From Pontederia crassipes (taxonomy: Eukaryota > Streptophyta > Magnoliopsida > Commelinales > Pontederiaceae): 64,000 nucleotides of DNA. The position numbers and the translations under genes were made by a program. The notes under the pieces are model-generated. The model was not told the DNA's origin. It ran no database searches and was given only the letters and a program-made list of their open reading frames with translations. Location: contig CM060196.1 in the NCBI GenBank assembly GCA_030549335.1, positions 12,849,501 to 12,913,500 on the forward strand, read 5' to 3'. Position 1 is the stretch's first letter, and the number at the start of each line of letters is the position of its first letter. Below are positions 1 to 64,000 of the stretch, piece by piece.

Positions 1-524
1 AAATAATTAGTTCTAATAATTAATAAATATTTTATTAATTAAACTATTTAATTATTTTTAGAAAAAATATGTTATATTTGGATCTTAAGATGTACGTAAA
101 TAATAATAATAATAATATTAATATTATTATTATTATTAAAAGTTTTAATCAAAATAATTAAAAAAATATTAATAATATAATGATTTACGTAAATTATAAT
201 ATTAATGACATATTCTTATTTACTATAATTTTATACCTCATAAAATAATAAATTATATTCTTAGTTCTTATTTTTTATCCAAACACCCACTAAAACTTAT
301 TTATCAAATCAATTTTTTAAATCATCATCGTTATATTTTTTCATCCAAACATCAACTCAAACTTTTTTATCAAATCGACTAGTTCTTGAGAACTAACTTT
401 CTCTCAAAATTCCCATACCAAACACAACCAAGAAAAAATTGAGCTGTCAATTCTCCCCACTTTCAACCAGACGACAAGAAAATAACAATCTGACCACTTT
501 AAAATAATCTTTAAAATGCACTTG
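1..524. other. AT-rich intergenic DNA
   Basis: No gene is visible. The stretch is very AT-rich and includes short TAA/TTA runs around 100-140 that can fold back on themselves. It ends at the left LTR of the copia element. Confidence 0.6.
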
Positions 525-888
525 TGTTAGAATTTCTGCACGAGAGAAATTATGCATCGTGAGAAAATTCAAAAAATTTAAGACGACGTAAAATTTTATT
601 AAATGGAAGAAATAAAAGAGGATTATAAGATCAAATTGTCTTTCTCTTTGGACCCTAAAGAGTTTATTTAGGTATTCCCTTTAACAGATGATAGGAATTA
701 CAGACCAACTAAGACTCTATATTAATCTCAAAAATAGGACACCTACCTTGTGATAAGAAAATAAAATAATTCTGTAACAAACTCATGATAAAAAAATATA
801 CAAAATATGTCAGACAAATTTCATTTTATTTCAGAGTTTGAGTCCAGATGGGTTTTTAGTTAGAGTAGGATTCAAGGTATTATTAACA
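525..888 (-). repeat. 3' LTR of the old copia element
   Basis: Starts TGTTAG and ends TTAACA on the + strand. It is a direct repeat of 4808-5166 with many substitutions. Confidence 0.85.
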
Positions 889-3800
889 ATCTTCACCTTG
901 AATTAAATCCTCCAATCAGATATCTGACACTCTATGTCGCCGCCAGTCCCAACTTGGGACTACTGCGTCTATCAATATTTAGCAAATTCAAACAATATTG
1001 AAACTTGTTAGTATGAATCGATTTGGTGAACATATCTGTTGAATTATCTTTTGTGCCGACCTTCTTCACCTTTATCCTCTTCTCAGTATGGATGAAATGA
1101 TATTTGACATCGATTTGTTTGGTTCTTTCATGATGCACTTGTTGTAGTCCAAGATCTCCGACAAGGCCTTTTAACCAAATGTCTTCCTTAATAACTTCTG
1201 TCAATGATATGTACTCTGTCTCTGTAGTAGACAATGTAACTGATGGATGGAGTGTGGCTTTCCAACTGATAACAAAATTATCAAGCGTGAAAAATAATCT
1301 GTCATTGATCTTCTTTCATCAAAACCTACAGCATAATCCCAATATGAATAACCTGCAACCAAACACTCTTTTCCACTTCTATAGATAAGACTAATGTCAG
1401 ACGTTCCTCTCAGATATGGAAACATATGCTTTTACTGTCTGCTAGTGCTCCTTCTCTTGATTGTTCATGAATCTGCTAACCATATTAACGGCATGCGCAA
1501 TATCAGGTCTTGTGCATACCATAGCATATATCAAATTTTCAACTGCACTGACATATGAAACTCAAGACATGTAATCATTTTCTTCATCAGACGTAAATTT
1601 AGTTGCAGAAAGGTGCACATTTGAAGCAAATGAAGTACTTAAGGCCTTCGCTGCAGGCATACCGAACCTAGATAAAATCTTCTGAATGTAAATTTTGTAA
1701 GACATAAAGACTTTACCCTTTACATGATCTTTGTAAATCTCTATCCCTAAAATCTTCTTTGCTGCACCAAGATCATTCATATCGAATTCTGCACTAAGAG
1801 CTTCTTCAAATTCTGAATGTCTTCCATGTTCCTAGCAGCAATCTAACATATCATCATGTACAAAAGCCTATAGATGGTGGAATCACCCTCCACCTTCTTG
1901 TGATAGACGCAACAATCATAAAAAACTCATGTTGAATCCCTTACTGATTATAAAACTATCGATTCTCTTGTACCACTGCCTTGGTGATTGCTTCATGCCA
2001 TATAAAGACTTCTTCAATCTGCAGACTTGATTTTCTTTATCTGGGATAAAGAAACCCTCTGGTTGACTCATGATAAAGTCTTCTTCAAGTTCCCCATGTA
2101 GAAAAACTATCTTCACGTCTAATTGCTCAAGCTCCAAATTTTAATGTGCTACAAAGGTAAGTAGCATCCGGATGGAAGTGTGCCTGACAACTGGAGAGAA
2201 GATCTCGTTATAGTCTACTCTCTTTTTTTGACTGTAGCCTTTAACATCTAGACGTGCTTTGAATTTGATGCCTTCAGCTTTTGGACTTCTAACCTTCTTC
2301 TTAAAAATCCACCTGCATCCAACGACATTTCTACCTTTTGGTAACTTGACTAACTCCCAAGTCTGATCCTTGTGAAGAGACTCCATCTCTTCACTTCATT
2401 GCCATAATCCATTGTTCTGATTCTGCACATGTGATAGCATCCTTATAACTCGATAGCTATGACGACTCCATCTCTTCAACTACTTGAAATGCATATATAA
2501 TCATGTCCTCAAAGCCATAATGCTTAAGAGGACATACTTGCCTGCGAGCACGTCTAGCAGTTAGACTTGTCGTTGCTTCTTCTGTTTGCTCCTCAGATTC
2601 AGCTTGTTCAACCTGATGAGATTTTTCTGCTTCATTCTGAATTTGAGTTATTCCAAACTCCACCTGTTTGATGACACCCTCTTCTACAGAGTCAACTATA
2701 TCTGATTTTTATTTGAGCATAGATATCTCATCAAAGGATATGTTTCTGTTGTGAATAACCTTGTGTTCTAAATGAGACCAAATTCTGAAGTCTTTTACAT
2801 CTACACCATATCCCACAAAGACTCCTTCTTTCCTTCGCTGGACAGCAAAGAATTTTCAAATTAGTATAATCAACAGGATTTTTTTACCATATCTCAATGG
2901 GAGTCTTCAAATCGATCGCGATTACAAAACTCCGATTGACAAGGTAGCATGTTGTACTAACAGCCTCAGCTCGGAATGATTTGTTCAGACCACAATTAGA
3001 GAGCATACACCGTGTCTTCTCTAGAAGAGTTCTGTTCATGCGTTCTGCTACACCATTCTGCTGCGGTGTATATCTGACGGTGCGATGTTTAGCAATGCAT
3101 TCATCCTTGCAATACTCATCAAATTCAAATAAATAAAATTCTAAGCCGTTATCGGTATGAAAGTATTTCACCTTTCTCGATGTCTAATTCTGCACAAGAA
3201 TCTTCCATTGTTTGAAAACTTCGAATGCCTCGCTCTTGTGCTTCATCATGAATACTCATGTGTAATCATCTATTATAGATAGGAAGTATCTAGAACCTCC
3301 TATAAATGGAACATGAGAGGGCCCTCAACAATCAGCGTTGATGTAATCGAGTGTTGCCTTCGTCTTGTGCACAACTTTGCTGAATTATTACCATTTATGC
3401 TTGCCGAGGATGCAATGCTTGCAGATTCTGATTTCAGATATCTTCTATCCATCCAGAAAATTGCGCTTGCTAAAGATGTCCATCCATTTTTGACTCATAT
3501 GTCCAAGTCACATATGCCACAACTTGAATGCTTCTAATCCTGATTTGGATGAACTACATATTGCAAACATGTCAGAAATTATTGTGCCTTATAGTATATA
3601 CAAGGACTTTTGCCTGAGTCCTTTCATGACTTCAGCATCACCCGTGATGATCATGAGAACACCTTCTGCAGCATTTATCCGACATCCTTTGGATCTAGAA
3701 CTCCTAATGATATCAGATTTTTCATCATTTGCGAAACAAGATGGACCTCTGTCAATGTCCTCACCCGATTATCATGAGTTCTTATTTGAATTGAGCCAAT

Positions 3801-4807
3801 TTTAATTATTTTATAAGCTGCATCATTGCCCATGATGACGTTGTCATCATTAACATTCTGATAAGTTGAGAATCACTCTTTGTGCAGAGTCATATGATAG
3901 GAACATCTTGAGTCCAGAACTCAACTCTCCTCCAAACATCTCTGATCAGACACCATGAGAGTCATATCGTCATTAGATTCGCTATTCTGATGTGCTATTG
4001 CAGCAACCGTGTCCTTTTTTTTTGGGCAATCCTTCTTTGAGTGATCCATTTTTTTGCAATAGTTGCATATGTTCTTTGGATTGACGTTCTTCTTCTTCGT
4101 CTTACTCTTTTTAGAGTTTGCTTTCTCCGTGGTTGTTACCAACTATGTGGCATGAGTCTCCAGACATCCTATGATGAAGTTCACAAGTATGTAGACTCGA
4201 TCTTACTTCTTCTAGAGTAATTATGTATCTTCCGATGATAACAGACTGAACGAAATTTTTGCATGACAGAAAATGAGACATCAATAGAAGTATGACATCA
4301 TCTTCATCATCAATCTTCACATCTATATTTCGTAATCCCATCAACAAAGTATTCATCTGATCAAGATGATCTTTTAGAAGGGTACCTTCTTGCACGTGGA
4401 GGGCCAACAAACTTTGCTTTAACAACAACTTATTGATTAGAGACTTGATCATGAAGAGACTCTCAAGTTTTGACCACAGACCAACTGTCGTTCTTTGATC
4501 GATGACTTCGATAATCATCTCGTCCGCCAAATACAACAGGGATCATAAAGTGCACCTTTTCCTCCTGCGTCATCAAATTTGCGAGGTCAGACTTTTTTCT
4601 TTGCCCTTCAAGTCTTTCTCTTTTGATTTGTTCTTCGATACGTTCGCGAGTGGCGCCCAAATTTCTTATTTTTCAGAAGTGCCCGCATATTGATCTGCCA
4701 GAGAATGAAACTGTTTCGCATTGTGAATTTCTCGATGTTAATATTGTGCGATGACATCTCTATGCCTGACGGAAGATCGACGATGAAGCCTCGTTCAGAT
4801 GATAGTT

Positions 4808-5166
4808 CGTTAGAATTTCTGCACGAGAGAAATTATGCACCGCGAGAAAATTCGAAAAATTTAAGGCGACGTAAAATTTTATTAGATGAAAGAAACAGAA
4901 GAAGATTATAAGACCAGATTATTCTTTTCTTTGAACTTCAGAGTTTATATAGACACTTTCTTTAACAAATTATAGGAATTACAGATGAATTGAGACTCTA
5001 TATTAATTTAAAAAATATGACATCTACCTTATGATAAGAAAATAAATTAATTTTCTAATAATCTCATGATAAGAAAATATACAAAATATGTTGGACAAAT
5101 TTTTTATTTTAAAATTTAAATTCATATTAGTTTCTAATTGGAATAGGATTGGAGATATTATTAACA
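4808..5166 (-). repeat. 5' LTR of the old copia element
   Basis: Direct repeat of 525-888. The outer end reads CGTTAG instead of TGTTAG; the inner end is TTAACA. No clear tRNA primer site was found beside it. Confidence 0.83.
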
Positions 5167-5374
5167 AGTTGTACGATACAGAAGTTCAAACCACAGAAAT
5201 GATTATTCCACGTTTCTCGGTCGGCAGTAAGACGTCACCAGGTTTTTTAGCCATGGATTTTTTTTTGTCATGGTCTAAACCTCATAGCTTTTATTATCTT
5301 GTTCGATAATCGAAAAAAAATGATGTATGTATATATATATATATTAGAAATTGTAAATGGTAATTGGTAAGGAC

Positions 5375-5381
5375 TATAAAA
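5375..5381 (+). promoter_or_regulatory. TATA box of P450 gene A
   Basis: TATAAAA in the context GGACTATAAAATC lies 58 bp before the ATG at 5433. Gene C has TATAAA at nearly the same distance from its start. The short spacing implies a 5' UTR of about 25-30 nt. The identification is by motif and position only. Confidence 0.55.
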
Positions 5382-5432
5382 TCAGGTGAAGAACGCCGCA
5401 AAGGTATTCAGAATCAGCAGACTACACAAAGG

Positions 5433-6377
5433 ATGATGAGCACTGTACTTCAACAACTGATGCAGCTGCTGCAGCGCCCTTGGTGGGCGCTTCACACCTT
5501 GTCCTTCGTTCTCCTCTTCTCAGTGGCCACTTGGTTCCTGATTCGGGAACCATCGTCCAGCAAACGTAGCCGCCGTTCGCTTGAAGCGTTCCCCTCCCCG
5601 CCAGGTCTCCCGCTCCTCGGCAACCTCCTCCAGCTCGGCGCCGGACACCGCTCGTTGCGTTCGCTCTCCGAGCGATACGGCCCCGTGATGCTCGTCCGCT
5701 TCGGCTCCGTCCCCACGGTCGTGGTCTCCTCCGCCGCAGCCGCCGAAGAAGTCCTGAAGACTCGTGACCCCTCCTTCGCAACCCGACCGGTAATGTCCAT
5801 TCCCTTGAGGATCTTATACGACGGCCGGGACATGGCCTTCATCAAGTACGGCGATTACTGGAGGGAGCTGAGGCGGGTCTGCACCCTGCACCTGCTCAGT
5901 AACAGGAGGGTGGAGTCATTCCGTCCCATCCGGGAGGAGGAGCTGGCTCTTATGCTCGGGAGGATCCGGCGAGCCACGGGTACCGTGAACCTTAGCGATT
6001 TGGTCGTCGCGCACATAAGCGACGCGATTTGCCGAGTGGCCTGTGGCAAGAAATATTCGTTGGAGGTTGGAGATGGCGGCGCGTGGTTCCGCCATGTGCT
6101 CGACGAGTTCATGGTCTTGATGGGGGAATTCCCCATGCGGGATTACATTCCATTGCTCGGTTGGGTCGACTGGCTGAGTGGGTTAGAGGGTAGGATCAAG
6201 AAGAAGTCCACTGAACTGGATGCTTTCATTGAGAAGGTCTTAGACGAGCATACTACCAAGAACAGCACCAACAAAACGAGTGCTGCTGATTTCATTGATA
6301 TCTTAGAGTCCTTCGAGAACGAGGATGCGGCTACTCGCGTGAAGCTCGACAGAAAAGGTGTGAAGGCCATTCTTCTC
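5433..6377 (+). CDS. Cytochrome P450 (CYP71 clan), gene A, exon 1
   Basis: N-terminal 315 codons of an ER-anchored haem monooxygenase. Start: ATG ATG at 5433/5436, matching the MMAS start of gene C; the second ATG is equally possible. Visible parts are a hydrophobic anchor at residues 21-37, a basic stretch (SSSKRSRRS), the proline-rich hinge PSPPGLPLLGN (54-64), and the C-helix W143xxxR147 that contacts a haem propionate. The exon ends in phase 0 at GCC ATT CTT CTC before GTAAGT (6378). That is the usual CYP71 intron position, before the Asp of the I-helix. Codons are GC-rich at third positions. The family typically oxidises terpenoids, phenolics, indoles or amino-acid derivatives; no substrate can be assigned. 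The frame is open throughout, so the gene may be functional if the large intron is spliced. Confidence 0.93.
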
Positions 6378-6440
6378 GTAAGTATCTCTAAGCATAAGTT
6401 ATTCATCGTGAGTGCATTGCAAATAGATTTTGCTTGGTTC

Positions 6441-6878
6441 TGATGGGAAAATTCGAGAACAAGGAGAGAAGATCGCAGAGAGATTGCAGAAAAATAGAGG
6501 AGACACACGAAATTTACCCAGGTTCACTCTTGAGATGAGGGCTACGTCCTGCAAAGAGGTTCCACTATATCGTTTAGGTTTACAGCCGCCACCCAAATTA
6601 CATCAGAAATTAGGCTATTAATAGCCTCTTCAAACCGGGTTTAAAACCCAAACAAACAGAGAAAAAACCTAATCCGAACCACACGGGTCGGCTAAACAAA
6701 AGCCCAAAACCCGTCTAGGTTTCGGGACCGCCGTCGGGGGGCGGGGCCCCCCGAACCCCCCCTTTCATTCGTACGCCAGCAATACTGTTAATTGGGTAAT
6801 ACTCAGATTCCCCTAAGCTCACGTGGGCGAACCCGGTGTGAGAAACAAGGGGCCCTGAAGTATTCACCAACTCTAACA
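6441..6878 (-). repeat. 3' LTR of the intronic copia
   Basis: 438 bp, TGATGGG to TCTAACA on the + strand; 4 differences from 10983-11420. The RNase H reading frame runs on into this LTR. Confidence 0.95.
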
Positions 6879-9800
6879 TTCTCCCACTTGGTGGATACTT
6901 CACACCAATGAGAGCCTTGCCAGCAACATTCTTCTTCAATCCGATAGCAGTAGAGCACCACTCAAACTTTACACCTGTAACTGCTTTAGTCAGAAAATCA
7001 GAACTATTCTCTGTTGTATCAACCTTTTCAAGCTGAACCTCTTTCTTTTCCACCTTTTCCCAAATAAAGTGGTATTGGATGTCAATATGCTTTGTGCGTG
7101 AGTGAAATGCGGGATTCTTAGCTAACTGAATAGCACCTTGATTATCACATCTCACCTCTATAGCACCTTGCTCAAATCCGAGCTCCAAGCACAATCGCCG
7201 TAGCCATATGGCCTCTTTTGCAGCATGAGTAAGAGCCATATATTCTGCTTCTGTAGAAGAAAGTGCTACCACGCTTTGTCTCTTGCTCATCCAACTTAGT
7301 GCAGCCCCAAATAATGTAAAAACATATCCGCTAGTGGACCGTCTACTATCAATGTCTCCACCCCAATCAGCATCTACATGGCCCACAATATCAAGCATCT
7401 TTCCTTTCCTTGTACCTTCAAAACACAACGAAAAATCTGAAGTTCCACGAAGGTACCTGAAAACTCTCTTAATAGCATTCCAATGTTCCTTGCCTGGGTT
7501 AGACATATACCGACTCAAGACTCCCACTGCTTGGGCTATATCTGGACGCGTGCAAACCATGGCGTACATCAAGCTGCCCACTGCACTTGCATATGGCACA
7601 CGGTCCATCTCTTCGGCTTCTTCATCCGTCTTCGGGCATTGCTCTGCAGAAAGTTTAGTTCCTAGAGACATAGGAGTACCCACTGGCTTACAGTCCGACA
7701 TGTTAAATTTCTTCAACACTTCTTTTATGTACTTCTCCTGTCTTAGCCACAACTTTCTCTTCTGACGATCCCTTCTAATCTGCATACCCAAAATAAAATT
7801 CGCTGGCCCTAAGTCTTTCATCTCAAACTTCTTGGCCAACAAACCCTTCACTGAATTCACCATCTTCATACTGTTTCCAATCAGCAACATGTCATCCACA
7901 TACAATGTAAGAATGACAAACTGATCTCCAACTCTCTTCACATAAACACAATGATCTGAATCTGAACGTACAAACTTGAGTTCGAGCATGTACGTATCAA
8001 ACTTCTGGTACCACATCCTTGGCGACTGCTTCAATCCATACAAAGACTTCTTCAATTTGCACACCAGCTTTTCTTTACCTTGAACTTCAAAGCCTTCTGG
8101 TTGCCTCATATATATCTCTTCCTCCAAGTCCCCATGAAGGAATGCCGTCTTCACATCCATCTGCTCTACCTCAAGATTATATGCTGCTGCCAGAGATAGA
8201 ACAAATCTGATTGAAGTCATTTTCGCCACGGGAGAAAAAATCTCATCATAGTCGACTCCCTCAACCTGAGAGTACCCTTTAGCTACCAGCCTCGCCTTGT
8301 ACTTCTCTACAGACCCATCCGGTTTCAGCTTTCGCTTGAACACCCATTTGCAACCAATTGCCTTTCTATCCTTAGGCAATTTACACAAACTCCATGTTTC
8401 ATTCTTATCCAGTGACTGCATCTCATCTGCCATAGCAAGCTCTCACTGATTTGCATCATCCATAGACCTTGCATCTTTTACAGAACTAGGTTCTTCTCCG
8501 ATGATGCTCAAAGCATGAAACGAACTCAGAGCACTAAGAGAGTATCTCAAAGGTGCTCTTCTTTCTCGTGTCGATCTCCTAAGAACTGGTATGGTAGTAC
8601 CAATATCTGGGTCTTCATCTGAATCTGCATCTTCAACTTCATTAACCGAGTCCTCTTGATCCGGTTCTATAACAGACTCAACTGAAGTATCTTGTGCATC
8701 CACCTCTGAAGTTTCAGAATCAGAATCTTCTTCAAGCACTACCACTTTCTTAGGTTCATCACCTTTTTGAACTTCAACTTGGGAACGTGATTCACGAAAA
8801 ACAACATCCCTGCTGTAAACAATAGTCCTTGACTTTGGATTCCACAGTTTGTAGCCCTTGATCCCTTCCTTGTATCCGACAAATATGTTCTTTTCAGATT
8901 TACTATCAAGCTTACCCCGCTTTTCCTTGGGTATATGAACATATGCGTCACATCCGAACACCCGAACATGAGACAAATTTGGCTTCTTCCCAAACATTGC
9001 CTCATAAGGTGTCTGATCCTTCACTGATGAGGTCGGTGAGCGGTTCTTCAGGTAGTTTGCTGTGGCTACAGCTTCTGCCCAGAATTCTTGCCCCAATTCA
9101 GCCCAACTCAGCATACATCTGGCCTTCTCTATGAGTGACCGATTTAACCTTTCAGCTACTCCATTCTGCTCAGGTGTATATGGAGTTGTCTTCTGCCTGG
9201 CAATACCATTGTCCACGCAGAAATGCTCAAACTTATCTGAACAAAATTCGCCTCCATTATCTGTACGAAGGACCTTGATCTTGCAGCTCAATTGATTTTC
9301 CACCAAAACTTTAAATTCTCGAAACTTATCGAATACATCTGATTTATTCTTGATAAAATAAATCCAACTGTATCTCAAAAAATCATCTATAAAAGAAACA
9401 TAGTACCTGGACCCTCCAATAGATGGAGTCGGAGTTGGTCCAAAGACATCACTATGAATCAGTTCGAGAATCTTCGTTGCTCTTGAACCTGTGTGTTGAA
9501 AACTGACTCGGTTCTGTTTTCCATGGAGGCAATGTTCACAGAACCCGAAGCCCACAGAACAATCCGGAACTCCTTCTACCATCTGACTTGATGCTATAGT
9601 GGAGAGTCCTTTTTCACTGATATGGCCTAATCTCCGATGCCACAACATAGATTTGCTGTCTTCATCTTCTTTGGCCTCTTCAGAAATAAATCCGCAGCCC
9701 ACAGATATTGTCTCTCCGAGCAACTTGTACAACGTGCCATAGCGAACCCCTCGTGCAATTACAATCGACCCTCTGATCATCTTGCATGAATCCTTATCGC

Positions 9801-10982
9801 AACTGAATATAACACCCGAGTCAGCCATTATACCAACAGATAATAAACTCCTGCTCATAAGTGGTATATGCATCACATCTGGTAGAGTCTTCACCGTGCC
9901 ATCATTCATCCTCAACTTCACCCTGCCACGTCCAACAATCTGAACCGCAGTGTCATCTCCGAGCATGACATCTCCACCATTATACTCCTCATATTCACAG
10001 AACCAGTGTTTATGAGGCGTCATGTGATACGAAGCACCAGTGTCGATAAGCCAGACATCTTTATCTGACTGTGCCGTACATGCAGAAGCCACATACATAT
10101 CTCCTGCCTCAGCCTCTTTTTTGTCCGAGGTTGACTCAGCTTCTTTCTTATGAACCGGCTTGTTTTTGCAATCTCGCTTCAGATGGCCCCACTCTTGACA
10201 TCTCCAGCATTGCACCTTCTTATCCTTACTCTTCGAACGCCCACGAGATTTGGATCTCCCTCTCTGATTTTGATTCCTTTCTGGTTGCCTTCCTCTGGCC
10301 GCCAGCGCCTCTTTACCAGAACTTGCTGATCCCTTTCTCCGTATTTCCTCTGATAACAAGGCAGCACATACACTTTCATACGAAAGTTCTTTATCCCCGC
10401 CACCAATCACAACAATTAGATTGTCCCATGAATCCGGCAGCGAACAGAGCAATGTTATTGCCTTATCATCATCTTGAAACTTAACACCGATTGATACAAA
10501 TTGACTGATCACCGTGTTAAAGTTATAAAGATGAGTAGAAAATGAATCACCCTCCTGCATCCGAAGATTGTACAATTTCTTCCTCAGAAATAACTTGTTA
10601 ACCAACGACTTACTTTGATATAGGGATTCCAACTTCCTCCACAGATCTCTGGCAGTAGGTTCGCCCATCACATTCGTAAGAATTGAATCCGCGAGACACA
10701 GCCGAATCAAACCCTTCGCCTTTCTATCAATCCGATCCCACTCTTCGATCGCCTTTGGATCTGCCTGACTGGAGGAGGCCTCGTCCGTGACCTTCGCCGC
10801 CTCCATGCCTGGTCTCTCCTTCTCGATTGCCGTCCAAAGATCTCGATCACAAAGGAGATCCTCCATCTTCATCTTCTAGAGATCAAACCGTGTTCCATCA
10901 AATTTTTCTATCTCGATTCGCGATCCTCCTGACATCTCGAATAAACCCTAATTCCTCGAACAACCTGTGCTCTGATACCAAT

Positions 10983-11420
10983 TGATGGGAAAATTCGAGA
11001 ACAAGGAGAGAAGATCGCAGAGAGATTGCAGAAAAATAGAGGAGACACACGAAATTTACCCAGGTTCATCCTTGAGATGAGGGCTACGTCCTGCAAAGAG
11101 GTTCCACTATATCGTTTAGGTTTACAGCCGCCACCCAAATTACATCAGAAATTAGGCTATTAATAGCCTCTTCAAACCGGGTTTAAAACCCAAACAAACA
11201 GAGAAAAAACCTAATCCGAACCACACGGGTCGGCTAAACAAAAGCCCAAAACCCGTCTAGGTTTCGGGACCGCCGTCGGGGGGCGGGGCCCCCCGAACCC
11301 CCCCTTTCGTTCGTACGCCAGCAATACTGTTAATTGGGTAATACTCAGATTCCCCTAAGCTCACGTGGGCGAACCCGGTGTGAGAAACAAGGGACCCTGA
11401 AGTATTCACCAACTCTAACA
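10983..11420 (-). repeat. 5' LTR of the intronic copia
   Basis: 438 bp direct repeat of 6441-6878, followed by target duplication GGTTC. The tRNA-Met primer site lies immediately to its left. Confidence 0.95.
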
Positions 11421-11450
11421 GGTTCATGCATCATGTATGCACGGTTGCAG

Positions 11451-12062
11451 GATATGTTCGTAGGGGGTACTGATACAACGTCCAGTCTGATAGTGTGGGC
11501 GATGGCCGAGATCATTAAGCATCCGAGAGAGATGAAGAGACTGCAAGAGGAGGTGCGCCGAGTCGTAGGACCGAAGGCGGAGGTGCGCCAGGAGATGACA
11601 AAAAGAATGGAGTACCTACAGGTCGCCATCAAGGAGACGATGAGGCTGCACCCTCCCGCTCCGTTGCTGATTCCGAGGGAGGCCATGGAGAGCGCAAAGG
11701 TCCAAGGCTACGAGGTCCCAGCTGGCACGAGGGTGATCGTTAACGCCTGGGCGATCGGGAGGGACCCCAAGTCGTGGCCGGAGGAGCCCGAGGAGTGGAG
11801 GCCTGAGAGGTTTCTGGGCTGTAGCATCGACTCCAAGGGGCAGCACTTCCAGTTGATACCGTTCGGAGCGGGACGCAGAGGGTGTCCCGCGATCACTTTC
11901 GCGCTCGCCAGCGTCGACGTCCTGCTGGCGAGTCTGCTGTACCATTTCGACTGGGAGCTTCCCGACGGGAAGAATGGGGAGACACTGGACATGGAGGAAG
12001 TATTTGGAATTGTTGTGCATAAGAAGTCGATTCTTGTTCTTGTGGCCAAACCTGTAAACTGA
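11451..12062 (+). CDS. Cytochrome P450 (CYP71 clan), gene A, exon 2
   Basis: C-terminal 203 codons plus stop (residues 316-518), starting after the acceptor TTGCAG at 11445-11450. Motifs in order: I-helix oxygen-activation site VGGTDTT (319-325), K-helix E377TMR380, PERF motif (around 433-436), and the haem-thiolate loop PFGAGRRGCPA with Cys460 as the predicted iron ligand. The last position of the usual FxxGxRxCxG signature is Ala462 rather than Gly, as in gene C but not gene B. The 518-residue total is normal for the family. Without the copia and one copy of its target duplication, the intron would be about 88 nt, close to the 96 nt of gene C. No canonical AATAAA was seen just after the stop. 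Likely functional if the 5-kb intron is removed cleanly. Confidence 0.93.
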   Translation, partial: DMFVGGTDTTSSLIVWAMAEIIKHPREMKRLQEEVRRVVGPKAEVRQEMTKRMEYLQVAIKETMRLHPPAPLLIPREAMESAKVQGYEVPAGTRVIVNAWAIGRDPKSWPEEPEEWRPERFLGCSIDSKGQHFQLIPFGAGRRGCPAITFALASVDVLLASLLYHFDWELPDGKNGETLDMEEVFGIVVHKKSILVLVAKPVN

Positions 12063-14589
12063 AGAGAACATGAATAGTAAACTGATTTGCTTTTCTCCAG
12101 AGTTCGTTAATTAAAATTTTAAACCGAATCAACCATTTTTTCACTTAAAAATCTTTGCTACTAAACGAAAACATGGCATCTTCTGTAACTTTGAAAATAG
12201 AATGTTAGTTTTTTCGGTGAAAAACTTTTCTCAATTTTTTTTTCGAAATTCTGTACTTTTTTATTTACGTACATTATAATTGTTACGATATTAAGTAAAT
12301 ATTTGTTTAAGAAAAAAAAAACATGTTGAACGCATGCGCACGTAACTCCATATAAAATGTGGTACCAATTTTCGCCATTACATAGTCAACGACATTTGGA
12401 AAGAGAATTATTATCTATAAGATAATTATTATTATTTATCGAAATTTATTTTTCTTTATTTAATTAAAAAATAAAAAAAGACAATGTATTTGGTTGAGAA
12501 GGAAATAACATAGAAATAAGTAATCAATTAACGAAATGGAAATAGAAAGTATAATTATTTCAGGTATTAAGAAGAATAGTCAAATTTTGGTTTTAAAAAT
12601 TTTAATGTTATCAACCCTAGTTGGAATCAACTATTAAATAATTTTAGATCTCAATATTTTGTTTAAAATTTAATAGTTAGGATGATAGCGAATTGAAATT
12701 TTTATACAATCATGTGATGGTAATTGAAATTTTTAATGTAAAATATTTTTTTCAATGAATAATTAATCTAACTCATATGTTAACACATAAACTATTTATT
12801 CTTATACTATTGATCATTCAAACGCTCCCTAAAAGAAAGTTTATTTACATGCTCCATATAACACCGTCCTCCGGTATCATTAATATAAATCTTTATTACA
12901 TATTTTATATAATATTATTAATGCACGTTTATACAAATTTTTGTATTTTTCCATAAAAGGATTATATAATTTTATTTTATATTTTTTACTTGCTTGATAT
13001 CAAGGTTCAGAAGAGAGAAAAGGTGAGACGATCTTACCATCTCATCTCTCTAATATTTTTTAAATCGAATTTGCTATCCAACAGGTAAAAATAAGAGGAA
13101 AATGGGTGTGTAAACTGACAACGGATTTACATATTGACGGATCCTTTATTTCAAGATGGACAATATTGTTTTCAAACAATTGTTTTTTAAACTCGTCTGA
13201 CTTTTAAAACCCATTACTACGAGGTGATTTTGGATTTTATAAATATAATTTAATTTATTTAAAATAACAATAATAATATCTAAAAGATTCAAATTTATCT
13301 AAAAATAATACATTTTAACATTATGTATGAAGATAAATGTGCTGATCATTGTTAAAAAATCTTAAACTATTAAAATTAGCAACATTTTTATATTTATGGA
13401 TTTTCTTAATTGTTACCACAATATCGAGAGTGATTCAATCAAAATTTAAATTCATAATCATCTGACTAATATTCGGAGTCGCATGCGGAGCTTTGGAACT
13501 CCAAACTTAAGTGAAGACAAGTTGCTTATATCTTGACCATTTTTAATACCATATGAAAATAGATGTTCTTAAGAAATTTACTATAATCTTTAGTCATTAG
13601 GAAGAATAACATCTTTATATTTATAATCTTAACATTATAAGTAAATTTTAAATATTAATAATTTTATTTTATACATATAATTATCTATATAATTTTATCT
13701 TTTTGTGTTAGCATTTGACAAGGATGACATGCAATCCATTCATTGTTTTCCCATGCTATACTTCCTTTTAGGTGGTTTGTTTTTTTTTTCTTTTGAGTTT
13801 TTTTTTTCAAAACTTTATCTATTAGTGAAAAGTTGGATTGAATCAGTTTCACTAGTTCAACTACTTTTCCCGATTTGATTATGCTTTTTACATTTTCAAT
13901 TCATATTTAAAATCACACTGACTACTAGTTTGTGGTTTAATCGATGAATTAGCCGGCAGTGTGATTTTAAAAACATTGCACTCAAGTTCACTCTCTCTTC
14001 GTAAACCCTCCCTCAATAGATACTTTTTTCATGAACCAAATTTATATATCATTAATCAAGGATGATTGTCATAATCGGATAGTGAGATTATGTCATGATG
14101 CCGTTGGGTATTAATAGCCATAGGTTCGGTTCCTATTTTGACCAGAGTTTATTCATACAATTTTCATTCGAATTCGAATTAGTCATGTACTAATAATTTT
14201 GAAATCTTAATTAAAAAAGAAAATTAAATATCGTTTCTCATTATTCTACATTTTTTATGAAGTAAAAAAATTCGTTCATGCATAAAGTGATCTTAGAGTA
14301 GGAACTTTTTTTATTGATAAATTATTCTCTTTGGTTTTGCATTGTGTATGCAACAGGATGTCATTCCTCTCTTTATTGATGTCATGCCTTTCATGATATC
14401 GAATTTTTCATTAAACCAAATGATTAAAATAATGCATAAAATGATGAGAGAGATTTGCGACTAGGGACGAAAGAGGAGCGACTACGTCTGGCAATAAGTC
14501 TAGCATCTTGTGAGTCTAACTAATTTTTTTAAAGGAAAGATGCCATTCAATTAAGTAATGGAGTTAACATTGCCATTGTATAAAAATTT
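12063..14589. other. AT-rich intergenic DNA
   Basis: About 2.5 kb downstream of gene A without a supportable gene. It consists of AT-rich sequence and homopolymer runs. No LTR, terminal inverted repeat or tRNA was recognised. Confidence 0.5.
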
Positions 14590-14990
14590 GAGGATTACTT
14601 GAGGGGGGAAATCCTTTCATAAAAGGTCATCCAGTGATCTCCTGTCAAAAAATGCTAATCTATCGGCTTCAAACTTCACTTCATGTCTAATATGATTACA
14701 TTGGAAATTTGTGAATGAGGGAATAATTAGTCTGATATTGCATATAAGGTTGCGCGTTGATGACATTCACAGCCATCCGAGAATTAGGTTCCAAAATAAT
14801 ATTGGAGATGTCCAAACGCTACCACTGAATAAGCCCTTGATGCATAGCCCAACATTCAGCCTCTAACGAAGTCGACATATTTGTGTAAAGCACCTGCACA
14901 TATTTGTGTAAAGCACCTGCACAAACAAATTTCATGTTAGCACCTATGCAATGTACCCTACACCCCAACCTCCTGCGGCCCAAGAGATGG
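14590..14990 (-). pseudogene. RNase H-like (RVT_3) relic of a non-LTR or domesticated element
   Basis: Minus-strand translation gives SLEAECWAMHQGL, then SNIILEPNSRMAVNVIN, and in another frame RHEVKFEADRLAFFDR. This resembles the plant RNase H-like RVT_3 domain: an AEAWA-type helix, an E-x-D-S strand here changed to EPNS, and a terminal H-x-x-x-x-x-N-x-x-AD-x-LA element. In-frame stops (for example after LIQW) and a frame change show it is dead. A 24-bp unit ending TAAAGCACCTGCA is duplicated head to tail near 14874-14923. Such domains occur at the end of plant LINE polyproteins and as stand-alone fragments; no reverse transcriptase was seen nearby. Assignment rests on weak residual similarity. 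Confidence 0.45.
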
Positions 14991-15284
14991 GGTGTTGGTT
15001 AGGATTTAACTCATGTGTTTACTTATAAAAAAAATCATTGACAATTGAACAATAAAGTGACGCAGGGAATTAACAATCCAGAGATAACAGAATCCACTAT
15101 AAGCTTGTTTACATGAACTTGAAATAGATGAAAATGGAAACAATACACAGACAACAGAACAACACAAATGATGGTACCAGTGAGAGATATCATGAACCTT
15201 ATGTTTCAAAAACAAGAATTGGAGATAACATATATTATTTTTTTGAGAAGGTGAAGATAACACATACATATATAATATATATAT

Positions 15285-18187
15285 CACTACAAGAAAATTA
15301 TCATTTTTTGATGGACAATTTCCGACGGATAGAAACCCGTCACAATTTGCGATGGATTTTGCGACGAAAATGTTTCCGACGAAATTTTTGAGGGTTACAA
15401 TAGTCGGAAATGGAAATAATAAATTATGTAATTTATTATATTATTATTTTATTTTTTAATGATTAGAAACGTCGATATTTCCGACGGATATCCATCCGTT
15501 ACAATTTTCGACGGTTACAACCATCATAAATAAAAATAATAAATTATGTAATTTGTTATATTATTATTTTAATTGTCGACGATTAGGAACATCGATATTT
15601 TCGACGAATATCATCCGTCGTAATTTCCGACGGTCACAACCATCAGAAATAAAAATAATAAATTATGTAATTTATTATATTATTATTTTATTTTTCGACA
15701 ATTAGGAACGTCGACATTTCCGACGGATACCTATCCGCCATAATTTTCGACGATTGTAACCGTCGGTAAATATATAATAATATAATATGAGGAGTTTTTT
15801 ATTAATATAATTAACGACAGTCCAAACCGTCGCAATTTCTGACGGTTCCGATCGTCGGTAATAATTAGCAACAATTCAAATCATCGGTAAAAAAAAATTT
15901 ATATATAATTAAATATAATATTTTATTTTTATAATTAAATAATGTTCGACGGTCATAACCGTCGGTAACTTTAAAAATAATTAATATTTGCTTTTTCGAC
16001 GATCTGAGTCGTCGATAATTAAAATTTCATTATCCCATTTTTTTTTCGTTTTTTCGCTTTCCCATCTTTCCACCTATATATTCTATAATATATACATATC
16101 TATATATACCCAACCCTAAACCCTTTATTAATACATATAATTTATATCAATACATATACTATTATTAATGTTTAATAATAATATTATATATATATATTGA
16201 TAATAAATTATATTATTTTAATTACAGACGAATATTTCTTTCGAAATTATCAACGGATGTTAAGTTCTTTGATAATTTCGAAGGTATTATCCATCGCTAA
16301 ATAAAATAGTAATTTATTATTAATGTCTATTATTACTTAAAATATTTATAATATAATATCTTATTACTAATGATTATAATAATATATATTAATATATACA
16401 ATTAATATCAATACATATACTATTATTAATGTTTAATAATATTATTATATATAATATTGATAATAAATTATATTATTTTAATTACCGATGGATATTTCTT
16501 TCGAAATTATCGACGGATGTCAAATCCTTCGGTAAATTCGAAGGTATTATCCTTCGCTAAATAAAATAGTAATTTTGTAATAGAATAGGGAATATATACT
16601 TATATTATGTTACATATGTATATTATTATAAATATAATTATCGACGGATCTAGCCTTCGAAATTACCGACGGATGTAAATTTGCCGCCGATAGTAAGGAA
16701 GGAATTTTTTGGCCTTCGGTAATTTGGAAGGATTTTTCTATCCGTCGCAATGGCCGTCGAAAAATTCGAAGGATTCATGTCCTTCGGAAATGTCCATTGA
16801 TGCATGCAAAATTCAATATACATTTAGCCATGCATTTAATTTTATTTCAATTTATTTTCTTATCGCATGTATCATTTTATGAGTTTTTTTACATTAATTT
16901 TATAAAATTTAAAATATACCCAAGTGTTGTATTTTATAGTTAGGAAGTAAGAAAAATGAATTATGAAGCCAACAGAGAAAATCACACTCAAATCGGAGTT
17001 AAAGCGAAGTCAGAGAGTGAAAAATAGCGAAAAAATATTGAAATGGCATAGACACGGGCCGTGATGGATCTTTCACAGGGCGTGAAACAAGGTTATTAAA
17101 GTATATTTTTCACGCTAGAAAGTTGTCCCGAGACACAGCCTGTAACGTCCTTTAAAAAAGAAAAAAAAAGGTGTAATTAAACTTAAAAGACAGGGGCACT
17201 TTGATCATTGTGGAGCAAAGGACACTATAAAAAAAAAAGAATAAAAGTCATCTTCTTCCCCGAGCTGCTACAGTTACTGCGAGAGCTCCAAGCCGCCGCC
17301 TCCCTTTCGGCCACCCAATCTCCTCTGTCCGGCCACTATTTTTTGCACGAGAGGTACCGATGAAAAGAGGACGACGAGACGAACATTTTGACATAGAGAT
17401 GATTGGTCCACCGTGCGCGATGTAGTGAGAGAAAAATGCGAGGAGGTTGAAAAATCCGTCTGCGATGATTCCAGCGATGATTCCGGCGACGATTCGCACC
17501 GATCCTTCTCCTGGTGAGTTTTACATCATTCTTAGGTCGATTAGGATCATTTGAAGGGGTTTTAATTATGTTTTTGTCCAAATCACATAGGAGGCCGAGA
17601 TTTGGAGCTTTTCGGTGAACTTTTCTGATGAACTTTTCAGCAAACAGATGGTGAACTCCGATCAAGCTCATCTCGTTCTAGTAGGTACACACATGAGGCA
17701 AAAAGAAATCAGGTTATTGTTCGTATAAAATTAGTAGGTACACACATGAGGCGGCCGAATCTGATCGCTGGCCATCGGCCGAATAATTTTTTTATATTAT
17801 AAAAATTCATTGCGACGATTTTGACCGCCGAAATTTTTGCGATTGTCGAAAGTTTCGATGGTCGCGACTGTCGAAGTTTCGACGGTTTCGTCAACCGCCG
17901 CAAATATCGGCAGTCGTAACCGTCGAAGTTTCGACGGTTTTGTCGACCGCCGCATCGGCGGTCGTGACCGTCAAGTTTCGACGATTTCGTTGACCGCCGC
18001 AAATATCGGCGGTCGCGACTGCCGGACTTCCGTCGAAATTTTCGACATTTTTTTCCAATCGTCGAAAATTAATTTACGACGACCATTTTTCGGACGAATG
18101 GATTCCATCGAAAATCATCATTTTCGACGATTTTCGAAAAATTAGAGACGGTTTCGACCATCTGTAATTTCCTTATTTCTTGTAGTA
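15285..18187. mobile_element. Non-autonomous CACTA transposon, copy 1
   Basis: Starts CACTACAAGAAAA (15285) and ends TTTCTTGTAGTA (18187), an inverted repeat with the last base changed. Both sides carry the 3-bp target TAT (15282-15284 and 18188-18190), although that flank is TA-rich. Both ends hold long arrays of short units built on CGACGG / CCGTCG, the subterminal repeats where CACTA transposase binds. The left array runs about 15.3-16.75 kb and the right about 17.8-18.17 kb. No transposase is encoded. The left array plus the TATA-bearing stretch near 16.03-16.13 kb matches, in reverse orientation, the right halves of copies 2 and 3, so this copy is inverted relative to them. Its middle (about 16.8-17.75 kb) is different sequence, partly LTR-like. 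Confidence 0.82.
16798..17700 (+). repeat. Gypsy LTR-like fragment inside CACTA copy 1
   Basis: Begins TGATGCATGCAAAATTCAA, very close to the start of the solo LTR at 40161 (TGATGCATGCAAAATACAA). It continues with a CACGGGCCGTGATGG / CAGGGCGTG block of the type found in Tat/Athila-like LTRs, a TATA-like CACTATAAAA near 17223, and a GC-rich leader. The right boundary is unclear and no matching end was found. It is a broken LTR piece only. A 21-bp direct repeat ending ACACACATGAGGC (near 17679-17699 and 17731-17751) lies at its right side. Confidence 0.4.
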
Positions 18188-18800
18188 TATATATATATAT
18201 ATATATATATATAGGAAGATGATTATGGTGCAGGATTATCATCATAATAACGAGTTGAAAGAAAATGCAGCAAAGGATTAATAAACAACGAAACATTATA
18301 AATAGATTACTACAATAAATGCCATGATGCATTGACGGGTGACTGCAGAGGAGATTAAGCTAGATGGAAACATCATAGAACTAATGCAGACAATTTCATC
18401 ATTGAACTAATGCACAGGTGAAAAGAAACTTGATAATGACTAATTCCATAACAGAATTAACTAATTCCATAACAGCATTAACTCTTAATCACATCAAGAC
18501 CTAATGGAAAACTTGAGGCAAAATGATCAAGACGAAGAAGGGCAAAATCATGGATTCACCTAAAAAAATTCTGCCTTGTGTCCATATGTTACTCAATCAC
18601 GAGAACGGGTTCAAGCGAAATAACAAAGAGAGAAAAACATGGGAAAAAGCCGGTAGAGGAAATGGCGGATTATGGAATGGTTGGGGCATATATACGAGGC
18701 GGTCCTCGAGGCGGAAGTCGAGACGTCAGGTGCGCTTTAGGCCAAGGAAGTAGGGAGTGATCGCCATCATGCCCCGCAGCACCATCATCGTCATACCAAG
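18188..18800. other. Spacer between CACTA copy 1 and the gag-only element
   Basis: Begins with a (TA)n run (18187-18213). The rest is moderately AT-rich with no recognised gene. Short open frames near 18523-18760 show no known domain. Confidence 0.45.
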
Positions 18801-20036
18801 TGTAGGATCCCAAAGAACACCAAGAGGGGGAAGGGGGGTGAATTGGTATTAAATCGAAAATATCGATTTCACAAAATTCGTAGCGGAAGCACAAAATCGA
18901 TTCTTAAATTGTTTGCAATTCAGATTATAAACACAATATGAACGGGGAGAGAGAGAGAAAATCAAACATAAAGACATGATGGTTGTTGACGAGGTTCGGC
19001 CACACCTTGGCCTACGTCCCTGCTCCGACTTTTCGACCTCGAGACTGTCAGAGATTCCACTAGCACTTCCTTTGTTCCAAATGGGACAAGAAAGAAAGTC
19101 CTTTACACCACCGTCTTTTTCTCCGCTTCGAGAGGCAAGGCAACCTCTCATCCTAGGAAGCTAATCTATTTCTCTCGCTCAAGAGGTAAGATTTTGAACC
19201 TCTTTTACACAGGAACTCTCTCTAATTTTTCTGAACAAAAATCTTTCTCTCTTTTACAAAACTAAGCTCACAAGAGAAGAAGAGAGAAAGAATGAGAAAG
19301 CTATAAAATGAAAACTTCAAAAAATGATCTCTACAACTTGAAGCTTTTATTCATTGAGTGGATGGATGCTTTTGCCTCTGGCTTTGGCACTCCTTTTATA
19401 GCCTTCAATGTGTGGAAAATTCATTCAGAAATCATTCCACAAATTCCTCCTTCAAATTTGACCGTTATTGTTCATTTGACTTGGAGGCACCGCACTTCTG
19501 GACCGGTCGACCGGTCTATGTGACCGTTGCGCGTTTTCTTCAACTTCTGCGCTTGATCGATCGACCGGTCCGTCGACCAGTGTCTCGACCGAGACTGACT
19601 CGTAGTTTTGATTTGTAGCCGTTGAGCTGATCGGTCGGCCGCTGCATCGATCGGTCTGTCAATCGGTACAGTCTCGCATTTTCATTTGAGCAGTGTCTTG
19701 ATCGTTCGACCGATTTCTTAGATCGATCGACCGGACTATCTCGACCGGCCTTCTTTGCTTCGACCGGCAGGTTGACCGACCTGCACTATTTTGATCATGA
19801 CTTTTTTGCACTGTAAATTAGATGATCTTGGAGTCTATGTAAAGCTAACAGAATTCTCTACAACTCGTTCCACTTTTCTCTAAAACTAATTAGATCAGTT
19901 ATGATTATTTAATCAAGGCATAGTGTATAAAGTTATTCATTTTTCTTTAAATTTTTTTTTACATTTCAACTTTAATCTTTCGAGGTTTGTTTCATCAAAA
20001 TATGATTTTATATGTCATTAAAACTTTGACGCAACA
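18801..20036 (-). repeat. 3' LTR of the gag-only element
   Basis: About 1,236 bp, TGTAGG to CAACA. Its middle (about 19.49-19.79 kb) is rich in imperfect GATCGRTCGACCGGTC motifs. Confidence 0.78.
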
Positions 20037-22222
20037 ATCTCCCCCTTTTTTATGAAGACAAACCGAGAAATATGAAAAAGATATAAGTTGGCAAAAAAGT
20101 TGTAAAATCTTGTTCAAATAATTTTACTCCCCCTAATACTTAACTTTTCTTATAAAATATATTCAGGTCATATTTCTTCCTCTTTTGTTTCATTAAAAAG
20201 TCGTTTGTAATTGAAGTAGGTAACTCCCCCTTAATCAATTTTTCAAATAAAATATTCTTCCCCTTTTTGTCATATAATAGATATGAAGAATTTACAACAT
20301 AAGGTTTTGAAAGATAACTCCCCCTAAGTTTATGGCTATTTTATAATGAAAATCAATTTATGAAAGTCAAAACAAAAATTAAGAATTAAAATATAGCATA
20401 AAACTTTGATTCAATAATGATATCCCCGATAAAGTTTAATCATGCTCCCCCTATCACTATTACCAATTTTCATTTATATGTTCCTTTTTTAAAAAATTGT
20501 AGTTTTGAATTTTTGATTGACATAAAAAATAGATGATACTTTTACCATAACCTTTGTGCCTTCACATTTTCAATTCCATGTCCTTTGCATGTGAGGCACA
20601 TCTGAAAAAATAATCAAGTAACTTTTGGTACCCAAACTTCTTTGGGTCCGATTTTGTTAGATAATGTTTCTTTCGGAACCCAAATCATGCCATGTGCATG
20701 TGGTGATAATTTTTTTTATTTTGCATTGATAAGAATAATGACCATGAAATCCGCATGTAAAACATGTAATATGTGATTTTCTATCATAGGAATGATTGGA
20801 TTTCCAATAAGAGTTTGTATGTCCAAAATGACTCGTAAGATTATTTTTTGTTAGTTGAAAAATAGTCTTATTTTGTTTATTTTTCAAAAGGGTGTTTTAT
20901 TGTTTCATCTTTTCTAATGAACATGCTAGTTTGACAATTTCACATGCATGTGTAATTTTCAAAGTTTCAATTTCATTTTTAAGATCTTCATTTTTCATAA
21001 AACATATATCTTTTTCTTCTTTTAATTTTTCAATTTCACATATTAATTTTTCATTTTCCTCTTTAATTGAAAAATATCATTTTATAAGAGAGGAGGGTTC
21101 TTTATTTACATCCAAAGAAAGATTTTCTTCGAAAGAGCTTGATGAGTCATTATTTGAAGGATTAGAGGTTACCTCATCGTCGTGTGCCATTAAGCATAAG
21201 TATACTTCATCACTGGAATAGCTTGATGAGTCCCTTATTTCATTTGACTCTTCATACTTTTTCTTCTTACCTTTTCGAAATGTCTTTTCTTTGTGATTTT
21301 TGTTTGATCTTCGAGTAGACTTCTCATTCTTTTCTTTCTTCTTCACCAACTTGAGATACTTATCTAGCTTTCTTGTGTAGCTGGCGAGTATCTTTTCGTC
21401 CACTTCTTCTTCACTTGAATCTTCTTCATTTGCATTTGCCTTTAATGCCAATATTTTCTTCTTGGGGGTTTTTCTTCCTGATCTTCTTGGATTGAGATCT
21501 CATAGGTTAGAAGTGAACCAATTAGATCATCGAAATCCAATTTGTTCAAATCTTTTTCTTCGATCACAGTCCTCTTTGTATGCCATCTTGAGGAAAGAGA
21601 TCTGAGGATCTTTTTCACTTTTTGGGGGTTAGATCTTGGCTCGTCCAAAGAGGTCAAGCCATTCAAAATATTATTAAACCGAACACCCATATCATTTATA
21701 GATTTATTTTCATGCATCTTGAAAGAATCATATTGATGATTTAAAATATTCAATCTAAATTTCTTAACTTTATCGGTTCCTTCGTAAGTAGTGATGAGTT
21801 TATTCCAAATCTCGGTTGCGCTTTCGCAATTTGAAATCCGATTAAAATCCATTGAATCCAAAGCACAATAAAAAATATTCTTTGCTTTCCAATCCAATTT
21901 CGAAAAAACTTTCTATCTTTTATCATGTTCGGAAGGTAATTTTTCATGTAAATAATACTCTTTTTCAACAATATCCCACATGTTTATATCAATAGAACAT
22001 ATGTATGCTTGAATCCGAATTTTTCAAGATTGAAAACTTGATGCATTTAAGAGTGGAGGACGACTAATTGATTGTCCTTCGGCAAAAATAAATGCACTTG
22101 ATGTCATAGATCTTACGATTGTTAAATCTTAAAACAAACGATTGAATCTTAAAAATGATTAGATCTTAAAAATCGAGATGATTCAAAAGATCAAAATAAG
22201 AGCAACCCGCTCTGATACCAAT

Positions 22223-23187
22223 TGTAGGATCCCAAAGGGCACCAAGAGAGGGGGGTGAATTGGTGTTAAACCGAAAATATCGATTTCACAAAATTCATAG
22301 CGGAAGCACAAAATCGATTCTTAAAACCTTTGCAATTCAGATTATAAACACAATATGAACGGGGAGAGAGAGAAAATTAAACACAAAAATACGATGATTA
22401 TCGACGAGCTTCGGCCACACCTTGGCCTACGTCCTCGCTCCGACTTCTCGACCTCGAGATCGTCAGAGATTTCACTAGCACTTCCTTTGTTCGAAATGGG
22501 GCAAGGAAGAAAGCCATTTATACCACCGCTTTTTTTTCTACTTCGGGAGGCAAGGCAACCTCTCATCCTAGGAAGCTAATCTATTTCTCTCACTCAAGAG
22601 GTAAAATTTTGAACATCTTTTACACAGGAGCTCTCTCTAATTTTTTTGAACAAAAGTGTTTGTCTCTTTTACAAAACTAAGCTCACAAGAGAAGAAAAAA
22701 GAAAGAATGAGAAAGCTATAAAATGAAAACTTCAAGAAATTATTTCTCTTTGACAACTTGAAATTTTTTTTCATTGAGTGGATAGATGCTTTTGCCTCTG
22801 GCTTTGGCACTCCTTTTATAACCTTCAATGTGTGAAAAATTCGTGCAGAAATCATTCCACAAATTCCTCCTTCAAATTTGACCGTTACTGTTCATTTAAC
22901 TCGGAGGCCGGTCGATCGCATTTCTGGACTGGTCGACCAGTCTATGTGATCGTTGCACATTTTCTTCAACTTCTGCACTTGATCGGTCGACCGGTGACTC
23001 GACCGGGATAGTCTCGCAATTTTGATTTGTAGCCGTTGAGCTGATCGATCAACCGTTGCATCGACCGATCCGTTGACCGGTACAGTTTCGTAATTTTCAT
23101 TTGAGCAGTGTCTTGATCGGTCGACCGATTTCTCAAGTCGATCGATCGGACTATCTCGATCGGCCTTCTTTGCTTCGACCGACATGT
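22223..23187 (-). repeat. 5' LTR of the gag-only element, truncated
   Basis: Matches 18801 to about 19790. Similarity stops near CTTCGACCGACATG (about 23187), so roughly a quarter of the LTR is missing. A target duplication cannot be tested. Confidence 0.75.
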
Positions 23188-24326
23188 TATTATTAGATAT
23201 ATAGATTCTTGTGACTTCGATATTATGAGCATAATGATGTAATATTTTAGTGTAATTTCTCTTTGAGGTTTTTGGTTCACCGTATATCAAGTTCTATTGG
23301 TCTCATTGCCACATTAAGCCTAGTTCCAGAAGACATGCTTAAGTCAGACTGAACGGAATTGTGACGTCAGCATTGATTGTTTATTTAAGCACACATGGTA
23401 TTCTTTGTTACTTCAAAAATATTTGTACCTCTTGATATGATCAGTGACCTGATGCGAATTTTGTATTATTCATATAATTTTAAAATTCACATACGAATAT
23501 GATCCTACAATCTCAAGCCAGTACGATATGGCTCTCAAATATCATAGAATTAGATCGATCTTACTGGAAACTTTGAAATCAGTACACCAAACTTGCTATG
23601 TATACATAACTAAAATAGATCATGTAAACAAAATTATATACATCAAACTTCTCATCATAGGAATCCTTTTAGAGGGATTTGCCTATACTAAAACATTAAT
23701 TCTTAATAAGTTCTCAATCTCATAAGTGTTTCAAAATATTTCAATATGTTATCTAAATATTATATCTGACTATAACTCTCATATTTTTGAGTTTTTGTCA
23801 TTAGATCTAAGGTTATAAAATCTTCTCATATTTTCTTCATTTCAAAATTTTAACTCAACCGATTTGGCATCACTTTTGGCGGGCGTTTTACACTAACTTT
23901 AAATTTAATTTGTTCTCACTCTCTATGATGTACGTACATGAGTTCAACTTGATCGAAGAGTATTCTAAATTTATTTATATGATTATAATTCTAACATTTA
24001 TTACTATTTCGGAGAACAATTAATCATCCTAAAATAACCAAAACATGACATTGATAACCATTAGATGATTATTTTCTTTAATTTTTTTCTATTTTCTTTA
24101 CTTTTTAAGCTTAGATTATAGTACATTAAAAGTTCGAAATATAATGCGATATCATTAAATAAAAAGGAAAATAGTATCCGAGAAAAGTTAAATGGATTTA
24201 ATGGCTGTCCTGGTAGGAAAGTCCTCTCAAGTCCCAAACGGAAGTTCTAAGGTGGGTGCAGGGGCGTGATTTAACGATTGTCGATTCAAACTGTTCAGTG
24301 AGATGAGTGTAGTTCAATGGACGTCA
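23188..24326. other. AT-rich intergenic DNA
   Basis: No gene or terminal repeat recognised between the truncated LTR and CACTA copy 2. Short open frames show no recognisable domain. Confidence 0.45.
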
Positions 24327-26255
24327 CACTACAAGAAAAATACTTTTTTTGGATGTTCAAAATTGTTTGAAAAATGAAAGAGACCGTTCGAAACAGAAGT
24401 TTCAGCGGGTTTACCGAAGGATCAGTTCAATTGAAAAAGAGGGCGTCACAAAACCATTTTCGACGGATGAAAAAAATTCGTCGGAAGTTTCGACGGTTGT
24501 GCTCGTCGAAAACTTTCGACGGTCGGGACCGTCGAAAATTTATCGTAGAAAATTTCGACGGTCGCAGCCATCGAAACATTCCGGCGGCCACAACCGTTTA
24601 AAGTTTCGATGGTCTCCATCGTCAAAAAGTTCTGGCGGCCGCAATCGTCGAAACTTTCGACGGTCCTCACAGTCGAAAAGTTTTGGCGGTGGCAACCGTC
24701 GAAAGTTCCGACGGTCTCCACCGTCGAAAAGTTTTAGATTCCGGCAGCTGTAACCGTCGCAGTGAATTTTTATAACATAAAAAAATTTACCCTCCGGCCG
24801 ACCGTAGGTGGGCGGACGGATAAGGCAAATCTATTGGGTCTGCCGCCCGAGGCAAGATCCGGCCGCAGGCGTAAGATCCGGCCGTCAGCGCCTGATTTGG
24901 CCATAGGCGCTAGATCCGGCCGCTAGGCGCTAGATGCGGCTGCCAGGCAGCTGATCCGGCTGTCCGCGGTCAAATCCGATCGCAAGGCGGCAGGCGGAAG
25001 ATACGACCGCTACACGATCGATTCGACCGCCAAGCAGGAGATCCGGCCGCCAGGCGGCCGATCAGGCCGCTGGCTCCCGATCGGAGAGGGAGATGAAGAT
25101 AGAGGGCGATGTGGTCGGAGCCGGGGCTGGAGGAAGGCGCAGCTCGAGAGAGATCGCCGACGGATCATCGTCCGAGCGGAAGTCGTCGAGTGGTTGCGAC
25201 AGGTGAGGGAAGGAGAGAGAGGAGAGAGGGAGAATGTAGTATATAGGGATGGAAAGTGGGGAAAGCAGGAAAAGGGAGAAAAAGCAGGATAGGGGAAAAG
25301 ATAATGCCGTCGGAACTTGCGACGGAGCTTGGCCCGTCGGAAGTATTGACGGTCGAAAATATTAATATATATATATTATGATATATAGGATTATAATATT
25401 TAATTATTTTAATATTATCGACATTTCAGAACTTTCGACAATCCAAACTATCAGTAATTATAATAATAAAAGACTAATTATATTATGTATTACGATATAT
25501 AAGATTTTAATATTTAATTATTTTTATGATTACCGATGGTACAGACCGTAAAAAATTTTGACGATCTGAAGTATCAGTAATTATAATAATAAAATACTAA
25601 TTATATTATGTATTATGATATATATATGAGTTTAATATTTAATTATTTTTACGATTATCGACGATCCGGACCGTCAAAACTTCTGATGGTCTGAACTGTC
25701 TGTAATTATTATAATAAAATACTAATTATATTATGTATTATGATATAAAAGATTTTAATATTTAATTATTTTTATGATTACTGACGGTCCGGGCCATCGA
25801 AACTTTCGACGGTCCGGACCGTCGAAACTTCCAATGGTCCGAACCGTCTGTAATTATAATAATAAAATACTAATTATATTATGTATTATGATATATAAGA
25901 TTTTAATATTTAATTATGTTTACAATTTCCGATGGTCCGGACCGTCGGAACTTTCGACGATCCGAACCATCTGTAATTATAATAATAAAATACTAATTAT
26001 TTTTTTGTTTATTGACGAGTACGACTGTTAAAACTTGTGACGGATAAAGAGTCGTCGAAAATACCGACATTCCAAACCGTCAAAAAATAAAATAATAGTA
26101 TAATAAATTTCATAATTTATTTTTTTTAATTTTCGATGTTCTGGATCATCAGAAGTTCTGATGGATTGCTATCCGCCGCAAAATTCGTCGCAAATTATGA
26201 AGGATTTCTTTCCGTCGAAAATTGTCCATCCAAAAATCTCAATTTTTTTGTAGTG
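24327..26255. mobile_element. Non-autonomous CACTA transposon, copy 2
   Basis: Starts CACTACAAGAAAAATAC (24327) and ends TTTTTTTGTAGTG (26255). The left subterminal array (24.46-24.77 kb) contains about a dozen units such as TTTCGACGGTCGGGACCGTCG. A GC-rich middle (about 24.79-25.2 kb) is made of GATCCGGCCGCNAGGCGG-like repeats. A purine-rich stretch, a TATA-like TATATAGGG and a longer right array (25.3-26.25 kb) follow. The flanking 3-mers TCA and ATA do not match, so no target duplication is visible. No transposase. Closest relative in the window is copy 3, in the same orientation. Confidence 0.8.
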
Positions 26256-26710
26256 ATATACTTCGCGAAATCTGTCCTAGCTCTCAACGTCGTCTCGCCT
26301 GTAGTCCGAGCTGCCTTATCTCGCCGATCACTTTCAGGCACCCCACATGCGAAGGAAGGCGAAGGAAGTCTACCCTATCTCCCTATCGTCTCGCCAGGAG
26401 GAAGGTGAAGGAAGTTGCTGATCTCTGCCCTAGCTCGTTGAGGAAGGAATCTAGCCTAGATCCGCCCGATCTCTTCCGGAAGGAAGTCCTTTGGCACCCC
26501 GCACATTTGTCCTTCTTGTCGCCCTCTCTCTTCATCGTGGGACTCTATTCTTTTCCGCGGATCACCGTCGCCACCTGATTCTTCGGTCACCATGGAGTCG
26601 ATTCTTTGCCATTGACGATTGCCCTCTATCTTCGCCGTGGAGCTCATCTCCCCCGGTCGCTCTGCTCATGTCCTTGCGTGCTTGTCGGCAAACGCGTCTA
26701 TCTGCCCTAG
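26256..26710. other. GC-rich unique stretch cut by a copia element
   Basis: Unlike its surroundings this stretch is GC-rich, with CTTCCTTCGCC / GAAGGAAG motifs. It continues after the copia element at 32064 (CGAACCTGTCGTACAG), showing that the insertion interrupted it. No protein domain was recognised in any frame. It could be the edge of a captured or dead gene. Confidence 0.4.
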
Positions 26711-27049
26711 TGTCAAGTTGCAGCAATCGATCGAACAGAATGAAGAATGAGTACTATAATAGATCGAACACAGCAGAATTTGGGAAGAACTACTTCTCTT
26801 ACATTTTTATGCAAAAGAATGATCGGATCGAGCCAGAACAAAAAGGAACGTCCATGTCTTTATATACAAGAAACTGAATATAACGGAAGAAGAAAACGAT
26901 ATACAAAACACGAGCCGATATATGCAAATCAACTTAACCGCCAACTATCTGAAATCGGATAGCATTTGAAACAGTAGTAAACACGTCCTTCGCATGCTCG
27001 TCCATTGTGACCACTCTGTTTCCACTCTGAGATGTAGAAGATTCCAACA
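26711..27049 (-). repeat. 3' LTR of the second-lineage copia
   Basis: 339 bp, TGTCAAG to TTCCAACA on the + strand. It lacks the internal tandem duplication seen in its partner. Confidence 0.92.
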
Positions 27050-30000
27050 GCCCCCCCCCCCCCCCCCCGCAAGTTGGAGACCGGAAGCCATCAAACAGTC
27101 CCAACTTGGACAGGAGAAACTCGTGTTGTCGCCGCGAAAGCCCCTTGGTAAGAATATCAGCAATCTGAAGACCGGTCGAGATGTAAGTAAGGCGAACAAA
27201 CTGTTGAAGCACATGTTCACGAACAAAAAAACAATCTATGTCAATGTGTTTTCGTTCGTTCATGAAACATCGGATTTTCAGCAATTTGGATTGCTGGACG
27301 ATTGTCAGAAAAAAGAGAAATTGGCAATTGAACTGGAAGATTGAGCTCACGAAATAAACGTTTGAGCCATATAAGTTCTGCCACTGTGAGAGCAATGCTT
27401 CTATACTCAGCTTCAACAGACGATCTTGCAACAACCCATTGTTTTTTGGATTTCCAAGAGACAATTGACGATCTTAACTTAATGCAAAAAGCTGAAACTA
27501 ATCGACGAGTGGATAAGCAGGACTCCCAATCAGCATCTGAATATGCCACAAGAGAATTGTTACGAGTAGAAGAAAAAAATAGTCCACATCCGAGCGACCC
27601 TTCTAGATATCTAACAATACAAATTGCAGCTGTCATGTGTGAAGCCTTAGGAGTGTGCATAAACTGGCTGAGATGTCGAACAACAAAGGTCACATCAGGT
27701 CGTGTCTGGTGAGATGGATCAATCGACCAATAAGGCGTTGAAAAAATTCTGAATTAGCCAATATACGATCAGACACATAGCTGAAAATTTCTGATGCATA
27801 TATTGATCAAATTCAGCAGTGGTCAGTTTTAAATTCTCTTCTAAAGGAGTGCTCAAAGGCTTTGCTGCAGTAAGTCCCATATCAGCAATCAAAGACAATA
27901 TGTATTTCCTTTGAGTTAGAAGAATCCCCTTATCTGACCTTAAAACTCCTATGCCAAGAAAGTATTTTAAAGAACCAAGATCCTTTAATTTGAACTTATC
28001 ATTGAGATATGCTTTGGTTTGATTAATTAATGAAATGGAATTTCTTGTCAGTAAAATGTCATCGACATAGACCAGAATAGCAACATAAGAATCCTGGTTT
28101 CTTTTTATGAAGAGAGTGTAGTCATTATAACTTTGTATAAAGTCATCAGCTACCAACACTTTAGAAAACTTAATATACTATTGTCGAGAGGCCTGTATGA
28201 GTCCATACAAAGACTTGTTCAACTTGCAAACATGACCATTAGCAGTGAGAAGACTAGGAGGTGGATGAATATAAACTTCCTCAAAAAGATCCCCATTCAA
28301 GAATGCATTATTAATATCCATATGATAAATTGGCAAATTATGTTGAGCTGCAGAAATAAGAAAGGCTCTAATGGTGACCACTTTAGCCACCGGTGAGAAT
28401 GTGTCCTTGTAGTCTATTCCCTCTTGTTGACTAAACCCTTTTGCAACAAGCCTTGCTTTATAATTTTCAATATCATCATTAGATTTAAGTTTGATCTTAT
28501 AGATCCATTTGCAACCAATTGCCTTCTTTCCCGCAGGCAAAGGAGTTAGACTCCAAGTGTTATTAGAAACCAGAGCATCAAGTTCCAGATCCATTGCTTT
28601 GACCCACTCTGGATCATTGACAACTTGTGAATAGGAGTTAGGCTCAAAAACTGAATCTGAGGCAGCTAAGAAGGTAGCACATGAGTCAGAAAGATTGGCA
28701 AAAGTGAGATAATGGATAGGAAGTATTAGAGTTCATTACATAATCTTGCATCCAAATAGGCCTTTTAATTTGTCTCTTTTCTTTTATTGGAGCAGGCAGA
28801 ACATCAGTATGTGAACCATTAGGAGAAAGCACAGAAATAGGTGCTGTGGAGTCAAAAGAAATAGCAGGTAATTCATCATGAAGATCAATGTATGGTAGAG
28901 AATCAGTCATGAGAGGAGAATCAGCTATGAGTGGAGAATCAGTTGTAAAAAAATCCTCCTCAAAATCATCAGATGTGAGAAAAAAATCATGTCTGGAAAC
29001 ATATCATCAAATTCAGGCACAATAGAAGATAACTTTCCAGTGACTATATGTGGCTTTTTTATAGAAAAGGGAAAGACATTCTCAAAAAAGACAACATTCC
29101 TGCTCACTGATATCTTGTTAGTAACAAGATCCAGGTATTTATACCCCTTTTGAGTATTACTATACCCCAAGAAGACAGATGGATTGGCCCTGGAATCAAA
29201 CTTGTCTGCAATCTGTAGATTGGTGACATAACACAAGCATCCAAAGACTCTAATGTTGTCCAGATTAGGCTTGTCTAACTGATCATCCAACACTTTGAGA
29301 GGAATTTTATTAATCAAATATACTGCAGTCCTCACACATTCATCCCAAAACTTAATAGGCATAGAGGACTGAAAATACACAGCTCTAGCAACTTTCAATA
29401 TGTGCCTACGTTTTCTTTCCACTAGACCATTTTGTTGAGAGTATAGGAACATGAAGTTTGATGGATGATGCCCTTATCACTTAAAAAGTTTTGACACTGT
29501 TTACTCATGAATCCAGAACCATTATCAGATCTAATAATTCTGATTTTTTCATCATATTGTGTGGCCATAAGATTTACAAATTGTTTCAAACATGTTATAC
29601 TATCTGACTTCAACTTCATCAAATAAATCCATGTTAATCTACTAAAGTCATTCACAAGAGTCAAGAAATATCTATTGCCAGCATGAGAAACAAATTTATA
29701 AGGGCCCCATATGTCCATACGAATTGTATGTAATCTATGTTTACAGTGATATTTGTCTTTTACAGGAAAGGGAACTCTGATTTGCTTGGCTAATGGACAG
29801 ACATCACATTGCAAATTATCTCCACAAGTGGATCCACAATCAGTAACAATTTGAAGCCTTTGTAAAGGTAGATGTCCAAGCCTCCCGTGCCATAGCATAT
29901 CATTGCCCTTGTCCTTGTGAACAGCAGCTGCAACAGCCTCTTTATTCTCAGAAATTTGCACCTTTGAATCAGCAAAATCCAGGTAGTATAGTCTATTACT

Positions 30001-31670
30001 TTCTTTACCAATCAGGTGCACCTTCCCATTGTGTAGATCTTTCCCATTGTGTAGATCTTGTATAAGGCAAAAGTTTGGGAAAAAAGCAATCGAGCAACCA
30101 ATCTCTTTGGTTAGTTGTGATGCAGATAAGAGTCTAAACTTAAAATCAGGAACATATAGAACATTTGTCAATGAAAAATGTGAATCAACTGCAACTGAAC
30201 CACAGTGAGTAACTGATAGCCTATTTCCATTAGGTAAAGTAACATGTTTTGGTTTAGTTAATTCACAGACATTAAGGAGACAATTTTTGTTTGAAGTCAT
30301 GTATTGAGTGGCACCAGTGTCAATGATCCATATGTTATCAGCAATATGACAAGATTCATCTATTATACCTGCAACATGTACATTGACAGCTAACTCAATC
30401 TTTTGTTCCTTATCTATAATTTTGAGAATTCTTTGATACTAGTCCTCAGTAAGAACGGGGGGGGGGGGGGGGGGGGGGGGGTCTGCCATTACAATTGTTT
30501 TCATTCTTGAAATTCTCACAATTGTCTGAAGAAACCCTCTGACTTGTGCCTGCTGATGCATTATTCTGAATACTAAGATTCTGAAAAGGAATATAATTCT
30601 GATTTGCAGAACCAAAATTCTGGTTAGAAGAATTATGTGAAATATAACTTTGTTGTGTGTCACAGCCTTGCAAATTTGAAACATTTGCATCAATTGGATT
30701 CTGATTTCTAGCACCTTTGAACCTTGAACCTGGAGGATATCCAATGAGTTTATAACACTGAGCTCTAGTGTGGCCTGGTTTTTTACAATGATCACAGATA
30801 ACAGATGAATTCCTTTTAGGCTTCTGCTGATAATACTGCCTAGTGTTGGATTGATTAGACTGTTGATTGAATTGTTTAGTGTTAGATAGAAATACAGCAT
30901 GTTGAGAGGAATTAACAGTTAATCGACTCCTTTGTTCTTCTTCGGCAACCATTGAGTAAATTTGATTCAGAGAGGGCAAAGGTGACATTAATAAGATCTG
31001 TGATCTAACTTGACTGTAACACTCATTGGGTCCCAAAAGAAACTTATATACTTTCTGTTGGAGCATATATTCAGAAAACTCCTTAGAAGAAGAACCAGAA
31101 ACTCCTAAACTAGGAACCATAAGAGTTAATTCCTCCCATATAAACTTGAGTTTGTTATAATATTCGCCAACAGATAATTATCCTTGATTAATAGAATATA
31201 TTTCACCATGCAACATATATATTTTTGTTCCATTTGATCGTTGAAACCTTTCCTTTAGATCTAACCATATGATCAAGGATGTTTCATCATACGCTGCATT
31301 GCTAATTAAGTCTTTGGACACAGTGCTCGTGATCCAGGAAATCACGAGTGAATCGCATAGTTTCCATTGGTGATGCAAAGCCCGATCAAAGGATTCCAAC
31401 AAACAAGATCCATCCACAAAACCTTGTTTATTCTTAGCTATTAACGCATTAAACAAGGATCTGCTCCAGGGTAAGTAATTACTTGAATCAATCAGAACAT
31501 GATGAGTAAGGATTAACCCAGGCGTATCCGATGAACTCAAATACAAAGGACTGTTCAGATCGATGCTAATAGGAGAAGAGGAAGGTCCAATCGACGATGA
31601 AGAAGCATCCATACTTAAGAGATCAAATACTAATCGATGAAAGCTCCTCAAATATGTTGCTCTAATACCA

Positions 31671-32058
31671 TGTCAAGTTGCAGCAATCGATCGAACATGA
31701 TGAAGAATGAGTACTGTAATAGATCGAACATAGCAGAATTTGGGAAGAACTACCTCTTCTTCTCTTACATTTTTATGCAAAAGAATGATCGGATCGAGCC
31801 AGAACAAAAAGGAACGTCCATGTCTTTATATACAAGAAACTGAATATAACAGAAGAAGAAAATGAAATACATAAACCGATATACAAGAAACTGAATATAA
31901 CAGAAGAAGAAAATGAAATACATAAACCGATATATGCAAATCAACTTAACCGCCAACTGTCTGAAATCGGACAGCATCAGAAACAGCAGTAAATGCCTCC
32001 GCCTCCTCGTCCATGGCGACCACTCTATTTCCACTCTGAGATGTAAAAGATTCCAACA
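31671..32058 (-). repeat. 5' LTR of the second-lineage copia
   Basis: 388 bp. It is longer than its partner because a unit of about 55 bp containing GAAACTGAATATAACAG is present twice (about 31835-31940). Confidence 0.92.
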
Positions 32059-32063
32059 CCTAG

Positions 32064-32800
32064 CGAACCTGTCGTACAGCGCCTGAAGGTCCTCACATCG
32101 TCGTCGGTGCAAAATTGTTGAAGCAGAGTTTTATGTCTTATATAATTATATTTTGATAATACAAATTTCGAAAGATAAGAGTTATATGTTAAAAAAAGTT
32201 TAAATAGAAATGAGTTATTTTACGCATTAAATTTTTTATTAATAATTGTATACGTTCCCGTAAAATTTACTTTAAAAGAGATGAATATTAAAATTGTAAA
32301 AAATTATATTACCTTTTCATAGAATTCAAGATTGTCTCATTTGAATAATTATTTAGAAAGTTATGCTCAAAATAGTGTAGGACGGTCAACCTTTTGAATG
32401 GAAGATATAGGAAATAAGACGAAGTCAGACTAGGCGCTGCGAACCGCAGTTGACTGCTGAAAATCCATTGAACCGGCACCCACAAACTGTGCATTCTTTA
32501 TCACAGACAGACATCAAATTATTAGCACATTCCTACCAACCCAACATGGTAGGAAAGCCATTAAATCCAAGTGAAATAGTTTGAATGGTTGAGAAAAATA
32601 TGGGGATATTTCAATGGTTAATTATTATCAAATCTTTTAGTTTTTGTCCAGTAGTCGATTTTTTTCGGTGAATTCTTCTATTTATTTATCCGATTACATC
32701 TCCACAGGCATCTGTTACTAGTCCAAAACAAATGAAAAAAAATGTTCAAAATACTCTTTAAAGTAATGGTCACACAAGACGTCCACTAGATTTTAGTTTC
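32064..32800. other. AT-rich DNA upstream of P450 gene B
   Basis: Contains the resumed GC-rich fragment at its left edge, then AT-rich sequence with no recognised gene. Confidence 0.45.
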
Positions 32801-32805
32801 ATTTG

Positions 32806-32905
32806 TGGAGTTCCCGATCCCCATCATTAAACTTAAAAATATCTCATATTGAAATTGTGGAGTCCCCGATCCGCATCATTAAGCTTAAAAATATCTTATA
32901 TAAAT
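32806..32905 (+). repeat. Tandem 45-bp-class repeat in the promoter of gene B
   Basis: Two imperfect copies of GTGGAGTTCCCGATCC...CATCATTAA.CTTAAAAATATC lie side by side about 100-190 bp before the ATG of gene B. The second copy ends in TTATATAAAT, a possible TATA box. Regulatory meaning is unknown. Confidence 0.6.
32896..32904 (+). promoter_or_regulatory. Possible TATA box of P450 gene B
   Basis: TTATATAAA lies 99 bp before the ATG at 32995. At the position where genes A and C have TATAAA (about 55 bp before the ATG), gene B has CATAAA (32940-32945). The upstream motif may therefore be the working one. Motif-based only. Confidence 0.4.
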
Positions 32906-32994
32906 TTGTATTTTGTATAGATGGAAAGGAGTCAAGGACCATAAATTAATAGGGTTAAAGACGAACTCAAAGCGAATCAGAACTCAAAGGACCG

Positions 32995-33945
32995 ATGACG
33001 AAGAGTGCACTTCAACAACCTTCGCAGCAGCAGCTTCTTTGGTGGGTGCTTCACGCCTTCTACTTCGTCCTCCTCGTCTCGCTGGCCATTTGGTTCCTGA
33101 TTCGGAAACCGTCCAGCAAACGCCGCCGTCCGCTAGAAGCGTTCCCCGCCCCGCAAGGCCTCCCGATCCTCGGCAACCTCCTTCAGCTCGGCGCCCACCC
33201 ACACCGCTCGTTGCGTGTGCTCTCTGACCGACACGGCCCCGTGATGCTCGTTCGCTTCGGCTCCGTCCCCACGGTCGTGGTCGCCTCCGCGGCAGCCGCC
33301 GAAGAAGTCCTGAAGACTCGTGACCTCTCCTTCGCTAGCCGGCCGACAATGTCCATTCCCTCGAGGCTCTTATACGACGGCCGGGACGTGGTCTTCACCA
33401 AGTACGGCGGTTACTGGCGGGAGTTGAGGCGGGTGTGCGTCTTGCACCTGCTCAATAACAGGATGGTGGAGTCCTTCCGGCCCGTCCGAGAGGAGGAGCT
33501 GGCTCTTATGCTCGGAAGGATCCGTCGCGCCACCGATACCGTGAACCTTAGCGAATTGGTCGTCGCGTACATGAGCGACGTCATTTCCCGAGTGGCCTTT
33601 GGCAAGAAATACTCGACTGAGGTTGAAGACGGCGGCACGTGGTTCCGCCATGTGCTCGGCGAGTTCATGGTCTTGCTGGCGGCATTCCCCATGCGGGATT
33701 ACTTTCCACTGCTCGGTTGGATTGACTGGATGAGTGGTTTGGAGGGTAGGATCAAGAAGAACTCTGCTGAATTGGATGCTTTCCTTGAAAAGATCTTGGA
33801 CGAGCATACCACCAAAAACAGCAGCAACAAACTAAGTGCTGCAGCTGCTCCTCCTGATTTTATTGATATCTTGGAGTCCTTGGAGAGCGAGGATGCGACT
33901 AACGGCATTAGGTTCAGCAGAGAGAGTGTCAAGGCCATACTTCTT
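32995..33945 (+). CDS. Cytochrome P450 (CYP71 clan), gene B, exon 1
   Basis: N-terminal 317 codons of an ER-bound P450, starting at ATG 32995 (MTKSALQQ). A hydrophobic anchor spans about residues 15-36, then a basic KRRR stop-transfer, the hinge PAPQGLPILGN, and the C-helix motif YWRELRR. It is collinear with gene A at high identity, and codon third positions are GC-rich like its paralogues. The exon ends in phase 0 at GCC ATA CTT CTT before GTAAGT (33946). It is the least damaged copy: no stop or frameshift was seen in either exon. Reaction class: NADPH-cytochrome P450 reductase-dependent monooxygenation. The substrate is not predictable from sequence alone; CYP71 members commonly act on terpenes, phenylpropanoids, indoles or aldoximes. 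Confidence 0.94.
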
Positions 33946-33980
33946 GTAAGTATCTCTAGAATTTTCTCAGTAGCAACCTA

Positions 33981-34592
33981 TGTTGCACGGTACAAGTACG
34001 AGATATGTCAAATTTTAAAATATTAAGATACGAGTACGACATATATTAAATTTATAATATATAGAAAAAAAATAAATTTTTATAAGATAAAAATATTAAA
34101 TTAGCTAATTATGAATTTTTTAGCATATAAAAAGTGTATATATAATTATTTACAATAAGACAATAAATACTAAGAGCATTAAAAAATAATTCTTTAAGAA
34201 TAAAAGTTCATTCTTAAAAATTAAGTCATCAAACAATATTTTACTTTGTGAAAATAACTTAAGTTCGACACAATTGATAACTTTTTTTAAATGCAATATT
34301 TCTTATATTATCTATGTGATGTCATGATGATATTTATTTTTATTTTTTTATTATATATATTTATCATGTTATTTAGTGTGAATGTATTCATTATCATTGA
34401 TTAGTTATTATCTTTTTTTATGTTTTATCCGATAATTTTTTGGCATGATGTATTCAAATCACGAGGATACTCTATCCGTTGGAGTACTCATTTTTTTTAA
34501 TTAATTATTTATTAAGTATGTATGAGTACGACTAGCCTGCGTACCCCACGGAGGTAGGGTATGCCGAGGAAATTCGAGTAGTGCATCATAGG
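33981..34592. mobile_element. MITE-like insertion in the intron of P450 gene B
   Basis: The gene B intron is 713 nt, against about 88 and 96 nt in genes A (without its copia) and C. Comparison with the C intron places an extra AT-rich block of about 610 bp between two copies of TAGCAACYTA (33971-33980 and 34593-34602), which looks like a 9-12-bp target duplication. The inner edges read GTTGCAC and, inverted, GATGCAC, a weak terminal inverted repeat. Duplication length suggests a Mutator-like MITE, but the ends are too degenerate to be sure. No coding sequence. Confidence 0.6.
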
Positions 34593-34658
34593 TAGCAACT
34601 TATACTAGTGCAAAGAATTTGCTAGCTTCATATATACATCATCCGTGCATGCCTGCAG

Positions 34659-35267
34659 GATATGTTCGCAGGGGGTACTGATACGACGTCCAGTCTGATA
34701 GTCTGGACGATGGCCGAGATCATCAAGCATCCGAAAGAGATGAAGAGACTGCAAGAGGAGGTGCGCCGAGTAGTAGGAACGAAGGCGGAGGTGCGCGAGG
34801 AGATGGCAAAGAGAATGGAGTACCTGCAGGCCGCCATCATGGAGACCATGAGGTTACACCCTCCCGGTCCTTTGCTTACGAGGGAGGCCATGGATGGTGC
34901 ACAGGTCCAAGGCTACGAGGTTCCGGCGGGCACGAGGGTGATCGTTAACGCCTGGGCGATCGGGAGGGAGCCCGAGTCGTGGCCAGAGGAGCCCGAGGAG
35001 TGGAGGCCGGAGAGGTTTCTCGGCAGCAGCATCGACTTCAAGGGGCAGGACTTCCAGCTGATACCGTTCGGAGCGGGGCGCAGAGGGTGTCCCGGGATCG
35101 CGTTCGCGCTCCCTAACGTTGAGGTCCTGCTGGCGAGTCTGCTGTACCATTTCGACTGGGAGCTACCGGACGGGAAGAAGGGGGAGACGCTGGACATGGC
35201 GGAAGTGTTTGGACTTGTTGTCAACAAAAAGTCGAGTCTTGTTCTTGTGGCCAAACCAGTAAACTGA
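34659..35267 (+). CDS. Cytochrome P450 (CYP71 clan), gene B, exon 2
   Basis: C-terminal 202 codons plus stop (residues 318-519), starting after acceptor CCTGCAG (ends 34658). It has the I-helix AGGTDTT (321-327), K-helix E379TMR382, the PERF motif (around 434-437), and the complete haem signature PFGAGRRGCPG with Cys461 as iron ligand and Gly463 at the final position. One residue is missing after the K-helix: PLLTREA where genes A and C read LLIPREA, so a normally conserved Pro is lost. Two AATAAA signals follow the stop (35269-35274 and 35278-35283). Total length 519 aa, normal for the family. Of the three paralogues this is the best candidate for an active enzyme. Confidence 0.94.
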   Translation, partial: DMFAGGTDTTSSLIVWTMAEIIKHPKEMKRLQEEVRRVVGTKAEVREEMAKRMEYLQAAIMETMRLHPPGPLLTREAMDGAQVQGYEVPAGTRVIVNAWAIGREPESWPEEPEEWRPERFLGSSIDFKGQDFQLIPFGAGRRGCPGIAFALPNVEVLLASLLYHFDWELPDGKKGETLDMAEVFGLVVNKKSSLVLVAKPVN

Positions 35268-35277
35268 AAATAAAAGA

Positions 35278-35283
35278 AATAAA
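35278..35283 (+). terminator. Polyadenylation signal of P450 gene B
   Basis: AATAAA 10 nt after the stop codon; a second overlapping candidate lies at 35269-35274. Plant polyadenylation signals are loose, so this is only suggestive. Confidence 0.35.
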
Positions 35284-35941
35284 ATTGCATGTAAACTGAA
35301 TAAAAATAAAATTCCAGGAGTAAAGAACTTTTCATATTTATCCAAACTTTGAAATTTTATATCGGACAAATATAATTAATTTTAGGGAGTGTGAAAATTC
35401 ATGATTTCACACAAATATTTAATATGTATTCGACATATTAGCGTGGTTAGTACCGACTTTTGGATAAGTAGCATTTTTATCTAATGATCGTTGATATAGA
35501 TTCGATGGTTGGTTGAGAATGTGAATGTATTGCCTAATTATAATTTATAAATGCATGTTTATATATATATATATATAGGTTTAATATATCTTTTTCTAGA
35601 GGGATGAATATGTTTTTCATTGATTTGCTTATCAACCGCCAAAAATTAAATTTTATCACTTTAAGTGTATATTTGAGATGATAAATGGATTAATAGTTAA
35701 AATGGGTTCAACATCCCACCAAACATTTCAATATTTTGAAGGTACATTATATCTTATACATAATGTTTTAACTTTTAATTAAACATTGGATTACACATTT
35801 AGAATATTAAAAACAACAAAGATAAGAAATTACCGCACAACGAAGTTAAACGAACAGAAAAAAATGAATCAATTATGCTGTCTGATCTCAGCAAATGCAT
35901 GTATCGTGCTTTATTTTTCTTTTTGCAAGATATTTAATATT
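35284..35941. other. AT-rich intergenic DNA
   Basis: Downstream of gene B, with a short (TA)n run near 35560. No gene seen. Confidence 0.45.
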
Positions 35942-36368
35942 CCCAATGAACTATAACTTTTTTCATATCTAACACTAAACTATAAATTTAAAGGTTTTGG
36001 TCTTGAACTTGTCAAAATTTGACACACAAATCCTCTGGTTAACTTTAATCTAAATTTTATTAAGTTCTTTTTCTAATAACTATGAAATGACAAATTTGCC
36101 TCTTACCTTTTAATATAAAGAATTTAAGAAATAAAAATATTGACATAAGCATACTTTTACGTAAAAATATTATTATCAATTAATATTATATTGATTGCTT
36201 TTACCTTTAAAATATTTTTATTATAATATGAAATTAAGTATAAAAATGACGTTTAATGAATTTTAGTTTAAATTAAACAGAAAGATTGAAGTGTCAGAAT
36301 AAATTTAACGACTAAAAGTTTTAATTGTATAATTTAAAGTTAAATACGAAAAAAAGGGCATAGTTGGG
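35942..36368. mobile_element. MITE-like element with long imperfect inverted repeats
   Basis: The left end CCCAATGAACTATAAC...TTTTTTCATATCTAAC and the inverted right end CCCAACTATG...TTTTTTCGTATTTAAC match imperfectly over about 60 bp. The 427-bp unit has no coding capacity. No clear target duplication was found, so the superfamily is left open. Confidence 0.45.
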
Positions 36369-36914
36369 AGTCTCAAAACAAATGATCCATTTATCAAAAT
36401 TGCCTTTTTACAGACAATAAAAAGAAAGGGAACATGTCATGTTCCGTGAGTGACAAAAGATTTTAACAGAACTTATGTCCGACATAATTGTTCAATCAAA
36501 ATTTAGTCAAAAGATTCTACTTTATATTAGTTTCTGTACAGTAGCACTCTAATTATTTCATGGCAATGGCAACGAAGCTTTAGTAGTGGTCCCGATTTTA
36601 ATTCCCGATTTTAATTCTGATTTCTTGGATCCACTTAAGTTATGTGCGCGGTGTCGAGAAGCACAACTGGTGAAACTTCAACATCCACAAATCTTAATCG
36701 ATCCTAGCTCTGCCCAATGATAAGATCCGCGTGACCAACTCTAGCCAGACTTACCTAAAGGCACGCGATGCCCTTCCACGGATTTTTTAAATTTTTTATT
36801 TATAAAAAACTAAAATACTTTTCCACTGATCATTCTCTCTTTTGATATTTAAAATAAAACAAATTATTTTGATAAGCCAGTAATACCAAACATCTTATTT
36901 TTTTATATTTTTAG
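36369..36914. other. Intergenic DNA
   Basis: Mostly AT-rich with a more balanced patch at about 36600-36780. No gene or repeat family recognised. Confidence 0.4.
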
Positions 36915-37755
36915 TATTTTATATTATTGAATCCTATATTTTGATAATAATAAATTAAATTGGACATAAAAGTTACAAAGGTATGATCAAGTAATGATAA
37001 TGTAGTTGTAAGATTGATATAACTTTATTTGTAGAAGAAATCATCGAGTTAAACGATAAAAATAAAACTTCAGCAATACGACCGGACGATCCACCGATCG
37101 ATCGACCCTAGCGATCGGACGATTGATATATCAAGCGGGAGAAATGACGAGACTATACCGGTCGATGGTCTGATCGTTGCACCAGTCGGCCGGATCAATG
37201 CAGAGATGAATTCCAGAGATGCCAAGACTACATCGGTCGACGGTCCGGTTGTTACACCGGTCGACCGACCAAAAGTAGAAGAACACATTAAAAAAATGTT
37301 GACATTATACCGGTCGACTGTCCGGTCGTTACACTGATCTATCGGACAATGGATGAAATCACAAGTATGATACAATGATCATATTGACCGATCGATCGAG
37401 TATCGATCACAGTAGAAATATACAAAAGAAGTGTCAAAGCCTGAAGAAAAATCATCAATGCAAGCAAGATCATTTTAAAGATTTTTTCAAGTTCTTGAGC
37501 CCAAAGTTATAAATTTTTTTCCTTTTTCTTCTAAGCTTAGAAAATTTTGTAAAAGAAGAGATTTAGAGGAAAACATTATTTTTAATCTAATGAAGTTGTG
37601 AGCTTTTTGTAAGAAGACGTATGCCTTGCCTCTTGAGCGGAGAAGAAGACTTGTAGTATAAAAAGGACTGTTCCTTTCCTATAAGAAAAAAGAAAGACAA
37701 AGGATACGGTCTCGAGATCGAGAAGTCGGTGCAGGGACGTACGCCAAAAAATTAC
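36915..37755 (+). repeat. LTR fragment related to the gag-only element
   Basis: Carries the same GATCGGTCGACCGG-type motifs (37.08-37.4 kb). The block from CTCTTGAGCGGAG to GTGCAGGGACGTACGCC matches, inverted, the start of the LTR at 18801. It is a diverged single LTR piece of the same or a sister family, cut at about 37755 where transposase-like sequence begins. No second LTR nearby. Confidence 0.6.
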
Positions 37756-37756
37756 T

Positions 37757-38930
37757 TTAATGCGGTGTTGAACTTTATCATTTTATGTTATGAATTACTA
37801 CTCAAGAAACCAGAACCCGTACTAGAAAATTCAATAGATTACGGATGGAAGTGGTTTAAGGTAACTATTTTACATATATTATTTTTATATATTTTATTTA
37901 TTTAGAATTGTCTTGGTGCTTTAGATGGAACATACATTAGATGCATAGTCCCCAATCTAAAGAAGCCTAGACACAAAACAAGAAAATGAGAAATAGGTAT
38001 GAATGTATTAGGAGTTTGTAGTCAAGATATGCAGTTCATATATATTTTGCCAGGGTGGGAAGGGTCAACCGTAGATGGTAGAGTTTTAAGAGATGCATTA
38101 TCTAGACCCAAAGGTTTAAAAGTGTCGCAAGGTAAACATAATAAAAATTATCATATATTTAAGATAAAAATGATCTAATTTTTAATGTCATTATTTTTTG
38201 TTAAGTTATTATTATTTATGTGATGCTGGATATACAAATGGAGATGGATTGTTGACGCCATTTAAAGGTTAGAGATATTATTTAAATGATTGGGGTTAAC
38301 AACCTACAACACCACATGAGTTATCAATGAAGACAACATTGTCAATGATGAAGATCTTGCATATGCAGCTAGTCAAAGGGCTGAAGATCCTGCAGATACA
38401 GTCGCCAATATTCTCAATAAAGACAATATTACCAATGATCCATGCCAACATTCTTGATGATACTATCAATCTCGATGAGGATGTCTTTTTTGCAATCAAG
38501 AACCTGATATTAATAGTCCTACATCTCAACCATCTATGAACAATATGTAACGTCAAAAATGACTATTCAAATCATTCGTCCAGTTCTAGAAAGAGAAAAG
38601 CTAATAGTGATGAGGGAATTGTCCAAGCAATCAAGCACATCAGTACTTGTTTTGAAAATGCAAGCGAAAACATCAAGGAACTAGTAGTACACTTTAAGAG
38701 CCCATCTATTGATGCAAACACCGAAATGCAGAAAAAAGTTTATGAAGCATTACTTGCCATTGAGGATTTGAATCTAAATGAGTTGCAAATGATTAAAGTA
38801 GGAAAGAGTATTGCTTCATCATCTTCTTCGTTGGTGTTCTTCTTCTTTCTTCCTACAACTACAAGGAAGATTTTTGTTTGGTTCGAACTTGGCTTATATG
38901 ATAAGCAAATTATTTTTTAAACCATCTATC
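37757..38930 (+). pseudogene. PIF/Harbinger transposase relic (DDE_Tnp_4)
   Basis: Three exon-like blocks encode parts of a Harbinger transposase. The first gives ELLLKKPEPVLENS (to about 37860). The second, 37906-38137, gives NCLGALDGTYIRC, holding the first catalytic Asp (ALDGT), and then [20 protein letters not shown] and [12 protein letters not shown]. The third (about 38206-38320) gives YYYLCDAGYTNGDGLLTPF with the second catalytic Asp (CDAGY). Introns of about 45 and 70 nt with GT and AG ends separate them. Stops interrupt the second and third blocks (after HKTRK, after TPFKG and after DWG). A further block (about 38.33-38.93 kb) with AIKHISTCFENASENIKEL and KVYEALLAIEDLNLNELQM resembles the C-terminal part of the companion SANT/Myb-like protein. 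The element is dead; terminal repeats were not identified, although GGTAATAT-type motifs near 39.1-39.23 kb may mark its right end. Confidence 0.8.
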
Positions 38931-39235
38931 CTAGCAATTTAAATTTGAAACTAGAAACTATTTGAGTTTAATATTTTTATTAGATGAAATGCATTATACG
39001 ATGTTTGTTGTTTTTAGTATAGAAATTATTATATTTTTGGTTTAGTTTTCTTTATGAAGGATATTTTGGGAAATTGGTGACATTGCCTGATAATATTTTT
39101 TGTTAGTAAACAGGGTAATATGAGTTACAAGTAATATTACTCATTCATAATAAACAAGGTAATCTGGATTGCTGATAATTTTTGTTACAAGTAATTTCCA
39201 GTAATCATGAAAGGTAATATAGTAAGTTCCCCTTT

Positions 39236-40160
39236 AGTATCCCCAATCCAATTTATCATGAATGATTGCCTTTTTCAAAAAGAAAAAGAAAGACGGCATG
39301 GCATGTGCAACAAGTGACAAAATATATTAACAAAACTTTTGTCCGATATAATTGTTCTATCAAAATTTCGTTAAAAAGTATCTACTTTGTATTAATTTCT
39401 ATCAATGTTATTAGACGCGAATCTACTATGGTATGGTCTGTTTGAGTGTCAAATTGTTTTTAATATTAAATCAGACAAAATTGATATAAAATCGGCGTGG
39501 TTCATGTTTGAATTTTAAATCGGATGGGAACTGCATCTTGTTCCGTCCGATTTCGCCAAACACCGTCCCGAAATTAGGTTCGGGGGCGGAAATTGGTGGA
39601 AACGGGTCAGTAGACCCGATTCCACACTCCCAAAACCGGGAGCTCTAACAATTTTTTTTACTTTTTTTTGTGTTTTGAGTTTGACGTGACCATTTTTATT
39701 TTTTTTCAAAATTCATTTTCTTTTTTTTCCTTTTCTCTCAACCATATTGTTTATAAAATAAATTATTTAATAAATATAAAAATAATTTAATTAGGAATTA
39801 ATATAATATTATTTGTTACTTATTATTTCATTAAAAAATTTTACTATTTCATTAAATATAATTAATTTAAAAAATGATTTTTAATATTTAAATAATATAT
39901 TTTTTACTAAAATCCCATAAATTTTTTATTTATAATTATATTTTAATTAATAATATAATTATACTTCATAATTAAAATAATTATTTTTAATTTAAAATTC
40001 ACTAAAAATTCATCCATCACATCTATTTTTTTCTATCACATCAATCACCTTATTCCTTATCATCAAATTTCACTCCAATCAAACATAACATGAATTAATC
40101 TGTCAATTTAACTATGCACCGAGAACTTAGAAAGAATTATCGTTCCATTTCCAAAGGACC
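39236..40160. other. AT-rich intergenic DNA
   Basis: Poly-T and AT runs, with a short GC-richer patch at about 39520-39650. No gene seen. It ends at the target duplication of the solo LTR. Confidence 0.45.
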
Positions 40161-41819
40161 TGATGCATGCAAAATACAACATATTTTAGATTATTATTTT
40201 AATTAAATTTTCTGTAAATTGATCATGGCATGCATCATTTTTAGTCACTTTTAATCGTAATTCCGGATTTAATAATTTTAATTATTAAATTCTCTGAATA
40301 TTTTAATTGTGGATGGATTAACTAAATTTTGACAATTATTTTGCAGGAAAAATCGAGATTTAAATGGACTGTGCTGTATCGGCCAAAATTTGGAAGAATT
40401 TATCATTACGGCCGAGATTAGAATGAAGAATTCATCATTACGGTCGAGGTTTGTCTTTACACCCAAGTCGTTTTGGCCGAGATTCAAAAGGAGTAAAGAT
40501 AAATGATTTTATCTTTTGGGCGTAACAAGATTAAATTCTTTCCTTACGGCCGAAATTCGAATGGAGTAAAAGGGTTTATCTCTTTGGGAGTAAAGATAAA
40601 ATAATTTCTTACGGCCGAGATTTGGAGGGGGTAATGGCAATGAAATCATCCGTTTGGCCGATATATGAAGGTGTAAAGATAAAATTGTTTGGACGTAACA
40701 AGATTTAATTCTCTGTTTTGGCCGAGTTTATCTCATAATTTTAAAGTCAACCGTACGATGTTACGGCCGAGATCAAATTGAAGGCCGTCCGCACCCTATA
40801 AATACGTGAAGAATCCATCGTTTCAAGGGTGCTTGGAAGTTCAGGTTTTCTTCCACGGCGAGTCGTGAGCTCTGCAGGCTACGACCAAGAGGAGAGAGGT
40901 GCGACGGTTGGAGGTTGATCGCGATCCTGATCAAGTCCGAGAGGCTGCCCGATTGTCTGCCCAATTCGAGAGCTCTACTTCTATTTTGGGTGTAATTCTT
41001 TCGATTATTATTGTTATTTTGTTATTATCTCTCCAGAATTTCTAGGATGAACTCCATGTTTTTAGGATTATTATTTTAGGAGATTATTAATTGAAGGGAA
41101 ATGTTTGGACCCTACTTTATTTGTTTTAATCTTTTCTGATCAATTATTAATTATGCTTAATGCTTTTATATTAGTTAATTAAATTTCCGAATTAGGCTAT
41201 ACCAGTTTGTGGAGTGTTTAATTTCAGAATTCATTTTACTAATTATAATTGATTTTAGTTGGAATTAATAATTGACATAAATTTGATAACTAGTGTGTGG
41301 AGAATCAAATTTGTGTGGTCTATTAATCTATACCAGTTTGTGGAGTGATTAATAGTTTAGAGAATTCAATTTAATGCATCTTAATTTTAATATGATTTTG
41401 GGGGTACCAGTCGTGGAGACTTCAATTCTTATTAAATTAAGATAATTCTATATGATTAAATTGAGGGATGCTAGTCGTGGAGACCACAAGTTAATCATGT
41501 TAGATTACTTTAGGGAGACTCTAATCCATCTTTAAAGATTAAAGTTATCTTTTATGATTCAAATATTTATCCTGATCTATTTTCATCCTAAGGCCTAACT
41601 TCAACATCACTATCTTATCTTTATCTTATTTTCTTTATTTTATTTTATAAAACTCTTTTTCCAAAATTTCATGTTTATCCTCTCTTATTAATTTATAAAT
41701 CCAAATATTGAATTAATAATATTCCTCGTGGGTTCGACACTCTTACTCCTTTTTACTATATTACTTGAGCGACTAGTGCACTTGCTAGCAAATTTTATTG
41801 TTACAAATCATTAGCATCA
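40161..41819 (+). repeat. Solo LTR, Ty3-gypsy-like
   Basis: 1,659 bp bounded by perfect inverted ends TGATGC (40161) and GCATCA (41819), with a perfect 5-bp target duplication GGACC on both sides (40156-40160 and 41820-41824). No internal region or partner LTR is present, so it is the product of LTR-LTR recombination. The left half holds about seven degenerate TTACGGCCGAGATT units (40.38-40.78 kb). The right half carries the TCGTGGGTTCGACAC motif typical of the ends of Tat/Athila-type LTRs. Orientation is inferred from that motif. Confidence 0.85.
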
Positions 41820-42619
41820 GGACCCTAAAAGAATCATAAAATAGAAAATATAAAATATAAAAAAAAATATTAAAAGGAAAAGTTGAAGAGGATGAAAAGA
41901 ATGAGGGGTAAATAAATTAAATAGAAATAAAAAATGGTAAAGATTTAAAATCTGAACAATATTGAAAAGAAAATTATTAAAGGGCATACAAAAGGAAATG
42001 TTAAAAAATAAGAATAAATAAAAATAATTTAAGATAAAATATATTATATATATAATTAATATATATTATATTAGTTTAAGATAATTTGATCTTCTTTGAT
42101 CGAATTGGATCGGACTCATCCAATCGTAGACGGATAGTGAAGTTGGTCTATTCACGGTACATATTTCTTCGGCGTTACACCAAACAATTTTTGTCGTACG
42201 ATTGGTTCCAGCCATGCCCGATACGTTTCATGTTTCATCGAACACAAATGTTAGTCAGATGATACTATGGATTTATTCTTTTCATGTTAATATTCTACCG
42301 GTGCCAAGTTTGCAAATATATTTTGTTTGTGAATTCATCAAAATTGAATTTCTTATAAGACACCACATGTCCTTTTCGTAACATCAAATAACAAAAAAAA
42401 AGTATTGTCGGTAATATTTTTCTACATTACCACTCACTAATAAGTGTACTCCGAGATCCACTCGATTTAGTTGTGATAGGTCTGAGCAAACTCGGGACCA
42501 AATCTGGGTCTAAGCGAATCTAATCACGACTCAAATTATATCGGATAAAAAAATTTTCGACTCGGTACTGAATCAGACTCGACAATCCGAGAATCTGACC
42601 GGATTTGCAATTGAAAATT
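41820..42619. other. AT-rich intergenic DNA
   Basis: No gene recognised; low-complexity A-rich tract at about 41830-42070. Confidence 0.4.
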
Positions 42620-43060
42620 GCTATGACGACCATCCGGCACAACGTCCGGTGTTGAAAGACCGAGGAGGGGGAGGGGGAGGGCGAATCTCACCACTAGCAA
42701 CCCTCCCCGTGGCGGCCGGCACCTGGCAGTCGGATCTGGCCACTAACGGCCGGATCGGCTCACCTGTGGCCTGCCAGCTGCCACGATCCGATGCCTGGCG
42801 GCCGGATCGATCGTCGACTGTAACAATTCGGCATCTGACAGTCGGATCTAATCAATGACGGTCACGATCCGGCTCTGATAGTCGTTCAGCGCTTGACGGC
42901 CGGAGTAAAGAGAGAGGGAGGGGGAGGGGGAGGGGAAGGGCGTTCGGAGAGTCGTCGGAGTCGTTGCCGCCGTGAGAGAGAGGGAGAGATAAAGGGAAAT
43001 GGTGAAATGGAAGGAGGGAGAGTGAGATCGGGTTCATATATTAATAACCCGAACTGCAAA
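42620..43060. repeat. GC-rich CGGCCGGATC module, shared in style with CACTA interiors
   Basis: Repeats of GGCGGCCGGATC / TGGCAGTCGGATC style followed by a purine-rich GAGGGAGGGGGAGGGGGAG stretch. This is the same order of parts as the middles of CACTA copies 2 and 3 (24.79-25.2 kb and 58.0-58.44 kb). No CACTA ends or GACGG arrays flank it here. It may be a relic of a fourth copy or the source of the module. Open frames inside are compositional. Confidence 0.45.
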
Positions 43061-43560
43061 TCCAATCCTAACTCAGAATTTGACGAGCTTTCCATCAATT
43101 AGACCTGGTTCTGATCCGGATCTAATCTGGGCACAATTATTTACCTGATTTGCCGGGTTGGTGCGATCCGGATCGACTAGAATGTGGCTGTTGTGGATGT
43201 GGCTAATTCGCCAGTCATATCCCTTGACTCCATTATTAATTTCAATTTGTGAAATTCACGGATTTAAATTATAAATAAACTAAAAATATGTTTCTAGTAA
43301 CATAAGTTTTTTTTTCGTTACAAGTAAATTGAGATTGTAAAAGATCTCATCTGAATTTAGTCTAATATCATAATAAAATCGAGAGGTCATAAATTTAAAT
43401 CCAAAGCTTTTATTGAAAAGAAACTATTTCTTTATCCACATTAACACAAAACTGATTAAACATTGAAATTAACAGGGACTCCAATCATAACCTATTCTTT
43501 CATATATAAAAATTTCAAGTATCACAGACAATCTGATGATAACAAATTAATAATAATTGA
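43061..43560. other. AT-rich DNA upstream of P450 gene C
   Basis: No gene or recognised repeat. Confidence 0.4.
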
Positions 43561-43564
43561 TTGC

Positions 43565-43570
43565 TATAAA
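43565..43570 (+). promoter_or_regulatory. TATA box of P450 gene C
   Basis: TATAAA in GCTATAAATTGG, 54 bp before the ATG at 43619; position matches the box of gene A. Confidence 0.5.
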
Positions 43571-43618
43571 TTGGGGTGCAGAGTGCAAAGTTGATGAACT
43601 AAGCAGAATGCACAAAAG

Positions 43619-43950
43619 ATGATGGCCAGTTCACTTCACCACCTGCTGCTGAGCCAGCAGCTTCTTTGGTCGTGGACCTTTCACGCCTTGTCCTTCGTCC
43701 TGCTCTTCTTACTGGCCGCTCGGTACCTTCTCCGGAAAATATCCTACAAGCAACGCCGCCGCCGGTCGCTCAAAGCGCTCCCTTCCCCGCAATGTCTCCC
43801 ACTCTTCGGCAACCTCCTCCAGCTCGGCGCCCATCCGCAACACTCGCTGCGCTCGCTATCCCAACGACACGGCTCCGTGATGCTTGTCCACTTCAGATCC
43901 GTCCCCACGGTCGTGGTCTTTTCCGCCGTGGCCGTCGAAGAGGTCATGAA
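43619..43950 (+). pseudogene. Cytochrome P450 (CYP71 clan), gene C, exon 1 part 1
   Basis: First 110 codons of the third paralogue: hydrophobic anchor (about residues 18-36), basic KQRRRRS, and the hinge PSPQCLPLFGN. The usual hinge Gly (PPGLP or PQGLP in genes A and B) is Cys. The coding sequence stops at GTC ATG AA, where a copia element begins (43951). Host sequence resumes at 49009 with G ACA CGA GAC, the same place and phase as KTRD in genes A and B. The element thus split exon 1 and duplicated ATGAA. Confidence 0.92.
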
Positions 43951-44425
43951 TGTTAGAGTTGGTGAATACTTCAGGGCCCCTTGTTTCTCACACCGGGTTC
44001 GTCCACGTGAGCTTAGGGGAATCTAAGTATTACCCAATTAACACTATTGCTGGCGTACGAACGAAAGGGGGGTTCGGGGGGCCCCGCCCCCCGACGACGG
44101 TCCCGCTCGGTGAGCGGGCGGGGGTTCGGGGGCAGCGCCCCCGAAACCTAAACGGGTTTTGGACTTTTGTTTAGCCGGCCCGTGTGGTTCGGATTAGGTT
44201 TTTTCTCTGTTTGTTTGGGTTTTAAACCCGGTTTGGAGAGGCTATTAATAGCCTAATTTTTTGATGTAATCGGTGTGGCGGCTGTAAACCTAAACGATAT
44301 AGTGTAACCTCTTTGCAGGACGTAGCCCTCATCTCAAGGGTGAACCTGAGTAAATTCGTGTGTCTCCTCTATTTTTCTGCAATCTCTCTGCGATTTTCTC
44401 TCCTTGTTCTCGGATTTTCCCATCA
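43951..44425 (+). repeat. 5' LTR of the exonic copia
   Basis: 475 bp, TGTTAG to CCCATCA. It holds a GC-rich block of about 37 bp (CGGTGAGCGGGCGGGGGTTC) absent from the LTRs of the copy in gene A. Confidence 0.94.
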
Positions 44426-47400
44426 ATTGGTATCAGAGCACAGGTTGTTCAAGGAATTAGGGTTTATTCGAGATGTCAGGAGGGTCGCGAATCGAGATAG
44501 AAAAATTTGATGGAACACAGTTTGATCTCTGGAAGATGAAGATGGAGAATCTCCTTTGTGATCGAGATCTTTGGACGGCAATCGAGAAGGAGAGACCAGG
44601 CATGGAGATGGCAAAGGTCGCGGACGAGGCCTCCTCCAGTCAGGCAAATCCAAAGGCGATCGAAGAGTGGGATCGGATTGATAGAAAGGCGAAGGGTTTG
44701 ATTCGGCTGTGTCTCGCGGATTCAATTCTTACGAATGTGATGGGCGAACCTACTGCCAGAGATCTGTGGAGGAAGTTAGAATCCCTATATCAAAGTAAGT
44801 CGTTGGTTAACAAGTTATTTCTGAGGAAGAAATTGTACAATCTTCGGATGCAGGAGGGTGACTCATTTTCTACTCATCTTTATAACTTTAACACGGTGAT
44901 CAGTCAACTTGTATCAATCGGTGTTAAGTTTCAAGATGATGATAAGGCAATAACATTGCTCTGTTCGCTGCCAGATTCATGGGACAATCTGATTGTTGTG
45001 ATTGGTGGCGGGGATAAAGAACTTTCGTATGAAAGTGTATGTGCTGCCTTGTTATCAGAGGAAATACGGAGAAAGGGATCAGCAAGTTCTGATAAAGAGG
45101 CGCTAGCGGTCAGAGGAAGGCAACCAGAAAGGAATCAAAATCAGAGAGGGAGATCCAAATCTCGTGGGCGTTCGAAGAGTAAGGATAAGAAGGTGCAATG
45201 CTGGAGATGTCAAGAGTGGGGCCATCTGAAGCGAGATTGCAAAAACAAGCCGGTTCATAAGAAAGAAGCTGAGACAACCTCAGACAAAAAGGAGGCCGAG
45301 GCAGGAGATATGTATGTGGCTTCTGCATGTACGGCACAGTCAGATAAAGATGTCTGGCTTATCGACACTGGTGCTTCGTACCACATGACCCCTCATAAAC
45401 ATTGGTTCTGTGAATATGAGGAGTATAATGGTGGGGATGTCATGCTCGGAGATGACACTGCGGTTCAGATTGTTGGACGTGGCAGGGTGAAGTTGAGGAT
45501 GAATGATGGCACGGTGAAGATTCTACCAGATGTGATGCATATACCACTTATGAGCAGGAGTTTATTATCTGTTGGTACAATGACTGACTCGGGTGTTATA
45601 TTCAGTTGTGATAAGAATTCGTGCAAGATGATCAGAGGGTCGATTGTAATTGCACGATGGGTTCGCTATGGCACGTTGTACAAGTTGCTCGGAGAGACAA
45701 TATCTGTGGGCTGCGGATTTATTTCTGAAGAGGCCAAAGAAGATGAAGACAGCAAATCTATGTTGTGGCATCGGAGATTAGGCCATATCAGTGAAAAAGG
45801 ACTCTCCACTATAGCATCAAGTCAGATGGTAGAAGGAGTTCCGGATTGTTCTGTGGGCTTCGGGTTCTGTGAACATTGCCTCCATGGAAAACAGAATCGA
45901 GTCAGTTTTCAACACACAGGTTCAAGAGCAACGAAGATTCTCGAACTGATTCATAGTGATGTCTTTGGACCAACTCCGACTCCATCTATTGGAGGGTCCA
46001 GGTACTATGTTTCTTTTATAGATGATTTTTCGAGATACAGTTGGATTTATTTTATCAAGAATAAATCAGATGTATTCGATAAGTTTCGAGAATTTAAAGT
46101 TTTGGTGGAAAATCAATTGAGCTGCAAGATCAAGGTCCTTCGTACAGATAATGGAGGTGAATTTTGTTCAGATAAGTTTGAGCATTTCTGCGTGGACAAT
46201 GGTATTGCTAGGCAGAAGACAACTCCATATACACCTGAGCAGAATGGAGTAGCTGAAAGATTAAATCGGTCACTCATAGAGAATACCAGATGTATGCTGA
46301 GTTGGGATGAATTGTGGCAAGAATTCTGGGCAGAAGCTGTAGCCACAGCAAACTACCTGAAGAACCGCTCACCGACCTCATCAGTGAAGGATCAGACACC
46401 TTATGAGGCAATGTTTGGGAAGAAGTCAAATTTGTCTCATGTTCGGGTGTTCGGATGTGACGCATATGTTCATATACCCAAGGAAAAGCGGGGTAAACTT
46501 GACAGTAAATCTGAAAAGAACATATTTGTCGGATACAAGGAAGGGATCAAGGGCTAAATTGTGGAATCCAAAGTCAAGGACTATTGTTTACAGCAGGGAT
46601 GTTGTTTTCCGTGAATCACGTTCCCAAGTTGAAGTTCAAAAAGGTGATGAACCTAAGAAAGTGGTAGTGCTTGAAGAAGATTCTGATTCTGAAACTTCAG
46701 AGGTGGATGCACAAGATACTTCAGTAGAGTCTGTTACAGAACCGGATCAAGAGAACTCGGTTAATGAAGTTGAAGATGCAGACTCAGATGAAGACCCAGA
46801 TATTGGTATTACCATACCAGTACTCAGGAGATCGACACGAGAAAGAAGAGCACCTTTGAGATACTCTCTTAGTGCTCTGAGTTCGTTTCATGCTTTGAGC
46901 ATTATCGGAGAAGAACCTAGTTCTGTAAAAGATGCAAGGTCTATGGATGATGCAAATCAGTGGGAGCTTGCTATGGCAGATGAGATGCAATCACTGGATA
47001 AGAATGAAACATGGAGCTTGTGTCAATTGCCTAAGGATAGAAAGGCAATTGGTTGCAAATGAGTATTCAAGCGAAAGCTGAAACTGGGTGGGACTGTGGA
47101 GAAGTACAAGGCAAGACTGGTAGCTAAAGGGTACTCTCAGGTTGAGGGAGTCGACTATGATGAGATTTTCTCTCCCGTGGCAAAAATGACTTCGATCAGA
47201 TTTGTTCTATCTCTGGCAGCAGCATATAATCTTGAGGTAGAGCAGATGGATGTGAAGACGGCATTCCTTTATGGGGACTTGGAGGAAGAGATATATATGA
47301 GGCAACCAGAAGACTTTGAAGTTCAAGGTAAAGAGAAGCTGGTGTGCAAATTGAAGAAGTCTTTGTATGGATTGAAGCAGTCGCTAAGGATGTGGTACCA

Positions 47401-48527
47401 GAAGTTTGATACGTACATGCTCGAACTCAAGTTTGTACGTTCAGATTCAGATCACTGTGTTTACGTGAAGAAAGTTGGCGATCAATTTGTCATTCTTACA
47501 TTGTATGTGGATGACATGTTACTGATTGGAAATAGTATGAAGATGGTAAATTCAGTGAAGGGTTTGTTGGCCAAGAAGTTTGAGATGAAAGACTTAGGGC
47601 CGGCGAATTTTATTTTGGGTATGCAGATTAGAAGAGATCGTCAGAAGCGAAAGTTGTGGGTAGGACAGGAGAAGTACATAAAAGAAGTGTTGAAGAAATT
47701 TAACATGACAGACTGCAAGCCAGTGGGTACTCCTATGTCTCTAGGAACCAAACTTTCTGTAGAGCAATGTCCGAAGACGGATGAAGAAGTCGAAGAGATG
47801 GACCGTGTGCCATATGCAAGTGCAGTGGGCAGCTTGATGTACGTCATGGTGTGCACGCGTCCAGATATAGCCCAAGCAGTGGGAGTCTTGAGTCGATATA
47901 TGTCTAACCCAGGCAGGGAACATTGGAATGCTATCAAGAGAGATTTCAGGTACCTTCGTGGAACTTCAAATTTTTCGTTGTGTTTTGAAGGTACAAGGAA
48001 AGGAAAGATGCTTGATATTGTGGGCCATGTAGATGCTGATTAGGGTGGAGACATTGATAGTAGAGGATCCACTAGCGAATATGTTTTTACATTATTTGGG
48101 GCTGCACTAAGTTGAATGAGCAAGAGACAAAGCGTGGTAGCACTTTCTTTTACAGAAGCAGAATATATGGCTCTTACTCATGCTGCAAAAGAGGCCATAT
48201 GGCTACGACGATTGTGTTTGGAGCTCGGATTTGAGCAAGGTGCTATAGAGGTGAGATGTGATAATCAAGGTGCTATTCAGTTAGCTAAGAATCTCGCATT
48301 TCACTTACGCACAAAGCATATTGACATCCAATACCACTTTATTCGGGAAAAGGTGGAAAAGAAAGAGGTTCAGCTTGAAAAGGTTGATACAACAGAGAAT
48401 AGTTCTGATTTTCTGACTAAAGTAGTTACAGGTGTAAAGTTTGAGTGGTGCTCTACTGCTATCGGATTGAAGAAGAATGTTGCTGGAAAGGCTCTCATTG
48501 GTGTGAAGTATCCACCAAGTGGGAGAA

Positions 48528-49003
48528 TGTTAGAGTTGGTGAATACTTCAGGGCCCCTTGTTTCTCACACCGGGTTCGCCCACGTGAGCTTAGGGGAATC
48601 TGATTATTACACAATTAACACTATTGCTGGCGTACGAACGAAAGGGGGGGTTCGGGGGGCCCCGCTCCCCGACGGCGGTCCCGCTCGGTGAGCGGGCGGG
48701 GGTTCGGGGGCAGCGCCCCCGAAACCTAGACGGGTTTTGGGCTTTTGTTTAGCTGGTCCGTGTGGTTCGGATTAGGTTTTTTCTCTGTTTGTTTGGATTT
48801 TAAATCCGGTTTGGAAAGGCTATTAATAGCCTAATTTTTTGGTGTAATCGGTGTGGCGGCTGTAAACCTAAACGATATAGTGGAACCTATTTGCATGAAG
48901 TAGCCCTCATCTCAAGGGTGAACCTGAGTAAATTCGTGTGTCTCCTCTATTTTTCTGCAATCTTTCTGCGATCTTCTCTCATTGTTCTCGAATTTTCCCA
49001 TCA
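48528..49003 (+). repeat. 3' LTR of the exonic copia
   Basis: 476 bp direct repeat of 43951-44425, followed by ATGAA. Confidence 0.94.
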
Positions 49004-49008
49004 ATGAA

Positions 49009-49622
49009 GACACGAGACCTCGCCTTCTCCAACCGGCCCAGCGCGTCCACTCTCCTGAGTCTCTTATACGGCGGTCACGACCTGGCCTTCGCCAAGTACG
49101 GCGAGTACTGGCGTCAGCTGAGGCGGGTATGCGCCCTACACCTGCTCAGCAACAAGCGGGTGGAGTCCTTCCGGGAGGAGGAGCTGGCACTTCTGCTCGG
49201 AAGGATCCGGCGGGCCACTGGCCCCGTGAACCTCAGCGAGCTGGTCATCGCCTTCACCAACGACGTTGTTTGCAGGGTGGCCTTCGCCAAGAAGTACTCG
49301 ACGGAGGCCGGTGGCGACGGAACATGGTTATACCATGTGCTCGGCGAGTTAGAGGTCTTGTTGGGGGCGTTCTCTATGCGGGAATACATTCCACTACTCG
49401 GTTGGGTCGATTGGGTGAGTGGTTTGGATAGTAGGATCACGAATAACTCCACTGAATTGGATACTATGATGGAAAAGATTTTAGAAGAGCATCCTACCAA
49501 GAACGTCAGCGGCAACAATACAACTGCTGCTTCTGATTTCATTGATATATTGGAGTCCTCGGAGAGCGAGGATGCGACTACTGGCATTAAGCTTAGCAGA
49601 AAGAGTGAAGGCCATACTTCTT
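49009..49622 (+). pseudogene. Cytochrome P450 gene C, exon 1 part 2
   Basis: Continues exon 1 after the copia element: KTRDLAFSNRP, the C-helix motif YWRQLRR, and RIRRATGPVNLSELV, collinear with genes A and B. It lacks three residues (ESFREEE where B has ESFRPVREEE). Near the end it reads AAGAGTGAAGGCC where gene B has GAGAGTGTCAAGGCC. The 2-nt loss shifts the frame about 18 nt before the intron donor GTGAGT (49623). The gene is therefore dead even apart from the insertion. Confidence 0.9.
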
Positions 49623-49718
49623 GTGAGTATCTCTAAAAAATCTTATCAGTAGCAATTTATACGAGTGCAACTGCAAAGTTATCTGCTATGTTCATACATC
49701 ATTCATGCATGGCTGCAG

Positions 49719-50330
49719 GATATGTTCGCAGCGGGTACTGATCCAACGGCTAATGCGATAGTGTGGACGATGGCCGAGATTATTAAGCATCCGAAAGAGA
49801 TGAAGAGACTGCAAGAGGAGATTCGCCGCGTGGTAGGACCGAAGGCGGAGGTGCGCCAGGAGATGACAGAGAGAATGGAGTACTTGCAGGCAGCTATCAA
49901 GGAGACGTTGCGGCTGCGCCCTCCCCTCGCTTTGCTGATTCCTAGGGAGGCCAATGATGATACGCAAATCCAAGGCTACGAGGTGCCGGCCGGCACGAGA
50001 ATGGTCGTGAACGCCTGGGCGATCGGGAGGGACCCGGAGTCCTGGCCGGAAGAGCCCGAGGAGTGGAGACCGGAGAGGTTTTTGGGCAGCAGCGTTGACT
50101 TCAAGGGGCACGACTTCCAGCTGATACCGTTCGGAGCGGGGCGCAGAGGCTGCCCCGCGATCGCGTTCGCGCACGCCAACATCGAGGTCGTACTGGCGAG
50201 CCTGCTGTACCATTTCGACTGGGAGCTGCCCGACGGGAAGAAGGGGGAGACGCTGGACATGGAGGAAGTTTATGGTCTTGTTGTGCACAGAAAGTCTAGT
50301 CTTATGCTTGTGGCCAAATCTGTAAACTGA
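49719..50330 (+). pseudogene. Cytochrome P450 gene C, exon 2
   Basis: 203 codons plus stop, uninterrupted, starting after the acceptor GGCTGCAG (ends 49718); the intron is 96 nt. It keeps the K-helix ETLR, the PERF motif and the haem loop PFGAGRRGCPA with its Cys. However, the I-helix reads AAGTDPT: the Thr that normally follows Asp in the oxygen-activation motif is Pro, so this copy would probably be impaired even if exon 1 were whole. An AATAAA lies at 50350-50355. Confidence 0.9.
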
Positions 50331-50349
50331 ACAAGAATTGAACCTGCGG

Positions 50350-50355
50350 AATAAA
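50350..50355 (+). terminator. Polyadenylation signal of P450 gene C
   Basis: AATAAA 20 nt after the stop. Suggestive only. Confidence 0.3.
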
Positions 50356-50934
50356 ATCCCTAATACTTTTTTACAAAAATGATTATATTTTCTCAAAAAA
50401 AATAATTTAAAAAATTATTCTTTTTGTTTCGAAATCATCGATATTCAAAATTATCAATATTTAATTTATTCCAAATTAGAATGAATGCTAAAACGGTAGA
50501 ACATAATTTTCCTAACCTTATTCAAAATTATATTTAAAAACACTCCTTTGTTGCAACATAAAAAAATAGCTCTCAGACGTTTTTGGCTATTTTTTTAGAT
50601 TATTTTTTAAAATTCCTGTTTTTGTTAATTACAATATTAAGTGACATTTTATTAGGAAAAAAAGGAAAGCACACAGATACAGACGTCGAAATTACTTCAT
50701 GTACAAAATCTTTTCTCTATTATTCCCATGATGATGCTATTCTAGATATAGAATGCTAGAATAAGTACTTTTCCAACAATGTTCCAACTAGAAAATTTTC
50801 TTTGAACTCAATCTATTAGGTTCTTTGTATTTTTTTTTACTTAATAAATCTAACATTTGATGTCCGATCTTACTTTCTTTTGTTTTAAAAATTTTTAATA
50901 TTTTGCTTACATCCTCATCACATATATTTACATT
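50356..50934. other. AT-rich intergenic DNA
   Basis: No gene or repeat recognised. Confidence 0.4.
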
Positions 50935-50937
50935 TCT

Positions 50938-51135
50938 CACGTGTGCGATGTATCTATCACACATTTTTATATTTGAGAAAAAAAACTTCCATACATCTGA
51001 GTTATCCCTGTACGATGATGGTATTTAAATTTTTTTCACGTTTGTGATGTATCTATCACACATTTTATATTTGAGGAAAAAACTTCCATACATGTGAGTT
51101 ATACCTATATGAGAATGACGTCGGACGTAAAGGAA
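50938..51135. repeat. 99-bp tandem duplication
   Basis: Two imperfect copies of a 99-bp unit containing GATGTATCTATCACACAT (50947 and 51046) and AAACTTCCATACAT. The 18-bp core GATGTATCTATCACACAT is identical in both. Confidence 0.7.
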
Positions 51136-54100
51136 TTAATAAGAACTGGTATCTAAATGTATAACTTTATATTTTAATCATTATGTTTTATGAAGTTTTA
51201 TTTTAAAAAAATTAAATATGTTTAAACTTTTCGCTTAAGTAAAATTTCGAGTTTGAATTTATGTTAATATAAAAAAAATTATTAGGAGTTTAACAAAATA
51301 CGTGACGTGACGCGATACGACTTAATAAAATTAGTTGGATTCGATGATGAATATGAACAGTGCCCTATTTAAATCATCTACATTGCTTCACGCGCTGACT
51401 ATAAGAAAAATATTATCTGCCGAACGGATAGAGAAATTCCGATGGATCACACTAGAATTAAAATTTTGATCAATGCATGAAATTAAAAAATGTTTCTATA
51501 AAAAAGTTGCGAAAATTTCAAAGTTCCGCTCATCGCCAATATGTGGTGCAATTGAAATACATCAAATCACTATCGAAATTTCTCGTTGATTGAAAATTTT
51601 CACCAAACATGTCTTTATAATAAAACTATCAGAACTTTAGTTTTAGTATCACAAAGGGCCTTTGTGACTTGTACATTCGACCCAATCTCTTCCAAGACTA
51701 TCATCACCATTTGAAGTCATTTCATTTCTCTCTTCCCTTGAAATAATCATTTACTTATATTATTGTATTTTTAATAGTGATATTACATTTCCATTTTTTT
51801 CAAATTACTTGCGTGTTTAGCGGTTATTATAACCATCATTCGTGTAGTCAAGTTCTCTGTTACAATCAAATTCTTGCATTATTTTTTAGTGTGAGTTAAT
51901 TGGTACATTTTTATTTTTCATGTTATTTGTATAATTCCACGTCTTCTAATTATTTTGACTATTTTTCTTTAGGTGGCGTGAGATTATTATCCTCCTAACT
52001 TTAGTTGTTTGTTTGAGTTTGGACTCTGTTCGTACCATAATAAATATGTTAAATATTCTTTTAATTTTTTATAAAATAAAAAGAAAAATATTCAATTTTT
52101 TTGTCATGGCTAATTAAATGGGTTCTAAAATACTTTTTTGTAATTTTGATTTAATTATTTTTCTCGACGAGTTTTAAAATCTTTAACGCTTTTATTATTT
52201 CAGAATTCATAATGTATTTTTAATTATTTACTACAATTTTCATTTTATAATTATATGGATTAAATAACTTTTTTATGTAGATTTTAATAATTTTTTTGTG
52301 AACTGACAAAATTATTATCTATATTAAACTTTTCGTTTGAGAAATAGAGAGAATACAATATGACATCAATGTATTATATGAAATTATCTGATAACAAATT
52401 TTAAGTTAAATGAGTATGATTTATTACTATCTTTTATTATTAGTTTTCCACTTATAAATTTATCCGCACCATTTGTTACAAAAATGGAAATATAATATTT
52501 TTGGTATGAAATATTGTTAATTTTTCTTGTTTTCCGTGCACTTACAGTGTCTCGAAATATCAACTATTTTTTGAGGTGAAAAATTGTTTGAAAAAGGAAA
52601 CATCAATATGCAATTTGGAGGTAAGGCAACAAGACTTCCTCCATTGGAAAAAGGTAGTCGCAGGACAAAAAATTTACATTGTTAGACCTACAAGTTACTT
52701 TTCTATTGACAAAGGAAACTTCCTCTAGCATAAAAGGGGGCAGATCTAAGACATGGTGGCTCCCCTAAGACTATAAAAGGAGAATGTAGGCTGCCAAAGA
52801 TTGAGGGATTCCATCTTCTAGCTCCTCTATTTTGGAAGAAAGAAAAGAAGTTACTACAACACCTTTTTTTTAATTCATCTTTTTTAATTTCCTATTTTTT
52901 GTGGTGACGGACATGTAGGTTGCATCACCTAACTAGCAATCATTTTATCATGTTTCAACTCATATTGCTATTTCGTTATTGTACTTTGCAGATTTTTTAA
53001 TTCACGCTAATTTTTTGATGATATGAAATGGTCCTAGTTACTGATCTTGTGCTTCTTTGCCCATGATGGTGTTCATATTTTTCAGCATTGGTCCAAATCG
53101 AGAAGTCAAATTAAAATTGTGTCACATGAAGAAAAAGCAATGAGATTATGTGCTTTAGTTTATGGTTTAACTGATTTGATGTTTATTTTTCTTGTTTCTT
53201 GTGGCTGGTGTTTGTAGACATTAGTTGGCTACTGCATGCAAGCAAAGAAGTTGTATTGTAGCTGGATTATGTCAGTGCCAAGTATGTCAGAGAGGCAAAC
53301 TTGGAGTCCTTTTTTATGGCATTTATTTCTATTTGAGTTACTCGTGTTTAGCCTCAACTTGAGAGAGTGATTTATTCTTCAACTTCCATACGTGAGTCGA
53401 GAGGCTAGGTGGCATCTACCTAGCATCTGAGTTACGTCAAAGAGGTTAGTGGTGGTTTGTACCAAGTTTGACCGAAAGGCAAACTTTTCGGTCAAACTGA
53501 GTATTTTCGAGTTTTTCATTAGCTTTGTTCAAACCGTTGAATCGGGCAAAAAATGACTCATCTCAATTGTTGAGGCGTGTATTTCCTTTTATATTCAAAA
53601 GTAAGAAATAATTTTAGTTGCCATACAACAAACTGTGATAACTATAGTGGAAACATAAATAATCGTCTCTGCGATATACATGCTGATACAAGTTACAGAT
53701 GGAGTTAACACTGGTCTTTAGTGATTCTATTGGAGAGAGAGAGTATCATGTTACTGTTACTCTATACAGGATGAGAGGTTGGTTGAGTTTCCATTTATGA
53801 CTTAAGAGCCTCCTAAGTACAGAAGGAGTGTCACTTCGGGAGGTACCTCAGGACACTTAACGTTAGTTGTTTGAGTGTTATGTATTTTTTCACGTCAATC
53901 TCTCCCATTCAATGGGGTAATTTTATTCTTCAGTTGTAGCATATAGAGAAGAGGTTAGACTACGACTAAGTTATGTCAAAAGAGAGATTGACAATTAGAA
54001 GTAAGGTTGAGAGATGAATTTGGGACATTATCGGATTTTATTTTTACTTTGTTTTCTTTCGGTCTTGGTTATCTGTGTCTGAGAGGAATAATTTATGTGA

Positions 54101-56018
54101 TTGAGAATAAGTACGAGTCAATAGGTTGATTGTGTTCTAATTTATGACAGAAGAGATGAACAAGACCGTAAGTATGGTCATCTCGAGAGATGCCTCCATC
54201 TGGATACTTGGTGCTTAGAATGCTTAGAGACTGAGAATGTGATGGATATTTTCTGTGATGTTCTGAACTATGTAAATCATGTAACCAACAAATATGAGAG
54301 TGAAAGCAGGAGGCGATCATCGCGAGAGTGAGATAGATCGTCCTTGAGTGGGGGCATCTACTACTATTTTATTTAAGTTTCACTGGCCTTAGGAATATGA
54401 CTCCTAAAATAATTCCTAAGTCATAGTGTCAATTTCTACTCATTTTTATCCCCATCTTATTTATGCATTTCTGTCTTATTTTTTACTTATATAAAAATTC
54501 ATAAAAATTAATGTAACTTTATTTACCGTGATTTCTAATGTAGCGACATTTTACCTTCTTACTTTAAATGACTTTCTTAGATTTAGTTTTTTTTCAAAAT
54601 AATTTTCAATCGTGTTTTTTACTTTATCTCTCTAGATTGAACCCTAACTATTAAAGTGATGCTACGGGGCATTTCTAACAAATTTTCGTAACTAAAGAAT
54701 TTATTTCTTTGGAAAATTGAGAGCATGTTACGGGGCATTGGAGTTTTTTTTTTAATATAGTACTAATTTGTGACCCGCATCACATATGGATGATATAAAA
54801 ATAGGTATATTAAATGCAAAATGTAGTAATGGTTTTATACTTCCATTTTAAAATCATATTTTGCTTCTTTTGAGAGTGTTTAGCAATTATAACCATTAGT
54901 TAAGTTCTCTATTAACAATTAAATTCTCTCGCATTCAAAATTATTAGGGAGTTAATCGAAATATTTTTATTATTCATAAATTTAATTAGAGGATGTTAAA
55001 TTTCAAATACGCGTGACAACATATCTTAATGGTATATATATGTGGTCATTTGAGAAAGGCTGATAAAGCATGCAATCTTATTGACTGTGGCATCTCAACA
55101 GCCCCTAACATGACAACAACAACAGACCCATTTCCCTCCCTCCCTCGCTCGAATAAAAAATAAATAATGAAAATTTCAAGAGTTTCTTCATGGTACGTAC
55201 AACCTAGTCTACATCTACATATCTTTCTTATCGCCACCGTGTGGTGTGGCATGCCCAATCTCTCTCCATCCAGTTTAAGGATCATAAAATATTAAAATAT
55301 GCAGAGTTGGTGCACAAGGAGAAGAGTCCGGTCGTTTAGGTACCGAAATCATGATTCTTTCAAATTTTACATAATTATTTTTTTTTGTTACTATCCCAGT
55401 GTTGAAAAGCTGCTTCGGTCATTCAAACTCAGCGTGTCGCTAATAGTTATGCACACTGATCGCGAATTTGAAATCTCGACCCGTCATCAGGTCCGACTAT
55501 TTGAATCTAGTAAAACCTAAGTTAATGTGATAGGAAAAATAAATATAATATATTATGTAGTGAATGTTTGAATAAAAAATAAGTATTATAGATATAAAAT
55601 ATAACTTTATTAATTAATCAAAATAATCATATAAATTAATTTATATTAAATATTTGTTAAAAAATATAGAATTAAATATAATAAAACATTTTTATAAATT
55701 ATATTTAACAAAATATTAAATTAATTTAATGGAAAAGGTAATAAATAATATTCTATTAATTTTTTATAATAAATATTTTATATATAATAAATAAATTATT
55801 TTATGTAAGAAAGGTAAAAAAGAGAAAATGGTAAAAGAAAAAAATTCAAAAAAGGTTGAAATACCCTAGTTCCATCAAAATGGAGATGGAACTGTTACGT
55901 GACCTTAATTTCACCTCATGCATTTTAATTATAACTAAAAAATCAGGTCGCATGGAATCACGCCCTCTGAACTGACGAGGAAGCAATACATTTTTTCGAT
56001 AAAAATTCATCAATATTC
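51136..56018. other. Long AT-rich stretch with unclassified repeat-like DNA
   Basis: About 4.9 kb without a supportable gene. The part at about 52.55-54.36 kb looks like degraded transposon or LTR sequence: a TATA-like ACTATAAAAGG at 52775-52785 is followed by leader-like sequence. No gag, pol or terminal pair was found. Short open frames at 54093-54320 and 55046-55285 (minus) have no recognised domain. Confidence 0.4.
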
Positions 56019-57545
56019 CACTACAAGAAAAAGCAGACTTAGCGACAAAATATTTGTCACTAATTTTGTCGTTAACTATGAAGAATCAGCTATAAATAGT
56101 GACAAATGTTTTCGGACGATATTAACGATGAATTTTACCAGAGAAATATTTTGACAAATACTAGGGAAAAATCTGCGACAATATAGCGAAGGAAGCCGAC
56201 ATTTGTTTTTTAGAGGTATATTTTGGCGACGAGTAATTAACCCCAGCGGTTTCCTGTGTGTTCCTTGCTATGTCGCGCAAGTAATTAACCTCCATAAGAA
56301 AAGAAAACCTAGATCCTTCCTGTCGTCGTGCGTTGCTGCCGCCTAACGCCTGCTGCCATGCGCTATCGTCTGCTGCTTTGCGCTACTACGCATAGCTGCC
56401 ACCACATGTTGCATTTGTCGTCGCTCGTCATGAGTCACTGGTACGCCCTTCCTTCTCCCTCCTTCGTCTCTCCCTCAATCTCTATTGTGAGTCATTGTGC
56501 ACTTGCCGCCTGCCACTATGTGCTGCTGCCGTCACACTATTCGTCGCTCGCCGTTAATCGTTGGTAACCCCTTCCTCCTCCCTCTCTTAATCTTTGATGT
56601 GTGTCGCTGAGTGTTGCTGCCTATGATGCTGGTCCCACCACAAACACACAACCAACTTACTCTAAGTTCAATTTCAGCCATGGGGAACACAAGTGAAATG
56701 GATTCAAATGAGGAACACATAATCTTGAAAGAAGAACAACCTCATAAGTATCAATTAGAAGGCATGGTGGGCCTCTGAATGTATTTGCCTATAATTTTTA
56801 GGGTGTAACAAAAACATACAAAGCTCCTCATTGCCCACAGTACTCATGTGTGGGAGCTGCTAGAAATTAGATCACCAATTAATGCAGCATTATAAATTAG
56901 AAGCTTTAAACACTATGGACAAATCACGAACATTTGGAGTTATCATCAGTCATTTAGCAAAATCAAATTATTTAAGAGAAAATGATGTCCCAAAGAAATA
57001 AGAGTTTTTCATTATCATGCCTATCTTTTAGCATTATGATGAATGCTTTGTCAATAGTAGATCTCCACCAATAAAAGAACACAAGTTTTGTCATCATCAT
57101 AACTGTTAATGTAAAATGCACCAAGCATGATTACAAGTAATCATACCTGTAAAAATGCAGCAAAAAGGAGAGTTCCAAGTTTAAGAAGTGTAATAGCTCC
57201 TCTCTGAATATTCATTTCTAACTAAGAGATAAATTCTTGCAGTGCCAAAAGTTGCTCTATAGAGTTCTCGCTTGGAGGACCAATAAGTTTACCAAAGTGG
57301 TGTTTTTCCTCCTCTCATTTGTAGTTGAAAATTTATCAAATATTCATCTCTCGAGCCCTTTGGAGCTTCCAAAGAGGTGTTTTTCCTCCTCTCCTTTGTA
57401 TTTCTTATTTTGTACCGGTTAGCAAGTAGCAACAGCTTAATAATGGACAAATCAATAAGTCAAAGGTTAAAGTAGCAGCACTAGACACTCTTGAGATTGT
57501 CATACGATAGTAGTTTCTTTTTCTTACTTTAGATAGTGCAACCTT
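56019..57545 (+). mobile_element. Left end of another CACTA element
   Basis: Starts CACTACAAGAAAAAGC, followed by TTTGTCAC / TTGTCG-type units rather than GACGG units, so it is a different subfamily from copies 1-3. A leader-like stretch follows with CTGCTGCC and TCGTCGC repeats (56.3-56.6 kb), then a short open frame MGNTSEMDSNEEH near 56680. No right end was identified. CACTA copy 3 begins at 57546 and may have inserted into it. Confidence 0.45.
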
Positions 57546-59169
57546 CACTACTAGAAAAACGCTAATTACCGACGGTCCGGACCGTCGGTAATCAGCCCTA
57601 AAACCGTCGGTAACGTAATTACCGACGGTTTTTTCAGTCGGAAAAATGGTCGTCGCAAACGGATTTGCGACGATTGAAAAAAATTCGACGAAAATATCGA
57701 TGGTTTTGACCGTCGGAACAGTCCCGGCGGTTCGAACTGTCGAAATTTTCCGACGGTTGCAACCACCGAAAAAGTCCCCGGCGGTTCGAACCGTCGAAAT
57801 TTCCGATGGTTGCAACTGCCGGAAAAGGCCGGCGGTCCGAACCGTCGAAATTTCCGACGGTTGCAACCGTCGGAAAAGGCCGGCGGTTCGAGCCGTCGCA
57901 ACTTTTTGACGGTCGCAACTGTCGAAACTTTGGACGGGCGTCGCAACCGTCGATCTTTTGACGGTCGCAACCATCGCAAATAATTTTTTAAATATAAAAA
58001 AAATTAGCGGCCGGATCGGGCCGCGGCCAGCTCCGGCCGCAAGCCGGTCGATCCGGCCGCTGGGGCCGGATCCAACCGTTGGCGGTCGGATCGGCCGCCA
58101 GGCAACCGGATCTGAACGCCCGACGGTCGATCCGACCGCTGGAAGCCGGATCCGGCCGCTGGAGGCCGGATCCGAATGCCCGGCGGCCAGATCCGAACGC
58201 CTGGCGGCCTTTGGCCGGAGAGAGATGCCGGCGCGGAGCGGGAGAGAGAAAGAGAGAGAGACGCCGGCGCGGGAGAGGGTCGCCGGTGCGGGAGAGGGTC
58301 GCCGGCGTCCGGCGCAGGAGGGTCGCCGGCGTCCGGCGCGGGAGAGGGTGCTCGCGGCCGGGAGAGAGAGAGAGGAGAGGAGGGAGAGAGAGAGGAGTGG
58401 AGGGAGGAGGGAGAGAGAGAAGAGGGAGGAGGAGGAATATATATAAAGGGAAAAAGTGGAAAAAAGCGGGAAAAGGGAAAAAAAGCGGGATAACGAAATT
58501 TTAATTACCGACGGTTTCGACTGTCGAAAACGTAAATATTAAATATTTTTATAATTACCGACGGTTGTGACCATCGAAAATATATTTAGTTATATATAAT
58601 GTTTATTTTTTATTTTATCGACGGTTTGAACCGTCGGTAATCGTTATCGACGGTCAAAACCGTCGATAATTGCGACGGTTTGGACCATCGCTAGTTATAT
58701 TAATAAAATACTCTTTATACGATATTATTATACATTTACCGACGGTTACGACCTTCGAAAATTACGGCGGATTTTGCGACGGATGGATATCCGTCGGAAA
58801 TATCGACGTTCCCAATCGTCGAAAAATTAAATAATAATATAATAAATTATATAATTAATTTTTTTATTTCTGACGGTCACGACCGTCGGAAAATTCGTCA
58901 AAAAAATTTAATAATAATATAAAAAATACATAATTTAATTTTTTTATTTCTGACGGTCGTAACCGTCAGAAAAGTTATCGGAAATTGCGACGGATGGATA
59001 TCCGTCGGAAATATCGACGTTCCTAATCATCGAAAAATTAAATAATAATATAAATTATTTCGGACGGTCATAACCGTCGAAAAATCCGTCGAAAACGGAA
59101 CCGTCGAAAAATCCGTCGCAAATTGCGACGGATTTAGAATCGTCGGAAAATCGCGATTTTCTTGTAGTG
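57546..59169. mobile_element. Non-autonomous CACTA transposon, copy 3
   Basis: Starts CACTACTAGAAAAACGC (57546) and ends TTTTCTTGTAGTG (59169), with the 3-bp target duplication CTT on both sides (57543-57545 and 59170-59172). Parts: left array of GACGG / CCGTCG units (57.57-57.98 kb), GC-rich GGCCGGATCC repeats and a purine-rich GAGAGAGAG stretch (58.0-58.44 kb), a TATA-like ATATATAAAGGG, then a right array to the end. No transposase. The open frames at 57405-58504 are low-complexity by-products. It is the best-preserved member of the family in the window. Confidence 0.87.
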
Positions 59170-59371
59170 CTTGTAGTAGTTTAAAGGGCTAGAGAGAAAA
59201 ACTACATTTATTATTTATTTATTTATTTTTGACAAGTTTCAATCTTTGGCAGCATCTTCTACTGCTCGTTGAATTTCGAAAAACATGTATAAGTAAAAAA
59301 TTATGTGCACGAGGTACTTGAGCACAACTGCTTTTTGCTACCTCTTGCCGCCATGCATTATGGCCTGCCAC

Positions 59372-61715
59372 CACTATAAGAAATATAGTTTTTAACAACC
59401 AACTCTTTGCGACCAGCGTAGTAATCGGTCATTAAAAGATGGCTTTAATGACTAGTTAAAATTCTTGTCGTTGTATTTATCTTCAACAACGAGCAAGATT
59501 TTTTTGTCATTAAAAACTAATTAATGACTAAATAATACTTGTCACTAATACCTAAAATATATCCCGCGCATCTTTACCTCCCGTGTCAAATCCCTAGCCC
59601 TATTTTCCCCCGCGCTATCTTTACCTCCCGCATCAAAGCCCTAGCCCCATTTCCCCCTTTTTGTTCTATTTTCATTTTTGACAGCCACCACGTTTCGTGC
59701 TTTTCTCCTTCCGCTGATGGTGTGGTTTCCTCCTTCCGCCAATTTCTCTCCGCATTTCATATCTAATTAGTAAACGATGACTGCAAGGAGATTACATCGA
59801 GCTTCATTGCAAACCCCATGGCTTTCGTCTAGAACACTTGGAGCACAGGCGCAAAAAGGGTCCATCTTGCGATCCCCGGTGATGCTCTTTGTGGCTTCTG
59901 GCATTGGATTGTGTTCCTTTGTGTTTTTCCTTGATTGTGGAGTTGTGTTTTTGTGCAGGTGTTGAGTATTTATAGGAAGTTTTCAGTGCTACACAGAGAA
60001 AGAAATCTTTCATGTAGGCTAAATAAAAAATTTAATCTAGTTAAATCTTTTTGCTTGAATCGATGATTTAAACATCTTAGCAACGATTCACCTACGATTC
60101 TCTTACGACAGCCTTCACGGTGGTTGCTGGATGCCGCCCTATCACCGTAGAGTCTTCTCCTCCCAAATCTCATGAACCCACTATCATCACAATACCCTAC
60201 CACTATTAGGGTAAACATTTAGGGATTTTGCATGTAACATTTATTTATTGTTGGATTGTGACAAGTGTTTTTCCAAATTTTGACTTGCTTTTGCTTGTTC
60301 ATTTCGTGATTCCAGCACATTAATACATATAATCGTTATTTGTTGCTTTTCCTTTTGATTGTGACCATTGCTGCCATTTGCTTGTTCATTTCCTGATTCG
60401 AGTACATTGCTTTTGTTTACTGATCCGATTCCAATAGGTTAGTCTCATATTTGTAATGTGGTAATTTTAGCAATTTTTTGGACCCCTGACATAATATGTA
60501 AATGAAATGGAGACTTGTGATATGCACATTAGTGTTTTGATTATCTTTGCATGGCTATGATATGTATAATTTTGATTCTCCCAGTAAGAGGTATTAGTGT
60601 TTCTTATTGATTCAAAAAATTTGCTAGGGCGCCGTTAATTGGGAATAGTTTTAACTACTTTTGAGAAATGACTTTTCCCTTGTGTTAAAAATTGATGTGT
60701 TATCATCATTATCAAAAAGGAAAAAAAGTGTTTTTCAAATGTTGCAATATGTTTTTCAAATTAAACATTGGGGACCTCTTGAGAAATTTGAATTTCTATT
60801 ATAACATATATTTCTTGGCATTTTAAATGCGATAATATATTTCATTATTTTATTTTAAGGTTATGACACCTAGTAAGGAATGGATGCAACTTGTCAATAA
60901 AATAATTGATGAAGCATATATTATTGGGGTAAAAAAATTCCTAGATTATGCCTTCAAAAGAACAAGAAATATGCATGAAATTCGATGTCCATATGTCAAA
61001 TGTTACAATACAAATTTAGGAACACACAAGGTTGTTGAAACATACCTAAAGGTATATGGAATAATTGAAAACTATACCTTTTGGTATCAGCATGGGGAAG
61101 TACAAGATGAGCCACAATCTGATTATGACGATGATGATGAAGATGAATATGAAAATGAGGAGGTCGAGAGTGATGATGAAATGCAAGATATAATTCGAGA
61201 TTTATATCCTGCTTTTGATGTTGACAATATGAACATGGAGGGTGATGGTCTATATAATGAGTAATCAAATGCGGAAGCAAAAAAAAATCTATAGACTTTT
61301 ACAAAATTTTGGTGAACCATTGTATCATAATTCAAGATGTTCTAAGCTTTCCACTTTGGTAAAATTACTCCATATATAAAAGCATCGGCTGTTGGAGTAA
61401 TGAATCATTCACAATGCTTTTGAAGTTGTTAAAGGAAGAAATCAAATTTGTCTGATTCATACTATGAAGCAAAGAAAATAATACAAGACATTGGGCTTTC
61501 CTACAACAAAATTGATGCATGTATAAATGACTGCATGTTATATTGGAAGGATAATGAGTTTCTTGACTCATGTAAAATTTGTGGAGCATCTAGATGGATG
61601 CAAAATAAACATAGTGGAGAAACACAATGCTAAAACGATAAACTTATGCCTTTAAAAGGACTTCAAAGGTTATTTATGTCCACCAAGACATCTTCAATAA
61701 TGAGATGGCAGCCAA
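59372..61715 (+). pseudogene. CACTA (En/Spm) transposase relic with left end
   Basis: A CACTATAAGAAATATAG end at 59372 is followed by leader-like sequence. At 60863-61264 lies a 133-codon frame with a Transpos_assoc domain: WMQLVNKIIDEAYIIGVKKF, then EIRCPYVKCYN (conserved Cys pair), then YTFWYQHGE. An acidic tract (DDDDEDEYENEEVESDD) follows. Downstream, in shifting frames, come FGEPLYHNSRCSKLS, SDSYYEAKKII, and DACINDCMLYWKD...CKICGASRW (about 61.45-61.61 kb). The last is the signature of the TNP2 transposase (Transposase_21). Then KGLQRLFMSTKTSSIMRW follows (to about 61715). Several frameshifts and stops, and the loss of the catalytic core beyond, make it dead. A 62-codon frame at 59777 with a hydrophobic end lies in the leader and was not recognised. 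The TIR differs from that of copies 1-3. Confidence 0.72.
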
Positions 61716-62099
61716 AAATATAGTTTTGGCAGCAAAAAATATAGTTTTGACAGCAAAAAATAAAGCAATTGACACCAAAAAATTAGTTCATAATAATATA
61801 CTTTTAGGAACCTAGAAGTTGGTCCCTAATAGCATCTTTATAAAGATCAACAAGCTAGACCCCATTATATATTTATCTCCACTAATGTACTAGTTGTCAA
61901 TTTAGTAATTTCTAAATGCACAAATATTAGACAATAAAAATTAAGATGAAAGAAAAATTCCAGCCACAAAACTTCATATTACTCTTTGATCCATTACAAA
62001 AGTAATGCTTAAAAAATGTAAAAATTGTCATCCACAAAACTAATTCATACATGAAATTATACATGTCAACAAAAGAATCATAAAAAGAAATTGTATGAA
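61716..62099. other. AT-rich DNA
   Basis: No gene seen. Contains a repeated GCAGC(A)AAAAATATAGTTTTG(G/A)CA motif (61710-61760). Confidence 0.4.
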
Positions 62100-62325
62100 T
62101 TAAATAATGGGTGGATTGGCATAAGGTCCTCCGAGCCACCCAGCAATGAGTTTGTAAGCAACCTTAGTTAAGTGAATCCCATCCCAGTACCCATATGTTG
62201 CTAGATTACTGCAAATGCTTGATCCGGCTTTGGTGCGTTATGCTTTAACATTGAAATTGTAGTTACCAACTCCTTTTGTTCTACAGCTCTTATAGCTTCA
62301 CTAGTAAATCCTGCAAAATATACAA
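62100..62325 (-). pseudogene. GDSL-type esterase/lipase, C-terminal fragment
   Basis: Minus-strand translation of the last exon gives NYNFNVKA, then ICSNLATYGYWDGIHLT and KVAYKLIAGWLGGPY, ending ANPPII and a stop at 62100-62102. WDGIHLT is block V of plant GDSL esterases and carries the catalytic Asp (D) and His (H). An in-frame stop lies between NVKA and RTKAG. The region that should read as a CCGGGG-type loop is shifted out of frame. The N-terminal part with the GDS catalytic Ser was not found in the window. It is a dead fragment of a secreted serine esterase gene. Confidence 0.75.
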
Positions 62326-63438
62326 TGACTCGGATAGGCTCAAATGGCATGCACCACAAAGCGATTCCACATAATAGACTACACTATTCCACAAAGTGAA
62401 TCATAAAATAATTTTGTCCAAATTCTTGTGAAGCTAACTTGTTGATGATTTTGAAGACATTTTCTTGTGAGAGATCACGATAATTCAGGTTCCTTGTTCA
62501 AATCTAGGTTCATGTTCATTGTTCTCTAGAGTGTAGTTCCCAAATGTCAATTTTGTTGTAGTGTCTAACAGAGGTCATGATAGCACATAGCCAGACAGAG
62601 ATTGACAATATAAATTTTATCATCAAACTCACGATAAAGCAAGCTATTATGATCTGCAAAAAAATACACTTTTTGGAGAAGGGAGGAGGAAATATGCACC
62701 AGAGAAAGCTAAACAAAAGCTCTAGAATAAGCACTTCTTTTCACAAAATACATGAACGAAAAAAAGGGTTCTAAGAAATTTCACTTCGTAAAATTAACAA
62801 GAATATTTGGGGGAAATTAATTAATACAATTACAAATAAAGACTGCAACATCGTTCTGGATCATTACAAGAGCAGCTATATATATAAAAGAATTATAGCA
62901 TATCCACAAAGAATAAGATTTATCTTTTTCCACTTTGCCACATCAGCCAAACATCTTTGTCCATTAACATTCTAATCACAGGGAACTTTCATCCAAATAG
63001 AAAAACTACGTAATAAAATTGGGAAAGGACAATTTAACAAGAAGCCTGAACCTATATTTATCAAGTTTTAAGTCATTAGTACAGAAAATACTAGTTACAT
63101 ATCAGGTTATATGTGTGAGGATGCATGCATTATTTGGTGAACAAAGGTCATTAGTGCAGAATGCATACATACTGAAATCAGTTTATGAACTAGAGTAATC
63201 AGATAATAAATCATCAACATCAATGCATCCTACTTGATTAATCAGATAATAAATCATCAACATCTAGCGGGTGGAACAGGGGACCGTCAAACTTCTATCA
63301 AATTAATTGTATACATGATTACATGGTTGTTTAAGTTTTAAGTGGATAGCTTCCAACATCATAGGAAAACAAATTTATCAGATGAAATATCACAGTTGGA
63401 ACCAGAAAGCACAGTTGCAGAGGTACTGATAAGTTTAC
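62326..63438. other. AT-rich DNA between two gene fragments
   Basis: No gene recognised. A 25-bp direct repeat TAATCAGATAATAAATCATC-(AACAT) occurs at 63196-63220 and 63239-63263. A TTTTGTTGTAGTG at 62551-62563 resembles a CACTA right end but has no matching target site. Confidence 0.4.
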
Positions 63439-64000
63439 CCGAATGGCGCTGTACTTGGTGCCCACATTGAGGTAGACGGTGCCAATACCAATTGTGACGA
63501 CAATGTAAAGAGCGAACCTCAGCCAATAGTATCCTACATCCCGGGACATGTTTGTGAATAATCAACGGAGCAAAGTGCTAGTCTGCATGTAGAAACCAGC
63601 ATGACTAATCTGTGGACAGAGGGAGAGAGAAAGAGTGGTAGTGTTTAATGATGGCCACCACAAACGTGATAAAGAGTTCGTGGACTTGAAGGGCGACTTG
63701 AATCATTAATTGGCACTTGTTATCTTACCCTCATTCTTGCTGAACTTCTTAGGTTGTACTCTTTCACCTTGTCGAAATCGGTGTTTATGCACCTCAGGAC
63801 ATGATCAGCAGTGTTCCTCCGAGGCAGGCAGGGAAAGCCGACTTCTCCGAAGAACTGTACGTATTGCAGTTAAGTTATCACCAATCTTATTTTAGTTCAT
63901 TTAGATCTGATTAACTAAAGTTCTCCACATGATAACTATCACTGTGATGGTATCATTCATAATTTACCTGATGAGCAGCAGACACCTCTCCGAAGTAAAC
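63439..64000 (-). pseudogene. ABCG half-size transporter (ABCG11/WBC11-like), partial and damaged
   Basis: Three exon blocks on the minus strand, continuing beyond the window. 63968-64000 gives VYFGEVSAAHQ and ends at donor GTAAAT. 63729-63853 gives FFGEVGFPC and then [17 protein letters not shown], ending at GTAAGA. 63439-63609 gives GFYMQTSTLLR, a stop (TGA), then LFTNMSRDVGYYWLR and a membrane segment YIVVTIGIGTVYLNVGT, ending at GTAAAC. These match the linker after the nucleotide-binding domain and the first transmembrane helix of plant ABCG half transporters of the ABCG11 type, which export cuticular lipids. The in-frame TGA (probably from CGA by CpG decay), the missing linker exon between the second and third blocks, and the lack of following exons to the left point to a pseudogene. 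Only part of it lies in the window. Confidence 0.75.

Follow-up and report, generated by a model that had tools for sequence, protein, structure and literature searches.

Separate copia and MITE-like insertions in three members of a large P450 gene array of Pontederia crassipes

The window analysed here is a stretch of 64,000 nucleotides from Pontederia crassipes (C14:12849501-12913500, i.e., on contig 14 of a 1.13 Gb genome assembled in 43 contigs). Between window positions 5433 and 50330, three P450 genes, here named A, B and C, were recognized on the + strand from open reading frames and Pfam matches. These genes and the main insertions are listed below in window positions:

5433..6377, + strand: gene A exon 1 (P450 N-terminal part), open frame, Pfam PF00067 with E 2.2e-28
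6378..11450, + strand: gene A intron, 5,073 nt, phase 0, GTAAGT..CAG
6436..6440 (left) and 11421-11425 (right), + strand: target-site duplication GGTTC of the A copia
6441..11420, - strand: Ty1/copia element in the gene A intron, 4,980 bp, antisense to A, Pfam gag_2, rve and RVT_2
11451..12062, + strand: gene A exon 2, Pfam PF00067 with E 1.3e-62, stop TGA
26711..32058, - strand: second LTR element, between A and B, 5,348 bp, target-site duplication CCTAG
32995..33945, + strand: gene B exon 1, open frame, Pfam match
33946..34658, + strand: gene B intron, 713 nt, phase 0
33970-33977 and 34592-34599: 8-bp target-site duplication GTAGCAAC of the B MITE, exact on both sides
33978..34591, + strand: putative MITE of 614 bp in the gene B intron, termini CTATGTTGCAC..GTGCATCATAG
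34659..35267, + strand: gene B exon 2, Pfam match
43619..43950, + strand: gene C exon 1, 5' piece, left target-site duplication ATGAA (43946-43950) included, start placed by eye, from alignment
43951..49003, + strand: Ty1/copia element in gene C exon 1, 5,053 bp, sense to C, frames broken
49004..49622, + strand: gene C exon 1, 3' piece
49719..50330, + strand: gene C exon 2, open, I-helix AGTDPT, Pfam match

The coding sequences of A (518 codons) and B (519 codons) are open over both exons, and PF00067 scored above cut-off in both exons of each, as well as in the pieces of C that were scanned (49004-49606 and exon 2). Each gene has a single phase-0 intron with GT..CAG ends; its position, ahead of the I-helix motif, is flanked by ..AILL and DMF.. 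in A, B and a sister of A named D, and C shares this position. The heme cysteine motif (PFGAGRRGCP), ExxR (ETMR/ETLR) and the I-helix (GGTDTT/AGTDPT) were read, and the best solved relatives were ferruginol synthase (5ylw) and sugiol synthase. A P450 is assigned to the CYP71 family if it shares 40% identity or more with named members of that family; judged by sequence style, A, B, C and the array around them are putatively CYP71. A conserved phase-0 intron is described in CYP93 (PMC5070762), and a tomato survey gives phase one in 106 of 145 P450 genes (PMC6367802), so that intron phase alone is not diagnostic.

The original prediction held that each gene had been hit by a different transposon, a claim that fails for A and C, which carry members of one copia family. 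In element orientation, both start with TGTTAG, end with CCCATCA and share the primer-binding site TGGTATCAGAGC; their internal halves are 97.9% and 96.5% identical, and their LTRs 94.5-95.9% identical, leaving aside 40-41 gap columns. Both display the features of Ty1/copia elements, namely LTRs bounded by TG..CA, a 5-bp target-site duplication, a primer-binding site and the domain order, which in A runs Retrotran_gag_2, gag_pre-integrs, rve and then RVT_2; in C, where a single frame was scanned, gag_2, pre-integrs and rve were found, and the reverse transcriptase part is DNA 96.5% identical to that of A. The LTRs of the A copia (6441-6878 and 10983-11420) show 4 differences in 438 positions (K 0.0092), and those of the C copia (43951-44425 and 48528-49003) show 22 in 475 (K 0.048); the latter element has ATGAA on both sides. 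Since site, orientation and target-site duplication differ, these are independent insertions. By a likeness of the gag start, the family may belong to the Tork/TNT1-like lineage. A local hop between A and C was rejected, the LTR of A being closer to LTRs on other contigs (98%) than to those of C (94.5-95.9%).

The putative MITE in B has terminal repeats of 11 bp with 1 mismatch and is dispersed, with at least 50 matching stretches genome-wide (40 of 250 candidate places scored, the window's own copy included); among the matches listed, the other copies are 74-93% alike and of varied length, and of 11 copies whose sequence was retrieved, 4 retain the terminus GTGCATCATAG. Judged by the length of its target-site duplication, the element may be hAT-like.

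The array that includes these genes is far larger than three members, with about 40 loci spread over two contigs. A genome search with A exon 1 gave at least 127 matches, and 41 close loci (A-D and L027-L063) were aligned; L029-L031 are identical to L028 over 2,661 bases, which leaves 38 distinct loci, and the tree has 37 rows, L029-L031 and the half-gene L062 being left out. Most of the aligned loci fall within C14:12.59-13.47 Mb and C13:40.9-42.0 Mb, and several genes of contig 14 pair with genes of contig 13 in broadly matching order; judged from these gene pairs alone, the two contigs are apparently homoeologous. The sister of A is D, at C14:12925656, 12 kb beyond the window (97.2% identity, support 100/100), that of B lies on contig 13 at C13:41877 (97.3%, support 99/96), and C groups with C14:13109, C14:13124 and C13:41862 (93.4-95.6%, support 100/100). 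Within the trio, identity amounts to 87.4% for A-B, 81.2% for A-C and 81.3% for B-C. Furthermore, the A-to-B block is duplicated beyond the window as D plus a truncated B-like fragment; the A-D colinear block is 94-95% identical near the gene and lower and patchy further out, and the copia is absent in D.

Elsewhere in the array, four tandem repeats (L028-L031, at C14 12608394, 12638652, 12668922 and 12699197) are spaced by about 30.26 kb; they are identical over all 2,661 bases compared in each, and every one is paired with another gene copy whose exon 2 is broken. They represent either a very recent amplification or an assembly artefact.

The window contains further repeats. The element at 26711-32058 has LTRs at 26711-27049 and 31671-32058 (K 0.059, 57 gap columns), and the one frame scanned gave an SH3_retrovirus match; it differs from the A/C family and is probably of copia type. 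It lies about 0.9 kb upstream of the ATG of B, on whose promoter it may have an effect, and its site is empty in the D-E block. Positions 18793-23188 are occupied by an older LTR-type element whose repeats measure about 980 bp (K 0.109), a site that in the D-E block is mostly other sequence; its short frame at 21442-21897 is putatively gag-like. Direct and inverted repeats of 80-190 nt that share the core CGACGGTC..ACCGTCG are clustered at 15375-15977, 25430-26162 and 58596-59092, have many matches in the D region as well, and are perhaps subterminal repeats of a DNA transposon.

Empty sites in the nearest relatives indicate that all three insertions are private to A, B and C. The intron of D, of 88 nt, passes straight through the A insertion point with one GGTTC (sequence TTGCTTGGTTCATGCATC), and the 5,073 nt of the A intron equal 88 + 4,980 + 5. 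The introns of the nearest relatives of B (L045 and L035) are without the MITE, and exon 1 is without the C copia in L054, L036 and L043, where the site reads GAGGTCA(T/C)GAAGAC. Since introns of at most 162 nt were found in 32 of 40 family members measured, the figures for C, L038, L043, L061 and L063 including some unmatched exon, the ancestral intron was short; that of A is the longest. The LTR divergence of the A copia (K 0.0092) is far below the dS of 0.066 between A and D, so that this element arrived well after the A-D duplication; for the C copia, K is 0.048 against a dS of 0.07-0.09 from C to its open relatives L054 and L036. Introns enlarged to 1.0-1.7 kb also occur in L040, L041, L055 and L036: in the first three, the inserts are related to each other although the genes lie on contigs 13 and 14 (an older event), and for L036 the relative L054 is without such an insert.

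On its sequence, gene C is dead, as originally proposed: in addition to the copia in exon 1, the 3' piece of that exon has a private 2-bp deletion just before the intron that shifts the frame (relatives read GTGTGAAGG, C reads GTGAAGG), and the I-helix reads AGTDPT (Thr to Pro) where L054 and L036 have AGTDTT. A private 9-bp in-frame deletion lies in the same 3' piece. On the terminal branches, nonsynonymous and synonymous changes number 22:14 in C, 14:9 in L054 and 9:15 in L036. Because the ratio in C is about that of the intact L054, and its comparison with L036 gives a Fisher p of 0.11, substitution counts alone do not show the death of C; the ratio is also below the approximately 3:1 estimated for death over the whole branch, so that death may have come later than the LTR age suggests. 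The sister pseudogene L043 (C14:13109) was damaged independently of C: about 0.6 kb of GGGTCGACCC-rich sequence is inserted where its exon 1 ends, its intron contains further foreign sequence, and it has other lesions as well.

A separate observation concerns the I-helix acid, which was lost in two subclades. The start of exon 2 reads GTHTT in L037, L040, L041, L042, L053, L055, L056, L057 and L060, and GTATT in L038, L039, L048 and L050; one clade thus has His in place of Asp in all 9 of its members, and in a clade of six, the 4 members that could be read all have Ala. His also stands at this position in the pseudogene L043, though the alignment there is doubtful. Mean dN/dS is 0.37 in the His clade (7 of 9 members) and 0.35 in the Ala clade (4 members), similar to the 0.43 and 0.47 of two trios with Asp. 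Selection may be maintaining these subclades as non-oxygenating or unusual P450s; in a literature search for AGTHT, the word was not found among the matches listed.

In A and B, frames are open and splice sites intact, which makes splicing of the enlarged introns likely. The original prediction spoke of a tolerated large intron in A, a description that does not follow from an intact frame. Between A and D, dN/dS is 0.26, with branch nonsynonymous:synonymous changes of 7:7 in A and 6:8 in D; this shows constraint that mostly predates the insertion in A. At K/2 of about 0.005, only an estimated 7 or so neutral changes are expected in the 1.56 kb of A since the insertion. The insertion is so young that a silenced copy would often still look intact, so the intact frame of A is weak evidence of function.

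In the strongest alternative, the intronic copia silences A or disturbs its splicing, by way of heterochromatin, early polyadenylation or a cryptic acceptor, and A would be a pseudogene too young for its exons to have decayed. The small LTR divergence, 4 differences in 438 positions, agrees with this, as do six AATAAA words that the copia carries in the sense of gene A, at which early polyadenylation would be possible, and an AG across the LTR/target-site junction (11420-11421), 29 nt before the true acceptor, which could act as a cryptic, frame-shifting acceptor. Intronic transposons of rice are reported often to trigger heterochromatin (PMC7145194), and an antisense ONSEN copy in SOC1 of Arabidopsis gives rise to chimeric isoforms (PMC12112155). 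Against it, the donor and acceptor are intact, as are the final 30 nt of the intron (11421-11450), in which the acceptor is the sole AG; the LTR end contributes a CTAAC word, 32 nt ahead of the acceptor, that could serve as a branch point. Moreover, the same work reports that new full-length ONSEN copies in Arabidopsis genes are mostly spliced out (PMC12112155), and the A-D dN/dS of 0.26 also counts against silencing, although nearly all of that time predates the insertion. Overall, we regard silencing of A as unlikely, and favor splicing of the enlarged introns of A and B.

The C LTR and internal pieces were also searched against the 41 loci, the D region, L064 and L065. At C13:41884 (L062/L065), exon 1 breaks off at a copia of this family; the far LTR of that element is truncated, and beyond it lies sequence like the A-B spacer of the window; the sister genes L049 and L051 are uninterrupted at this site. 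At C14:12622 (L032), a 407-bp solo LTR of the family lies in exon 2 with the target-site duplication ATGAG; three more copies of this gene, at a spacing of about 30 kb, have the same exon 2 break as read from the match positions, and the solo LTR was apparently copied along with its 30-kb repeat. A fifth, weak LTR fragment is present in L063 (77% over 110 bp).

With at most 3 mismatches, the LTR start pattern occurs 3,244 times genome-wide, against 0 for a reversed control. Counting every LTR separately, about 0.18 same-family insertions would be expected in the approximately 61 kb of array gene sequence (an estimate from 37 genes at about 1.65 kb), and four were observed (Poisson P 3e-5, a post hoc figure that lacks a matched control family of genes). 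If A and C are set aside as the hits noticed first, two insertions remain in 58 kb (P 0.012, post hoc); on the assumption of 10,000 LTRs, counting diverged copies, the expectation rises to 0.54 and the P value for four is 0.002, again post hoc. The flanks of the family elsewhere were sampled from 20 of at least 23 element pairs spaced 4.4-4.6 kb on contigs 1 and 2, taking 1 kb of one flank each and 20 control stretches 50 kb away, with ORFs of at least 65 aa scanned. GC was 0.355 in the flanks and 0.335 in the controls, and the nearest 150 bp were exon-like (GC at least 0.59) in 2 of 20. Pfam gene domains (GH1; kinase) appeared in 2 of 62 flank ORFs, if two kinase models matched one ORF, together with one weak viral match (Pneumo_M2), presumably by chance; among the 42 ORFs of the control stretches, the sole matches were to retrotransposon gag or capsid models. 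Strong exon targeting was thus not seen in this 20-flank sample, nor was an obvious target-site motif found by eye in the 20 flank ends. That the family is drawn to or kept in the array, four independent insertions having broken or enlarged four genes so that the array acts as a sink, is a tentative proposal that we consider somewhat doubtful; retention through redundancy is the simpler reading. The breaking of two further array genes by the same family is what is new here.

Integrating these findings, we propose, with a probability of about 0.87, that A, B and C come from three subclades of one large CYP71-type tandem array; segments of two apparently homoeologous contigs would have been duplicated again and again as it expanded. 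As the empty sites show, each gene split from its nearest relatives first and received its transposon afterwards: a copia in the 88-nt intron of A, a hAT-like MITE in the intron of B, and a copia of the A family in exon 1 of C. The enlarged introns of A and B would likely be spliced, and C has lost its function; redundancy of the array would let such insertions persist, to which a modest genic insertion bias of the copia family may add.

The original picture of an exclusive trio of paralogues, three different transposons and three settled outcomes (tolerated, enlarged, dead) is very improbable. It located the insertions correctly, with exact target-site duplications at all three, and C is dead, but identities and tree agree that each of the three is closer to a gene outside the trio than to the other two (81.2-87.4% within it against 95.6-97.3% to the nearest outside relatives), which is an outcome that the original prediction itself named as a refutation, one copia family is common to A and C, and the insertion in A is too young for an open frame to show tolerance. 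Even less credible is that the insertions are assembly artefacts: the four 30-kb-spaced tandem copies, identical over 2,661 bases, could hint at assembly trouble, but the exact target-site duplications at all three insertions make an assembly join unlikely, and the LTR pairs differ internally and the relatives have clean empty sites.

The array, read as three-subclade members with separate later insertions, is a case of ordinary P450 birth, death and transposon turnover, all of its parts being of known kinds. Xenobiotic-metabolizing P450 genes of Helicoverpa zea and Drosophila have LINEs, SINEs, MITEs and other transposons in exons, introns and flanks; an enrichment of transposons is reported for environment-response P450 genes of insects, and the authors conclude that they are selectively retained (PMC1852546). 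Transposons within P450 genes are likewise found here; in the insects these are mostly non-LTR and DNA elements, whereas the present case is a plant CYP71-type array with copia elements and with empty sites read from paralogues (PMC1852546). Insertions of ONSEN (ATCOPIA78, a copia) in Arabidopsis resemble ours in placing full-length copias in genes, and a genic preference and usual splicing-out are described; those are fresh experimental insertions with RNA evidence, whereas ours are natural copies of another family known from DNA alone (PMC12112155). Similarly, the rice genes with heterochromatic, transposon-bearing introns (OsIBM2) are otherwise transcribed genes with long transposon-filled introns, like the long intron of A, with chromatin state and expression known, whereas A is known from its sequence (PMC7145194). 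Among the P450, transposon and intron papers found, mostly the best matches, we recognized none on this array, which does not prove their absence.

For each insertion, filled and empty sites are paired inside one genome. The effect of a 5-kb intronic copia would therefore be testable, with no need of a second accession, by comparing A with its 97% identical sister D in the same tissue.
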